Shown in pieces: positions 1 through 64,000 of a stretch of DNA of 64,000 nt. Numbering within the stretch: position 1 is the stretch's first letter; every line of letters starts with the position of its first letter. The stretch is taken from assembly GCF_001640025.1 (NCBI RefSeq), contig NC_031674.1, positions 2,108,001-2,172,000 on the forward strand, read 5' to 3'. Made by a program: the position numbers and the translations under genes. Origin of the DNA: Sugiyamaella lignohabitans. Taxonomy: Eukaryota; Ascomycota; Dipodascomycetes; Dipodascales; Trichomonascaceae. The notes under the pieces were generated by a model, which was given only the letters and a program-made list of their open reading frames with translations, ran no database searches and was not told the origin of the DNA.

Positions 1-58
1 GTGGTGAGAGATCCTTGCCTTTTAGTTACAAATATATATTCGTAGATTTCCAGCTTTC

Positions 59-194
59 TGCCTCCGGCGGCTGGGGCTCCGCCCCAGACCCCGTTGCTCC
101 TGCTTCGCAGGAGGCTGCTGGGACCCCCTTTTCCGACTCGAGCGAAGCGAGAGGAGCAGCGGGGTATGGGGCGGAGCCCCAGCCGCCGGAGGCA
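59..194. repeat. GC-rich fold-back element, copy A
   Basis: A 136-bp element starts TGCCTCCGGCGG and ends with the reverse complement CCGCCGGAGGCA. The left arm contains two perfect small hairpins, CTGGGGCTCCGCCCCAG and CTCCTGCTTCGCAGGAG. The right arm is complementary to the outer left arm but carries a different inner segment (CGACTCGAGCGAAGCGAG), so the copy is chimeric between two inner subtypes. It lies 37 bp beyond the stop codon of EGO3. No target-site duplication is evident. Confidence 0.9.
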
Positions 195-231
195 AATCCG
201 AGTCCGTAGAGAAATAAATAAGATTATATTA

Positions 232-891
232 CTATTCGTAGACTTGGAAGTCTACTAGACCCTCTTCGAGGACTCTGGCTGTCTCTTTGGCTTTATTCGC
301 TACGAATCCGAGCGGTGTAGCCGGGTCGGCGACTAAGATTAGCAGCAGAAACTGGTTTACTTTCCGTAACCTGACTGAGTGAATGACAAAAAGTGCATCG
401 TCTGTTTCTAGGGCGAGCCAATTGCGGTCAACTTTCGCTTTGACTGTCTCAGAGCTCTTGCTGGGTGTTGTGATCGAGAGAGACTCGACATCTCGGTCTT
501 CTGAACTTTCCACCTCGGGCTGTGTTACTGTTGACGTTCCGGAACGTCCCCCATTGTGATGCTCCATGTCGTATTCTTCCCATATAGCAGATGCAAATAG
601 TCCGTAGACTTTGGTTTTTAATGGTCTATCAACATGATAGGGTGTGATTGTTTGTGTTTGAGATGGTGTTCCCATTCCAGATGTAGAAGGCTCATGTCGT
701 GGTATTGGTGGAATTCGAGAGTTGTGGTATGACGATACTGGACGTCCATTTGACGTGACCAATATCGAAGAAATAATCACCGTTGACGAATGGTGGAGAT
801 ACTCTCTTAACTGTTCGGCAGTTGCGTGCTGCTGGGCATCCTGTTGGACACTTTGTGCTAGCACACTGGCAACTGACTGATACTTGAGCAT
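232..891 (-). CDS. EGO3: EGO complex subunit 3 (Slm4/Ego3), roadblock-type scaffold
   Basis: The 219-residue product resembles yeast Ego3/Slm4, the LAMTOR2-like roadblock protein of the EGO (Ragulator) complex, which anchors the Rag GTPases Gtr1/Gtr2 on the vacuole and activates TORC1. The N-terminal block (residues 1-50) with an SSTVIISSILVTSNG-type strand matches the family opening. The middle TKVYGLFASAIWEEY block corresponds to the helix that ends in a W-x-E/D motif. The C-terminal LLLILVADPATPLG block, followed by a long helix, completes the roadblock fold. It is longer than the S. cerevisiae protein (about 160 residues) because of a Ser/Thr-rich loop near residues 60-80 and another near 115-145. 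The start is the first ATG. No intron is needed. An E-box lies about 120 bp upstream. Assignment rests on motif similarity by eye. Confidence 0.72.
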   Translation of the reverse strand: MLKYQSVASVLAQSVQQDAQQHATAEQLREYLHHSSTVIISSILVTSNGRPVSSYHNSRIPPIPRHEPSTSGMGTPSQTQTITPYHVDRPLKTKVYGLFASAIWEEYDMEHHNGGRSGTSTVTQPEVESSEDRDVESLSITTPSKSSETVKAKVDRNWLALETDDALFVIHSVRLRKVNQFLLLILVADPATPLGFVANKAKETARVLEEGLVDFQVYE

Positions 892-1199
892 TTCAATGAT
901 GCAACTTGAACCTTGTAGATATGGTTTTGTTTGTGTTTCTATGAATGAAAACGACTCAGAAACCTATGAAAGTAGTTGATATCGAGATCTCACCGCATAT
1001 CGTACATGTCACGTGCCCAGAAAACGGGACGGCACTTTTCACCCCCTGTTTCGCGATGAATAAACTAAAACTTTGAAGCTCTTAAATACTCTTTTCTCGT
1101 TTTGTTCTCTTTAAAGAATGTATTAGATATACAAAGATCAACATTTATGTAACAACAGGTTTTTATATTATAATTAAATTTTCATTTTATTTCTACCAT
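892..1199. promoter_or_regulatory. EGO3 promoter / RPB2 3' region with CACGTG box
   Basis: This is the interval between the RPB2 stop and the EGO3 start, both on the minus strand. A CACGTG E-box (the Cbf1/Pho4-type core) lies at 1010-1015, about 120 bp upstream of the EGO3 ATG. The part next to RPB2 (1080-1199) is AT-rich and fits a 3' UTR and polyadenylation zone. Nothing else is seen. Confidence 0.45.
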
Positions 1200-4100
1200 T
1201 TAGACTCTGACAGATACACCAGAACTGTCAGTGTATAATCTTGGTGCAATGTTCATAGCCATAAGTTCTTGGAATAAGAGCTTGGCGGCATATGGGATGT
1301 GAACTTGGTAGATTTTGGTCTTGTTCTTACATGAACGACATTCAAATTGCACCTTTTTCAAATTAGCAATGACAGTCATAAGACCACACACACCACACAC
1401 ATGGACTCGGAACGCATCTGAAGCCTCCATAAGACGCTCCTTCAAGAACGCAGCAGCTCCGTGAGCAATCATACAATCACGTTCCATCTCTCCGAAACGC
1501 AAACCACCATCACGCGATCTACCTTCGACTGGTTGTCTAGTAAGAATCTGTACGGGACCACGGGCTCTGGCATGGATCTTGTCGTCGACCATGTGTCTCA
1601 ATCTTTGATAATAAGTAGGACCGAAAAACACTTGGGCAACAAGCTTACGTCCAGTATGACCATTGTACATGACCTCAAAACCTCTTGAATGGTAGCCATG
1701 TTCACGCAATAACCGGGAAATTGCCTCTACTGTAACGTCGGTAAATGGTGTAGCATCACCTTCCAAACCCGACAGTGATGACACTTTACTCAATAAACAT
1801 TCAATCAAATGGGCGACTGTCATACGAGATGGAATGGCGTGTGGGTTGATAATGAGATCTGGCACAATACCTTCAGCAGTAAATGGCATATCTTCACGAC
1901 GGTATGTAACACCAATAGTACCTTTTTGACCGTGACGCGATGCAAACTTATCACCGATTTGAGGAACCTTGGTGGTTCTCATTCTAACCTTGACAAACCT
2001 CAGACCCTCTTGGTTCGTGGTCAGTAGAACTTGATCCACGATACCATTCTCAGTACTTCTCAGCGGTGTAGAGGCATCTCGCTTAGTATGGTACTTGGTC
2101 CGTTGGCCAAGTTCTTCGGTATCTGGAGGAATAGGAGCAGTTTTACCAATGATAATATCTTCACCAGACACACGAATACCAGGAGCGATAAGTCCATCCT
2201 CATCAAGCTTATCATATGTACCATGCTTGAGTCGAAGAGTATCAGCCCTAGTAGGCTTTTCAAACTCTTCAACAACAGACATACCAATTCTACGCTCCTG
2301 ATCCATGTAAGATCTGAAAAACAAACTTCGGAATAATCCACGGTCGATACTACTTTGGTTCATAATCATGGAATCTTCCTGGTTGTATCCACTGTAACAA
2401 AGAATAGCTACAATAGCGTTTTGTCCGGCTGGCAACTCTCTAAACTTCAAGTATTCCATTGACCGGGTAGTTGCCAATGGCTTCTGTGGATAATACAAGA
2501 TGTTGGCCATAGTATCCATACGGACCGAGTAATTAGTCAAAAACACACCCATGGCCTGTTTTCCCATAGCAGACTGGTATGTGTTACGAGGTGATTGATT
2601 ATGATCGGGGAAAGGAATAATACTGGCACAAATACCTAGAATCATGGATGGATGAATCTCACAGTGGGTCCACGTGTGTGCATTGGGGTTGTATGACTGT
2701 TTCACTCTACGAGCTGGATCTGGGTCTTCATCATCAGCAGCCACTTCAATACCGGCCTGCATTTGTCGCGAGACCTCCAAATCCTCTGGCGTCATGGCAA
2801 TCATGACTGTCTCCTCCTCCTCACCATCAATATATTCTACAATTCCATTTGACACCAGCGAATTCCAGCCAAACTTTTCTGGAGCATTCTCATCAGTCTC
2901 ATCAACAGGAGCCTCCTCAGCGTTGAGCAACTCATAAATGTGTTCCTTGCGAAGCATCAACTCACCCTTACGGGGCGACTCCTCATCGTTGTCGACCAAA
3001 AAGAGTGGTCTGTAAACACGACCAGCGTCCGTGAAAATACGGAACTCTTTCTCACGAATGTCTCTAATAATGCTGACTTCAGGAGAAATGTCACCTTTTC
3101 GTCGTAACGCCTTCATGGTTTCGACCAGATGCGAAGGGTCTCTATGAACGCCAATCCAAACACCGTTCACAAAAATTCTGATAGCATCTGGCGATGCGTG
3201 TGGCACATAGTCTTCCAGAGGCTCCATACCCCATTCTTCCAAGAAATAAATAATAGGTTGAGATGGACTACCAACCGAAATGCACGACATGAGTGACAAA
3301 TTCTTGACCAAACCACACGCCTGACCTTCAGGTGTTTCGGCGGGACACACAAGACCCCAGTGAGTATTGTGTAATTGACGAGGACGGGCGATTTTACCAT
3401 CTCTTCCGATAGGGGTATTTGTTCTTCTCAAATGTGATAGAGTCGATGAGAATGTATATCTGTTGAGTACCTGAGAAACACCTGCTCTACTTGACATAGC
3501 CTTCTTCTGGTCACCCCAGTTACCCGTAGCCAGAGAGTATTTGAGACCATTTGTGATTGTATTTGACTTGACAGCCAGTGTAAGATTGAAATCCTTGTTT
3601 GTTTCGACGCACTTTTGCATGTATCGATAAATATCACGAGTTAACTTTTTGAATAGCATACGGAACAGATTAGCAAGAAGTGGACCTGCCAAATCAAGAC
3701 GCTTTTTACCAAAATGATCACGGTCATCTGGTTCACGACGCTCCAGCACCACTAAAAGCATTCGATGAACCATATAACCCAGGAAAAATGCCTTTCTAGA
3801 CTCATAACCTTCTTGTTGAGTAATATGAGGCAACAACTCCTTCTGAAGAATATCACGAGCATATCTAATACGCTTCTCTCTGTTAATACCCATGGCACTA
3901 CCACGTCTACCGATATAATCGAGAGCCACTTCTCTATCTTGAACGAAGAATCCTTCTTCGATACATGGCTTAAGCATCTCGAGCATCTGCCAATCGTTTT
4001 GATCGTAACAGATATGTTCAAGAATATCACCATCAGGAACGACTCCTAATGCTCTGAATACCAGGACAATAGGGATATCACTCTTGACATAAGGCAAAGC

Positions 4101-5021
4101 AGCCTTAATTGTCTTTTCCTTGCCGAACAGCTTGATTTGCATGGAACTGATAAGACGAGAGCCCTTCTCCAGAGCACTACGGATTTCAGCCACGTGTGTG
4201 ACTGGAGAATTAGCTGCCTTCTTAAACACTTGAACAACATTGGCAGCACTTCTTTCTTGGGCAATCAACACCTTTTCTGAACCATTAATAACAAAGTAAC
4301 CACCTTGATCATAAGGACATTCATTGAGCTCATAGAATTCATGTTCTCGCAAACCACGAAGCATACAGAACTTGGATCGAAGCATGATAGGCACTTTACC
4401 GATATAAACTTTGGAAATGGGTTCCTCGGGTTCATTAGGATCTGGATACCATTCAATCTCATTGTTTCCAGTGCCACCATCTGCACCACGAGTACCTGGT
4501 GCACCACCAACATCCTTCGAGAAGAGAACACGCTTTCTCATATCCACATACAAAGGTGATGAATAGGTTAAATTTCGTAGTCTTGCTTCTTGAGGAAACA
4601 TTGGATGGGTACTACCATCAGCTTCAGTCATCGTAGGTCGTGACAAATAGATCTTGCCGAATGTGATCTCATACCGCTTATTAATGTTATCATCTGGAGT
4701 TGTGTGTTGAGCCGGCTGGTCAAGAATCAAGTTAGGATCTTCCCAAACCAACTCTTGAATAGTTGTTTCAATGAATTCATCAAACGAGTCTAATTGTTGA
4801 GACACCAACCCCTTCTCATTGAAGAAAGATGAAATGACTGTCCAGCAATCCTCGGCTGTGATTTCATTTTCCTCTTCATATCCATATGGATCATCCTGGA
4901 ATTCTGTATTAAATCGTTAGTTTTCACAAATCCTGTCACAGGTATCCATTTTTTACAACAGACTTGTGTCGTCTTAGTAAACGAATGTTCCATAGCTTGA
5001 CTAGTACTAACCTTGAGACAT
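1200..5021 (-). CDS. RPB2: RNA polymerase II second-largest subunit, two exons
   Basis: This encodes the beta-like subunit that forms much of the Pol II active site and wall. Exon 2 (4903-1200) is near-identical in long blocks to fungal Rpb2, including the hybrid-binding region, the switch and active-centre motifs, and the C-terminal zinc site CGVCG...CRSC. The reading frame stays open upstream of 4808, through [18 protein letters not shown], to an acceptor at 4904. Exon 1 (5021-5012) is only 10 nt, ATGTCTCAAG, followed by donor GTTAGT. The intron (5011-4904, 108 nt) has branch AACTAAC 12 nt before ACAG. Splicing gives M-S-Q-E-F-Q-D-D-P-Y, which aligns with the family N terminus. The full product is about 1237 residues (S. 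cerevisiae 1224). Zinc cysteines and catalytic-core blocks all appear intact. Confidence 0.98.
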
Positions 5022-6612
5022 GTCGAGCAAATGGCTTCAGCCAGAAAAAAAAACTCTGCGATTATCAGAAGTAATGCGTTTCGCAAGTTTTTTGGCACTG
5101 GTTCCGCACTCTTGTCGTCTCTGACTCGTCTCGTTAACTCTCTTGTAAAGAGCTGAGATGATTTCGATCTGTGCAATCCCACCTCTCAAACGCGCCTCTT
5201 GGTGAATTTATGAAATTGTCAGCGTCGCAATATGCGGCGTGTGAGGCGCAATATAACCGCACATATGCATATTATCCCCCACTTGCTAGATCGTTCTACA
5301 GATTACGCTTGATCTCGAACTCGGAACGGTGACTTCGGGCTGGTCTCCGGCCAAACCTCGTAGAGCCCGCTTAAATCCCCGCTTTGCCAATGTCAATGTT
5401 CCGGCTCAATTCGAGAAAACGATTTCCCTTTCTACCTGTCTATATGCTTTTCAGGTGAAATGTCATCCTTTCTAATTGGAAATTCTGCCAGTAATAAGAT
5501 AATTGAATAAAAGAGTCACACTTTTGGACCTTGTGTGCAATTTTCATTTGATTAAATTCTTATACCGCCCTGCATATGCAGGGTCTTATTTTCCAGCTAC
5601 GAACTACACTTTTCTCTACAAACTTGAATTTAAATTGGGGTCCGCTCATTTCCTGAATATTGACTTAATACTTATAGCTTCTCCTATCAAGGTAGGATTA
5701 ACTGTCTTTGTCAGATTCCTTTTCGGTGCCAATATAGCGGCTGACTATTTTGCATGTCTCTCGACCAGTGGAGAACCGCTACTTCGTTGCATTAGACGTT
5801 GCTGTTCGTCTGTTCATCGTCTGTTCATGTCAAACTCACTTCCTGGCTATTATCTACTGTATAAAGTGATCAATGCATGTTCTTCATTACGTTCTTGTTT
5901 AATTGGTCATGGAAAGTTGAGTTTCGCAGAAAGGTGTGGATCACTCTGAGCAAAAGTACATACTCATACGCAGTTGTCAATAGTAGTTTCTTTTTACACT
6001 CCGGTATGTTCGTAATGTATAAAGTGCAATTAGCTCCTTTTTGATATATTCTCCAAACTCGAGACCCTTTTGGATCTCTTTCTCATTAGTGATGCCTGAT
6101 CTACCCTTAAAAGCTTTGTATAGCTTTCCACGAAAATAGTCATATCCAGCTCTATCCTGGCGTTAGAATGCCAATTGTTCAGGTATATTAGAATCAAACT
6201 TACGGATAGTCTTTTCCCATATAAAGAAGTTCTTTGTACAAATACAAGACCTTCGACCGACTACTCATATTGTATCCATAGAGGAATGCATGCGGAGAAT
6301 ATGTGGAGAAGCGTCTACAATCACCTTAAGAAGCCACGCCGCACCAGATGTGATTGTGGTCTCTGCCAAAACCTGGTTTCTCATACTAAACACCGAATCT
6401 TCTTGATTTCATACTCCAAACAGTGACAATGACCCAAAATAATTGATATTTCCAATAAAATAGCTGGGTATTCGAAGCTCACTTTTGTTCATGACTATAT
6501 TCTTTCATCTGTCTACTCAGTATAAATATACGGCTGAAATGTAAACAAGAAATCAAACCAATGCACACAAACCATCATCTACCAAAAACCATTGCCATTC
6601 ATCTGGTCTCTA
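5022..6612. other. Intergenic: divergent promoters of RPB2 and the EGO2-like gene
   Basis: This 1.6-kb interval lies between divergently transcribed genes. The only long open frames (5503-5949 and 6175-6426) lack a proper ATG or any recognisable motif, and I regard them as chance. A perfect 16-bp palindrome, CCCTGCATATGCAGGG, occurs at 5568-5583. A TATA-like AGTATAAATATA lies near 6520, about 95 bp upstream of the next gene. I see no tRNA or other RNA gene here. Confidence 0.5.
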
Positions 6613-6981
6613 ATGGCCTCACGACTTTCGGCTATTCAGTCTCTTTCGGAGAAAGCCAATCTTGAGGGTCACGAAGTCTCAGGAATTCTAGGAATTACCT
6701 TAGCAGAAAATGCTATTTTTTACAATAAAAATGTAGAAGATCCATTGGCGACAGCTACCATCGCTCTCCAGATCTGGAATTCATCTATCAAGTTATCTGA
6801 AATACAGAAGGACAAGAACTCTGAAAACGAAAATAACGACCTTAAACTTGTTAGGATTAGACAAGAAAGTTCCGAGATGTTTTTGGTATCAGGTAAGTTG
6901 GTTTTTAGAGCTCGCCCTAGACAGATGCTAACAAATTTGATAGACGGTGTTTATTTATTAATTGCAAGAGTTACGTTATGA
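6613..6981 (+). CDS. Small roadblock-fold protein, EGO2/LAMTOR5-like, two exons
   Basis: Exon 1 is 6613-6892 and exon 2 is 6944-6981. The 51-nt intron has donor GTAAGT, branch GCTAAC and acceptor GATAG. The spliced product is 105 residues. It begins MASRLSAIQSLSEK, has a GILGITLAEN strand, a helix of alanine and isoleucine residues, and ends VSDGVYLLIARVTL, the typical final strand of small roadblock/LC7 proteins. Ego2/LAMTOR5, a TORC1-activating EGO-complex subunit, is the best guess; S. cerevisiae Ego2 is about 75 residues. A dynein light-chain roadblock relative cannot be excluded. The longer TTG-initiated frame is not used because 6613 is the first ATG in frame. The intron length is a multiple of three with no stop, so intron retention would insert 17 residues without a frameshift. 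Confidence 0.55.
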   Translation: MASRLSAIQSLSEKANLEGHEVSGILGITLAENAIFYNKNVEDPLATATIALQIWNSSIKLSEIQKDKNSENENNDLKLVRIRQESSEMFLVSGKLVFRARPRQMLTNLIDGVYLLIARVTL

Positions 6982-7692
6982 TGCCCTCTTTTAAATCTCA
7001 GACTGTTGCCAATCCAATCCATTTTTATACATCCTTAGGTTCATTGGCTATATAGACTACGAGGAGATAAACATTATACTGTGAACCACGGCTTATGCAT
7101 ATATATATGAATGAGAAAGTGCCCACTATTCTCCTTATTCGTCTTTTTAGCCAAGACTAAGTTGATAGTATAATGTTGGTCGACCGACATAGAGGAACAT
7201 TGGTGAAAATATGAAGCCAATTTAGGCCGCAAACAGAGGGAACATTACAATTTGAAATTGTACAAAATACCTGCTAGCAAATTTACCAATATTTAGTACT
7301 CTTTTTGACAAATCAAATTACGCTATCTAATTCAATAAATAACTTCTTGAAAACAGTTTCTACTTCGGAAAAGATGAGATACACAGTCGAACGATATTAC
7401 TTTAGTGAGACTGATATTTGTATGTACATACATTACAGCCGTAAATCTTCTTAATGGGATCATTTTCATCTGGGTTAGGGCATTCCTATTCTAGGTTTCT
7501 CTGCCAACATATAAATAAACAAAAGTGTGAAAAGTCCAGACAAATCAAGCCAAGGTACATTTATCTCGAGATATCTTCGTTTCTCCTTAATCTTTCATTC
7601 TGCATCGTAAAAATAAGATTGACCCTAATACCAAATCATCAATTGTTTACTTTATACTACTTGTATTTTGAGATCAGATCAACGAGTTGAAT
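6982..7692. other. Intergenic: 3' of the EGO2-like gene and CSE1 promoter
   Basis: About 710 bp of AT-rich sequence. It includes a TA-repeat patch near 7100. An open frame at 7454-7690 has no recognisable features and I treat it as chance. No RNA gene is seen. Confidence 0.4.
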
Positions 7693-10600
7693 ATGTTGAA
7701 CCTTGAGCAACTAGCAACACTTTTAACTCAATCAGTGTCGCATACCCATGCTAAGGCTGGTAAGTATTTGTTTAGGAGTTTGTTTGGGTTAATCTGTTAA
7801 AAAAATTTTCAATTGAATATACAAATATGGATAATTGTTTCTAACCAAAGACCAGCTGAACAATCCCTTCGTGCTGAAGAAGGAAACCCTGGATTCTCTA
7901 TCCTACTGTTGCATGTGGTAGCATCAACCGAAGTGGATCTCAATACTCGATTGGCTGGTGCCTTATTCTTTAAAAATTTTATTAAACGAAAATGGACTGA
8001 CGATGAGGGAAATTATTTACTTCCTGCTGATGATGTTAATGCTTTAAAGCAAGAGATCATTGGACTTATGATTACCCTTCCCCAATCTTTGCAAGTTCAG
8101 ATTGGAGAAGCTGTCAGTACTATTGCCGATAGCGACTTCCCTGACAAATGGGAGAATTTGGTTCCAGAATTGGTTTCCAGACTCGGTAGTGATATCAAGA
8201 CTAATAACGGAGTCTTGGCTGTGGCTCATTCAATTTTCAAGAGATGGAGACCCTTGTTCAGATCTGATGCATTGTTTAAAGAAATTGCTCTGGTTTTAAG
8301 TCAATTTTCAGTACCATTTTTGGCTGCTTTGAAAGAGACTGATAGCTTAATAGAACAGTCCAGCAATGATAAGAACAAACTTAAAGATCTGTTTCAGTGT
8401 CTCCATTTGCTTGTGAAAATCTACTTTGATTTAAACTGCCAAGATATTCCAGAGTTTTTTGAAGACAACTTGGATACTTGTATGAGCATCTTCCATAAAT
8501 ATTTGGTTTACAAGAATCCAGTGTTGGAAACGGCTGATGATGATGAGCCTAGTGTTGTTGAATTTGTCAAATCCAGTATTTGCGAGGTACTGGAATTATA
8601 CACTCAAAGATATTTAGATGTGTTTGAGAGACTATTATCCAATTTTGTTCAAACTACCTGGAACATGTTGACAACCACTGGAATAGAACCTAAATTCGAT
8701 TTGTTAGTCAGCAAAGCATTAGGATTCTTGACTTCAGTGGCCAAAGTTCAACAGCAAGCTAATAACATTTTTGCTAGTGACGAAGTCTTGGAGCAAGTCG
8801 TCAAAAATATTGTGTTGCCAAATCTGTCACTAAGAGCAACTGACGAGGAGCTGTTTGAAGATGATCCAATTGAATTCACCAGACGTGACCTTGACGGTTC
8901 TGATAGTGATACTCGTCGTCGAGCCGCAACCGATTTAATCCGAGAATTGGCTGCTCATCTTGAAGCCAAGGTCACAGAAGTTGCTATGAAATATGTCAAT
9001 GGGTATTTGGCCACTTATAACTCGAATAGAGTCGAAAACTGGAGAGCAAAAGATGCTGCAACATATTTATTTTCAGCAATTGCTGCAAAGTCCAATATGA
9101 CCAGTGCTGGTGTTTCTTCCACAAACCTTCTTCTTGACATTGTTGGGTTCTTTGCAGAGAATGTGGCTCCTGATCTTGTGGCTGAGAGTAATGTGCATCC
9201 TATTCTTAAAGTTGACGCTATCAAATATATCTATACATTCAGGAACCAGCTCACTAAGGATCAGCTTATATCTGCGTTTCCCCTGTTGTCCAGTCTTCTT
9301 TCGTCGACTGATTATGTCGTCTACACGTATGCATCGGTTACAATTGAGAGAATTCTCTCTATTCGAGATACCACTGGAAGTAACAACAGCCTGATGTTCC
9401 AAAAAGCCGATATTGCACCTGTTTCTCAAGATCTGTTAACAAATCTTTTCAGACTTATTCGCCAGGGATCAACCAGTCCTGAGAAACTAGCAGAGAATGA
9501 GTTCCTTATGAAATGTATTATGAGGATTCTCATCACGTCTCAAGAATCGACAGCGCCTTATGCTGAGCATCTCATACACGAGTTGGTCGATATTACTGTG
9601 ACAATCTGCAAAAATCCATCAAATCCCAAGTTTTCGCACTACACCTTTGAGGCCATTGGTTCCATTATCCGGTTCGATGGTGCCATAGTTGGAGCTGACA
9701 AGCTTGAGAACATCATTCTTAATCCGTTCTTGCAAATTTTGGGCGGTGATGTCACGGAGTTCATTCCCTACGTATTCCAGGTTCTTTCTCAGCTTCTCAA
9801 TACCCCAAGACCTAGCAAGGGCTTGCCAGAGGTCTATCAACCTCTGGTACGACCCCTTATGTCGCCAGCTCTATGGGAATCCCGTGGTAATGTCCCTGCT
9901 CTGGTTGGACTTTTGGAGGCTATATTAACTCGTGGAAGTGAACTGATCATCGAAACGGGCTCTCTAGAGCCACTGTTAGGTGTGTTTCAGAAATTAATCG
10001 CTTCGAAAGCCTTAGATGCATTTGGATTTGATTTGCTTGAAAAGATTTTTTTATATCTTCCATTGACTGCATTGGCCCCTTACAACAATCAAATTGCACT
10101 AATCCTTCTGCGCCGTTTGGAGACTGGCAGAACCGACAAATATGTTTCTAGGCTTTCTAATTTCATTTACTTTTTGGCAGCTGTTGAAAACAATCCAGGT
10201 CTGGGCCCCATATTCGCAGTTGAGTTTATTGATTCGGCACAAGCTGAATTGTTTGGTCAGATTCTTGAACGATTCATTTTGCCTTCTACCCTGCAAATCA
10301 ATGGATACTTTCCACGTAAGATTGCTGCTATTGGTCTCACTAAAATAATTATGCAAAATCCTAAATTTATCGAGGGCTCATATTCAAGCAAGTACTTAGT
10401 ATCACTTCAAACATTAATCAAACTCTTGAAATCGGCAGTAGCCGAACCGCTGAATGACTCTACAGCCCTGGATTTAGAATTAGATCTTGACGAGATCTCA
10501 TTTGGAGCCTCATTTGCTAAGCTTGCTACAACCTCAGTTCATCCATACGATCCCGCTCCTAGTATCAAGAACCCGAGCGAGTTCTTTATCTCTGAGCTTC

Positions 10601-10698
10601 GTCGAGTCGCTACCCAATACCCTGGACCCGTGTATCAATTGATTGGCCAGCTCCCTGATGATAGTAAGAAATACTTGAATCAGCTTGGTTTCACTTAA
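7693..10698 (+). CDS. CSE1: Importin-alpha re-exporter (CAS/Cse1), two exons
   Basis: This exportin of the importin-beta superfamily returns importin-alpha (Srp1) to the cytoplasm with Ran-GTP. Exon 1 (7693-7759) encodes MLNLEQLATLLTQSVSHTHAKA plus one base. The 96-nt intron (7760-7855) has donor GTAAGT, branch TCTAACC and acceptor ACCAG. The nearer CAAAG is skipped because only ACCAG restores the frame. Exon 2 (7856-10698) opens with AEQSLRAEEGNPGF and contains the hallmark STRLAGALFFKNFIKRKW-like block (here LNTRLAGALFFKNFIKRKW), then VAHSIFKRWRPLFRSD. It continues as alpha-helical HEAT repeats to the end. The product is 969 residues, against 960 in S. cerevisiae. It converges on CMS1, with 138 bp between the stops. 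Confidence 0.97.
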
Positions 10699-10836
10699 GC
10701 AGATTCATCCAGATAGACTTCGTATTTAATCATAATATCATAATATAGCGCCATCAAACATCGTCGCAAGCCACCCACCGCTCGTAACGCATTTGAAAAA
10801 AAATTGGAATAAATTACTTATAAATAAATTAATTAT

Positions 10837-11798
10837 CTAGTACAAATAAATTTTAGCATTGTTCTCAGTGAGAGTGCGCAAAGTCGATACAGTGTCGTCT
10901 AAATCCCAAACATTATTTGTCTTACTATCAAGAAAAGTAGATTCTACAACGATTGCTTCAATCCTGCTAACATCGAACATCCCATCCTTGATCAGTCTAT
11001 TTAGTCTACCAGAGGTCGATACAGCAACGGCACTTCTAGTTTTGGTTAATTTTACGTCACAAACAATGGATATTGGTAGTAATACTTACTTTTTCATTTT
11101 AAGCGCTGTTTCATCATACTTTGTAGAATTCTTCTTAATCAATTTTATGGCTCCCCCTTTAACTGCCTTCAAGCCTCGAGTTACATCACATACTCGCAGT
11201 GCTGAGAGCGACAACACAACAACAAGCTTTTCTTTGACAGATGCACTGAGAACTGGTTCAAAGTATTGATTCAAAAACTTGGGTAAGTTTTCCAATGAAC
11301 GAGACTCCACAAAATCAGAAGTATCTACAAATTGAGATTCATGAAGGTATAATTCATTCAGCTCAACAGTGGACAAATCAGGATTTCTCCTTCTCACTTT
11401 ACCAGCGATGTAATCGGCAATCAAACTAGTTGACATAGAAGCTAACTGTGATTTTTGCTCCACCAGATTGGAAACCTTTTGTTTTTTCTACAGTTGTTAG
11501 CCAGTGCCCAGTAGTCAAATTTATAGCCCATAGAAACAGGTTTACTTACTCTATCCTTGAGCTTGTCATTATTACCACTCTTATTTTTTTTACTTTTCGC
11601 TTGCTTTCTCTCTATGTGGATTTTGTCTTTATTTTCTGAATCATCTTCCTCATCCCTTGACTTTCTCTTCTTATTAGTAGTCGGTTCCGGCTCCGCGTCT
11701 GAGAAAAATTCAGGGGTCTCAAGCTCACCATCCGACTGGATATCAAAACTATAATCTAGACCATCATCCAGGTCGTCAGCATCGATTTTTTTTATCAT
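10837..11798 (-). CDS. CMS1: Ribosome biogenesis protein Cms1 (CMSS1), three exons
   Basis: Cms1 is a nucleolar protein of the small-subunit processome/90S pre-ribosome with a helicase-like fold. Exon 1 is 11798-11550, exon 2 is 11487-11090 and exon 3 is 11035-10837. The introns are 62 nt (GTAAGT, GCTAAC, CTGTAG) and 54 nt (GTAAGT, TTAACC, ACTAG). The joined product is 281 residues (about 290 in S. cerevisiae). It begins MIKKIDADDLDDGLDYSFD, followed by a Lys/Glu-rich linker. Then come RRRNPDLSTVELNELYL, the conserved block ALRVCDVTRGLK, SGRLNRLIKDGMF, and a final ESTFLDSKTNNVWDLDD...KIYLY. All reading frames join exactly. The start is the ATG at 11798; a longer frame upstream begins only with TTG. 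UTP18 lies immediately upstream on the same strand. Confidence 0.93.
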
Positions 11799-11954
11799 TT
11801 TGACTTGGAGAATAGTTGATGACTTTGAGTCCGACGATAAGATCTGTATCAAATATTTTTTGCAGCCGTGCTAACTTATGCAGCAGAGCAGGACCCTGCA
11901 GGAAGCAGGTTCAAGGGCAAAATTAAACTCATGCACAATGCTAATATTATTAAT

Positions 11955-13712
11955 TTAAGAGTAATGGTTAAACTTCCATAGTCGGGCTTTACCAGCGTCA
12001 TTACCCGCACAGATCATTTCAGTACCCGGTGTGAATGCAACAGATGTGACCCTTCCAAGTGGGGTACCGGAAGTTGGCCAATTTTTAAAGACGGTGAATG
12101 ATGGAACATGGGCAATACGGAATGAATCCTTTTTAGCTCGAGATCCCATAGCAAGCATTTGCCCATCGGGCGAAAATTGTAAACTACTGATTGAGGTGAC
12201 AAGCTGATCTAGTACGGCCTTGGGTTTGTAGATAGGAGCTTCTGCTTCGGATAACTTCATGCCTACCACAGGATTTTTACGGTCATAAACATTGACAATA
12301 CCACTAGCACTTCCCACTGCACACCACCTGTCATTCTTACCGCCAATGGACATAGTGGTAACACCCAAACCACCTTCATCTTTCCATTTATCGGAAAACT
12401 TGCGTGCTCTAGAGTCCCACTCCCAGATATCTCCCCCGGTGTTCACAATGGATAGATTTGAAAAGTTACCAGTCTTATGCCATGCAATATCGGCAATCAC
12501 ACCTTCAACCTTAGCACCTGTAACCCATTGTCCTGACGCTGTTGATAATATATTGACCCAGCCACCACTACCAATGAGGCCAATATATTGGCCATCTGGC
12601 GATAGTCGAAACTTTTCCATACTTTTCTGACTGTCTTCATGTCCGTACATTCTAGTGATGGTATCCACCTTACCAGTTTCGATGTCCCATATGTACAAAT
12701 TACGTCTTCTTCCACCTGCAAACACCTTTGTTCCATCTTTATGGAATAGAGCTGTTTGGAATGGTGAGCTTCGTACGTGAAGTGATGTGGCAACTGGATT
12801 TGATTTACCATCTATGTGGTACATTCTCAAAGTACGGTCATAACCACCCGAGAGTAACAGTGGATGTGTTGGGTGGAAATCTAAAGTTTGCACACCAGAT
12901 TTCGATACTAACGAAGAATTGGCATCCTTGAGACGAGTGATATCAAGAACGGATGGCGGTAATAACCTAGGTATCGACTTGCTGATATAAGTTGATTGTG
13001 TTGTAAGTAATTTAGCCAGTGGATCAGCTGTAAGTGCACGAGGCTCCTCCGAGTCGTCCATTTCAATGTCATTATCTTCTTCATCGCTTGAGTTAGAGTC
13101 CGATTTTCCTTTTGATTTAGGTTCTTCTTGTCGAGCCCATTTAGGTACTGGATACATTTTTTCGAACCGGCTTCGTAATCGGCGAGTGTATTCTTTGCCA
13201 TCAACTACATTATCAGCCAGACTTTTGCGGAGTTTCTTGAGTTTATCGGATGACTTCAGAGATACCTGCAATTTTTCATCGTCTGAGTCAATCCAAGCTG
13301 CAGTACCTCCATGAACATCAAGTACTGAATCAGGATCTGTAAAATCGGATTCATTATCTGAATCATCTACATCAGAGCCAGAGATATCCTCATCATCACT
13401 AATGTCCATACCAGCAGCGGCTGCACTATCGTCAACGAAAAATAGATTATCATCTTGAACAGCTCCAAAATCATTATCAGCATCACTGCCTTCAATTTCT
13501 CGATCACTCAGTTCTCCATCTTCATCATTATCCCCCTCATCATCACCAAAATTATCCAAATCCAAGGCTTTCAGTCCAGTCTCGAATCCATCTAAATCGC
13601 CAAAAACAATCTTTTCGAGTTCTAACTCTTCCTCATCTTTCTCCAGATCTTCTACATCAGACTGTGGCTCAATAGGCTTCTCAGCCTTTGATTTGTTATT
13701 TTTGCGAGCCAT
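11955..13712 (-). CDS. UTP18: U3 snoRNP protein Utp18, WD40
   Basis: This component of the small-subunit processome (UtpB) recruits the exosome helicase Mtr4 and is needed for 18S rRNA processing. The 585-residue product has an acidic N-terminal half (Asp/Glu tracts through residues 20-150, then 210-225). A WD40 propeller runs from about residue 270 to the end, with recognisable LSGGYDRTLRMYHIDGK and YIGLIGSGGWVNIL blades. The C terminus MICAGNDAGKARLWKFNHYS is typical of the family. Length matches the yeast protein (594). The start is the first ATG. The retroelement starts only 99 bp upstream of the ATG, so most of the original promoter has been displaced. Confidence 0.96.
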   Translation of the reverse strand: MARKNNKSKAEKPIEPQSDVEDLEKDEEELELEKIVFGDLDGFETGLKALDLDNFGDDEGDNDEDGELSDREIEGSDADNDFGAVQDDNLFFVDDSAAAAGMDISDDEDISGSDVDDSDNESDFTDPDSVLDVHGGTAAWIDSDDEKLQVSLKSSDKLKKLRKSLADNVVDGKEYTRRLRSRFEKMYPVPKWARQEEPKSKGKSDSNSSDEEDNDIEMDDSEEPRALTADPLAKLLTTQSTYISKSIPRLLPPSVLDITRLKDANSSLVSKSGVQTLDFHPTHPLLLSGGYDRTLRMYHIDGKSNPVATSLHVRSSPFQTALFHKDGTKVFAGGRRRNLYIWDIETGKVDTITRMYGHEDSQKSMEKFRLSPDGQYIGLIGSGGWVNILSTASGQWVTGAKVEGVIADIAWHKTGNFSNLSIVNTGGDIWEWDSRARKFSDKWKDEGGLGVTTMSIGGKNDRWCAVGSASGIVNVYDRKNPVVGMKLSEAEAPIYKPKAVLDQLVTSISSLQFSPDGQMLAMGSRAKKDSFRIAHVPSFTVFKNWPTSGTPLGRVTSVAFTPGTEMICAGNDAGKARLWKFNHYS

Positions 13713-13811
13713 TATTTTGTTTCGCTTGAACCTCGAAACAATCTATACATCAGTCCAATTCCAGAAATTTTTATTTTTTTTCACTGATAGTTAAGCCCTT
13801 ACCCTTATCAA

Positions 13812-14230
13812 TGTGAGCTCTGCGAGCTAACCGATAAAGAGAGCCCCTAACCCATATTATTGTTAGCTCGGCGAGCTACCCGCAGATGTAGAGTACCTAA
13901 CCCGTATTGTTTCTACCGTCCAATTGTTTTCATCCCCTCTCTCAACGATTATTTTATTATTTGGTACCAGAGGACCGAAAGATGGCGCGATTTAGAGTTC
14001 ACCATTGAATTATAAATACGACCCTTTCTCCCTACTGGACATTTTTATATTATGGAAATATTTTCTATTACAACTATTATCAATATATCTTTCTTACCCA
14101 TCATTTTCTCACTTGCATATTAACGCCTTAATGAAAGTAGTGAAACACCAGAGAGCCAGATAAAAAACAAAATCCCTTATCCGAAGTGAGTGCCGCTCGA
14201 TAACAATTATTGTGTAGAGTCAACCTCACA
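13812..14230 (+). repeat. 5' LTR with a 49-bp head duplication
   Basis: It begins TGTGAGCTCTGCGAGCTA and ends CCTCACA. The first 49 bp (13812-13860) are an imperfect copy of the next 49 bp (13861-13909), so this LTR is longer than its 3' partner. A TATAAATA box lies at 14011-14018. By eye the two LTRs differ at several dozen positions plus small indels, roughly 10-15%. Confidence 0.85.
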
Positions 14231-14396
14231 AATAAAATTGGTGGACGACGAATGCGATTTTGGTCCTCTGCGGTTCTTCTATTTTCTTTTGTTGTGAGTG
14301 AGTTCAGGGGTTTTCAGATTGTTAGTCTTTTTACATGTCTCTCTCCAGTGAAGTGCTCCTTCTACTTCCCAGCACGTACTGTCCTTTCAGCGGCCT

Positions 14397-14600
14397 GCAC
14401 GATACAATCGACACATCTCTTCTGCCAGCGTAGTATCAAATCTACATTTATCTACTAAGCAGTTGTCTCTCCTGCAGATTGCACGATATCCTCGACACAT
14501 CTCATCCGCCAGCAAAGTGCACAAGACATATCACCCAAGTAGTTATCCTTTCTGAAAGCTGCACGATAAACTCTGCCTAACATCTGCACCCCTATTCCAG
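14397..14600 (+). repeat. Imperfect 80-84 bp tandem repeats in the gag leader
   Basis: Three copies of a unit are recognised by GCACGATA at 14397, 14481 and 14561, each preceded by a TCCT-rich segment and followed by a CTC/GACACATCT-type segment and a CCAGC motif. They occupy the untranslated leader just before the gag ATG at 14603. They could be a packaging or dimerisation region or a recombination by-product; no function is shown. Confidence 0.6.
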
Positions 14601-14602
14601 CA

Positions 14603-17335
14603 ATGACTGACGCCGATCTCAAAGAGTTCGAGTCCGGCGGGATTGACGATTCCGCTACGGATACTTCTTCTGATGTTTACACGTATTCTATCAGATCCTC
14701 TTTCAGATCTTCTATCAGCTCTTCTATCGCTTCCTATCAAATCGAGTCTGACGATCTCGAAGTCCTGACAATCAATCGTGGTTCTTTTAATGACCTCGTC
14801 AATTATGTTCAGAGTCTTGAGATTGATACATCCACACCAGAGGGACTGGCTCATTTCTTTGATGTCGTGACCTGCCATCTTGTGGGCATTCGCGACAATC
14901 ACAATGTTATCTCCCGCTTCATCTTTAACAAACTCCCTACCGTACTGCGCTCCGTACCTAGAGTCAGGGAACAAGCCAGTCTTCTTCCTTACCGTGAATA
15001 CATCAAGTTCCTCGAAAGCATTTTCTATCTTCTTTTCCCTCTTCACAATCCTATCACTCTAATCGTCATTAAAGTTTATTTCCATTATATTCCCTGGGAA
15101 CAGTTTCTCACTGATCTCCAAAAAGCCCTCAGGGATATACGGGATGACCCAAAGTTCATGTACTCGGAAGTCACCTCTTATCTCGCTGCCCTCTGTCCTG
15201 TCAGCGTTTGGGATCGTGTTGCCGACAAATATCCCTACATTCACTCCTTAATCGCTGCTGCCCCGCAAAGACTCCCGGATGCCAAACGTGTCGTTGCGGA
15301 ACAATGGGATTCTTTCATTACGTCTTTACGATCTTACACCACTCTTCACGACTTCTACTCACGGTCCATACCGTACCGTGATTTTCCCACAGACCTGCCT
15401 CAATTAAGAACATTGACAACCTTGCCTCACGACGTCATTCGACGTTCTCAAAATGAGCTCGTTGCCATTCATCAAGGTTTAAATAGCCCACTCTACGCTA
15501 TTCCCCCCAGTCGCGGTCTAGATCTCTTCGGAGACATCGACCCCCGTTTCTACCAACATTTACCAATTTATCCTCCCCTGGCTTCTACCGATATCGTTCC
15601 CTCTACATCTTCTCTATATTCAATTGTGCCCCATCCTCAACACGGTCCTGCTTCCTCAGCTCCACCTCCCTCATCTTATTATCCTGAGTACCCCTATTCT
15701 TACGGGAACTCTTTTTCAACAGCTGATTTTCCACCTCACAACCCATCTCAAAAACTGTCAGCTCTCCACACTTCTGCGCCTTCTCCTCCTGACGAGTCGA
15801 ATCCACAACCGGCCCTTCCTCAGGCTCTAGCCGAAATCATCTCCTTCTTTACTAAACTACAAACTTCTTCTTCGTCTTCTTCTTTTTCCCGTCCTTCCCC
15901 TTCGTCTTTCCAGAAAAAGTCTTCCAAGCGCTCTACTCGTAGTCTATGCGTGTTTTGTGATCAAGGCCACCATCATAAGGCCTGCTCTGCACTACAGGCG
16001 GCCATTTCTAAAGGTTACATCACTTTTCACCCCCAGCTTCGGCGGCTACTGGACCCTTACCAAGAGGAGTATCAGACTAACTGGCACAAAGGTGGAATAC
16101 AAGCCACGAAGCACTACCGCATGACTGTGCGCTATGTTGAGGCAACGAAAGGCTCGTCACCAACCGCTTCCTCTCATCAGCAAAGGGCTCTCCCCGGTGC
16201 TTCTTCTGCCGGTTCCTATTCCTCATCCAACGATCGTTTACAACTTGAAGAGTCTAATCTAACTGAAGCTGAACTGGCGGCCGTGAAGCACATAATCTCC
16301 CTTCCAGAAAGGATCACGCGCAGTCAAGGTAAACATACTAAATTAGAAAAATCGCCTATAAAATTTCCACCGTCTGCTTCTTCAGCCGACCAATCTCACG
16401 CTTCCTCTCGGGTTTCCATTGCCCCGGAGGAGTCTTCCGGAACTGCTTCTTTAGCACCCTTTGCTTCAGTGAACACCTCACGTCCCATCCACGCTGCTTC
16501 TCCAGCCGACCAATCTCACGCTCCCCCTCGGATTTCAATTTCCCCGGAGGAGTCTTCCGGTTCTGCTTCTTCAGCGCCCTTTGCTTCAGTGGACATCTCA
16601 CGTCCCACTAATGCTGCTTCTTCGGCGCCCTTTGATTTAGCGGACATCTCAAGTCCCACTCAACCTGCTTCTTCAGCGCCATTTGTTTCGGCGGACAACG
16701 CATGTCGCATCAATGCTGCTTCTTCAACACCTGCCGCCCCAATTACGACCTCTACCCGCGTACCTTTCGTTTCTGCTGCTGATCCATCCTCACGCTCTCA
16801 CAATACCGCTGCTCCCGCCGGTTCTTCTAAAGATCATCTTATGACTGATGCGGATACCGAGGAATCTCTTCAAAGCAACACAGACCAATTCTTCGACATC
16901 CTGAAAGAATGGCCATTATTGCATCAATATGAATCGAGTCTTGGTAAATTTCTAGAAGCCAGTAGACGTGCTGGTAACCCCACACCTCATCGTTCCAAGA
17001 AAGTTCCTGCCCTTAGTCCTAACGAGGAAGACGAAATCAAAGAGCTCTATAAATGGGCTAACAATATTGACTTGAGTGCCTACTCCAACTTGGTCGAACT
17101 CGCTCAAGCCATCCCTCATCTTATTCGTTTCCTTGCAGATGAACTTTCACGTAAAGTGGCCGTCAACAAATTAGCTGCTACTCACAGCATTGGTACAAGC
17201 TACGTCCCTCTCACTCTCTGTCCCTGTTTCATCGAGGGCCTCGCTCTCGAGAACGTCATTATTGACTCTGGGTCCACCAGTAACTTCATCCATGCCTCGT
17301 TGGCCGATAAGCTCCAACTTCCCCATCGTCTGTGA
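14603..17335 (+). CDS. Retroelement Gag with truncated protease
   Basis: A 910-residue open frame without stops. The N-terminal 300 residues are alpha-helical and capsid-like. A Pro/Ser/Tyr-rich linker follows (about 330-450). A zinc-knuckle-like CVFCDQGHHHKAC motif lies near residue 450, with spacing CX2CX3HX4C. Residues about 590-725 contain imperfect 35-40 residue repeats built on SSADQSHASSRVSI and APFASVDISRP. The last 30 residues hold the aspartic protease active-site motif IIDSGSTSNFIHASLADKL. Translation ends because the first bases of the 3' LTR supply a TGA. The rest of protease and all of pol are absent. The frame is intact although the flanking LTRs have diverged. Confidence 0.85.
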   Translation: MTDADLKEFESGGIDDSATDTSSDVYTYSIRSSFRSSISSSIASYQIESDDLEVLTINRGSFNDLVNYVQSLEIDTSTPEGLAHFFDVVTCHLVGIRDNHNVISRFIFNKLPTVLRSVPRVREQASLLPYREYIKFLESIFYLLFPLHNPITLIVIKVYFHYIPWEQFLTDLQKALRDIRDDPKFMYSEVTSYLAALCPVSVWDRVADKYPYIHSLIAAAPQRLPDAKRVVAEQWDSFITSLRSYTTLHDFYSRSIPYRDFPTDLPQLRTLTTLPHDVIRRSQNELVAIHQGLNSPLYAIPPSRGLDLFGDIDPRFYQHLPIYPPLASTDIVPSTSSLYSIVPHPQHGPASSAPPPSSYYPEYPYSYGNSFSTADFPPHNPSQKLSALHTSAPSPPDESNPQPALPQALAEIISFFTKLQTSSSSSSFSRPSPSSFQKKSSKRSTRSLCVFCDQGHHHKACSALQAAISKGYITFHPQLRRLLDPYQEEYQTNWHKGGIQATKHYRMTVRYVEATKGSSPTASSHQQRALPGASSAGSYSSSNDRLQLEESNLTEAELAAVKHIISLPERITRSQGKHTKLEKSPIKFPPSASSADQSHASSRVSIAPEESSGTASLAPFASVNTSRPIHAASPADQSHAPPRISISPEESSGSASSAPFASVDISRPTNAASSAPFDLADISSPTQPASSAPFVSADNACRINAASSTPAAPITTSTRVPFVSAADPSSRSHNTAAPAGSSKDHLMTDADTEESLQSNTDQFFDILKEWPLLHQYESSLGKFLEASRRAGNPTPHRSKKVPALSPNEEDEIKELYKWANNIDLSAYSNLVELAQAIPHLIRFLADELSRKVAVNKLAATHSIGTSYVPLTLCPCFIEGLALENVIIDSGSTSNFIHASLADKLQLPHRL

Positions 17336-17693
17336 GCTCTGCGAGCTACCGGCGGATGAAGAGTCTCTAACTCATATTATTTCTACCGTCCAGTTATTTT
17401 CTTTCTTTCTCTCGACTAGTTATATTATTATCTGGTACCAGAAGACCGAAAGATAGCGTGATGTGGAGTTCACCATTGAATTTTAAATACGACCCTTTCT
17501 CCCTACAGACATTTTTATATTATGGAAGATTTTCTATTACAACTATTATCAATATATCTTTCTTACCTATTGTTTTCTAACTCGCATATTAACGCCTTAT
17601 TATGAAAGTAGTGAAACACCAGAGAGCCAGATAGATAAAACAAAAGCCCGAATCGGAAGTGAGTGCCGCTCGATAACGCTTATTAGCCTCACA
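17331..17693 (+). repeat. 3' LTR
   Basis: A 363-bp direct repeat of the 5' LTR, starting TGTGAGCTC and ending CCTCACA. It lacks the 49-bp head duplication. The TATA box of the 5' copy has changed to TTTAAATA here. The start of the repeat overlaps the gag stop codon. The target duplication TCAA follows at 17694-17697. Confidence 0.85.
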
Positions 17694-17697
17694 TCAA

Positions 17698-19014
17698 TGC
17701 CATTATAGCCTAACCCGCAGATATCTTACTGTCGGAGAATGGCGGTGATAGAAGGACGTTAACTTCGACTTAGGTGGTATAAATATCCGATACTCTTCAA
17801 TCTAGGACTTGTGGGTGGATTTTCATATAATCAAATTCTGTCCAAAAACCAAGGTCAGACTCTAACTGGTAAGCTTTACCCTGTCTGATACAGTATAACC
17901 GGGTCCGATACATAAGGTAACATAACTAAAAAGAATCACATATGCCCAATAAACCAGTAATAGCACTCAAGTTCTATTTTTCACGCAATCTGTAATGGCA
18001 AAGTATAGAAACATGAATCTGTTGGTGGTACTAGAGACAACCCCTGGATTAACTAGATTCGACAATAAGTTGCATTCTGGTCACCTACCCAGTAAGCCGT
18101 CCTGAACCCTAATACACGTCACCTATATAAAGACCTAATTTTCACTCGTCCAGTTACTTCTGCTTCGTGCTTATGAATTGAAAAATTGCGAATCGAAGCT
18201 TACTTAAGACAGTTTTGTCACAAGTGCTTTGGGGAAAGTCTCCGGTCACTACTGGCGGAAACGCATCTAGTGTAAAGAGACTAGGTATTTGTTCTCTGAA
18301 AAAGTAAAAAGAAGATTGAGATGTGGACTGAGCTGGCGTGCCTGACGATTTGTTGCCTCCATAGAGGCTAGACCTGTTCTGATATCGTTGATATGGCAAA
18401 CTCGCAGGTGCTCTGGTCGGACTACATTGCTATCAGATCATCTTTTCTTTTCTCAGGGAATGAATCAGACATAAAATTTCGACGATGTAGGATGTTTTCT
18501 ACAAACGATAGTTATGCAATTGCCTTCTACAGGTAACCCAATGGAGCTTAATCTCGATTCAGTAAGCATCAAATTTTTATCTCAAGCCTGTGTCTTTTAG
18601 GACAGTGTATAGTCAAATATACCAGGCTTTTTTATATAACATCCTAAATGATGAAATAAAAATGCAATCATAGAGTCAAGCTCCGAGAGGACAAAGATCC
18701 TCGTAGACGAGAATTGCTTAATTTTCTGATTTGGATACCATTTTGTAGTTATATAGTTCTCAATGTACATGCTTAGTAGTGGGGTTTTTCTGCAACTATG
18801 AAAAGTTAGTTCTCCATATCTCTCTCTATCTTGACGAGATAAAGACATTTCAACAAATTTTTAAAAATTTTTTAAATCTTTAAATTAAAACAGACAATAT
18901 ATATTGATTATGCAAATGCGTTATAAATTGGTTCTACGTATCAACTGGCTAAGCAAGCTGTAGTAATAGGGCGTAACATCGTAACAGTAATTTTAAAAAG
19001 TAACAAACCAAATA
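17698..19014. other. Intergenic between the retroelement and the ICE2 3' end
   Basis: About 1.3 kb with no gene I can support. Minus-strand frames at 18154-18399 and 18597-18848 lack an in-frame ATG or recognisable motifs. The second contains an intron-acceptor-like CTAACTTTTCATAG, so a small unrecognised spliced gene is possible but unproven. TATA-like boxes occur near 17780 and 18124. AT content rises strongly from 18850 to the ICE2 stop. Confidence 0.4.
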
Positions 19015-20733
19015 CTAATCAGTTTTGAAATGATTGCTTATGAGTTCCTGGCTATCTGACCCACCATATAAAAGCTCTATTCCATAAAGTGCAAGAGTGT
19101 TGAATATATTTGCCCATCCCCAAAATTGCCAGGCTTCCTTCGAGTTGCCTCCAAGCAAATTAAGAACCATAGAGTACCACGTTGTTTTTGATCCGACAGT
19201 ACCCTCAGTTGACCCGGGGTTGCGACCATAGACGCTAATGGTGGCTCCAAAAATACTAGAATGCTGCAGAAGAAGATGCGTGTATACAGCAATGATAATA
19301 CAAGGGGCATATGAGTAGATAATAAAAAGCACTGGTCTAGACTTCGATATCCGTTTCCGCGATGGGCTACTAAAAGATTTAGCAGTGATGGTCGTAGGAC
19401 CATGACTATTGGTCCGCGAATAAGTTGGATTTGCTTTGCTGTTTGAAGGCGACAATGCTGTCGTACTAGAGGTACTCCCTGACAAGGAAGCCGACGAAAC
19501 ATTTCGGGTAGGAGAGGCCGTTGGTGACAGGGAGTTTGATGGAGTCGGCGGTGGGGTCGCTTTTAAAGAAGGAATAATTCTAGTAGCTGCAAAGAACACA
19601 AACAATCGGTATGCCAAGGAGACAGCCACAGAGGGACTAATTGTCGAAATAGTACCAAGGAAAAACTCAAAAGCAGTAATAAACCCCTTAGGAGTAAGTT
19701 CAGCAAGTGTTGTAACCAAATTTGTGTACCCAGTAATAATAATTGGAGGAAATGGAGGCACTGTGTTTTGATATCTATGAGGGAGGCCGTTGATAAGTGA
19801 ACTCCTCGACAAAGTCGATACTGCTTCACTTCCAATAGCAGAAACAGTAGACGTAGCTGATGCAATTGCAGTTGAAACCCCAGCATCACTTGTCTTAGTC
19901 AAAAGGCCACCCAATAACAGAATTGATGACAATAGACCCAAGCTACCACCACTGTTGGCGGTACTAACCGGAGTGCTATAAGCCGTCGCAGAAGTTTGCT
20001 CAGCTCCAGTAGGAGTAAGGAAAGGAAAGAACAATGAACTGGTAATTGATGACTGGAAATCTGTGAATGTGACATACAAGCCATAAACCGTATAAGAAAA
20101 TAGCATACTTGACTCCACAGGCGTACCCTTACCGGATATAATACCATATAGACCAAGAAAAGTAGAGATTGTCAAGACAGCGCCTATTAATGTTGCACTT
20201 GTAAGTTCAATAGCGACCGGGAATGTATAGATCCTGTATAAGAAATACAAACTCAAAGTCAGATTGGTACCGGAAGCTAAAATCTGGACAAACATCCAAG
20301 TATCCGACTTTCTAACGGCCCATCTTGCGATTTGGCCAGTAGCTTGAATTACCAGTAAAGTGCAAAATCCCTCTAAAATTGAAAATAGAGGAGTAGCATG
20401 TCTTACAAAGAAGCTCCACGGATAAACAACTTTCATCCATACAGGAGATGATTCTTCAGAAAATAAACTCAAATGCAGAATCAACAGTGAAGGAATAATT
20501 ATCAAGTGTTGCAGGTAATATAGTATGGACCCCAGTATCGAAAACTTGGTATTCCGACTTACAAGTCGAATAGTAGACATTACTAGGTAAAAAGCCGTTA
20601 AGGCGAATGTGAAAGCTATACCACAATCATCACCACCAACATCAAATGCCAGGGGAATGGTGACAATTATCAGGAATAGATAGACAATAGAAAACAACCA
20701 CTGAACTGGTTTTACCAGGCTGAGACGCGGCAT
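19015..20733 (-). CDS. ICE2: ER membrane protein Ice2
   Basis: Ice2 is a polytopic ER protein required for cortical ER organisation and inheritance. In yeast it also regulates phospholipid synthesis through the Spo7-Nem1 phosphatase. The 572-residue product is almost wholly hydrophobic helices. About eight transmembrane segments lie in residues 10-260 and 340-380, and two more lie near 470-560. A Ser/Thr/Pro-rich cytosolic loop spans about residues 390-460. The N-terminal VQWLFSIVYLFLIIVTIPLAFDVGG and the GIAFTFALTAFY block are family-like. Length is somewhat above the S. cerevisiae protein (491) because of the loop. The start is the first ATG. It is divergent from UTP25. Confidence 0.85.
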   Translation of the reverse strand: MPRLSLVKPVQWLFSIVYLFLIIVTIPLAFDVGGDDCGIAFTFALTAFYLVMSTIRLVSRNTKFSILGSILYYLQHLIIIPSLLILHLSLFSEESSPVWMKVVYPWSFFVRHATPLFSILEGFCTLLVIQATGQIARWAVRKSDTWMFVQILASGTNLTLSLYFLYRIYTFPVAIELTSATLIGAVLTISTFLGLYGIISGKGTPVESSMLFSYTVYGLYVTFTDFQSSITSSLFFPFLTPTGAEQTSATAYSTPVSTANSGGSLGLLSSILLLGGLLTKTSDAGVSTAIASATSTVSAIGSEAVSTLSRSSLINGLPHRYQNTVPPFPPIIITGYTNLVTTLAELTPKGFITAFEFFLGTISTISPSVAVSLAYRLFVFFAATRIIPSLKATPPPTPSNSLSPTASPTRNVSSASLSGSTSSTTALSPSNSKANPTYSRTNSHGPTTITAKSFSSPSRKRISKSRPVLFIIYSYAPCIIIAVYTHLLLQHSSIFGATISVYGRNPGSTEGTVGSKTTWYSMVLNLLGGNSKEAWQFWGWANIFNTLALYGIELLYGGSDSQELISNHFKTD

Positions 20734-21541
20734 TGTGTGTTAGTTCTGTAAGATCTTAGCGTTTTTATCCAAAAGATATGTGGAATATAGTTTATTCGAC
20801 CAGAGGTAAAAAGCGGTATTGTCTAAGATGCAAAGAGGACGGTCTAGTGATCCTAAACAGTACAACAATATTTTTTCTCTTTCGACTTTTACGAAGGGGA
20901 AGTGATATTTCGAACCCGTATGTGGTAATTAAGCCGAATTACACCTCCAATGGTTATGGGAACGCTTGTCTGATATCACTTGCAAAACAGGTAGAATCTT
21001 GTAGGAGCCAGTCACTAAAAAGAGAGGGGGGAAATAAAATCTCCTGAAAGAATTTTAAATCATAAAGTATAAGACGTTTGTTAAGTTAAAAATTTCCCTT
21101 GCCTCAGATTCCAACACAAGAGTGTTATCGACTTATGAAGATGTTGAAGGCAATTGAGTGGGTGTCGTCTTATTATGTATCCTTACAAGTGCTAGAAAAG
21201 TATATCTAGCGACCTCCTTCTAAATGCGGCTGAAACGCAGCCGTGCGTTTACATCATCTTTCTCGCTTCGAACGAAAGTAATATCCGATCCGTCTCATTA
21301 TAATAGAATTTAATCAACTATCAAATGAACTTTTAGAGTTGGTATGAAGGTTTTAGAGGCAGTGGAGACTAGCAAGTCAATTTCGTCAGTAATTCTTACC
21401 TGAGTTTGTAAGTAAAGGTTATATTCATTAGATGCAGGGGGAGGATTTAATAGCCGTGCTGAAATATGCAATGGGGATCAAAAAAATATATGGGAGATCA
21501 GTGTTCAGAAAAACACTGCTAGGACAACAAATATCAGCAAA
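20734..21541. promoter_or_regulatory. Divergent promoter region of ICE2 and UTP25
   Basis: About 800 bp between two divergent start codons. An open frame at 20778-21047 is a chance frame without support. The sequence TTAAAAATTTCCC near 21085 resembles the A/T core of the ribosome-biogenesis RRPE element, but the match is weak. No other feature is recognised. Confidence 0.4.
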
Positions 21542-23719
21542 ATGGTGTTTACTGGACGCGGTGGCGGTGGCGGTGGTATCAGAAGGAATACCGGCCGTAA
21601 AGTGATGCGTGGCGCAGAAGACTCTTCTCGAAAACGTAAAGATATCCAGGACCAGTCGCGACCCAGTGACAAACCTATAATTGACGAATCTGCTGCTGAT
21701 ATTGACGATGATGATAATGAGAACGATGGAATAGATGCTTACAAGGCACTTTTGACTTTGTTCAAGTCGGATGAGCCACAAAATAAGAAGCGTAGAACTG
21801 GTTTGAAAAGGAATGAATCAGTAAATATTTACTCTAAAACCAGGAAGGTGGAGAAAGAGTCTGATAACGAAGATGCTGCAGAGGATGATATTGATAATGT
21901 TGAAGGCTTTGATGGTAACATTTCTGATGATATCGAAAGTGGTACCGAAATTGAAGATGATGAAGATGATCTGGATGATGCCGAAGAGAGTGGGGAGATT
22001 CAGATTTCCGACGACGACAATGAAGGGGACATAAGGGATCCTTTTGAGTGGCACTTTTCGGCACCTGATCCTGTCACTATATCGAAGGCTGTAGCAGCTG
22101 CTTCATCTGCCAGTGGGTGGAAGAAACCAACTAAATATAAGAAAACTACGTCACTTGGAGATAGGTCCATGATAACACTACCTAATGTAGAGGAACCATC
22201 GATCCTAACAAGCGAGAATCCATTAACAGTTAAATCACTAAAGTCATTAAAGATCAAGTATCGTTTGGAGGCACCTTTTCAAAGAGTCAATCCAACACTT
22301 TCAAGATTGCAGGCTGATATTGCTGGGCCTATGTTTGCATATCAAGATATTCTATTTCCAAGCCGGTCACTTGAGAACGAGGTGGAGCTGCAAAATTTAT
22401 ACGCAGCACATGCCGTCAATCATATCTACAAAACGAGAGACAGAATTTTAAAAAATAATTCGAAGCTGGCATCTGCCTCTGAAGATCACAACCTTGAGTT
22501 GCGAGATCAAGGCTTTACAAGGCCCAAAGTATTGGTTCTCCTTCCTACTAGAAATGCAGCTTATGAGTTTGTAAACAAAGTCGCAGAGATTTCGGGCTTA
22601 AACCAGTCTGAAAATAGAAAGCGATTCAAAGAGGCCTTTTACGATGATGCAGTCCCCCCAGAGACAAAGCCAGATGATTTCCGACGTATTTTTGCCGGAA
22701 ATTCTAATGATCTATTCTGTTTGGGTGTGAAGTTCACCCGTCAAGCATTGAAACTATATTCGTCATTTTACTCCTCAGATCTTATTATTGCCAGCCCTCT
22801 GGGTCTTCGACTAATTATCGGAAATAAAGAAGACGAGAAACGGAAGAAGCGTGATTATGATTTCCTCAGTTCGATAGAAATAACAATCGTTGACCAAGCT
22901 GATGTCTTGCAAATGCAAACATGGGAGAATGTCAGCCATATCTTTAAGCATATGAATTTGATTCCTCGTGAATCGCATGGATGTGATTTTAGTCGAGTTC
23001 GAAATTGGTATCTTGAAGAAAACTCAAAGTATCTCCGCCAAACAATCATTTTGTCTCAATATGCCACGCCCGAGATGAATAGTTGCATATCTAAACAGTG
23101 TTATAATATCAGTGGCAAGTTAAGAATTCGTCCCACTTATACTGGCTCTATGGCTACTATTGGAATGAGAATTCGCCAAACTTTTACTCGCATCTATGTT
23201 CCTGAACATACCCAAGATCCTGACCTTAGATTTAAACATTTTACATCAGTTGTTTTACCAGCTGTGCAGCGTGGTTCATCATACGAGGGTACCCTTATTT
23301 TCACTCCTTCATACATGGACTTTGTACGATTACGAAACTATATGGATGATAACAACCAATCCTGTAATTGCATATCCGAATATTCACCGGTATCAGAGGT
23401 GGCACGTTCTAGATCGTTTTTTGCTACTGGTCGTACAAAAATGATGCTCTATACAGAACGTCTTCATCATTTCCGCCGATATGAAATCAAGGGAGTCCGC
23501 CAAGTAATTATGTACGGAGTTCCAGAGAATCCTAAATTCTATCAGGAAATTGTCCGAAATCTTGTTCGTACAGTAGTGGAGGCCAATGTAGACCCTGAGA
23601 TGCTTCGTGTCCGCATTATATATTCAAAATGGGACAGCGCGAAACTGGAGCGAATAGTCGGAACGAACCGCGTCGGCCCTCTTATTCAAGGTAATGGCGA
23701 CGCTTACGAATTTCACTGA
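21542..23719 (+). CDS. UTP25: Small-subunit processome protein Utp25 (DEF family)
   Basis: Utp25 has a DEAD-helicase-like fold that has lost catalytic motifs. It acts in the nucleolar processome on 18S pre-rRNA. The 725-residue product matches yeast Utp25 (721) along its length: a charged, acidic N-terminal third, then [20 protein letters not shown]-like (here [20 protein letters not shown]), [16 protein letters not shown], and the [19 protein letters not shown] block. [15 protein letters not shown], a degenerate IVDQAD in place of DEAD, and [20 protein letters not shown] follow. The C terminus [13 protein letters not shown] is the family ending. The start is the first ATG. No intron is needed. 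Confidence 0.97.
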   Translation: [725 protein letters not shown]

Positions 23720-23955
23720 AATTGTTGTAATTTATAATTTATACCAAAAACCTAGATTTTAATAATAAAATAAATATTATTAAGGAATTTACATTGCGAC
23801 GTCAGTGTTCCTGAAGCGCACCTTAATGTAAGCTTAGAGCGGCAGCTCATCGTTAATCTTGATCCTGCATATATGCATGCAATAAGGAACGGCATCAATG
23901 TGTGGAACTAGAAAATTTCAATGTTGAAAGACCCCTCACATCTTTTCTTGCTTCT

Positions 23956-25929
23956 ATGCTCTTTGGGTTCAATTTTCGAGCTATAAGATTTCCTGCTGTT
24001 TCTTTAAAGTTTGTTAACAGAAGAATGACTAGCACACTACTCGAGAAGAGAAGACCTGCTCAATCGCCGGAGTTAGATCCTTCTACTCTTTCCAACTACA
24101 AGAAGTTCACGGTCCACAAAACTGATATCTTCTTTAAGGTTAATTGGACCAAAAAGATTCTCACTGGTTTGGTCAATTACAACTTGGAAGTAAACGACAT
24201 TTCAACCAGTGATATCGTTCTTGATACTTCTTATTTGAATGTTGCGAACATTAAGTTCAACGGGGAGGAGATTAGAAACTACAATATCGCAGCTAGAAAT
24301 GGTCCCTTGGGATCAGCTTTGACTATTCCAATTAAAGCTACAAATGGCAAGTCTGATCTCACTATTGAATTTTCTACCACCGATGAATGTACTGGTTTAC
24401 AATGGTTAAATCCTGAACAAACTTCCGATGGCACTGCACCTTACTTGTTCTCACAATGTCAGGCCATCCATGCCAGATCACTGTTCCCTTGTTTCGACAC
24501 TCCATCTGTGAAAGTTCCATACTCAATGCACATTGAATCGATCTATCCTACTCTTTCTAGTGGTAACCCTGTTAAAACGAACGAGTCCACTCTTCCTAGT
24601 GGCTTCTTCTCTACTGATGACCCTAAGCAAAAGATCTATTCGTTTGAGCAAGAGATCCCCATTCCTAGTTATCTGTTCTCAATTGCCAGTGGTAACATCA
24701 AGTCTGCCGAGATTGGGCCTCGTTCTCTTGTGTACACTGAGCCCGGTGAACTAGATGATTGTAAATATGAGTTTGAAGCCGATACTGAGAATTTTATTCA
24801 AGCTGCGGAGAAAATTGTGTTCCCTTATTCGTGGAAGACTTATAATGTTCTGGTTTTGCCCAAGTCATTTCCCTACGGAGGTATGGAAAATCCCAATCAC
24901 ACTTTTGCCACCCCTACTCTTATCGATGGAAAGAGACAAAATGTTGATGTAATTGCCCATGAATTGGCTCATTCCTGGAGTGGTAATTTAATTTCCAACT
25001 GCTCATGGAACCATTTCTATCTCAATGAAGGTTGGACTGTCTATCTCGAACGTCGTATTATTGGAGCTGTTCATGGTGAGGCTCATAGACATTTCTCGGC
25101 CATTATTGGATGGAAGGACCTCGAAGAGAGTATCAAGAGCATGGGAGATGATGCTGCTGCTTATAGCAAGTTGATTGTGGATCTCAGCGGTGGAAAAGAC
25201 CCTGATGATGCTTTTTCAACTGTTCCTTATGAAAAAGGATTCAATCTCTTATTCCATCTAGAAAACCTTGTGGGTGGCAAAGAGGTCTTTGATCCCTTCA
25301 TCCCTTATTACTTCAACAAGTTCAAATGTAAGTCCTTAGACTCATATCAATTTTATGATACCATCTATGAGTTCTTCCATGATAAGAAGGATCTTTTGGA
25401 TACAGTTGACTGGGATGCCTGGTTTTTCACTCCAGGTTTACCTCCTAAGCCTAAGTTTGATACCTCTATTGCTGATGCTTGCTACTCTCTTGCCTCAAAA
25501 TGGATTGAAGCCCTTTCTGCTGGTGGGGACTATTCTGCCTTTAATAAGGATGATATTGCATCTTGGACTTCGACTCAATCATTTGTATTCCTTGATGCTG
25601 TTGCCGATGGTATCGAGAAGCTCGACGTTGAGGTTTCTCAGGTCGCAAAGGCTGCCTCGGCTTTAGACAGTGCTTATTCACTCTCCTCCTCTAGTAACGC
25701 TGAGGTTATTTCTCGTTGGTATAGACTTGTTGTTGCCGCCCAGTTGAAGTCTGAGTATGAACCATTAGCCAACTGGTTGGGTACTGTTGGTCGTATGAAA
25801 TTTGTTAGACCCGGTTTTAGACGACTCAACTCTGTGGATAGGGAATTGGCCCTAGCTACTTTTGAAAAGAACAAGACCTTCTACCACCCAATCTGTCGGG
25901 CTATGGTAACCAAGGACTTGGGTTTGTAA
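23956..25929 (+). CDS. LAP2: Leukotriene A4 hydrolase-type aminopeptidase/epoxide hydrolase
   Basis: This M1-family zinc metalloprotease removes N-terminal residues and hydrolyses epoxides. The exopeptidase signature GGMENPN is followed by HELAHSWSGN, with zinc ligands His335, His339 and Glu358. It ends with the LTA4H C-terminal helical domain and HPICRAMVTKDLGL, very close to yeast Lap2 (YNL045W). The frame is open upstream of the first ATG, but only from a GTG. From 23956 the product is 657 residues with a basic, Phe-rich leader of 23 residues that could be a mitochondrial presequence. A second in-frame ATG at 24025 would give a 634-residue cytosolic form starting MTSTLLEKRRPAQSPE. Yeast Lap2 has a similar extended N terminus. 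Confidence 0.95.
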   Translation: MLFGFNFRAIRFPAVSLKFVNRRMTSTLLEKRRPAQSPELDPSTLSNYKKFTVHKTDIFFKVNWTKKILTGLVNYNLEVNDISTSDIVLDTSYLNVANIKFNGEEIRNYNIAARNGPLGSALTIPIKATNGKSDLTIEFSTTDECTGLQWLNPEQTSDGTAPYLFSQCQAIHARSLFPCFDTPSVKVPYSMHIESIYPTLSSGNPVKTNESTLPSGFFSTDDPKQKIYSFEQEIPIPSYLFSIASGNIKSAEIGPRSLVYTEPGELDDCKYEFEADTENFIQAAEKIVFPYSWKTYNVLVLPKSFPYGGMENPNHTFATPTLIDGKRQNVDVIAHELAHSWSGNLISNCSWNHFYLNEGWTVYLERRIIGAVHGEAHRHFSAIIGWKDLEESIKSMGDDAAAYSKLIVDLSGGKDPDDAFSTVPYEKGFNLLFHLENLVGGKEVFDPFIPYYFNKFKCKSLDSYQFYDTIYEFFHDKKDLLDTVDWDAWFFTPGLPPKPKFDTSIADACYSLASKWIEALSAGGDYSAFNKDDIASWTSTQSFVFLDAVADGIEKLDVEVSQVAKAASALDSAYSLSSSSNAEVISRWYRLVVAAQLKSEYEPLANWLGTVGRMKFVRPGFRRLNSVDRELALATFEKNKTFYHPICRAMVTKDLGL

Positions 25930-26281
25930 AATATTTTTAGTTTAAGAATCTATCACATTTTAATTTAAATATCTAAATTACAAATGGTGGATATGTCATT
26001 GTTCCTGGAACCTGTGGTTTAGTCACAGGCACTGGTAGCAGAAGCCACACCTGATAGCCCATATTGAGTAATAACATTACGATTACTATGCTAATATTGT
26101 ATTAACTAGTCAGATTTATCCTGCTTTACTACTAGAGATGGGAATTGATGACTGCTTTCCACAGGATAACCAGTGTTTGTTTTTTCAATTTTTGTTTATT
26201 TGCAAATATGCTACGTTTTGGAGCTTTTATTTTTTTGTCATGTCGTCGTGGGATTCAGGATGATTTATAGAAGGGTATGGT
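25930..26281. other. Convergent 3' region of LAP2 and BRE5
   Basis: About 350 bp of AT-rich sequence between two converging stop codons. It is consistent with overlapping 3' UTRs and polyadenylation signals. No GC element and no other feature is seen. Confidence 0.4.
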
Positions 26282-27694
26282 TCAAACTTTTTGAAATGGC
26301 TTCTTGAAATCATTGTTGTAGTTAGCGTTGCCACTGTTCTTGCGTTGAGAAGCATTCTTCTTGGCACCACCACGCTTTCTCTCCTCAATGAGGACAACCT
26401 GGTCACCAACTTGTAATTCATGCACTGCTAAAGCAGCCTTCAAAGTGGCAGCATCAATGAAATCAACAAAAGCACAGTTCTTAGACTTTTCAACTTGGAA
26501 ATGAGTCATCTGACCAATCTTCTCAAGTGCTTTTCTCAGAAGGTTGTCATCGATTCTATGGGAGACGTGCTTAATATAAGCAGAGTGGTATTCAAGTGGC
26601 GCCTTTTGCTTGAAAGTTTTGCTTTTGCCGCTAGACACAGCCGAAGAGCTAGGGGCAGAACTAGCACTCGTAGATGCAGGAGCAGCAGGTGTAGCACTGT
26701 GGGTGGCAGTTCCAGAAGTGACTGCTCCATTAGAGGGGATTTCCGAACTTATTTCAGCTGGAACGGAGTTTGACACAGCGGCAGCAGCAGCGGCAGCTGC
26801 TGCTGCTGCAGCTGCGGCCTCTTTCTTGTTTTTAGCAGCCAAAGCAGCCCAAGACAAAGGAGCTGAGGGGACAGCAGGGGAAGGAGGACTTGCAGCAGGA
26901 GATGAAGTAACCTCGGACGTGGAAACGTTGGCAGGAACATCCACAGAAACTTCTTTAGCAGAGTCAATCGATTGCTCTTGCTCAGTCGCCTTCTCCTCCG
27001 CAACAGCAGGAACCGAAGCTTCAGCTGACGAAGTAACAGAGGTGTCATTTAACTCAGCGGCCGAAGCAGGGGTAACCTCTTGAGCTTGAGGCTTCTGCTC
27101 AGTTTCAAGATCGGTAGCTGGTACAGCAGGAATTTCAGCTGAGCTCTCTTCTTTTCCTAGACTTTGAGAAAACAAACTAGATTCCTCAGTTGTCTCAACG
27201 TTAACCTCAGCATCTTCATTAGTCACATCCTCTTTCAAAAAGCGGAAAATATCGTTAAGGACAAAATATCCACGGGTCTGTGGCGCCAAAAAGAATGTTT
27301 GAACAAACTTTTGTGAAACGTCTTTTCCTCCTTTATTAGCCATTTCACCAAGAACTTGAATAACAGCACCACCATTGGCAGACGGTTGACAGTCAACACT
27401 GGAAAGAAGAACTTTACAATCTTCAAAACCATGGCCCTTAATTTTTTGGGCTATTTGAGGTTGTCCATGGAGTGGCTCATCAATTTCTCCTTCAATACCG
27501 TGAGTCAAGGTAGAGTCAAGAGTATAAAAGAGATGAAGACGATGAGGTTGCTCACTCAAAAAAGTATAGTATTGTTGAACAAATAGCCAACCAACTTCAG
27601 CGATATCAGGGGTGTTCTTTGAAGGTTCAGAGTTGTTGCCATTAGAAGCATGGCCATTCGTAGTGGGCGGGACTGATTCGACCGAAGTACTCAT
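26282..27694 (-). CDS. BRE5: G3BP-like protein Bre5, NTF2 plus RRM
   Basis: Bre5 is the cofactor of the ubiquitin protease Ubp3 in deubiquitination of COPII/COPI proteins and ribophagy; relatives are G3BP and S. pombe Nxt3. The 470-residue product has an N-terminal NTF2-like domain (about residues 28-155, VGWLFVQQYYTFLSEQPHRL and QTFFLAPQTRGYFVLNDIFRF). A long acidic Ser/Ala/Pro linker follows. A C-terminal RRM lies at about 370-440 (AYIKHVSHRIDDNLLRKAL and CAFVDFIDAATLKAAL). A run of 14 alanines lies near residue 305, encoded by mixed GCN codons. Asparagine and lysine residues end the protein. The ATG at 27694 is chosen over an upstream TTG. Confidence 0.9.
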   Translation of the reverse strand: MSTSVESVPPTTNGHASNGNNSEPSKNTPDIAEVGWLFVQQYYTFLSEQPHRLHLFYTLDSTLTHGIEGEIDEPLHGQPQIAQKIKGHGFEDCKVLLSSVDCQPSANGGAVIQVLGEMANKGGKDVSQKFVQTFFLAPQTRGYFVLNDIFRFLKEDVTNEDAEVNVETTEESSLFSQSLGKEESSAEIPAVPATDLETEQKPQAQEVTPASAAELNDTSVTSSAEASVPAVAEEKATEQEQSIDSAKEVSVDVPANVSTSEVTSSPAASPPSPAVPSAPLSWAALAAKNKKEAAAAAAAAAAAAAAVSNSVPAEISSEIPSNGAVTSGTATHSATPAAPASTSASSAPSSSAVSSGKSKTFKQKAPLEYHSAYIKHVSHRIDDNLLRKALEKIGQMTHFQVEKSKNCAFVDFIDAATLKAALAVHELQVGDQVVLIEERKRGGAKKNASQRKNSGNANYNNDFKKPFQKV

Positions 27695-28530
27695 GATTTC
27701 ACGCAATTATTTAACAAACAAATAGAAAATTTAGGCAATCGAACAACGACAATAAACAACAAGCAAAAAATGTAAGCAGGGGAGAATCAAAGAAAAAACA
27801 AAAACAAATAGGAAAATGAAATGAAGAAAGGAAATAAAATGAAACCGTTCTTGGCCTTCTTATGATGTTTCGTTAAATGGAAAAACCGAACAACTTTTGA
27901 ACTAGAAAGGACCAGGTGCAAGCTTCAACAATATATACAGACAACAAGAAAGTTAAGAAAAATCACCTACCAATTGAGGCTCTTTTTTACACAGCCTTTA
28001 AATTTTCAAAAGCGAAAACTCAAGATTAATAAAGTCGCTAGTTGGATTTTTGGGATACTCCTGAGGCTTTTTCAGCTCTGGAACATTCGAGTCAGATGCA
28101 CAGCCGCACGTTACCGGGACTCCAGGTTTTTTGTAGGTGCTCTTGTGGCCTTGAAGCTGGTCTGATTTTTCATATAAAATTCACTAATTGATCTATATAT
28201 ACGGATTGATCCTGAAAATGATCTGATAGGCGTAGTATCGCTCTTGTACTATGCCTTTATTCCGTTGAGATGGCCTTTGGATTGTTATTTCCGGTATTAT
28301 GTAGTCCCTCATGAAATGTTGTATGGCTATAGTTTTTGAAATTTTAAAAAATGATATTTAATTGAATGACTATAAGCTATAGACCCCTTAACACTTAAGA
28401 ATAAGTATTGAGCACTGAGCTAATGATACCTTAAGGCAAAGGCTACATAAACTCGTTAGCCATCTTGTAGCTAAAGCATTGGTATCTACAAAAAAGGAGA
28501 TGACATAAGAATTGGCATTAAAATATTTGC
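27695..28530. other. BRE5 promoter and SDH3 3' region
   Basis: About 830 bp. The BRE5-proximal 250 bp (27700-27960) are strongly purine/A-rich on the plus strand, that is, T/pyrimidine-rich in the BRE5 direction, as in many yeast promoters and leaders. The short plus-strand frame at 27974-28165 has no support. The remainder is AT-rich without recognisable features. Confidence 0.4.
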
Positions 28531-29603
28531 TTAAAGAAAAGTAAGTGCTAGAGATCCGATAGCAGTGAATCCGAGAACAAAATAGCCGGTTCTGTAAACA
28601 CCCTTGAGAGTGAGCTCGGTTGCAGTGTCCCAGATCAAATGTCTAATACCATTTGAGATGTGGAATGTGAATGGAATTGAAGCGATAAATTTAAGAGGCA
28701 GCTTGGCAATCAAAGGGAGAGCACCAAATACTCCAGCAATTGCATTGGCATCGAAAGATAGACCGACCAATGGACTAACTGCATAACTGAGCAAGAAAAG
28801 ATAAAAAGCACCACCAAGAGCGACACCGGTCACACGGTGAAGTCCAGAAAGATACCACGTAAGTTGAGGTTGATAAATAGTAAGATGTGGGGACATAGGA
28901 CGATTGATACGTTGCTTCTTAAGAATCTCTTGGGCTTCTTCTGCGGTTGTGCTTTGAGTTGTGAGAGGTCTAAAGAAAAGTTAGTTTGAACTTGCTTGTA
29001 AATAGATGTACGCTTCTTATAGATCATATTAAAATAGAATGCTCGCAAAAGTGAAAAGTAAATGTACCAGATCCATGGTTATTGTCGGACCAGTCGTGTC
29101 TAATTCGAAATGGAGCAAACCATCGAATCCAAACTCCTATGGCAGCACGCCTAAAAAACACTCTTTTGCTCACAAATTATCTCGAAACGCTAAACAGCGG
29201 TAGGCCCAGTGATAATCGTCAAAGGGAATCGTCGAAGGGATTGAAAATCATAATACGATGAGGTCTGTCTTAACAATCGTAAAGATAAACATGCGTTCGG
29301 GTCGGCGGATGCCTGGCAGAGCCGATATAAGATAGAACATCTCAATGAAAAGAACTTACCTGTAAGCAGCAAATAACAGTTGAGAAGCTCTTTGAGCCAC
29401 CAAGGGTCTAGAAGAAGCTAGATATTGTTAGAAATTCAGCAGATAATCAATCTTTCAGAGGTCATCTCATAGCCTGGGGTCATCAAAAGAGCAGGACCAC
29501 CTGAAACAAGCCCGATCTGACCTATGCCTGGATAAAAGAAAAGCATTTTCAGCGACATACCTCTCAAAAAGCTCTGACCAACTGAACGACGAACTGATAA
29601 CAT
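28531..29603 (-). CDS. SDH3: Succinate dehydrogenase cytochrome b subunit, three exons
   Basis: This is the membrane anchor of mitochondrial complex II, contributing to heme b and ubiquinone binding. Exon 1 is 29603-29561, exon 2 is 29417-29360 and exon 3 is 28969-28531. Intron 1 (143 nt) has donor GTATGT, branch CTAAC and acceptor ATCTAG. Intron 2 (390 nt) has donor GTAAGT, branch ACTAAC and acceptor TTTAG. The product is 179 residues. It starts MLSVRRSVGQSFLRASSRPL, an Arg/Ser-rich mitochondrial presequence. The conserved core has INRPMSPHLTIYQPQLTWYL, SGLHRVTG and HISNGIRHLIWD, with the family His and Arg residues, and three transmembrane helices. All exon phases join exactly. S. cerevisiae Sdh3 is 198 residues. 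It is divergent from ADE4. Confidence 0.95.
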
Positions 29604-30287
29604 TTTGAATATTTATGTTGTATATTTTAGAAGCTCAGTCAAGTCAAACTGATGTTACTTATCGGACTGAACGACTGCGGCAGTGAATGAATAAATTCCA
29701 CCGACTGTGGGGAATTTGGCCAATCAGCGGCAGTCAATATAATAACAATGTTGGGAGTTTGACCTTTACATACATACTATGCGGTTACGCATCAGTTACA
29801 TTCAAGAGATATACGGGAAATTTTCGTAGCATCACATTGCCGTGAAGTGTACATAACTGGCGTATATTGATTGGCGGTCACATCTTCGACCCCTGGGAAC
29901 CATCTGGACCGGTTTCGGAGGATCCGACCCCCAGCAGCTGGAACAGCAGTAGCGCACGGCTGGGTGTTCGCCGTTGACCCCATTAATATATACTGACTAA
30001 ATTTTTCAGGGCAATTATTTTTTTCTTTTTTTCTTTTTTTTTTTTTTTACAAAAAAAAGAATATGATCCAAGCTTTGCAATTGCCGTGATCTGACTAGGA
30101 GCCCTCCCGGTTTTCTTTCGCATTTCTTCGATTTTCTCGACAATCTAAGAGGATCTCATCTCCTCGGATTTGTTGATTTTAAAATAATTTTTAAATTCGC
30201 AGCTTCTGAGTCAGTTCGACTTGTCCGCACTTCGACCAGACTCGATCATTGGATCTGATCCACCACTTTCAAACAAAACTTCTTGAA
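29604..30287. promoter_or_regulatory. Divergent promoter region of SDH3 and ADE4, with long poly(T)
   Basis: About 680 bp. A near-continuous T tract of about 40 bases at 30009-30048 is followed by an A run (30051-30058), which gives a nucleosome-excluding poly(dA:dT) stretch and a potential hairpin. A Gcn4-type site lies further towards ADE4. The frame at 29792-29983 has no support. Confidence 0.5.
30207..30213. promoter_or_regulatory. TGAGTCA, Gcn4/Bas1-type site upstream of ADE4
   Basis: The heptamer TGAGTCA lies 81 bp upstream of the first coding base of ADE4. Purine-biosynthesis genes in yeast are activated by Bas1/Bas2 and Gcn4 through TGACTC cores. A second copy, TGACTCA, lies at 30387-30393 inside the ADE4 intron. 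Binding is inferred from the motif only. Confidence 0.5.
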
Positions 30288-32249
30288 ATGTAAGTTGATA
30301 CGGCCGTCTCATTAAGCCAGTGGATACAGCCTCTGGTTACAGACACGATTTTATGATGAAGAAAAATTTTTTAGACGTTAGACTTCTGACTCACGTTCAT
30401 GGAGAAACGCAAATTTTCATCTTTCCCCTGATTTATCATGTCTGGACGGGTTGCTAGTTTCTGTGGTCGAATGCCTCCGGCGGCTGGGGCTCCGCCCCAG
30501 ACCCTGGTTGCTACTGCTTCGCAGGAGTTGCTGGGTCTGAGACGCTACGACTCGAGCGTAGCGAGAGGAGCAGTGGGGGTCTGGGGCGCAGCCCCAGCCG
30601 CCGGAGGCAGGTCTTCAGTAGACGTCAGGTTACTAACAGAGCTCAGGTGTGGTGTTATTGGCCTTCTTTTGGCAGACCCTATGGGCATTGCCAGTGCCGA
30701 GTTGTTGGAAGGTACTCATTATCTTCAGCACCGAGGTCAGGATGCCGCTGGTATCATCACCAGTGGTCCTGGCGGCCGTCTTTACATGTGTAAGGGCAAT
30801 GGCATGGCCAGAGACGTTTTCACCCAGTCGAAGATGAACGGCCTTGTGGGTAACATGGGTATCGGCCATTTGAGATATCCTACAGCTGGTGGATTTGCCA
30901 ACTCCGAGGCTCAACCGTTTTACGTCAACTCGCCTTATGGCTTAGTACTTTCTCACAATGGTAACTTGGTCAATGCACCGGCTTTAAAAAAGTATCTCGA
31001 TGAGGATGTTCATCGTCATATTAACACAGACTCGGATTCTGAGTTGCTTCTTAATGTGTTTGCCAGTAAACTGCAAGAGACCAACAAAGTGAGAATCAAC
31101 GATAAGGATATTTTCACTGCTCTTAAGGGTGTTTACGAGATGGTTCGTGGTGCTTATGCTTGTGCTGGTATGCTGGCTGGATATGGTATTATCGGATTCA
31201 GAGACCCTCACGGCATTCGTCCTTTGGTTCTCGGATCGAGAACTCGTAAGGACGGTAAGAAGGATTATATGCTTGCCAGTGAAAGTATAGCATTAGATGC
31301 CATGGGTTTTAAGGAATGGTTCGATATTAAGCCAGGTCAGGCGGTTATCATTGACAAGCACAATATGACGCCGGTTCTGCAACAGATCGTGCCTGCTGAG
31401 GCCTATACGCCAGATATCTTCGAATATGTCTACTTTGCCCGACCCGATAGTGTTATGGATGGGATTTCTGTCTACAGATCTCGGTTGGCAATGGGTGATA
31501 GTCTGGCTAAGAACATTATTAAGAGATATGGAGGTCTTGATAAGGTCAAGGAGGCCATTGATGTGGTTATTCCTGTGCCTGACACATCTCGTCACTCGGC
31601 CTTACAAGCTGCTGTGACTCTGGACCTCCCCTATAGAGAGGGTTTCATTAAGAACAGATACGTTGGAAGAACGTTTATCATGCCCAACCAACAAGAGCGT
31701 CGGTCGAGTGTGCGTCGTAAGCTGAACGCCATGAGCCTTGAATTCTCGGGTCGCAATGTTCTGCTTGTAGACGACTCGATTGTACGTGGTACCACATCTA
31801 AAGAAATCGTGCAAATGGCCAAAGAAGCCGGTGCTAAAAAGGTATTTTTCGCGTCGTGTGCACCTGCCATCCGTCACAACCACATTTACGGGATCGATCT
31901 CGCCGATACGAAGGCTCTTGTCGCATATGATCGAGATGAGGAGTCTATTTCAAAGGAAATCGGTGCTGACGGGGTTTTCTACCAAGACCTCGACGACCTG
32001 ATTGCTGCCTGTAACGAGTCATCCCACAGCGGAGCCCACCAAGTCAACGTTGAGGGCTACGAAGTCGGTGTATTCACCGGTAACTACATCACAGGCGTTG
32101 AAGAAAGCTACCTCAGCTACCTTGAGGAAATCAGAGGCAAGAACCAACGTCTAAAAGAACTCGGCGATCGTGCCGACACCGCTGTATCGCAAGTGCTCGG
32201 TGAAGCCAAGGCCGAGGTCGATATCGGCCTCTACAACCAGGGCGACTAA
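30288..32249 (+). CDS. ADE4: Amidophosphoribosyltransferase, start codon split by an intron
   Basis: This catalyses the first committed step of purine synthesis (PRPP plus glutamine to phosphoribosylamine). Exon 1 contributes only AT (30288-30289). The 357-nt intron (30290-30646) has donor GTAAGT, branch TACTAAC and acceptor GCTCAG. Exon 2 (30647-32249) supplies G, giving M-C-G-V-I-G. Cys2 is the catalytic nucleophile that must become N-terminal. The product is 534 residues (yeast 510). It has HRGQDAAGI, the glutaminase motifs SHNGNLVN and RHINTDSDSE, and the PRPP-binding motif VLLVDDSIVRGTTS near residue 370. Unspliced RNA would read ATG-TAA. The intron holds a GC fold-back element (30472-30609). 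An alternative in-frame ATG at 30438 would read through the element into the enzyme but would bury Cys2. Confidence 0.96.
30472..30609. repeat. GC-rich fold-back element, copy B, inside the ADE4 intron
   Basis: A 138-bp element with TGCCTCCGGCGG and CCGCCGGAGGCA ends, lying wholly between the donor and the branch site of the ADE4 intron. The inner left hairpin is of the CTGCTTCGCAG subtype; the inner right is of the CGACTCGAGCG subtype, as in copy A. It contains no stop in the frame that leads into ADE4. Confidence 0.9.
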
Positions 32250-32305
32250 TCTCCCCTTGTATTTAGTAATGAATATAGAACTGTTTTTGCTGCTTTGTGG
32301 CCTAC

Positions 32306-32481
32306 TGCCTCCGGCGGCTGAGGCTCCGCCCCAGACCCCGTGGCTCCTCTCGCTGCGCTCGAGTCGGGCGTTGCGGTCGCAACTACCGCTTCACCAGACG
32401 CTGCTGGGACCGTGACGTAACGACTCGAGCGCAGCGAGAGGAGCCGGGGGGTCTGGGGCGCAGCCCCAGCCGCCGGAGGCA
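32306..32481. repeat. GC-rich fold-back element, copy C, 3' of ADE4
   Basis: A 176-bp element starting 56 bp after the ADE4 stop. Its outer ends are standard. The inner arms are of the CTCTCGCTGCGCTCGAG subtype. About 50 bp of unrelated sequence forms the loop between the arms. Confidence 0.9.
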
Positions 32482-35400
32482 CGGTCACCGGTGCGGGGTG
32501 GCGACGGTAGGTTGCGGTGTGGGCCCGGCGGCGCAGGTACAGTGGTTGCCGGTCAGATGGCCATTATGAGGTAATTTGGAGGGTCGTTACTTTTTTGGCT
32601 GTTGCTGTATGTTATTTTTATTAACCTGTCTTATTATAATTATAATATATTACCAGCTTTGCATTGGTGGGTATCTATATACAAATTTATAGGACGCTTA
32701 ATGTATATATGTATATATGTATTATATGAATAAATGTAGTACGGTGCGTCTATGTGACTGACTATGTGAATATGCTGGATGTATAAAATAAATGTATATA
32801 AAATATTGCTATTGGGTGCCATTGTGGTTTAAACTATAGCGCAAAAGTAACGTTGCCGCCTTTATCTGGGGTTAGATTGTGTGCCGTGTGTTTCTAGTGT
32901 GTTTCAGTCGTTTCCAGCTCGCTCATCCCGTCATGGCTATTTTATAAAAATGCATGGTCTCCTAGCTCTGTAAGCTGCTGCTGGATTAGGAGACTCCTGA
33001 ACCTCATAAGTCACAGTCAGGGGTTCCTTAAACCTGTTACTGGGACCACTTTTTCTCGTATGTTGGGTGTTCCCAACTCCTGAATGGAAAAAGATGTAAT
33101 GTATGTATGTGTAATGTATTAGACAATGCGTCAAGTATGGTTTCTAATCACGTATAAACCACGGTGCAAACGCGTTACCACCAGAACCGTGTTATTTACA
33201 TGTCTCCTGTTCAGGCAGGTATACTGACAGGTCAACCGGATCTCATTTACACTAATCTGGATACCTACATCTGTATACAGCTGTATACCCCGAGAAGGAT
33301 TGATAGATCAGTTACAGCGGCCCATCCATGTAGCTTAAAAATATATAATATATAAAATATTACTATTCTGGTAGTCCGTCATCTTTTCGTCGTCGCCGTT
33401 GGTACCGATTAGTGCCGAAAGAGGTAGTATTAGCAGTCAAAGCAGCAGTAATAATGGCGGTGAAAATAGAAGTCGAACAACAGTTGACGCGGTGTTTAAC
33501 AGATCTAAGTTATAGTAACTTTGAAATCGATTTCAGAACGGGAGACGTCATTCCGAGTGCAATTTCTCAATTTGAGATCTAAAGATAAAACTAAATAATT
33601 ATTTTGTCGTTTAAAAAAAATAGTCGAGTCTGAAACTTGTCACGTTTCAAACCAGACTAACTAGAATAAACCTGGAGCACCAGTCCAACGTGGAGAATCA
33701 ATATAGGCAGTCTAACAAGAACGTTGAAACAGGGTCATAACGGGACCTGTCGCTCTGTTTCAGGGAGTAGTATTGGATCTGCGGCCCGTCATGCTCTGGC
33801 AACCCATGGCAGCACCTTTTTTTTTTTGAAACCCACGCCGCTCTAATATGCCCAGGTAACTCTCTCTCATAAACCCCACCTGTCGGTTCCTGCACTGCAA
33901 ACGTTTAATTGTCTCAGTTGTACCTGGCTGTAGCAGACTGTCTATCTGCGCTGGGGTCGGTATTGGTCGGAAAGTGGGGTTTATATTTTTTTTTTTTATT
34001 TTGTTATTTTCTTGCCCATTGGCACCTGTTTATAAATGCCGTTGAGGCAAGTTTCTGCAACTAACTGAAAATGACTACTGTGTAGCTAGCTATATTTTTT
34101 AGACCGCTAGTATCTGTCGAACTTCTTGACAGCCTAACCGCAGTAAAGTCGAGGCGGAATCTCGATAGTGGGAGAGGAGCGGAGAAACACACATTTCTAT
34201 GGTAGCGAAATACCCCGATCGAGCGGGGTTTGCCGTGTATCTTCAAGTACCCAGTTAAATGAAGGCTTAACTGACTTGATATGCTGGTACCAGCTACTTC
34301 GGAAGGTGGATAATTTAAAATTCTTTCTGGAAACATTCTTTGCATGTAACCCGAGCATCATTTGGCGATTTCCGGACTGCTTTGAGAAGGGAACTGCAGA
34401 TCTCAACCTGCACTGTCTTCAGACAGTCTTTGGTGCATTTACAGCTGTAGCATGCTTTGGGCCTGTTACTGCTTTGAATGGTTATTTACCAACAGGTTCA
34501 GGCACAGTAATTCGTGGTAATGCTAATGCTTTCCGCAGGGGTGCAATTTCTGTATATCTCGGGTATTCGGCTCAAACGAGTGAGACCTTTAACCTGTTTT
34601 TTTGACCTGCTTGACCTGCTCGACCGACTTAACTAGTATGTTATATTATATTTGTATGTTTTTAGAGATGGTACGTCTGGCTCGTAACTGCTTTGAGAGA
34701 TGTTACAGATTTGGGGCGTTGATGTGCTAAATCGTTAAAGTGAATATAACATACTAAATAAATCCCAATCATATGAACGAAGGTATTGGTATGTTACAAG
34801 CTGCTACGGCTCTAAGAATTGCAGATTATCCATGATAAACCAAACTAATTAGCAACCAGGTACAATTGCTTGTATGCTGCTACTACTAGTACTGGCTACC
34901 TAAGGGCGTATCCGATTTCTGTACGTTATTCTACTTCTATATATACTTTTAGCTCAACATTTACACTAGAGCGTATACAATTTATTGATTTCCTTGCTTG
35001 CTTGCTCTTAAGACTTGATTAAATTTAGGCATGTCCACATAAACATAAGATTTACAACTGCTGAAACTGTAATCTTAAATTTTTATTTTTGTAATATTAG
35101 TATAGTGAGATTTGTCTATTCTGGGGTTATTAGACTAACACAGAGGTCGTAACAGTGGCTTTCATTCGGGTGCTTGCGGGTTCTTGCAGTTAGTTTCCAT
35201 CTGTGTAAGATCTCATGAGATCAGTCAGATCATCATCAATTGTGCCGAGACTGCCAGATCCTAGCAAATGGTCCCGACAGATCAATGACCTATTTGGGTC
35301 TTTGAGCCTTTAATACTTTTGTACCAGTAGTTCCCGCAAACAAATACTTACTACTAGGTTCGTATAATGCACAATTTACAAATTTGTGTCAAGCACAGAC

Positions 35401-36811
35401 TATACATGCATACTAATATATATCCTTTATTTACTGTGCCTATAAAAAACGGTAAAACGTTAATTTTCGACAAACAAGGTTTTTTTTATTCTTGTTGTTC
35501 AGTTCAAGTATGTAAGGCATCATCAAATTTAGCCCTATTGGCTTGTTGTGTAGTCTATTACGTATTGTAACAGTGGATAAATGTTCGGATAATTTGTTGA
35601 TTTTCACACATGTTGACGTTTTTTTTTTGCTCGCTTGGTTTTGTTTACCTATACAAGATCGTAGTGTATCGCCAAAGCAAATAGCATTGCACCGTCGCCG
35701 ATAACGGTTCTTCAAGGGACGCCTTGAAATGCGCCGGATCTAGATCGAGGCGCAAATAGACGAAATGCCGACCGGCCATGGCGCTTGTAGACGGCGGCTC
35801 AAGTCCGACACACTTGACATCACCACCATGAGATTAACAAAAGCCGAATGGATTGCCAAGGTCTGATGACTCGCAAACCAAGCCAGCTATCCCCGCCTGA
35901 ATGCAATATGAAATTGATGACAGAAGGAGATCACACGATTATCGAGATCGCTCCAGTCAGACATATCAAGCAATAATCATAATAATAATAATTATAACCT
36001 CACATAGAGTAACCTCCTCACCAAGTGACCTCACTGGGGAATAGTTACCGCCGGGTAATTTCATTTCATATACAGCCTATAAAAAAAAGCTGCTAGTTTT
36101 TCTACTACACTAATGCTTGCATCTGCAGATTATCTGCATGGTCTACTGCACTGTTTCACTGTTTACAGGCAGTGTTTATAATATTTCTCTCCGTGAACCA
36201 TACCCTATGCAAGTTTAATGTGTCCCATGCTTTTTTTTGCAGATTTCAGATCTGGGTGCCTGAAAGGGAAATAATAAATTAAAAAAGAAACTCCTCCAAG
36301 TAGTCGTCAAAGCTGCACATCTTGGATAGAGGTGGTGGATTTGTGGAAGTGTGAGATACGAGTATGGGATCAGAGTATTACAATACGAGATTCGGATCTT
36401 GATAAGTGGAAAAAAAACCGTGGGCAATGAATTTTGACGAGATGGTTAGAGGGTGACTATCTATTTGGAACTTGTATCGCTCTCATCAGCTAATGATATA
36501 TAAAAAATGTTGGTAGCCATAGCAGGTTAGACTTGGGCTCCTCGGCCGTTGCGGCGGCCGTTGGCTCTAGCCATTTTGGCTTCCTACTACTAATGCTAAG
36601 ACCGACATTTGTTTACTTATTACTTGTTGCTGTCTAGTCATGTACTCCTCTCATCATAGATCCGAGTGTCTTACTGTTGACGTAAGAAATCTACCGCAAA
36701 GACGATTAGTTTCGGTTTATTTTTCACTCGCGGCTGCTGATTCTGGTAGCGTTTCTGCTGTTACTGCGTGCTGCGGATGTTCTTGCTGCTGCTGCTGCTG
36801 CGTGCTCTACC
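32482..36811. other. Gene-poor interval downstream of ADE4
   Basis: I find no gene that I can support in these 4.3 kb. Open frames (for example 34168-34605 and 33698-33895) have no recognisable motifs. AT-rich TATATGTA repeats occur at 32700-32730. Poly(T) runs occur at 33818-33827, 33987-33997 and 35621-35629. A more GC-rich patch lies at 35690-35960. I found no tRNA B box or spliceosomal RNA motif. Two short frames look protein-like but unsupported: about 36 codons ending near 33510, and a minus-strand 15-codon Arg/Gly-rich frame near 36530-36580. Confidence 0.4.
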
Positions 36812-36903
36812 ATGCTGGTCTAATATGCTGGTCTAATATGCTGGTCTAATATGCTTGGTCTAATATGCTGGCCTAATATGCTGGTCTAAAATGCTGGTCT
36901 AGT
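36812..36903. repeat. 13-bp minisatellite, seven copies
   Basis: Seven tandem copies of ATGCTGGTCTAAT with minor variants; one copy is 14 bp and two have single substitutions. A (CTG)n-like run, 36784-36800, precedes it. It is noncoding as far as can be seen. Confidence 0.9.
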
Positions 36904-39166
36904 ATGCCGCTATACCATACTCGATACTAGTTCTACATCCCTACTTTTCCTGCTACTAAAAAACTCGACAGTGCTGGCATGTCATTCACACGTCTATAGG
37001 CTATTAACCTGACACCCCGTGAATTATAAACCCCACCTCCACACTATTGTACAAAATTCTGATAATCTCCTTTATTAATCATATTACTAGCAGACTACGG
37101 CTCGAACTAATAAAACGAGCCGATTTACTGCACCAACCAATATATGACAGAAGTAAACTTCCATTGTTGATCGGTGCCTTAAAACCCAAAATTTATTTTT
37201 TTCAAAAGTGGTGTATTTTATTTTTGTATTTTGCATGGTTGCGGCTATCTCGTTAGGAAATTACCTAAACCCAGATCAGTTACTTATCGGAGTGGTGCAT
37301 AAACTGGAAATAATTTTATTGTAGCTTCATTTGATATATAAGATGGATACTCGCTTCAATTTCGGTTTATTGTGAATTAGACCATTCATTCATTGTAAGT
37401 ATGAGAACTGGGGTGGTATTTAGTGAGGGTCCATGAGAAGTGTATTGGAGTGAGTGACTTGAACTTTAATAATGGCATGGAAATGGCAATGGAAATAGCG
37501 ATTTGCTCAGTGATTTGGTAGTGGGACAGTGATCTAGGAGTTAGATCAATACTTAACCTGATTTGTGGCTTTATGTTGTTTGAGGCATTGACATTCATTG
37601 GACTGAGAGGTATTGGAAGCATAAATGAAGAAACCTGCAGTTTATGGATGAAAGAGGGATATTTCAGATCACAGCTGGTTCTGAATTGATATCTCTTTTA
37701 ATTCAATAAACTACGGAGCCTCATTCAGGAGCTGGCATGCTCCAAAAACAAGTCAATATCAAATGCACATCAAGCCACCCCCACTCAACCTAGTATTCCT
37801 CCCAAACGTCCCTATCAGGTCTCTATTTACCATACTAGTTCGTTCGCATTTCACATTGTCAATTTCCTAATGGTTTCTCACTGCTCCTCACTGGTCTCTC
37901 ACTGCTATCTATCATAGATATATCCCCACCGTGAAATTCACGATAACGCCGCGTCAAACCCAGAAATGGAATTTTCTAAACATTCAACCGGCAACGCGCT
38001 TCTAACGCGTTCTGCACACGTGAGAAGTGGGGCATAAAATGAGATGCAGCTTAATCTAACCGAGACGCAGAAAGCAAACAAACAACCGCAAGGTACGCTC
38101 GCTATACACTCAATCCGCAAATACGGCGATTTTCATGTAAGTTCCACAGTTGTTATTGTTGTGATAGCGGGTCTGGTAGTTCTAATTCCATTTCCTGACT
38201 GTGGCCCAACCCGAACCTCTGTCATTTTGTGTAACGATTCCTTGAGTTGGGGTGTGACATTGTACAGATGGGTTTGTCTTTATGGTCAATTGGAATGAAT
38301 ATTAGCTCTTAGACCCCACCGGAGAAACTACACGAAACTATACTTCACCCAATAGTTTCGATGACATGCTGCTATCTCTAGTACCTTTGTTTATTCCGAT
38401 AACAATGGGTCTAGTAAAGGTTTCAAGCCAAAAAGTTCTAAACTAACAATCTCTTAGATAAAACAACAGCGATCCCAAACGTGACGTCATGTAAGTATCC
38501 AATCATCAGCAGCACCCAAAATTCCCGATCGATCTCTATATCCAGGTGACCCAGACCACAGACAATCAACACATCTTGTCATAGTTACCCCACTACTTCT
38601 TTTTCCAATTGATGTGATGATTTTTTTACTTCATCTTAGACTCAAAGGTGATCATCATTCCTGGACAGATGCGTTGCATATTATATGTACGGCTGCCGGA
38701 TGTCAGTTACCTAATCCGTGTCGAAATCAACAAAAGAGTACGACGACAAAGACAGACAGTTGATTTAGCGGTCAGGGCGTCACTTTTAGGCGTCAAGAGA
38801 ATTAAAATAGTTAATCGTGCAACCAGCAGTCAATCAGCAGGCGCTTAGCATCTATACAGTAGATCTTCCCCAAAGCAGGGTCTTAGAATACAAAGGATAA
38901 TTTCCCATTTGGGTATGCTTCCTTTCCTTTATATTGCTGATTTAGGCGGGCCCAGATTGTTTATCCATATATGAATCGCTAACAGACTATGTTTTAGTTT
39001 TCTTTGAGTTTTATTATTCTTAGTTTGTGTTTCAGTCTGGTTTGACTATTATTATTATTTTTTTTTTCTTTTCATTTTTTTTCACTTTTCATTATTATTT
39101 TCAGTTATTTTTTTCAGTTTGGTTGGTTTTGTTTGTGAGACACACATTCACAGGTCTGACTGAAGA
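36904..39166. promoter_or_regulatory. Long upstream region of MIH1
   Basis: About 2.3 kb before the MIH1 start. Between 37980 and 38040 it holds an ACGCGT MluI-box core (38005-38010) and a CACGTG E-box (38017-38022). A CRE-like TGACGTCA palindrome lies at 38482-38489. Splice-like signals occur at 38137 (GTAAGT), 38443-38457 (CTAAC...TTAG) and 38491 (GTAAGT). The last 180 bp before MIH1 are T-rich, as in a long yeast promoter or leader. These are motif matches only; no gene other than MIH1 can be supported. Confidence 0.4.
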
Positions 39167-41374
39167 ATGATTGATTTGGCTTTTTCTCCCATAGCAAGTC
39201 ACCGCACTGGTGCTGTTACTGCTAATGGTAGTACCAGCTCTAAATTTGAGCATGCTCAGATGATGTCTCACAGCTTACAATCGTTATTATTTCAAGGATC
39301 TCCTTCTCGGGGACAATCTCCTTGTCGTTCTTCTTCCGATATGATTGATTCATCACCGGTATCCAAATCAAAGCAGCAGCCTGGCTTGTTTTCTGCATCA
39401 TTATCAGCATCTTCATCGTCAAGATCTTCCAGCTCTTCAAGTGTTCATAGTTTTGCTAGTTCTACTTCTGTTACCAGCTCTTCAAGCATGTCAAGCATGT
39501 CAAGTTCATCCAGCTCTGTTTCTGTGTCTATGTCAAATACTAGCAGCAGCAGCAGCACCACCACCACCACCAGTATCACTACTAGCAACAACATGGGCAT
39601 TACTAGTAATAGTACTAGTACTAGAACTGGTTTGAATCGTAACAACTCAACTCCACAACTGACCATCAGCACAAAATCTACAAGCACTCCATGTTTAATT
39701 TCTTCCCCAACTACATCTGCACTGGCTGCAGATATGTCGCAAAATTTCCACATCGACAAGACCCCATCTTTACCTACTCCAAGAAGAAACTTGTTTCAGT
39801 TCCCAAAAGCCAATCGTTCTTTTGCTCTCCGTAGAGCCGCTACTACTACCTCGGCGACTCTCAGTACTATTCCATCGTCTCCTATGTCTATGGATATGGA
39901 CCAAGATCACGATGAACATGATTCATCACCTCTTCCTCATAAACCAGTTAATACTGAGATGAAGCCACCAGCATCGTCGTTGTCGCAAATCACTAATTCT
40001 ACCTTTGCATTAAAACCAACTGTCACTCCTACTTCATCTGTCAAACCCAAGCCATTTGCAATGGCCAGAATGAAATCTCTTTCAAATGCATCTTTTCTCA
40101 TCAACTCCAAGCCCCAATTAATTCCTATTCAACATGATCTTACTCCTTGTGGTACTAAGCATTCTGCATCTCCCTTGTCCAACACATCGATTTCAACACC
40201 CAATCTTCCTGGTGCTATCAACCTTCCAACAACACCAACAATTCCTGATTCGTCGCCTGATACCTCGATCAATAGCTTATTTGCACCTTCTCCAGTAGCT
40301 CAACGAATTGGGAGGGGTCAAAAGTGTAAATCTGCTTTGTACATAACTCGTGGTGCCCCTGCCACCCGCGACTCTTTCAAAGCACCCCGTCCTGGACTTA
40401 CTCGTAATGCCAAAGTAAGAAGAACTCACTCCATGTTTCAACATCCTGAAGAGTTCTTGTCGGAAGAGCTTAACGAGGAGAAGGAGGTCGAGCAGGCTTC
40501 TATTATCGCTTCTCCTATTATTGATGATGACCGTCAGTCTTTTCTTGCACAAGAAAACTGTTCAATTGCTACTTTCACAGTCAAAGAGGATCCTTTTCGC
40601 CGTATTGGACGCGAGACTCTCTGTGAGATTCTTGATGGCAAGTACAACAACGTGTACGACCGTTTTCTCATCATTGACTGTCGGTTTGAGTACGAGTACG
40701 AGGGTGGTCATATCGACGGTGCTATAAATATCAACAGTAAGGACTGTTTGGAAGAGTCGCTTCTTGCTAATGTCGACACAAACAAACCTAATGAAAAGCT
40801 GTTGTTGATTTTTCACTGCGAGTACTCCGCACACCGTGGTCCCCGTATGGCAATGCACCTACGTAAGTGTGACCGTCACTTGAACCAGAAAAACTATCCC
40901 CGTCTCCACTATCCAGACATTGTTATTCTTCAGGGTGGTTACTCACATTTTTTTGAAAAAAATGTCGACAGATGTGTGCCCCAGAGATATGTCGAGATGA
41001 ACGATGCTTCACATGCTCAGACTTGTGAACGTGAAATGGGCAAGTTTCGCAGAAACATGAAGTTCTCTCGCTCTCAAACTTATACTTTTGGAAGCAACTC
41101 TAACTCTACCGGGTCCATCACTACTACAACGATTAATAGCTCGGTTAACATTGATCTCGGAACTCCCTGTGCCAATGCCGTTTCTGGTAAACGCATTGAC
41201 AACATGCTTTCGGACTTTCGATTCCCTCTTCGCGAACAGAATATGAACACTACACCCACTGGGCCACCCTCTCGCAAGGCTGCCACAAAGCTTGCTAGCT
41301 TCAATGACTTTATGGACAGTCCCACCTCCCAGCCGCCACAATTCAATGTTTGTGCGCAGTTACGATTTGCTTAA
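39167..41374 (+). CDS. MIH1: Cdc25-family mitotic inducer phosphatase
   Basis: Mih1/Cdc25 removes the inhibitory tyrosine phosphate from Cdk1 and promotes entry into mitosis. The 735-residue product has a long low-complexity N-terminal regulatory region rich in Ser/Thr/Pro, with Ser and Thr homopolymer tracts near residues 80-150 and many S/T-P sites. The rhodanese-like catalytic domain lies at about residues 475-640. It contains RFLIIDCRFEYEYEGGHI and the active-site loop HCEYSAHRGPR; Cys551 and Arg557 form the CX5R signature. The C-terminal tail of about 90 residues includes a tract near FGSNSNSTGS. The start is the first ATG after a T-rich leader. A GC half-element lies 244 bp after the stop. 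Confidence 0.96.
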   Translation: MIDLAFSPIASHRTGAVTANGSTSSKFEHAQMMSHSLQSLLFQGSPSRGQSPCRSSSDMIDSSPVSKSKQQPGLFSASLSASSSSRSSSSSSVHSFASSTSVTSSSSMSSMSSSSSSVSVSMSNTSSSSSTTTTTSITTSNNMGITSNSTSTRTGLNRNNSTPQLTISTKSTSTPCLISSPTTSALAADMSQNFHIDKTPSLPTPRRNLFQFPKANRSFALRRAATTTSATLSTIPSSPMSMDMDQDHDEHDSSPLPHKPVNTEMKPPASSLSQITNSTFALKPTVTPTSSVKPKPFAMARMKSLSNASFLINSKPQLIPIQHDLTPCGTKHSASPLSNTSISTPNLPGAINLPTTPTIPDSSPDTSINSLFAPSPVAQRIGRGQKCKSALYITRGAPATRDSFKAPRPGLTRNAKVRRTHSMFQHPEEFLSEELNEEKEVEQASIIASPIIDDDRQSFLAQENCSIATFTVKEDPFRRIGRETLCEILDGKYNNVYDRFLIIDCRFEYEYEGGHIDGAININSKDCLEESLLANVDTNKPNEKLLLIFHCEYSAHRGPRMAMHLRKCDRHLNQKNYPRLHYPDIVILQGGYSHFFEKNVDRCVPQRYVEMNDASHAQTCEREMGKFRRNMKFSRSQTYTFGSNSNSTGSITTTTINSSVNIDLGTPCANAVSGKRIDNMLSDFRFPLREQNMNTTPTGPPSRKAATKLASFNDFMDSPTSQPPQFNVCAQLRFA

Positions 41375-41828
41375 TGATAACGACGAACCGCTTCTTTTTA
41401 TCTCCAACTTCAATTTGCATTTTTTTACCCCATCTGGCTGGCTGGGTCTACTAGATGATGAACTTCTCCAGACTTTTTTTTTTGCGTGTTTCTTCTTGCG
41501 ACATGGCTCCTTGTTTTTCTATTACCCCCTGATCGCTTATTTATTTCCAGCATTAGCATGACTTGATGTCAATAATTATTAATTAAAGTTCGTACTGATA
41601 ATATGTTCTTGGGACCAGTGCCTCCGGCGGCTGGGGCTCCGCCCCAGACCCCGTGGCTCCTGCTTCGCAGGAGATACTAGGGGGGTCAGTAGTAATGATC
41701 TGTAGTGGAACGATGGTCAAAACTATGAGTCCCTATGTGATATATGTCAGATATTATTCACTCATCATTATTAATCATTAGCAGTATTGCTATGCTACTG
41801 TCATATAAATATAATACAGGTCCCGAAT
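41375..41828. other. Convergent 3' region of MIH1 and THOC7
   Basis: About 450 bp between converging stop codons. It contains T-rich sequence after MIH1, the left half-element at 41619-41680, and an AT-rich segment 41740-41828 towards THOC7. No gene is seen. Confidence 0.5.
41619..41680 (+). repeat. GC element, solo left arm D
   Basis: The left arm only: TGCCTCCGGCGG, hairpin CTGGGGCTCCGCCCCAG, then hairpin CTCCTGCTTCGCAGGAG. It stops shortly after the second hairpin with no matching right arm nearby. The corresponding right arm of the same inner subtype is found at 42964-43019, beyond THOC7. Confidence 0.85.
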
Positions 41829-42656
41829 CTAATAGGCCATTTCCACATCCTCTGCTTCTGCTTCCTTTGAATCTGTATTGACCACAGGTGCAGCACTTTG
41901 TTCTCTCGGCGTTTGAGGAGGAACCGGTGTACCAGCTACACTGTCATAATTCTCGGTGGCATTGTCAACATTGTGATCTGTGTCATCGTCATCAACTTCA
42001 CCCTCTCCCTCAAATGGCGTAGCTTCTCTGCTGCTATCTCCGTCTCTATCAGCACCTGCTCTGACCCTTTTAAGAAAAGATTCTGCAAATTCATCTACAC
42101 TGTTGGAGAATTGATCAAATTGTGCCCGCCGACTGTCCCACACTGCCTGGTACTTCGCCTTCTGAACTTCCAGCTCATTTATCTCTTCGCTTAAAGATTC
42201 ATTTAGCTTCTGATCTTCTGCTCTTGACGAGTTGAGTAACGCAATAATAGGAACTTTTCGATCGCCTTCATCAAGCATTACTTTCTTTGGCTTTACCATC
42301 TCGTCAACCATAGCACTACACTCCTCTTTCTGTGCCCGGATCACTTGTGCATTGGCCAATTTGTCTTGCAATTCAACCGACTTCTGCGTCAGTTCCAGAA
42401 TTGTGGCGTTTCCTTCATTTTTCTGTTCTTCATACTTGTGAATCTCCTTCTCATTCATATTAAGCTGCAATTGGAGCTGGTTCAGCATCATTTCATATGA
42501 ATCCAGCTCGATATTCAAAGCTTGCGATGAACTAGCTACCGTCTCGAGACTAGGCGTCTTTTCAGACACCATGGCCATACATATTTTCAGTAGACGTTTA
42601 TAGTTTGCTTCGGATGTTGTTATCCGCTCCCGGATAATAGCTTCTTCAGCATCCAT
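41829..42656 (-). CDS. THO complex subunit 7 homologue
   Basis: A 275-residue protein resembling the THOC7 family, the coiled-coil subunit of the THO complex that couples transcription with mRNA export (the S. cerevisiae counterpart is Mft1). The N terminus EEAIIRERITTSEANYKRLLK matches the family opening. Residues about 50-200 are predicted coiled coil: heptads, with the family's Q-x-K/R-I-R-A-x-K-E-E-C block (NAQVIRAQKEECSAM), and the WDSRRAQFDQF stretch that aligns with the RRKQFHVLL region of animal THOC7. The last 70 residues are acidic and disordered. It is flanked by the two half GC elements D and E. The start is the first ATG. Confidence 0.75.
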   Translation of the reverse strand: MDAEEAIIRERITTSEANYKRLLKICMAMVSEKTPSLETVASSSQALNIELDSYEMMLNQLQLQLNMNEKEIHKYEEQKNEGNATILELTQKSVELQDKLANAQVIRAQKEECSAMVDEMVKPKKVMLDEGDRKVPIIALLNSSRAEDQKLNESLSEEINELEVQKAKYQAVWDSRRAQFDQFSNSVDEFAESFLKRVRAGADRDGDSSREATPFEGEGEVDDDDTDHNVDNATENYDSVAGTPVPPQTPREQSAAPVVNTDSKEAEAEDVEMAY

Positions 42657-43073
42657 GTTGATGTAGTTGAAATCAGTGGAGAAGATCCTGCAATGTTCAT
42701 GACATGCAATAATGCAATAATATATGCAGTTACCCTGCCTTCAAGGATATATAGGTAATAGAAGGCCTGAACAATTTCTTGAAGCATTTGTTTCTTATTT
42801 TTATTCTTTTCTTATTCAAACAATTAAAGGGAGGAATTTAATATTTTTTGGGAGCTGGTTCCCCCATGCTCCAAGTTCTTTCAATGGTTCATGCAGGGAC
42901 AACACAGGTGCATTCCTCCAGGATCCCTCGAAACTTCCTCGTCTATCCTCAAAAATCTGGCAATCTCCTGCGAAGCAAGAGCAACGGGATCAGGGGCGGA
43001 GCCCCAGCCGCCGGAGGCAAAAGCTCTCGTAATAAAAAACATGCCAATATATAATAATATAATATACAATTAC
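42657..43073. other. Intergenic between THOC7 start and UTP13 stop
   Basis: About 420 bp with the THOC7 promoter side (42657-42960) and the right half-element at 42964-43019. A 54-bp AT-rich segment separates the half-element from the UTP13 stop. No gene is seen. Confidence 0.45.
42964..43019 (-). repeat. GC element, solo right arm E
   Basis: The right arm only. CTCCTGCGAAGCAAGAG (reverse complement of the CTGCTTCGCAG inner subtype, one mismatch) is followed by GGGGCGGAGCCCCAG and CCGCCGGAGGCA. It has the same inner subtype and the opposite orientation to arm D. It lies 54 bp from the UTP13 stop. Confidence 0.85.
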
Positions 43074-45467
43074 CTATCCTCTAAGAAGGCTCATCTCTCG
43101 CAGAGCGTATTCCAGTACAGAGCTCTCAGCGAGTAGGTCGTCAATACGGGCATAGTGACGTTCAGAATAGGGGATGAGTGAGTCGATAATTTTGGGGACG
43201 CCAGTGATGTTGCCAAGTTCCTCGGCAGAATGGTAACGGAGAATGGCGTGGAGGACAACTTGAGCTACAGGACTGGTTCTCGAGTTGGTGTTCCAGTCAC
43301 GGACACGTTGTAAAAGGCGAACCAGAGAGTCATGATCAAGGTCAGCAATGATGGTGTCTACAGCTACAAGACCAGTGATAGACTCAGGCTCTTGCTTTGA
43401 ATGTACTTCTTGTAAGAGTTTAAGTAATCGAAAAGGATGGTCTAATGATAGCGCAAGAGCAAAAGCTTTAGCCCAGTTTCCTTTACGAATGTAATTAGAG
43501 AGCTCTTGCTCCTTCTCGACAAGCTCAGCTGATTCTTCGGCCTTACGTACACGCTCTTCTTCACTGATATCTTCCCAAACAGTAATGATAGAGTCACCAC
43601 CACCCGAGAGAATAATGCCACCATCTTCGTCATCTTCCTTATCAGGAGTAGCTGCCTTTCTGGTTCCCACAGCCACTGACCAGACTTTATCTTCGTGGTT
43701 ATCAAGAGTTGTAGTACATTCTCCTGAGGATACTTCCCAAACCTTGACAAGACCGTCACCACCAGCACTGACAAGTTGCTTACCGTGCGTTAGGTAAGAT
43801 AACTTGAGAACTGAATTGGTGTGTCCTTCAAATGTTCTAATGCAGGTATAGTCATTGAGATTCCATAGACGAATAGTCTTGTCACCACTACCAGTGGCTA
43901 CCGTCTTGTCCCACTGAGAGAATTTGACAGTCCACACACCACGTTTGTGGCCACGGAGGATACCAACCGTCTCTCCAGTCTCGACATCCCAAATTTTGGC
44001 GGTTCTGTCTTGACTCGCTGTAGCAAACAAGCGGTCGTCGGGCGAAACATCTATGGCATTAATATCTTTGTCGTGTGCTTTACGCGTATACACAGCCGAA
44101 TGGGCATTCGTCTTGCTTCGTGGATTCCATTTTTTAACTGTGAGATCTTGAGAACCGGTTATAACAAACTCGGGAGGAACTGACGAGTCGTCATTTGAAG
44201 GAGGAGTTCGGGGAAGTGCCACTGCACCAATGGATCCAGCATGACCACTGTACACCGAATGAAGTTTTCCGTCGTACCACAGACGGGCCTGATTATCTTT
44301 TCCTGCAGATGCTAGCCATTTTCCATCAAAAGAACGGTCTATAGATATCACAATGTCAGTATGGCCAGATAAAATAGAACATTCTAGTGGGTTGTTGAGA
44401 GAGAGAATTCGGATTTCTGGCGAGTTAGTGGCAATAGCCAATTTTGTGTAGTCATCGTCCAAAAAGCACATGTCAATAATCTCACCATGGTTACCAGCAA
44501 TTCGACTAACAATTTCAAGATCTGGGATTGAGAGTTGAGTGATGAGTTGATCTGAAAGAACTGTGTAAAGATATGAATCATGTACAATAATGCTATTAAT
44601 GCTGACCTCTTCATCAAGCTGAACCTTGTTACCGTCAGGCTGAGAAAACAGTAGCTCACCTGTCAGACTGCGAATGCGTACAAGTCCAGTCTCTCCACCT
44701 GTAAAAAAGCCGAGTTTGTCTCCTAGTGAGACAAAACCAACAGTCTCCAAAACTTCAGAAACTGGAAGCGTATTAATTAATTTACCATTGTTGGCATTCC
44801 ACACACTAACGACCTTGTCTCTTCCACCACTAATCAAAGTCTTGCCATCGGGACTGAAATCTAAACCACGAACAATACTGACGTGATTATCCAAGACAGC
44901 CAAACATTTACTCTTGACAAGATCCCATAGCCTAACTTTGCAGTCGTCAGATCCACTAGCTAATTTCCACTCAGTGGTTCCTTGTTGGCCCCAGAATTTC
45001 AGGGCACTAATAATTCCACCATGACCTCTGAAATTGTGGGTAGCATAGCCGCCATTTAAATCCCATACTTTAACAGCACCTTCAGCACCACCGGTGGCAA
45101 TAAGAGAAGATGTGGGATCAATAGTGACGACCATAATTGGTGATTCATGTGCTTTTACTGTCTTCACTTTGGTTACTTTGAGTGGTTCATTCTCATCACC
45201 GCTGTCACTAGCAGCTAATTTATAAATATGCATTTGAAGAGATCTCGAACATGTTACTAGATGAGTTCCAGATGGAGAGAGCTCAAGAGCTGTGATTAGC
45301 TCGGTGTCGCCTTCTATTACATTTAGTCGCTTACCAGTGGTCAAATTGGTCAATATGACCCTGTCGCTTAACGTTGTGGCAAGTAGATCACCCGATATTG
45401 ACACATCACCACCAGTATAAAATGGCTCGATTGAGCTTTTAGCTACGAAAGACGTTCGCAGTTCCAT
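43074..45467 (-). CDS. UTP13: U3 snoRNP protein Utp13, tandem WD40 propellers
   Basis: Utp13 (human TBL3) is a UtpB subunit of the small-subunit processome. The 797-residue product has two seven-blade WD40 propellers, about residues 10-320 and 330-640. Clear blades include VKVWDLNGGYATHNFRGHGG, KVRLWDLVKSKC, LFATASQDRTAKIWDVETGE and TGSGDKTIRLWNLND. The helical Utp13 C-terminal domain lies at about 660-797 (SNYIRKGNWAKAFALALSLD and HPFRLLKLLQEV). Length matches S. cerevisiae (817). The start is the first ATG. The upstream sequence CTGAAAAATTAAAA near 45556 resembles an RRPE ribosome-biogenesis element. Confidence 0.96.
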   Translation of the reverse strand: MELRTSFVAKSSIEPFYTGGDVSISGDLLATTLSDRVILTNLTTGKRLNVIEGDTELITALELSPSGTHLVTCSRSLQMHIYKLAASDSGDENEPLKVTKVKTVKAHESPIMVVTIDPTSSLIATGGAEGAVKVWDLNGGYATHNFRGHGGIISALKFWGQQGTTEWKLASGSDDCKVRLWDLVKSKCLAVLDNHVSIVRGLDFSPDGKTLISGGRDKVVSVWNANNGKLINTLPVSEVLETVGFVSLGDKLGFFTGGETGLVRIRSLTGELLFSQPDGNKVQLDEEVSINSIIVHDSYLYTVLSDQLITQLSIPDLEIVSRIAGNHGEIIDMCFLDDDYTKLAIATNSPEIRILSLNNPLECSILSGHTDIVISIDRSFDGKWLASAGKDNQARLWYDGKLHSVYSGHAGSIGAVALPRTPPSNDDSSVPPEFVITGSQDLTVKKWNPRSKTNAHSAVYTRKAHDKDINAIDVSPDDRLFATASQDRTAKIWDVETGETVGILRGHKRGVWTVKFSQWDKTVATGSGDKTIRLWNLNDYTCIRTFEGHTNSVLKLSYLTHGKQLVSAGGDGLVKVWEVSSGECTTTLDNHEDKVWSVAVGTRKAATPDKEDDEDGGIILSGGGDSIITVWEDISEEERVRKAEESAELVEKEQELSNYIRKGNWAKAFALALSLDHPFRLLKLLQEVHSKQEPESITGLVAVDTIIADLDHDSLVRLLQRVRDWNTNSRTSPVAQVVLHAILRYHSAEELGNITGVPKIIDSLIPYSERHYARIDDLLAESSVLEYALREMSLLRG

Positions 45468-47801
45468 CTTGTCCCAGCAATGAGAAATAGTAAATGTATA
45501 TGTGCAGGTTAGTTAGGTCTATTCGAGCTCGAAGTACATAAATAAATTTCGATTCCTGAAAAATTAAAATAATTTTCCAATTGGGCAGTAAAACCGTACC
45601 CAGATAAACGGTTAATAGAATATGTACAGAAGAGATGAAAAGTCAGATAGTGGTTAGGCAAGATACGGCCTGCATCTTTTTATGCACGGAATGGTGCATA
45701 AATCGACAGATCAACTTTATCATGGATAACCTCCAGACAACGTTTTTATGAGTAAACGCACATAGATGAGTACCAAAAACTTATATTCAAGTGGCCAATT
45801 GAAATTTCTCAGTAGTGAAAATGGTCTGTTTGATTTCCGTTCCTATGCTATATCTTTCAATGCAGACTGCTTCTACACTTCAGGCCTTCTGAGCAGTGGT
45901 TTCTGTCTGTCAATAGCGAAATTTAAAGAATTGGATACTCAAAAAACAAAAAAATTATTCTCAACCCTAGAACAAACAATGAAGTTGATTTATACTTTGT
46001 TACTGTTATTGTAAGCAGATCTCTAGTTTTCGGGTGTTCTTAATAATATTTTTGACTTGCTTTTGACTCTCTCGTTATCAATGGGACACTGTGAACACTC
46101 AATATTAAAGATAAGATTATACGATTGTTGATGACCGTTAAGAAGCCATTGTTGATTTTTTCCGCAAGTTATTTTAACATGGATTTTATCGAGCAGGTAA
46201 AAGATGTCAGGAAAAGACTGGACCAATCAAACAATGACAGCATCCGGTAAATAGAACGAATACGCCACATACTTTCCATTAGTCGATAAAAATAAGGCTA
46301 TTAGTACTTCCGGTTTGAATATATTTAAGGAACGCTCTTATTTAACACCTGCCATCTTTGAAAAAACGGAATTTTAATAGCTTTACCAATGCATCGTTGC
46401 CTGGAATGAGCTATGATAACTGAGGCTATACTAGTGATGATGATTTTGAAGAATTCAGTCACAGCGATAAAGAACTTGAGGGAACCTTCTTTTAGTGGAC
46501 ATGAGAGGCTCTTCTTGAATTAATTTTTGGAAACCTAACAAAATAAAATTTTAGAGGCAACCAGTAACACAAAAAGTAGTGAAGTGAGAGTTTCGGCTCA
46601 AAACTTAATCTGGTTCTTCTGCAGCTCCTCTAACACTTCTGTCGCTGATGGCTCTGTTTCATTTTCCTTTGCTCGATTGGCTCCGACATCTATTAAACCA
46701 AAAGTAACTGACAATCCAGTCTCTGAAATATTCCCTTCAATGGCAGGACCTTGTGAGCAGTTTTAAAATCAGAAGTCACTTTTTGGCAAAGTGACAAAAT
46801 ACTGGAATCTTTGAAAGTCTTTTCAATCTGCTGTCCTACCCATTTTTACCTAATACTAAGCCTCTACTTAGCAGGAGTGAAAGTTGCCAGAGTTTCCAGA
46901 TTACTCTATAAGCGTAAAAAACGCTAATCGAATTGCTAATCCATATTAAGCAGGATGCACCAAAATGGCAGAAACACTGCTTCGAAGGCGACCAATTGTC
47001 AATTGAACTTCAGTTGCGGAATGTTAAACAGCCACCGCCGACCCATACTAACTGCGTCTCCGAGGTCCTGGCCATGATAGCAGTTTCAAGATATTCTAAT
47101 TGCAATCTGGCCATTCTTGAGTTATCAAGAGTTCTCAATTGTCACTACATGGCTTGACTTTAGAAGCTCTATAATGAGGTTCCGACTGTACTGAGTATAC
47201 TACCTTACTTGCACTCGAACCAATGTCACCAACGGTTCTAATTCGATTTATCTTCTATCGAACCGAGAAACTAGCAATTTAAGCTATTTACATACTATTT
47301 GATATACATACACACATACACTCGCTAAACTGTTCTTCCCAAGAATCCCCTCTATTCTAACACACAAACTTTAAAATTACGGCAACATCGCCCACGGTAT
47401 TTCCGATAATTTTAACTATTGAGATAAGGATTCGATAATCTATTCAAACTTCAACGGTAACGGTTATAGCTGCCAGGGAAACGGTCCATGTCCGTCAATA
47501 GAGTTTGGCGCATGCAGCTGGTCGCATATATCGTATAAACCTGAGGCTCAGCCTTACAAAACGAGATCCGTATCAGGGGAAGATCTGTTGACATGGTCGG
47601 AGCTTGGATCTTTTAGAAACCGAAAAACCTCTCGAACCGTGCAGGTCACGTTGGACATCTCGTGTATATATATATTTGGCAGATTCCGTTCCAGGAACTA
47701 GACTAACGCTCGTTTGACAAATATAGACGGTTTCTACAACAGCCAATTTTCATAATTTTTATCACCCCTCCCTCTCTTGAAATATCGGACTGAAGAAAAA
47801 A
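45468..47801. other. Intergenic between UTP13 and ERG2, with possible relic coding fragments
   Basis: This 2.3-kb interval lies between divergent genes. Beyond promoter sequence for both, 46180-47160 holds several short plus-strand frames that look protein-like but are broken. A 23-codon ATG frame starts at 46182. A segment encoding TSDDDFEEFSHSDKELEG lies near 46430-46490. A frame opens after an acceptor-like CTAACAAAATAAAATTTTAG and ends at 46766. A last frame runs 46933-47157. They lack consistent phase and no homologue is recognised. Confidence 0.35.
47531..47537 (+). promoter_or_regulatory. TCGTATA, Upc2-type sterol response element
   Basis: The heptamer TCGTATA lies 265 bp upstream of the ERG2 start. 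In yeasts, Upc2/Ecm22 bind this core and induce ergosterol genes on sterol depletion. Its position before a sterol gene supports the call; binding is not shown. Confidence 0.5.
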
Positions 47802-48458
47802 ATGCTGTTCGTAGGAAAGTTGTCGATCATTGTTCTGGCCATTTACTGGGTTCTCGCGTATATTCGAGTGAACTATCTTCACCATGCGTTTATTTTTGAC
47901 CGTGTTCATTTGCAACAAGTCGGACAGAAGATTCTCGCCGATAACCCGGGGGCCAACTCTACAGTTATTCTGGACAAGATGTACCACGAGTTGAAGGCCG
48001 AGTATGGTGATTATATCAATGATTACGACGAGTCTGAGTGGGTTTTCAACAACGCTGGTAATGCCATGGGCACCATGTTTGTGTTACATGCTTCCATTTC
48101 TGAATACCTGATTTTCTTCGGAACTGCTATTGGTACCGAAGGTCATACAGGAACTCACTTTGCCGACGACTACTTCCTAATTCTCGCTGGCGAGCAAACT
48201 GCTGCTCCTGCTCAAGCCCGTCAACCCGAAGTATACCTTCCCGGTGACTCGCATCATTTGCCCTGTGGATACAACAAACAATACCGAATGCCTGCCGACT
48301 CCTGGGCACTCGAACTGGCCCAAGGCTGGATCCCCACCATGCTCCCCTTCGGATTCATGGAGGCCTTCACCTCGACTATGGACTTCTACTCCCTGGCCAA
48401 GACAGTCCGTATCAGTGCCGTCAACATTGTCGGCAACCTCCTCAGGGGTAAGATCTAA
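47802..48458 (+). CDS. ERG2: C-8 sterol isomerase
   Basis: Erg2 converts fecosterol to episterol in ergosterol synthesis; it is the fungal relative of the sigma-1 receptor and the target of morpholine antifungals. The 218-residue product (222 in S. cerevisiae) has an N-terminal ER membrane helix (residues 3-20), and HLQQVGQKILADNPGANST. WVFNNAGNAMGTMFVLHASISEYLIFFGTAIGTEGHTGTHFADD contains the conserved Glu and His residues of the isomerase centre. The C terminus has WALELAQGWIPTMLPFG and a membrane-associating helix. The start is the first ATG, preceded by an A-rich leader. A GC half-element begins 39 bp after the stop. Confidence 0.97.
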   Translation: MLFVGKLSIIVLAIYWVLAYIRVNYLHHAFIFDRVHLQQVGQKILADNPGANSTVILDKMYHELKAEYGDYINDYDESEWVFNNAGNAMGTMFVLHASISEYLIFFGTAIGTEGHTGTHFADDYFLILAGEQTAAPAQARQPEVYLPGDSHHLPCGYNKQYRMPADSWALELAQGWIPTMLPFGFMEAFTSTMDFYSLAKTVRISAVNIVGNLLRGKI

Positions 48459-48497
48459 CGGCAATACACTGTACTATATTTACTGGGGTGGGGGGTG

Positions 48498-48820
48498 TGC
48501 CTCCGGCGGCTGGGGCTCTGCCCCAGACCCCGTGGCTCGCTTCGCTCGTTGCTCGGGGAGTGACTACTACTTGTCCTCTCGCTGATATCTGGACTTTCAG
48601 ATGTTTACTGGGGAAATATACTACGATTGAGCTTCTATAGAATAACCATCAGAATCCCGAGGTCACGTGACCAGCTCGCTAATCCCGCAGTATCTTTGAA
48701 TTTTAGAAAAAATAGTAAACCAGTTCCTTGGACACCTGTAGCCAGGGACACCCGACGCCCGACTCGAGCGCAGCGAGAGGAGCCACGGGGTCTGGGGCGG
48801 AGCCCCAGCCGCCGGAGGCA
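48498..48820. repeat. GC element arms F (left) and G (right) with about 200 bp between
   Basis: The left arm is 48498-48560 (inner subtype CTCGCTTCGCTCG). The right arm is 48756-48820 (inner subtype CGACTCGAGCGCAGCGAG, full outer end). They are correctly oriented to be one element, but the inner subtypes differ and about 200 bp of ordinary-looking sequence separates them. It begins 39 bp after the ERG2 stop. Confidence 0.8.
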
Positions 48821-49230
48821 GTCAGAGTACCCCAGGGTCCTCAGGGCCCACAGAGATCGCAGCAGTGCGTTTAAGAGGATATGCAGTTAGAGCGAAGTCC
48901 CAACGCGGTCAGTGAAGTTCACAAGATTCGACTTAGAGTAGTAAGTACTCTTACTCGCTTCGATACTGAGTATATCTGCGGACGGTAGATGCTGGAGTTT
49001 TGACTGTTTTTGATTTGATTTTTTTGAAGGGTGTATTTTGAATTTGGCAGTTGTATTCTGGGAAGTGGCAGAAGTAGTGTTGGAAATTATTACACAACAT
49101 TTTGGAAGGGATATTATCATATTTCAAGCTGCAATTGTATATACATTGAGGCATCCACCATACAGACCAACGACAGAACAATAATTCAGTTGCTAGGGCT
49201 GTTGATATTTCTTGATTTCAAGTGGGTACC
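48821..49230. promoter_or_regulatory. SPT7 promoter region
   Basis: About 410 bp between the GC arm and the SPT7 start. It is T/G-rich in the middle (49000-49080). No coding frame with support and no specific site is recognised. Confidence 0.35.
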
Positions 49231-52200
49231 ATGGATCCGTCTGTGATGCTACGGCTATGGTCGTCCAACGATCCACAAAAGCTTCACATTTTGGCCAAAG
49301 ATATTGAGACTCAAGGAACATGGCAGGCCTACTTGTCGGCCCAGGAACACAAGATCTTCGAGTATGCGGTCGAAAGAGGTGGTGACCTTTGGGCACAATT
49401 CCTTCAAGGAACAGTTCAATGCTACGTAGAGCATGTCCCCTCGACCATTAATGGTATGGCCAATGGAAATTTCTCTAGCAACTCTCCATCTGCCAATGGC
49501 GGTGGATCAGGTGCTGGTTTCAGTAAACGGACTAATGGCCATAGTAGTACTAATATGAATGGAAACGACGACTCACCCTACACGAGTCCACATTTCTCTC
49601 GAGTATCAGGCACGCCACAACCCAACTCAGGACCTACGTCATTTCTTGGAAAGTCAGCAGCAGCTGCTAGCGGGCTGTATCACAGCAACTCACGAGCTGG
49701 TTCAGCAGGGTCAGAACACGGCGGGGCAAATACTACAGGCACTGGTGCTGGTAATGTTCCTACTGTGACGACAATAGATGGTCTAACATTGGCGTTCCGA
49801 GTAAGATACATGTTATACGACAAAAGCTTGGGCCTGCTGTTCCCGGCCATTGGCAAATACATGCCATTCGACTTTGATTCGGCGCTATTCGAAGACAATT
49901 CCAAGTCAGTCGCTGAAGCACTAGCTGGGAGCCCGACAACAGCTGGTGCCAGCAGGACATCAGCGCGACCAGTCGACGATGACTACGATTTCGACGACGA
50001 AGACGAAGACGAGGACGAGCAACCAACCGACAAAATGCAGGTCGATAACGACAGCCAACGAACTACTAATGACACTAATAACGAACAAAACCAAGAACCC
50101 GACGAGGACGGCAAACTAATTATCAGAGGTAAGCTTTTCACGGGGTGACACGTGCCTCCGGCGGCCGGGCTCTGCCCGGACCCGTAGTGCTCGCTTCGCG
50201 AGCTTCCCGTGGGGGAAAGGTTGGTTGAGAAAATACTCGCGAAGCGAGTACCAACCGGTCCACGCGGATCCCGGCTGCCGGAGGCATGCCCACCGTCGCA
50301 GAACGAGCGACTAACGCGGATAGTGACGCTGGAAGACGACGATACCGACAAGAATGAGAGTAAAAGGACAAAAGAAGCCATTGCTAATTTCAAGCGGGTG
50401 TACCATACGTTTGAGAACGATCGTGAAAATCTGCTGAAACAGCGCAAGTTAGAGGAGTCTGATAGGCAGGTTGCGTCGGAGGAGGCTGCGAATGCCGAAG
50501 CCGAGGCTAATGAGGCCAGAAGCAAAGCAGACGGTAATGAAGCAGGTACTAATGGAAAACCTGGAGCCGTTGCCAGTGCGACTGCCGGGCCTGATAAAAT
50601 AGCAAGTACAGCGCAGTTTGGAGCAGCTAATTTGAGTTTGAAACATCTGTTGGCCACAATCGAGGCCAAGAGGGACCAGAACAGTCTGACTGATTTAGAA
50701 CTAAAAAACCTGATTTCGGACGTGCGGAAAAACCGGTCGAAATGGGCTAGCGAGGATAAAATCGGCCAGGAAGAGCTTTATGAAGCCGCTGAGAAGGTCG
50801 TATTAGAATTGAGAGGATACACTGAGCATTCAACTGCGTTCCTTAATAAAGTCAACAAAAGAGATGCACCTAATTATTTCAACATCATTAAAAAGCCCAT
50901 GGATCTGAATACCATCATGAAGAAACTGAAAACGTTCCAGTATAAAAGTAAAGACGAATTTGTTGACGACTTGATGCTTATCTGGTCCAACTGTTTTACT
51001 TATAACACGGATCCCAAGCACTTTCTAAGAGCGCATGCTTTGGCAATGCAGAAGAAGACATTTACACTGATTCCACTGATACCTGATATTGTTGTCCGAG
51101 ACCGGGCAGAGGTCGAAGCGGAAGAAGCTGCTGCATTGCGAGCTGCTAATATTGCTAATGGCAATGCCAATGGTGAAGAGAGTGGAGATGATAGTGCCCC
51201 AGGAACTGCTGGAGGTCTTGGTCAAGTCAGTGGTAAACATGCTACCAAGGGAAGAAAGCGGAAATTAGACAGTTCAGAGGAAGAGGAGATGAAAGAAGGT
51301 ACCGGCGGTGTTCCTCCGCCATTTGGTAGTCCAATGCAAGTAGCTGATGTTGCTGGTGCTTCTGGTAATGCTGAAACTGACGGCAATGCAAGTGGTGCTG
51401 GTGGGCCTTCAACACCAGCTCGAGATAGCCCATTCCCGTCTCTTACTGGGGCTTATTCTACACCGACGCCTGGACCAGGCGATATAGACATGGAATTGAA
51501 TGAAAGTATGAAGGAAGAAAGCAAGGAGCCTGTTTATGAACTGGATGTCGAGTCTCAAGTATGGCAGAATGTGTACTCCAAACAACGATCGGTGTATTGT
51601 GGCAAGCGAAGTGAACTTTTCAAAGATGACAAGATTCAACTGGATGCTGAAGCAAGTGCACGAAAATCTATTTCAATGGGCAAATTCGAGGAGAATTTAG
51701 ATAAGATGTTCAAACCCGAGGAGCAGGATGAAGATGAACAACATCCTCGAAGCAGGTTGTTTAGAGGCAGTCGCAGTCTATTAGACTCCCTAGAGACTGA
51801 CAAAGAACAATTCATCATGGAATATGAAGTGGCTGCTGGACTGCCCTCACTTCCAGACCGTCTCACAAGATACAATCTGTTCGATAGGGAAGGAGATGGG
51901 TCAAAAGATGATGGCCAGGATGATATTGAAGATGAAGATTTTAGAGCTCTTACACTAGAAGATATTCCACCTTCAGGATTCATGGTTCAGACAGGGCTGG
52001 GTCCTAAGATGCTCAATAATTTGCAAGAAATCCAGCAGATTCGCAAAGTATGTTCGAAAATCGCTCTCATCAGACAGATGCAACAGCAACCATACATGCA
52101 TGCCAACCAGATTGAACCATATAATCCTATTGAAATCGAGGAGCAGGATCTAGATCTCGCATCTCGTCTACCTAATCGCGATCATTACAACTCAGAGGTA

Positions 52201-53178
52201 GCAGCAGTATCTATGAAAAAGGCTATGAGCAAGCTTGCCATGCACGGAGGTTTCGAGGTGACGGAATCAACTGCAATCGAAGCTCTTACTGAAATTGCTG
52301 CTGATTATATGGGCAAACTAGGGAAAATGATTATGGCATATATGGAAGACTGTAGCGACCGCAAGCGTCCGTTGGAGACCATTCTCAATATTGTGCTCCG
52401 TGAAAATGGCATTGAGAGTTTGTCGTCGCTGGATTCGTACGTTCATGACGATATAGAACGTCATGGCACGAAACTACAGGATCTTAAACGGAAGCTGACC
52501 CAGTTCACTGCTGACCTGCTTCGACCAGGCATCACCGAACTCAACGACCGGCAGTTTTCCGATAACAGCGACCAATTTCTTAACGGAGATTTCTCAATGG
52601 AGCTTGGCGATGATTTCTTCGGATTTAGAGAACTCGGTCTTGATAAGGAGTTTGGACTGCTCACTTCCTCTGTACCGTTCCACTTGTTACACGGTCGTCT
52701 TAGCGCCTCGTTCTCCAACCAAAACGACCAGCCTGTCAACACCGAGAAGCTGCAGCAAGTGCCAGAATATCCTGCCATGTACCTGGACCATGCCAAGGGA
52801 CAAATCGGGCTTCTGCGAGGATTTTTCATTGGTCGTTTGGAAGCGTCGACGTCGGACCAACTGCCCGAAGGCGACCAACTGCCGCCCAAACAGCGGAACA
52901 CGCGACCCAAACTACCACCCACTGGAAAAATCTCCGGTCCCAAAAAGAAGCCATTATCGCGAGTCTTCTTCCGACCGGAACCAAAACCAGAACCCAAACC
53001 AAATCCGCCTGTCGAGGACAGTACAGCCACCAGCAAACCAAACGCTGGCCCCAAGCTACCCCAATCACCACCCACCGCGGTTCCTGCCACGGCATCTGAC
53101 GACATGCTCGACAACATGGACATGGACGCGTCCAGCGACCTCGGTCTCAACGACGAATCTATAGACTCGCTCTTCTAG
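49231..53178 (+). CDS. SPT7: SAGA subunit Spt7 with bromodomain, two exons
   Basis: Spt7 is a core SAGA coactivator subunit with a histone-fold and a bromodomain that binds acetyl-lysine. Exon 1 is 49231-50128 and exon 2 is 50324-53178. The 195-nt intron has donor GTAAGC, branch GACTAAC and acceptor GGATAG, and contains GC element H. The joined product is 1250 residues. Residues about 250-280 are a poly-acidic stretch. LSLKHLLATIE and LISDVRKNRSKWASEDKIGQ precede the bromodomain at about 455-545 (AFLNKVNKRDAPNYFNIIKK, MDLNTIMKKLKTFQYKSK). The histone-fold region lies at about 930-985. The GDDFFGFRELGLDKEFGLLT block and PPTGKISGPKKKPLSRVFF end the conserved part. Exon 1 starts at the first ATG and ends in a frame-matching IIR-V junction. 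Confidence 0.95.
50153..50286. repeat. GC-rich fold-back element, copy H, inside the SPT7 intron
   Basis: A divergent 134-bp copy. The outer ends are TGCCTCCGGCGG and CTGCCGGAGGCA. Its first hairpin is CCGGGCTCTGCCCGG where other copies have CTGGGGCTCCGCCCCAG. The second is GCTCGCTTCGCGAGC. A third, ACTCGCGAAGCGAGT, is nested inside a GGTTGGT/ACCAACC stem. Its sequence differs from the others but pairing is preserved. It fills most of the SPT7 intron. Confidence 0.85.
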
Positions 53179-53252
53179 CCATCATTTATTCACTATTTAA
53201 AAGCTCATGTGTACATTATAAAATTTTTTTAATTTTTTCGTGGGACGGGGTC

Positions 53253-53428
53253 CGCCTCCGGCGGCTGGGGCTCTGCCCCAGACCCCGTGGCTCCTCTCGC
53301 TGCGCTCGAGTCGGGCATCGGGGTGTCCAGAACGTTGGGGTGGAGTTGGACCGGGACCGTCGACGCCCGACTCGAGCGCAGCGAGAGGAGCCACGGGGTC
53401 TGGGGCGGAGCCCCAGCCGCCGGAGGCA
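53253..53428. repeat. GC-rich fold-back element, copy I, between SPT7 and YOS9
   Basis: A 176-bp element in the convergent gap, 74 bp after the SPT7 stop and 35 bp after the YOS9 stop. Both arms are of the CTCTCGCTGCGCTCGAG subtype and complementary over about 60 bp, with one left-arm change (CTCTGCCCC in place of CTCCGCCCC). The loop is about 50 bp. Confidence 0.9.
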
Positions 53429-53463
53429 GGCTGTCAACCCGAGAGTTACTATTCGTACATGAA

Positions 53464-55350
53464 TTAAGCTACATTGGCAGTGTCGTGCTGAGCGTCAGGG
53501 TCTGGGGAGGAGTGTTCGGACGAGGAGGAGGCTGATGAAGCGTATGATTCGGACTCAAAGTACTCGTCGCCGTCATCAGATAATTTTTGTGATTTGTCAG
53601 TTTCAAAAGATGCTTTTGTTTCTTCGGTCAAAATGCCGCCATCCGGGTCATGGGTGACTGATTTGGAGCTCTGGTCGATTTCGTCGTCCACGGTGATGAG
53701 AACTTGGCCAATGCCGTTGCTAACAGTTATGGTGGCTTTGGCTATGAGCCTGCCGTCGATGTCCAGCACGTGGATGTTGTCAGCATGAAAATCGCCAGAT
53801 CCACTGATGGCCACTCCGCCGTAGCTGTAAAAGCCGTTGCCAATGTCGTTGAGCAGACCGTCTCGAATGAACTCCAGTGTTGAGGCATATTCTTCCATGA
53901 TGGGAGTTCCTGTAGTATCAACAGGTAGACTGTACGGGATCATAATATCCACACCGGGTGCTGGATAGAGCAGTGCAGGTTCTTCAGGTTCTGCTGGTTG
54001 AACGGGGTATATTGGAGGGTCAATGTCCAGCAAAGTCCTCGCGTCTGTATATTTTAATCCCCCAGATAGTCTGAAGATATCGTCAGCTGACGTTTGTAGT
54101 AGCTCGCTATTGCTGTTTGTTTGATCTTGATCAGATTGCTCGTCAGATGCCATCAGCAACTTGGTCAATTCGTTCTCAGAATTAACTACTCTCCGGCACT
54201 TGATTTCGTTCACACCAGGATCCTTTGGTGGTACGAACACAAGGTCACTACACAGTCGTTTGGTGTTAATAACCATTCTGTAGTAACAAGTACGTACTTC
54301 TTTGATAAGAACGATAGTGTCAATTATGGTTTTGGGGTTACACAAGTACTGCACTTCAATACTTCGGGGCCCGTCAATCAAGTCACAATCTGTTCCATTG
54401 CCTAACAACTGTGAGGCATAGTAGGCACCACCATCATCACTTCGCTTGATGGTGGTAATTCTATCAACAGTAGTCAGTCCATTCTCAAATTTGCCAAGAA
54501 CATACGAAGGAACTCCCTTTTCTGGCTCTGGCGGCTTGTCTCTAGACAGTTGAGGAGCAGCATGGAACTGGGTGATTTCATGCCCGTAACAGATCGAGTA
54601 GGTCCAGTATCCTGCGTTATAATATAAACAGCCATCAGACAGAGGCTGAAGTAATTCTAGAGCTCTAGATTTCGATGATTCTAATGACGATGGTGAAATC
54701 AATGGGGTCAATTCTTCATTAGTAGTGGCAACAATATCACTTGCAGGTGTACTACTATCGTCATTGTTCTCTGAGTTAGGATAATGAACATCAGTCTCAT
54801 CATGGCCATCGCTTTCACCTATCTGTTCAACGGTGCTAGCATCTATTGATTTCGAGTTCGAGTCTTTGTCATTGGCAGATCCGGTATTGTGAGTTGTTTT
54901 AAGCTCAATTGACCGAGACAATGGCACTCGAGGGATCTCACAGAAATATTCGTTACCATGCAGAGTCATGAATTTGTACTCCATTGGCGATGCTATATGA
55001 TTTTCAAATTGTGCTTCATTTCCAAAAAAATGCTGCTCTTTATTCACATTATCGGTTCCCTCAGCTTGTATAGCTAAATGACGAGCTCCATTGGGTGACC
55101 AAAAGTAATTCGTTCCTGTGGCTTCAGCTTCTTTCTGGAATTTCAACACCTCTAAAGCATCCTCTCTTAATATATAGTTATCATAGATGCTTTCAGGCTT
55201 GTTTTCTGCCAAACCATCTCCTCGAACTGACACTCCAAACTGTGGTCTGGCGTATATATCAGTATAGACATTGAATCCAACAGGTCCTAGTTCAGCACAG
55301 TTCGCCAGAGAAGCTGCCACCACCCCCAGAAACAAGTGTTCTCGTCTCAT
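53464..55350 (-). CDS. YOS9: ER lectin Yos9 (OS-9), ER-associated degradation
   Basis: Yos9 reads trimmed N-glycans on misfolded glycoproteins and delivers them to the Hrd1 ubiquitin ligase. The 628-residue product starts with a signal peptide (MRREHLFLGVVAASLANCAE). PRQ/OS-9 motif QFGVSVRG and the MRH lectin domain follow at about residues 235-390: GCLYYNAGYWTYSICYG, SYVLGKFENG, LLGNGTDCDLI, VQYLCNP, EVRTCYYRMVI. These carry the sugar-contact Gln/Arg/Glu/Tyr regions and paired cysteines. The C-terminal third is acidic and Ser-rich. The protein ends HDTANVA; no HDEL retention signal is visible. The ATG at 55350 is used; the longer frame opens with a GTG. Confidence 0.92.
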   Translation of the reverse strand: MRREHLFLGVVAASLANCAELGPVGFNVYTDIYARPQFGVSVRGDGLAENKPESIYDNYILREDALEVLKFQKEAEATGTNYFWSPNGARHLAIQAEGTDNVNKEQHFFGNEAQFENHIASPMEYKFMTLHGNEYFCEIPRVPLSRSIELKTTHNTGSANDKDSNSKSIDASTVEQIGESDGHDETDVHYPNSENNDDSSTPASDIVATTNEELTPLISPSSLESSKSRALELLQPLSDGCLYYNAGYWTYSICYGHEITQFHAAPQLSRDKPPEPEKGVPSYVLGKFENGLTTVDRITTIKRSDDGGAYYASQLLGNGTDCDLIDGPRSIEVQYLCNPKTIIDTIVLIKEVRTCYYRMVINTKRLCSDLVFVPPKDPGVNEIKCRRVVNSENELTKLLMASDEQSDQDQTNSNSELLQTSADDIFRLSGGLKYTDARTLLDIDPPIYPVQPAEPEEPALLYPAPGVDIMIPYSLPVDTTGTPIMEEYASTLEFIRDGLLNDIGNGFYSYGGVAISGSGDFHADNIHVLDIDGRLIAKATITVSNGIGQVLITVDDEIDQSSKSVTHDPDGGILTEETKASFETDKSQKLSDDGDEYFESESYASSASSSSEHSSPDPDAQHDTANVA

Positions 55351-55950
55351 GTTCAATACACTTGAATCCACTTCAGTCCGTCGTCTAATGCTCTGCTAAC
55401 AATATCGTAAACAACTCCTGAACAGTGATTGATTTATATCGGAATGAGTCTTCTCCTTCTCTCCTTTAGTAATTATTATGAACCACTCACTATTCCAATC
55501 TAGTTCTAGTATTGTATTCTAAGTTGTAGTTTATTCGGTAGTTCAGAATGAATATGAGATGCGTGCCAGCGAGGAAGATCCCTGATCCCTGATCCCTGTC
55601 GCTTTACCCCCGCGGAGAACGGTTGTTATCTTATCAGCAACTCGACTCTCTCTCACAAACCGCACGGCTGAAAAGTTTGGGCAAGGGTCTATTTTAGGTG
55701 AAAAATATTGAAATATGTCGATCAACATGTCGAAATATAGCGACTGACAGACCATCCAACACCACTAGTTTCTTTAGTTGAGGAGTTTTTCTAACTAATT
55801 CGTTCAGAAATTATCAGAAACTAGCATCTGTACGGACACTTCGAACTTAATAAAGTCGTATAGTGTTCTGATAGTGTTTCAAAAGGTCCAAATCACAGTA
55901 CTAAACGACAGTCGACTGTATATTATACTGTTACAAAAATACTGTCCACC
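55351..55950. promoter_or_regulatory. Divergent promoter region of YOS9 and MRPL35
   Basis: 600 bp between divergent start codons. A small ATCCCTG triplication lies at 55577-55600. The rest is AT-rich. No gene or clear factor site is recognised. Confidence 0.4.
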
Positions 55951-57135
55951 ATGAGCATAAGACGAGCATTTAGCAAGTCAATTCGAGCTTACTCGACCGA
56001 AGCTGCGACTGCTGGTTCAACTAGCACTAGCTCATCGGCGGCTAGCACTTCAACTGAGGCAGTATCAAGCTTGAAAATCCGAAATCCAAGAATGCGAAGA
56101 GCTGTTCTTCAGGGAGACTGGATTGATGGACCCCCATCATTGAGAACCAAACATGCCCGTTTAGCATACAACAGTCCAATCGGCTTGAAAGAAGTTTTCC
56201 CATTAGCGTACGATATTATTCTTAAGGAAAAAGCCCGACACTATGCTAAAGCAGAAGAGATCAAACAAGAATTAGAATCGAGTGACGCTAGCAAGATTGA
56301 CGCTGAAACTCGTGCTTCACTGGTGGCTAAATACAACAAACATTTGGTCCGAGCTGAATTAAACGACCCAGAAGTCCAATACAACTATCGCATTAAACAA
56401 TTAGATCTGACTCAACCGGTCTATCGACATTTGGCGGAGCGGGACTGGAAGTCTTATGATATGCTCATCACCTTACAAAGATTGGAGCAATTGCATGTTA
56501 TTCCCGACACACTGCCAACAATTGACCCACGAGCAGATGTCAAGCTACAATTTCCCACTGTGATCAATAAATGGGTTACTCCTGGCGAAGTTTTGCGAAA
56601 TGCTGTGTGCACCAGAACACCCATTGTCAAGATCCAAGAGTTCCAACAGATCCCAGACAACAGTCTATATACAGTCTTGATTGTCGACCCAGATACTCCC
56701 GATATCGCTAATGACGGATACACGACCACCTTGCATTGGGCCGTGACCAACATCCCTCTTTCCAATACCTCTCCAGTGGTAGACCTGGCCAAATCCGACG
56801 AGCTAATACCCTTCCTGCCTCCTCACCCCGACAAGAACGGTCCTACTCACAGATACTGTTTGTGGGCATTCAGACAGGCTGACCCCAGCACCAGTGTCAA
56901 TGCCACTTCTACTCCTCTTGGCTCACCCACCGTCGCAACTCGTCGCATCGAGATCGCTGCCAACGACGTGTCTCTTGCCAGAGAAAACTTCGGCATCCGT
57001 GCCTTTGTCTCGGCACACAACCTCGACCCCGTCGGCGCTCATGTCTGGCGATGCACCTACGACCAGTCCACCGAATCTGTTCGCGAGAAGTTCGGTCTTG
57101 GCCCCGGCATCGTCTTCGACAAGGTCCGCCGCTAG
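55951..57135 (+). CDS. MRPL35: Mitochondrial ribosomal protein mL38, PEBP fold
   Basis: This is a large-subunit protein of the mitochondrial ribosome (yeast Mrpl35, human MRPL38). The 394-residue product begins with a presequence rich in Arg/Ser (MSIRRAFSKSIRAYSTEA). A helical region LRTKHARLAYNSPIGLKEVF and RLEQLHVIPDTLPTIDPRAD follow. The phosphatidylethanolamine-binding-protein domain lies at about residues 195-390, with TVLIVDPDTPD, LHWAVTNIPLS and GPTHRYCLWAF. Length is close to yeast (367). The start is the first ATG. GC element J begins 61 bp after the stop. Confidence 0.95.
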   Translation: MSIRRAFSKSIRAYSTEAATAGSTSTSSSAASTSTEAVSSLKIRNPRMRRAVLQGDWIDGPPSLRTKHARLAYNSPIGLKEVFPLAYDIILKEKARHYAKAEEIKQELESSDASKIDAETRASLVAKYNKHLVRAELNDPEVQYNYRIKQLDLTQPVYRHLAERDWKSYDMLITLQRLEQLHVIPDTLPTIDPRADVKLQFPTVINKWVTPGEVLRNAVCTRTPIVKIQEFQQIPDNSLYTVLIVDPDTPDIANDGYTTTLHWAVTNIPLSNTSPVVDLAKSDELIPFLPPHPDKNGPTHRYCLWAFRQADPSTSVNATSTPLGSPTVATRRIEIAANDVSLARENFGIRAFVSAHNLDPVGAHVWRCTYDQSTESVREKFGLGPGIVFDKVRR

Positions 57136-57196
57136 CGGACCCTCTTCTCCTGTATATACATGTAAATATAATCATTTTGTGCTCTACTGGGGGCAA

Positions 57197-57376
57197 TGCC
57201 TCCGGCGGCTGGGGCTCCGCCCCAGACCCCGTGGCTCATCTCGCTTCGCTCGATTCGGGGCATAGACCGTCGAGGTCGCGAACCTCACGGAAAACGCCGC
57301 TGGCATCCCGACTCCCGACTCGAGCGAAGCGAGAGGAGCCACCGGGTCTGGGGCAGAGCCCCAGCCGCCGGAGGCA
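57197..57376. repeat. GC-rich fold-back element, copy J
   Basis: A 180-bp element in the convergent gap between MRPL35 and ATP21. The arms are standard. The inner left is CTCGCTTCGCTCGA and the inner right is CGACTCGAGCGAAGCGAG, which pair with each other. The loop is about 60 bp. Confidence 0.9.
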
Positions 57377-57544
57377 CGACCCCCACCAGAACATTCAGCG
57401 AGATAAATACGAGTAAATTGACAGTCAAAATGTACAAACTTCTAGAAACAAAACGTTAACCAGGGCACTTTTTAGATGGGTCGGCTATGCGAGCATGTGA
57501 TTGGGGTGGTGTAGATGGTGGGAGGGGACATGGAACCGGGGACT
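57377..57544. other. Short 3' region of ATP21
   Basis: 168 bp from the GC element to the ATP21 stop. Nothing is recognised beyond a presumed 3' UTR. Confidence 0.35.
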
Positions 57545-58022
57545 TTACTCTTTGAGAGCGTGGTCAATGAACTTCTCAATGTCGAAGTTGGGGTCATTGA
57601 TGTCGGAAACAACGTCTGACGAGGGCTTCTTGTGAAGCTCGGCGTACTTGGCCTTGGCCTCGGCAATCCACTTCTCCTTACGAGCGTATTGCTCGGCAAC
57701 GTGCTTCTGGACAGCCTCAGTCTGGAGAGACCGGTTGTGCACGAATCCGTAGGCAATGCCGGCACCGAAAACGGACCATCTGAGGACCTTCTCTTTGTTA
57801 GTTCCAATTCATCTTCAAATAATCTCCTATTCACAGGCCATTACTCTCGCAGCCGGAGTCTTTTTATCTGACCAGAAAGTTTTGCTGGACAATGACACCT
57901 GATGGATTAGCCGGCCAGCTTGGCTCGTAATTTCGTGAACTTTGGACGAGATTTTCTCACAAAGCCCGTCATTTCAAACATGTCATTCAGCCAGTACTTA
58001 CATTAAGAGCGGGAGAAACCAT
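57545..58022 (-). CDS. TIM11: F1Fo-ATP synthase subunit e, two exons
   Basis: Subunit e (Atp21/Tim11) is a small inner-membrane protein that drives ATP synthase dimers and cristae shape. Exon 1 is 58022-58002 (ATGGTTTCTCCCGCTCTTAAT). The 214-nt intron has donor GTAAGT, branch CTAAC and acceptor AAGAGAAG. Exon 2 is 57787-57545. The product is 87 residues: MVSPALNVLRWSVFGAGIAYG, with a membrane helix bearing a G-x-G-I-x-x-G dimerisation-type motif, then a coiled coil and an ending DPNFDIEKFIDHALKE. The acceptor is a tandem AG-AAG: using the nearer AG inserts one Lys. The distal site gives branch spacing like the other introns and the NVLRW alignment to yeast. Confidence 0.88.
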
Positions 58023-59055
58023 TGTGGATGTGTGGAATGAGAGTTGTGTGGAAAGTGACTTAAGCACTGCTGAACACTTTAGCTGCTGCTACTACTAAAT
58101 TTCAGTATCTTGAAAAATGTCAACCGGGGTTAGGTCATCGGTTCTTCCCAGATGGTCCATCACCAGCCAATCAGGAAAAGTCGTTTCTTCAACCTCGAAA
58201 AAGCACCGGCACGTGATGTGCGGCTGCTCAAGGGGTGGGGATGTGATGCCTCCGGCGGCTGGGGCTCTGCCCCAGACCCCATGGCTCCTCTCGCTGCGCT
58301 CGAGTCGTTACGTCGGGATGTCGGAGGTGTTGAGGAGCTGTTGGTGATATTAGGTGCTGGACTAGTTATAAATTGAGTGAGCTGTGATTGGCTTAGAAAG
58401 TGCGTAGTAAGAGTTCTAGAGATCTGAATCATTTCCTGATTTATTGTTATTTAGTGGAAATGAAATTCATACTAGCTCTATTTTCCTGGTATTTTTTGAT
58501 GTCGTTTAAATTAGTATATTGCAATTGGCTCTAAATGAACTTCAAGATATGGATTAGACATTCTGCTGTATTGACTGTGGCTCATCTGCCAAACAGTTCA
58601 TATAACTATACTGAAATTGTTCAATTTCTCGTAGTCAATAGAAAGCTGATAACATCAATAATTTGTACTCCTTTAACCTGAATAGCGCCATAGTACTCAT
58701 TTATTTACCTCTGCAGCTGGGGAGTCTCAATGGCTTATTGGGACCACTCATGACAGATGTGCGATTTCTTAGAAAAGAGTTCTATAATTTTTATAAAACT
58801 CTTTTTGTTAAATTATGATCAACGTATATTTATATTATAAAAACTGCTTTATTTTACTGCTAGTATTATTTCTTTTACTATCAGTATAAATTATCTGAAA
58901 ACACAGCTTGACAGGATCGTTTCAGTAGCTGTACGGCGTTGCATCATTACATTACAGGATCCTGTCGGATCACCACTTATCATCACCTCTGAACTGTATA
59001 TCAAGTCCCAAAATTTAACAGTAAACTGAACAATCTGTTACAAATATTCGCATAA
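58023..59055. other. Intergenic between ATP21 and EMC10
   Basis: About 1.0 kb between divergent genes. It contains a solo left GC arm at 58247-58307. From 58430 to 59055 it is AT-rich with no supported gene. No RNA gene is seen. Confidence 0.4.
58247..58307 (+). repeat. GC element, solo left arm K
   Basis: The left arm only, of the CTCTCGCTGCGCTCGAGTCG inner subtype. No right arm is found within the following kilobase. It lies about 225 bp upstream of the ATP21 start, in its promoter region, unlike most copies. Confidence 0.85.
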
Positions 59056-59634
59056 ATGAGTTCCTTACTGCCTTTGAAATTAGTTGCATTGCTGATTTTA
59101 TCATTGGCTGCTGTGATGGCATCAGAGAATACTCTGTCTATTCCGCTATATCTGCGGACCTTCGAATCATCGGCGTTATTGCCTAAGGCTCTGATACAAT
59201 ATGATACACGTTCCCATCAGACTCAATTGATATTGTCCAATGAACCTCGTACTGCGTCATTTGAAGGAGATGCATGTTTGGGTGTAGAAAATGAGGCTGG
59301 TGAGTTCAAGTGCCTTCAGTTAATCAAGGCTACCGGTGCATCATCAATTCCAGAGTCGTTTATTCTGCAACTATCACCTTCTTTGACTGGGGACTTATTC
59401 CAAGATGTTGCTGGCATCAACTATTCAATTGATCCATCATTAACAGAATCTGTTGCTGTGGTTAAATCTGCTCCTAAAGGACCTGTTCCAGAAGTTAAAG
59501 AGCAGATTAAGCTGGTAGATAACAAGATCCCCGAGCCTCCTGTTGAGAAATCTTTCATTCAAAAATACTGGATGTATATTCTTCCAGTTGCTTTGATGCT
59601 GTTAGTGTCTGGCGGTGGTGGTGAGCAGCAGTAA
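59056..59634 (+). CDS. EMC10: ER membrane complex subunit 10
   Basis: Emc10 is a lumenal subunit of the EMC insertase that places membrane helices in the ER. The 192-residue product has a signal peptide (about residues 1-23) and a lumenal beta-sandwich (SIPLYLRTFESSALLPKALI, ACLGVENEAGEFKCLQLIKA). Its two cysteines (74 and 85 region) probably pair. A C-terminal membrane helix, YWMYILPVALMLLVSG, is followed by GGGEQQ, like the GGGG tail of yeast Emc10 (YDR056C). The start is the first ATG. Confidence 0.88.
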   Translation: MSSLLPLKLVALLILSLAAVMASENTLSIPLYLRTFESSALLPKALIQYDTRSHQTQLILSNEPRTASFEGDACLGVENEAGEFKCLQLIKATGASSIPESFILQLSPSLTGDLFQDVAGINYSIDPSLTESVAVVKSAPKGPVPEVKEQIKLVDNKIPEPPVEKSFIQKYWMYILPVALMLLVSGGGGEQQ

Positions 59635-59963
59635 AGAACAAACTTAAAAAAATAAATTTCATCTGTCTGTTGTTACTCTTTTTTTGTACATTATCTACAG
59701 TTCGGCCGGCTGAGCAACGGTTAACGGTCTCGTGGCACGACTAAATATTATGCGAAGCATCTTCTACAAACACAAAATAAAATAAAATATGTGGCTGTAT
59801 TTATGAATATCTAACTTAGTTGTGCTGTACTTTTGGTTATTGATTATTGATTGCGTTAGTACTACTCAGTATAAAATTGTTGCCGAAAAATCATTAGTCC
59901 AAAATTCCTACTCCATCGACTATTATCGCGACCGTCACTGCACCACCAGTGCTAGGATTTGCC
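59635..59963. promoter_or_regulatory. Intergenic upstream of the proline-rich ORF
   Basis: About 330 bp: EMC10 3' UTR with a T run, then AT-rich sequence with an AGTATAAAAT TATA-like box near 59869, about 95 bp before the next ATG. Confidence 0.4.
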
Positions 59964-61214
59964 ATGGGTTTGTTCAGTAGGAAGAAGAGATCGAAAAAAG
60001 TAATCAAACCTCCTCTGACCCCGGCAAAATCCAGTCAATCTAAGCCTCTAAGTCCCAGGTCTGAGAAACAAGCTGTTGTTAATGAACATATCAAAGAAAC
60101 TTCTGAAGTCTCTGGACTCATACAAAAGAATTCAAAGCCAGAAGGTAACCAGAGACAAGTACCACCAGTACCGGCTCCAGTACCAGTATCAGTATCAGTC
60201 TCAAAACTGGCACCAACACTGGCACCACAATTGGAATCTAGACCCCCGCCAGTAACAGTAGCTGCACCACAGGTGGGAACTGTTGTACCTCTCACAACAG
60301 TACCAGCAAAGGTAGCAGCAATTGCAACAGCAGTACCGAGATCAACATCAACAACAATAACACAAGATGTAGCTCGGAACGAGTTACCTACTTCAACTTT
60401 GGGCAATAACCAAGGCCAAGAGTCCATCTCTGTGACTTCTCTTCGAGGAAGCGAAGTTGGCAATGAGAATGTTAATGTTAATGCCGGTGCCAATGCCAGT
60501 GCCAGTGCTCCTAATAAATCATCCACCGCGAATCTCAACCTGGTCAACCCACTGAGACCCACACTCGCACCTCTCGGAAACTCGACCGTCAATTCCAGAA
60601 GAGGTTCAAATGTATCCTGTGAGACAGTCAGTTCTGCGAAATCTGCAGACCTGCTCGAGGAAGTGCTTTGTAAAACACCCAGTCAAACTCAAAGTGTTCC
60701 TTTTGCTTCCTACCAGGACACAAAACATTGCCATCAAGTTTTCCAACAGCAGCAGCAACCACTACAGCAGCCAAAACCACCACACCAGCAATCGAGCCTG
60801 CCAATGCTTCACATGGCACCACCAAACCTGGTAGTTTTCGACAGTAAAGGGAATCCCTTTTACGTGCCAGAGCATTCGAGACCGGAGCCACAAGGCATTT
60901 TGAAGATATTCTCGAGATCGAAGCAATGTGTTTCGAGCTCGGTCGACGCAGTAGGACTTCGCGGGGTTCTGGCACACCCACGGTTTCTCTTCTGTCTGTG
61001 TGCCGTAACATTATATTATGCCACGGGAATCCAGGGAGTCATTGTCGTTTTCATTCTGCTGTTGGTGATCCTAGAAATCAAAATCGAGACCATCAAAACG
61101 CTTTCGGCGACCCAGCGAATACCAGAACCCGTCCAATACAGCCGTCTTCGAATCCGCCAAGACGCCCCTCCACCACTTCCATCTGGATCCTGCGAAGCCA
61201 ACCCTGCCATCTGA
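59964..61214 (+). CDS. Unrecognised proline-rich protein with C-terminal membrane segment
   Basis: A 416-residue product that I do not recognise. It starts MGLFSRKKRSKKVIKPP, a strongly basic N terminus. Residues about 15-270 are low complexity and rich in Pro, Val, Ser, Thr and Ala, with a short Gln run near 260. A conserved-looking block, NLVVFDSKGNPFYVPEHSRP and GILKIFSRSK, lies at about 285-325. Two adjacent hydrophobic segments (about 340-360 and 362-380) form a membrane hairpin. The last 35 residues are Pro-rich. The start is the first ATG; a longer frame opens with a GTG. It could be an ER- or endosome-associated adaptor, but no function can be assigned. GC element L lies 49 bp after the stop. 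Confidence 0.65.
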   Translation: MGLFSRKKRSKKVIKPPLTPAKSSQSKPLSPRSEKQAVVNEHIKETSEVSGLIQKNSKPEGNQRQVPPVPAPVPVSVSVSKLAPTLAPQLESRPPPVTVAAPQVGTVVPLTTVPAKVAAIATAVPRSTSTTITQDVARNELPTSTLGNNQGQESISVTSLRGSEVGNENVNVNAGANASASAPNKSSTANLNLVNPLRPTLAPLGNSTVNSRRGSNVSCETVSSAKSADLLEEVLCKTPSQTQSVPFASYQDTKHCHQVFQQQQQPLQQPKPPHQQSSLPMLHMAPPNLVVFDSKGNPFYVPEHSRPEPQGILKIFSRSKQCVSSSVDAVGLRGVLAHPRFLFCLCAVTLYYATGIQGVIVVFILLLVILEIKIETIKTLSATQRIPEPVQYSRLRIRQDAPPPLPSGSCEANPAI

Positions 61215-61263
61215 AAACTACAAAAACTTAAAGCATGCTACTTAAAACACACGATATCCTATA

Positions 61264-61403
61264 CGGCCTCCCGCGGTTCGGGCTCTGCCCCAGACCCCGC
61301 TGCTCCTGCTTCGCAGGAGACCCATGGGACCGTCGACGAAACGACTCGAGCGATAGCGAGAGGAGCCACGGGGTCTGGGGCGGAGCCCCAGCCGCCGGAG
61401 GCA
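61264..61403. repeat. GC-rich fold-back element, copy L
   Basis: A 140-bp copy between the proline-rich ORF and the hydrolase. Its left outer end is degenerate (GGCCTCCCGCGGTTCGGG) and no longer pairs fully with its right end CCGCCGGAGGCA. The inner hairpins are of the CTGCTTCGCAG (left) and CGACTCGAGCG (right) subtypes. Confidence 0.85.
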
Positions 61404-61499
61404 GCGTCCGACCCGGAAGCTTCCGTGACGTAGGTTCCCCACATAACTCACTGGAGATATATCACCCTACCGGAAGATGGGTTCAGGACCGCAACAATA

Positions 61500-62405
61500 A
61501 TGTCGTTTCCCGGGTTTACTGAGTTCTCGATCGCTATCGAGGGTTCTGAGACCCCTGTGAACATTTTCGGTGTGCACAAAAAGGGGCCCAGCCCCGATAG
61601 TGCCGCGGTGTTGCTGGTGCACGGGTTCCCGCAGTCGCATCTGATCTGGCACAAGATAGCTCCTAAACTGACTGAGAAGTACTCAGTTGTAGCCATTGAC
61701 CTTCGAGGTTATGGAAAATCGTCCAAGCCCAGTAGCAAGGACGATTCTAGCCATAGTTTGTACAGCAAGCGTTCAATGGCGAACGACTGTGTTGCAGTGA
61801 TGAAGTCGCTGGGATATGACCGGTTCTATTATATCGGTCACGACAGGGGTGCCAGAGTCGGTCACCGACTGTGTATCGACCACCCCAAAAGTGTCATCAA
61901 AATCATTTTGCTAGATATAGCTCCTACTCTGGCTATGTACATGGCCACGGACATGGAGTTCGCTACAGCCTACTTCCACTGGTTCTTCCTGATCCAGCCC
62001 AGTCCTTTTCCAGAGACATTCCTCACTTCCAATGCGGAGTTCTACGTTAACAATGCCCTTTCAGGCCAGCTCAAGTCGTCCAACAATTTCGTGCCGTCTC
62101 ATGTGTCGCAATATATCAACGTCCTCGGCACTTATGAGGGTGCCCATGCTGCCTGTGAAGACTACCGAGCAGCTGCAACAATTGATCTCGAACACGATCG
62201 CAAAGACGTTTCGGAGAACCGCAAAGTCACAGTGCCAATGACAATTCTCTGGGGAAAAGACGGAGTCATCGCCAAACAGTTCAATGGCCTAAAACTATGG
62301 AGCGACGTGGCCGACTCGGTCGCGGGTCACCCTGTCTCCTCAGGCCACTACATCCCAGACGATGCTCCAGACGACGTTCTCCAGACGGTCGAGGCCTTCT
62401 TCTAG
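61500..62405 (+). CDS. Alpha/beta hydrolase, haloacetate dehalogenase/epoxide hydrolase type
   Basis: A 301-residue single-domain alpha/beta hydrolase. The oxyanion region is VLLVHGFPQSHLIWHKIAP, the DLRGYGKSSKP loop is typical of epoxide hydrolases and haloacetate dehalogenases, and the nucleophile elbow GHDRGARVG places Asp115 as nucleophile. The catalytic His is in SGHYIPDDAPD near the C terminus. The acid is probably the Asp in LWGKDGVIAKQ. The HDRG elbow fits fluoro/haloacetate dehalogenase relatives, but the substrate cannot be read from sequence. Such genes are patchy in yeasts and often bacterial-like, so transfer is possible but unproven. It is flanked on both sides by GC elements (L and M). 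The start is the first ATG. Confidence 0.85.
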   Translation: MSFPGFTEFSIAIEGSETPVNIFGVHKKGPSPDSAAVLLVHGFPQSHLIWHKIAPKLTEKYSVVAIDLRGYGKSSKPSSKDDSSHSLYSKRSMANDCVAVMKSLGYDRFYYIGHDRGARVGHRLCIDHPKSVIKIILLDIAPTLAMYMATDMEFATAYFHWFFLIQPSPFPETFLTSNAEFYVNNALSGQLKSSNNFVPSHVSQYINVLGTYEGAHAACEDYRAAATIDLEHDRKDVSENRKVTVPMTILWGKDGVIAKQFNGLKLWSDVADSVAGHPVSSGHYIPDDAPDDVLQTVEAFF

Positions 62406-62416
62406 CTATGGGGTGC

Positions 62417-62588
62417 TGCCTACGGCGGCTGGGGCTCTGCCCCAGACCCCGTGGCTCCTCTCGCTGCGCTCGAGTCGTTTCGCGACGGGCCGGTCAGGAT
62501 TGAGACACTACAGGGACCGTAGACGCCCGACTCGAGCGCAGCGAGAGGAGCCACGGGGTCTGGGGCAGAGCCCCAGCCGCCGGAGGCA
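62417..62588. repeat. GC-rich fold-back element, copy M
   Basis: A 172-bp element in the convergent gap, 11 bp after the hydrolase stop and 36 bp from the SEC18 stop. The left end has one change (TGCCTACGGCGG). The inner arms are of the CTCTCGCTGCGCTCGAG subtype on both sides, with a loop of about 40 bp. Confidence 0.9.
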
Positions 62589-62624
62589 ATGAATGGCACG
62601 ATAATGACTTATTAAATATCTAAT

Positions 62625-64000
62625 TTAAAATTGCGGGACAGACACTCCGGGTCGGCTGTTGATGGCATCGACGGTTCGCTCCACAAAGTCGTCGATTTCT
62701 TGACCCTTACCGGTGACTTTGGCGCCCCACAGGTTGAAAAGAACCTTCTTGATTCCCAGGCCAAGCACCGAGCTGTTGGTCTCGGTCTGGATGCGCTTAA
62801 TGATTTGCTCGTGCGATGGTGAATCTAAGAAGTTGGTCTGCTCGAAAATGTGTCTAAGGTCCTCGAGCGATGAAATGTTCGGCACGTAGATCTGATCATC
62901 GATCACGTTGGGGAAGTCCATTCTTTCCAGCACTGCATAGTTCGACGTCGTCAAGAACACGATGAGTCGTCTGCTGTTGGGTGGTCGGTCCGTCAAACAC
63001 ACTTTCAAAGTCTGCAACACACCGTTGGAAAATCGGGGTCCAATGTTCACCCAGTCCAACATCGCCTCAATGTTATCGATAACAAGAACATTGACTTCCG
63101 ATTTGTAACTCTCTTGGAACATTTCCTTAAGATACCTGATCTTCTCCGCTTCCGTCATGCCGCCCATGGCACTAGGACTAATCAAACGGATGGTCTTGAA
63201 TCCAGATTGAAGCGCCATGTGTGAAGCAAGTGCCGTCTTACCCGATCCAGGAGGGCCATGGACGAGAACAGATGTAACTGGCGATTTATTACCAGCTTCT
63301 CTGACTTGCTCAAGAAGCCTGCTACCTTTAGACAGAATTGTTTCAATGTATGGTGAAAACTTGATGATACCACCGAGAACATTTGCAGACAGTCCATCTT
63401 CACTTACACCTAATGCAGGAGTGATTTCATCAAGAGCCCTCATGAAATGAACCCGAGTCACCTTGATATCTGTATTGTCGACCTTGATTTTATCCGAATC
63501 GGTTTTAACATGCGAATCCAACGCAAAACTTACAGCACTTCTAATAAGACCCTGGATTTCTGCACCAGTGAAGTTTTTGGTCTTGGATGCAAGTTCCTCC
63601 AACGAAACATCGGGACCCAGCATTTTTTCCTTAGCCATTTTAGCAGTGTGAATCGTGAAGATTTGTTTACGACCGTGCTCATCAGGCAAGGGGATTTCCA
63701 ATTGAACTTCGAAACGACCAGGACGAAGCAATGCCGAGTCAATAAGATCTCGTCTGTTGGTCATACCAATAACCAAAATGTTATTAAGCTGTTCAACACC
63801 ATCCATTTTAGCTAACAACTGATTGACAACATTGTCACCAACACCAGTACCATCACCACGAGAACCTCTTTGCTTGAACACAGCATCCAACTCGTCGAAA
63901 ATAATAATGTGCAATTGCGATTCGTCTCCTTTCTCTTTATACTCGGCCTCAGCGTCCTTAAACAGGTTACGAATATTCTCTTCACTGCTACCTACGTACT
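62625..64000 (-). CDS. SEC18: NSF ATPase Sec18, C-terminal part (runs off window)
   Basis: Sec18/NSF is the AAA+ hexamer that disassembles SNARE complexes. The window holds about 457 codons plus the stop. It starts within D1 after the Walker A region, at YVGSSEENIRNLFKDA. D1 Walker B is HIIIFDELDAV, and the sensor/arginine-finger region is MTNRRDLIDSALLRPGRFE. D2 follows with Walker A GPPGSGKTAL, Walker B VLVIDNIE (DN instead of DE, as expected for the weakly active D2), and the conserved WVNIGPRFSNGVLQTLKV. The frame is open to the window edge, so the N-terminal domain lies beyond 64000. Confidence 0.97.
   Translation of the reverse strand, partial: YVGSSEENIRNLFKDAEAEYKEKGDESQLHIIIFDELDAVFKQRGSRGDGTGVGDNVVNQLLAKMDGVEQLNNILVIGMTNRRDLIDSALLRPGRFEVQLEIPLPDEHGRKQIFTIHTAKMAKEKMLGPDVSLEELASKTKNFTGAEIQGLIRSAVSFALDSHVKTDSDKIKVDNTDIKVTRVHFMRALDEITPALGVSEDGLSANVLGGIIKFSPYIETILSKGSRLLEQVREAGNKSPVTSVLVHGPPGSGKTALASHMALQSGFKTIRLISPSAMGGMTEAEKIRYLKEMFQESYKSEVNVLVIDNIEAMLDWVNIGPRFSNGVLQTLKVCLTDRPPNSRRLIVFLTTSNYAVLERMDFPNVIDDQIYVPNISSLEDLRHIFEQTNFLDSPSHEQIIKRIQTETNSSVLGLGIKKVLFNLWGAKVTGKGQEIDDFVERTVDAINSRPGVSVPQF

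What the first reader, a model, noticed from the sequence alone, without database searches (positions are those of the whole stretch)
59..62588. Family of GC-rich fold-back elements with conserved termini
About ten full copies and three half copies share TGCCTCCGGCGG at one end and its reverse complement at the other, with 55-60 bp complementary arms and a variable loop. They stand out sharply from the AT-rich background and encode nothing recognisable. No target-site duplication or transposase is visible. They resemble GC-cluster or MITE-like elements, but I cannot match them to a named family.
Basis: seen in the sequence. Interest (0 to 1): 0.8.

Follow-up and report, generated by a model that had tools for sequence, protein, structure and literature searches.

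The report
Hairpin repeats flooding a yeast genome
A yeast's chromosomes carry thousands of copies of a short GC-rich DNA repeat built from tiny hairpins, often placed just after genes, and it looks like a chromosomal counterpart of repeats otherwise known from mitochondria and bacteria.

Summary
The window holds 9 inverted pairs and 3 half copies. The 15.9 Mb genome, probably Sugiyamaella lignohabitans (inferred), holds 5,858 exact copies of the 12-base terminus (reversed-pattern control: 2). The unit appears to be the half: an arm of about 55-60 bp made of short hairpins with three-base loops, found alone or as an inverted pair around a variable spacer. In the inner hairpins the loop reads G-N-A on one strand in 118 of 122 scorable cases, with the middle base free. 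That is the published rule for extraordinarily stable DNA mini-hairpins. The outer hairpin obeys it only in 90 of 126. Units lie within 100 bp after a stop codon four times more often than chance (23 of 79 against 5.6) and crowd into GC-rich domains whose genes also have high GC3. No target duplication and no Y1 transposase were found. Best reading: a nuclear analogue of mitochondrial GC clusters and bacterial REP/BIME repeats, spreading by DNA-level copying without its own enzyme. The spreading step is inferred. An identical 34-base string occurs in two Desulfovibrio-type bacterial assemblies.

The parts
59..194 (.). inverted pair, 136 bp, inner modules B (left) and A (right); 37 bp after a stop codon, between convergent ORFs
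32306..32481 (.). inverted pair, 176 bp, modules A and A; 56 bp after a stop codon
41619..41678 (+). half copy (single arm, module B), between convergent ORFs, 150 bp after the nearer stop codon (THOC7-like gene)
42960..43019 (-). half copy (single arm, module B), 54 bp after the stop codon of an Utp13-like gene
48498..48820 (.). inverted pair with long AT-richer spacer, 323 bp, modules D and A; 39 bp after the stop codon of an ERG2-like gene
50153..50286 (.). inverted pair, 134 bp, variant with shorter outer hairpin, modules C and C; 4 bp after a stop codon
53253..53428 (.). inverted pair, 176 bp, modules A and A; between convergent ORFs, 35 bp from the nearer stop codon
57197..57376 (.). inverted pair, 180 bp, modules A and A; 61 bp after a stop codon
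58247..58306 (+). half copy (single arm, module A), 1,111 bp after the nearest stop codon
61265..61403 (.). inverted pair, 139 bp, modules B (left, terminus with 2 mismatches) and A (right, interrupted by a 1-base insertion in the loop); 50 bp after a stop codon
62417..62588 (.). inverted pair, 172 bp, modules A and A; between convergent ORFs, 11 bp after a stop codon

Best explanation
These are nuclear GC clusters: a selfish, non-coding repeat family whose unit is an arm of about 55-60 bp, not the full fold-back. Each arm is a string of short hairpins with three-base loops: GCC-TCC-GGC, then CTGGGGC-NNN-GCCCCAG, then one of several interchangeable inner hairpins. Arms occur alone and in inverted pairs, sometimes close together. 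SHOWN HERE: copy number, modular anatomy, conserved arms around variable spacers, the loop rule in the inner hairpins, no detectable target duplication, excess after stop codons, concentration in GC-rich domains. INFERRED: when the DNA is single-stranded (replication, repair, transcription) the hairpins form and survive nucleases, and a copy is laid down elsewhere by template switching or break repair. Gene conversion then favours and homogenises the GC-rich arms, most where conversion is frequent, which would also raise GC3. Selection removes copies from coding sequence and promoters and leaves those after stop codons. Copies there would be transcribed as 3' UTR hairpins and may secondarily affect 3' end formation or stability.
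For: 5,858 exact termini, control 2; 5,500 copies of terminus plus intact outer hairpin, 25 fixed bases. 50 of 154 arms are unpaired and inner modules combine freely. In 25 aligned B-A pairs the arms are mostly over 90% conserved per column and the spacer about 30-70%. G-N-A loops in 118 of 122 scorable inner hairpins, 98 of the first 100 listed A modules, with 1.61 bits at the middle base; GNA loops closed by G-C pairs make heat- and nuclease-resistant DNA mini-hairpins (PMC4686876, passages). No target duplication at 45 pairs. No Y1 transposase or DDE_3 match. Density correlates with GC3 of ORFs of 300 aa or more outside units, rho 0.80, 26 blocks. Regional subtype: tag CTGG in 37 of 62 typed arms of one dense block, 3 of 26 around the window, 0 of 13 in L001-L008.
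Against: No empty site or new insertion has been seen; mobility is inferred. The outer hairpin follows the GNA rule in only 90 of 126, 65 of 100. The folding parameters on hand give all 64 triloops the same DNA energy, so the stability argument rests on the literature. Left-right arm covariation was not significant beyond regional similarity, which fits independent halves but gives no support to gene conversion between arms. The GC3 link could come from any regional mutation or conversion bias; neighbouring blocks are not independent. A pogo-like DDE_1 gene exists and the Helitron search was uninformative, so an enzyme cannot be excluded.
Confidence: 0.45

Rival explanations
1. A host cis-element kept by selection: a hairpin after the gene that stabilises mRNA, sets the 3' end or separates convergent genes, and has been spread because it is useful.
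For: 23 of 79 units lie within 100 bp after a stop codon against 5.6 expected (maximum 13 in 400 draws), while starts show no excess, 7 against 5.3. In the window 8 of 9 pairs lie within 61 bp after a stop. The bacterial counterparts also follow ORFs: 8 of 9 distinct places. Arms are far better conserved than spacers.
Against: 56 of 79 units are not within 100 bp of a stop and 17 lie between divergent ORFs. 10 of 26 blocks of 10 kb have no unit although they hold ORFs, so most genes there do without. No orientation bias of modules towards the stop (7 against 5 near, 2 against 6 far).
Confidence: 0.25
2. A MITE family: non-autonomous DNA transposon copies moved by a DDE transposase, for example a pogo-like one, with the termini as transposase sites.
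For: Conserved inverted termini, short length, high copy number. Two DDE_1 genes with open frames exist; one (L071) is a pogo-like frame of 799 aa with a complete pair on either side.
Against: No duplication of 2-8 bp at the ends of 45 pairs beyond shuffled pairs and none of 8 bp or more in 45-bp flanks; pogo-type TA duplication (recalled) is not seen. The other DDE_1 locus has no terminus within the 5.5 kb read. L071 has 6 termini in 5.5 kb, so pairs beside the gene are expected by chance. Half copies are common.
Confidence: 0.17
3. A SINE-like element copied through RNA by the genome's LINE-type reverse transcriptase.
For: 13 reverse-transcriptase matches, several with open frames over 1,000 aa. 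Post-stop copies would be transcribed.
Against: Two LINE loci share about 1.2 kb at the 3' side and neither 3-kb stretch contains the terminus or the outer hairpin. No tail or target duplication was seen.
Confidence: 0.04
4. An assembly or sequencing artefact.
For: Long hairpins are hard to sequence; no second assembly was available.
Against: Thousands of copies with different spacers, flanks and module combinations, lying among eukaryotic genes.
Confidence: 0.01

Closest known systems
GC clusters of yeast mitochondrial DNA (e.g. GC42; PMC4478555, passages and one section)
   Same: Short, GC-rich, palindromic, non-coding, many copies, merging and shuffling of units, no enzyme of their own known
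   Different: Here in nuclear chromosomes and in thousands of copies; longer paired form; no target duplication, whereas GC42 bears a putative AG duplication
Double-hairpin elements and other repetitive hairpin elements of organelle genomes (listing only; details recalled)
   Same: Tandem short GC-rich hairpins, patchy distribution, suspected mobility
   Different: Organellar; sequence relationship not tested
Bacterial REP / BIME repeats (PMC3733652, passages)
   Same: Extragenic palindromes present singly and as pairs or clusters; roles proposed in termination and mRNA stability
   Different: REPs are 20-40 bp, in prokaryotes; the GTAG class is linked to Y1 transposases (RAYT), which this genome lacks by our search. 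The CGTC class apparently also lacks a dedicated transposase
Post-gene hairpin strings in Desulfovibrio-type bacteria (L015, L024, L045-L051)
   Same: Identical 34-base string GCCTCCGGCGGCTGGGGCTCYGCCCCAGACCCCG in L015 and L024; in 8 of 9 distinct places with the 21-base core an ORF of at least 100 aa ends 2-56 bp upstream
   Different: Different hairpins follow; the yeast inner modules were not seen. Exact 21-mer in 5 of 59 genomes of the family sample, two of which were the starting genomes
MITEs
   Same: Inverted termini, short, non-coding, high copy number
   Different: No target duplication, variable interior, frequent half copies, no matching autonomous element found

Membership tests
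MITE (non-autonomous class II) | terminal inverted repeats | tested here: met
   52 facing pairs within 700 bp in the sample, 45 of them 260 bp or less
MITE (non-autonomous class II) | target-site duplication of constant length | tested here: not met
   45 pairs, no excess over shuffled pairs at 1-8 bp at the ends or 6-10 bp in 45-bp flanks. The true outer boundary is blurred by a G-rich tract
MITE (non-autonomous class II) | autonomous relative with the same termini | tested here: inconclusive
   DDE_3 none; two DDE_1 genes, one between complete pairs; whole genome not screened for all transposase families
Mitochondrial GC cluster | short GC-rich palindromic repeat | tested here: met
   mean GC 0.709 over 41 pairs of 200 bp or less
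Mitochondrial GC cluster | located in mitochondrial DNA | tested here: not met
   contigs of 2.3-5.9 Mb with nuclear-type genes; the mitochondrial genome was not examined
Mitochondrial GC cluster | putative target duplication (AG for GC42) | tested here: not met
REP / BIME | extragenic palindromes as singles and inverted pairs | tested here: met
   52 pairs and 50 unpaired arms among 154; a few of the unpaired are weak matches (6 of 154 dropped)
REP / BIME | GTAG tag at the foot of the hairpin | tested here: not met
   flank consensus before the terminus is G-rich then T-C/G; no GTAG in the pair consensus. The CGTC tag was not tested
REP / BIME | Y1 transposase (RAYT) in the genome, for the GTAG class | tested here: not met
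   PF01797: 0 matches in G000, control rings in 5 of 14 genomes
Helitron-type element | Helitron replicase in the genome | tested here: inconclusive
   PF14214: 0 matches, but the control rang nowhere
LINE-dependent SINE | 3' end shared with a resident LINE | tested here: not met
   two LINE loci only
Extraordinarily stable DNA mini-hairpin (GNA loop with at least two G-C pairs) | GNA triloop on one strand | tested here: met
   inner modules 118 of 122 scorable (looser count 129 of 136 with 12 arms unscored). Outer hairpin only 90 of 126. Stability was not measured, and the folding parameters do not encode it

The most novel reading that the evidence does not exclude
A transposase-free repeat system in a eukaryotic nucleus whose replicating unit is a string of GNA-loop DNA mini-hairpins, copied from single-stranded DNA and driven by biased gene conversion, which has filled GC-rich chromosome domains with several thousand copies; bacteria have arrived at, or exchanged, the same 34-base hairpin code after their genes. 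If so, a DNA-hairpin 'grammar' spreads on its own in unrelated genomes.
Probability: 0.2. Interest if true: 0.88.

Novelty: new variant of a known kind. Interest (0 to 1): 0.7.

Why it matters
Palindromic GC-rich repeats of this kind are known from organelles and bacteria, where how they multiply is still open. A chromosomal family with thousands of copies in a culturable yeast would let that question be tested by genetics: strain comparison for empty sites, crosses for conversion bias, deletion of post-stop copies. The single free base in an otherwise nearly invariant hairpin loop gives a concrete prediction, DNA mini-hairpin formation, that can be tested in vitro. The link between copy density and coding GC3 makes biased gene conversion a measurable candidate driver.

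Tried and rejected
Rejected: one 1.4-kb element spanning 41619-43019; it is two half copies around a THOC7-like gene. Rejected: strict 3' UTR location. Not supported: covariation of left and right arms beyond regional similarity (64 of 2,000 shuffles reach the observed count for the tag, 175 of 2,000 for the outer loop; the A-module test had 4 pairs and no power). Not supported: orientation of modules B and A relative to the stop (7 against 5 near, 2 against 6 far). Not supported: RNA interference as a consumer of the hairpins; no Piwi match, though the control rang only in one archaeon.

Led nowhere: two translated frames of one element in the protein collection (no candidate). Plasmids and phages: none, only partial weak matches. 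Viral contigs: 0 for the 20-mer, 17 stretches with one 21-mer each, 31 with the A-module pattern (by my rough estimate near chance, not followed). Rfam: only RNase MRP elsewhere in the window. DNA folding parameters carry no triloop bonus. The genome collections I could search hold prokaryotes only, so presence in related yeasts is untested. Paper searches about this genome or such repeats listed no paper that I recognised as describing the repeat; I judged by titles, abstracts and the passages named in the report. The genome paper (Bellasio 2016) is not held and may mention it.
Full report
WHAT WAS GIVEN AND WHETHER IT IS THERE. The terminus TGCCTCCGGCGG occurs 23 times in the window with up to 2 mismatches, against a shuffled mean of 1.68. 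I dropped two (45088 and 54523) because no arm follows. The pairs are GC 0.57-0.74, and the two that were tested fold far better than dinucleotide shuffles.

WHERE IT LIES. The window is part of a genome of 15.93 Mb in 4 contigs of 5.93, 4.95, 2.77 and 2.28 Mb. Its genes are eukaryotic: RNA polymerase second-largest subunit, Cse1, Utp13, ERG2 and others. A review lists Sugiyamaella lignohabitans at 16.0 Mb and 4 chromosomes (PMC5499181, passages; lineage). I take the organism to be that yeast, by inference only. The repeat is on nuclear chromosomes; the mitochondrial genome was not examined.

HOW MANY. The exact terminus occurs 2,942 times forward and 2,916 times reverse; the pattern read backwards occurs 0 and 2 times. 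Terminus plus complete outer hairpin, 25 fixed bases, occurs 5,500 times, and the inner A hairpin 3,399 times. In the sample I read, 118 of 154 arms have an exact terminus. If that share holds, the genome has roughly 7,600 arms, about 0.5 Mb or 3% of the genome; this is my estimate, not a count. The sample is the window, 200 kb in 20 stretches and about 20 kb. It is not random: five stretches were chosen because one search showed a dense cluster there.

ANATOMY. Each arm begins GCC-TCC-GGC, then CTGGGGC-NNN-GCCCCAG, then ACCC and a short tag, then an inner module. Of 154 arms 148 were kept and sorted: A 73, B 43, C 16, D 7, unassigned 9. Facing termini within 700 bp make 52 pairs, 45 of them 260 bp or less; 50 arms are unpaired. 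Pairs of A with B number 29, of which 25 are 136-162 bp; pairs of A with A number 8, of which 5 are 172-180 bp. Aligned in one orientation, 25 A-B pairs have arms mostly over 90% conserved per column and a spacer of about 30-70%. The outer hairpin keeps its pairing in a few shorter variants (CCGGGC-GCCCGG 5, CTGGGC-GCCCAG 2). Outside the terminus lies a further 10-12 nt that is 41% G around the window and 54% G in the dense block on the strand leading into the arm, against 19% and 23% further out. GGGGTC or GGGGTG abuts the terminus in 22 of 149 flanks, against 0.17 at other offsets. GGGGTC is the reverse complement of GACCCC inside the arm, so a hairpin-templated origin of this tract is possible; that is inference.

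THE LOOP RULE. In the first 100 listed A modules, searched with the loop left free, the first loop base is T in 100, the third C in 98, and the middle one T 46, G 30, C 12, A 12. In 70 sample copies the middle base has 1.61 bits of entropy, against 0.29 or less at the 15 other module columns that were not fixed by the search seed; tag and spacer columns outside the module vary freely too. On the other strand the loop reads G-N-A. Over all inner modules 118 of 122 scorable loops fit (A 69 of 71, B 38 of 40, C 11 of 11). The outer hairpin fits less well: 90 of 126, or 65 of the first 100 listed genome-wide. GNA or GNNA loops with at least two G-C pairs are the published rule for extraordinarily stable, nuclease-resistant DNA mini-hairpins; GCGAAGC melts at 78 C (PMC4686876, passages). 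The DNA folding parameters on hand give all 64 triloops the same energy, so they neither support nor contradict this.

GENOMIC POSITION. With units masked so that ORFs cannot run through them, 79 of 96 units could be placed between two ORFs of at least 150 aa. 23 lie within 100 bp after a stop codon (random placement 5.6, sd 2.2, maximum 13 in 400 draws); 7 lie within 100 bp of a start (5.3 expected); 14 are convergent (9.1 expected) and 17 divergent (25.1 expected). In the window 8 of 9 pairs lie within 61 bp after a stop; the ninth lies upstream of a gene. So the post-stop excess is real, but most units lie elsewhere between genes. ORFs were found mechanically, without introns. [quoted passage not shown]

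DOMAINS. Density is very uneven. Ten of 26 blocks of 10 kb have no unit, others up to 15. The first 100 forward termini on C1 have a variance-to-mean ratio of 4.24 per 20 kb. Density tracks GC3 of ORFs of at least 300 aa outside units: rho 0.80 over 26 blocks, mean GC3 rising from 0.378 in empty blocks to 0.454 in the densest. Blocks from one region are not independent. A tag variant (CTGG) makes up 37 of 62 typed arms in one dense block, 3 of 26 around the window and 0 of 13 in L001-L008. I read this as local spread or local homogenisation.

WHAT MOVES IT. At 45 pairs there is no target duplication. The genome has no match to Y1 transposase or DDE_3; the Helitron search is uninformative because its control was silent. 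Thirteen reverse-transcriptase matches exist, but in the two loci read at their 3' side no terminus or outer hairpin occurs. Two DDE_1 genes exist. One is a pogo-like open frame with complete repeat pairs on either side in a dense area; the other has no terminus in the 5.5 kb read. This does not look like an autonomous parent, but the whole genome could not be screened for one.

OUTSIDE THE YEAST. A scan of bacterial and archaeal genomes for 20 bases of the arm gave 16 stretches. Fourteen do not continue to the 34-base string; two (L015, L024, Desulfovibrio-type assemblies) do. Their genomes hold 41 and 9 copies of the 21-base core with up to 1 mismatch; 5 of 59 sampled family members have it exactly, two of them being the starting genomes. 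In 8 of 9 distinct bacterial places an ORF of at least 100 aa ends 2-56 bp upstream (in GC-rich DNA some such ORFs are spurious). I cannot tell convergence on the same hairpin code from exchange.

READING. I favour a selfish nuclear GC-cluster family that is copied at the DNA level as hairpins, enriched by conversion in GC-rich domains, and tolerated after genes (confidence 0.45). The copying and conversion steps are inferred. A selected post-gene element (0.25) and a MITE (0.17) remain open. It works like GC clusters and REP/BIME repeats but is not filed as a member of either: location and target duplication fail for the first, tag and Y1 transposase for the GTAG class of the second. It is not filed as a MITE because target duplication was tested and not found. 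No strain comparison was possible, so mobility itself is unproven.

Noticed in passing
window 18171-18564 (+): RNase MRP RNA gene, 94.9 bits against a gathering score of 50.
   Followed up: no
L071 1480-3879 (G000 C2, near 1,705 kb): Pogo-like DDE_1 gene, open frame of 799 aa, with a complete repeat pair on either side; possibly a domesticated transposase, which was not tested.
   Followed up: partly
G000, 13 places on C1-C4: Reverse-transcriptase (RVT_1) matches, several in open frames above 1,000 aa, some with identical scores, so recent LINE-type copies are likely.
   Followed up: partly
L015 4653-4735; L024 1282-1440; L045-L051: Bacterial strings of GC-rich hairpins after ORFs, starting with the same 34 bases as the yeast arm in L015 and L024. 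Origin unexplained.
   Followed up: partly
outer flanks of the arms, e.g. window 48485-48497 and 57377-57390: A 10-12 nt G-rich tract leads into the terminus on both sides (C-rich on the top strand at the right end), with variable length and sequence. Its origin is unexplained.
   Followed up: partly
G000 C1:205001-255000 (L031-L035): Dense block in which arm tag CTGG dominates (37 of 62 typed arms), unlike the window (3 of 26): a regional subtype.
   Followed up: partly
phage records H19-H26 and 11 more not listed: Weak 21-24 base matches to the outer hairpin (E 0.4 to 4 in the rows shown), several in small single-stranded DNA phages; may be chance.
   Followed up: no
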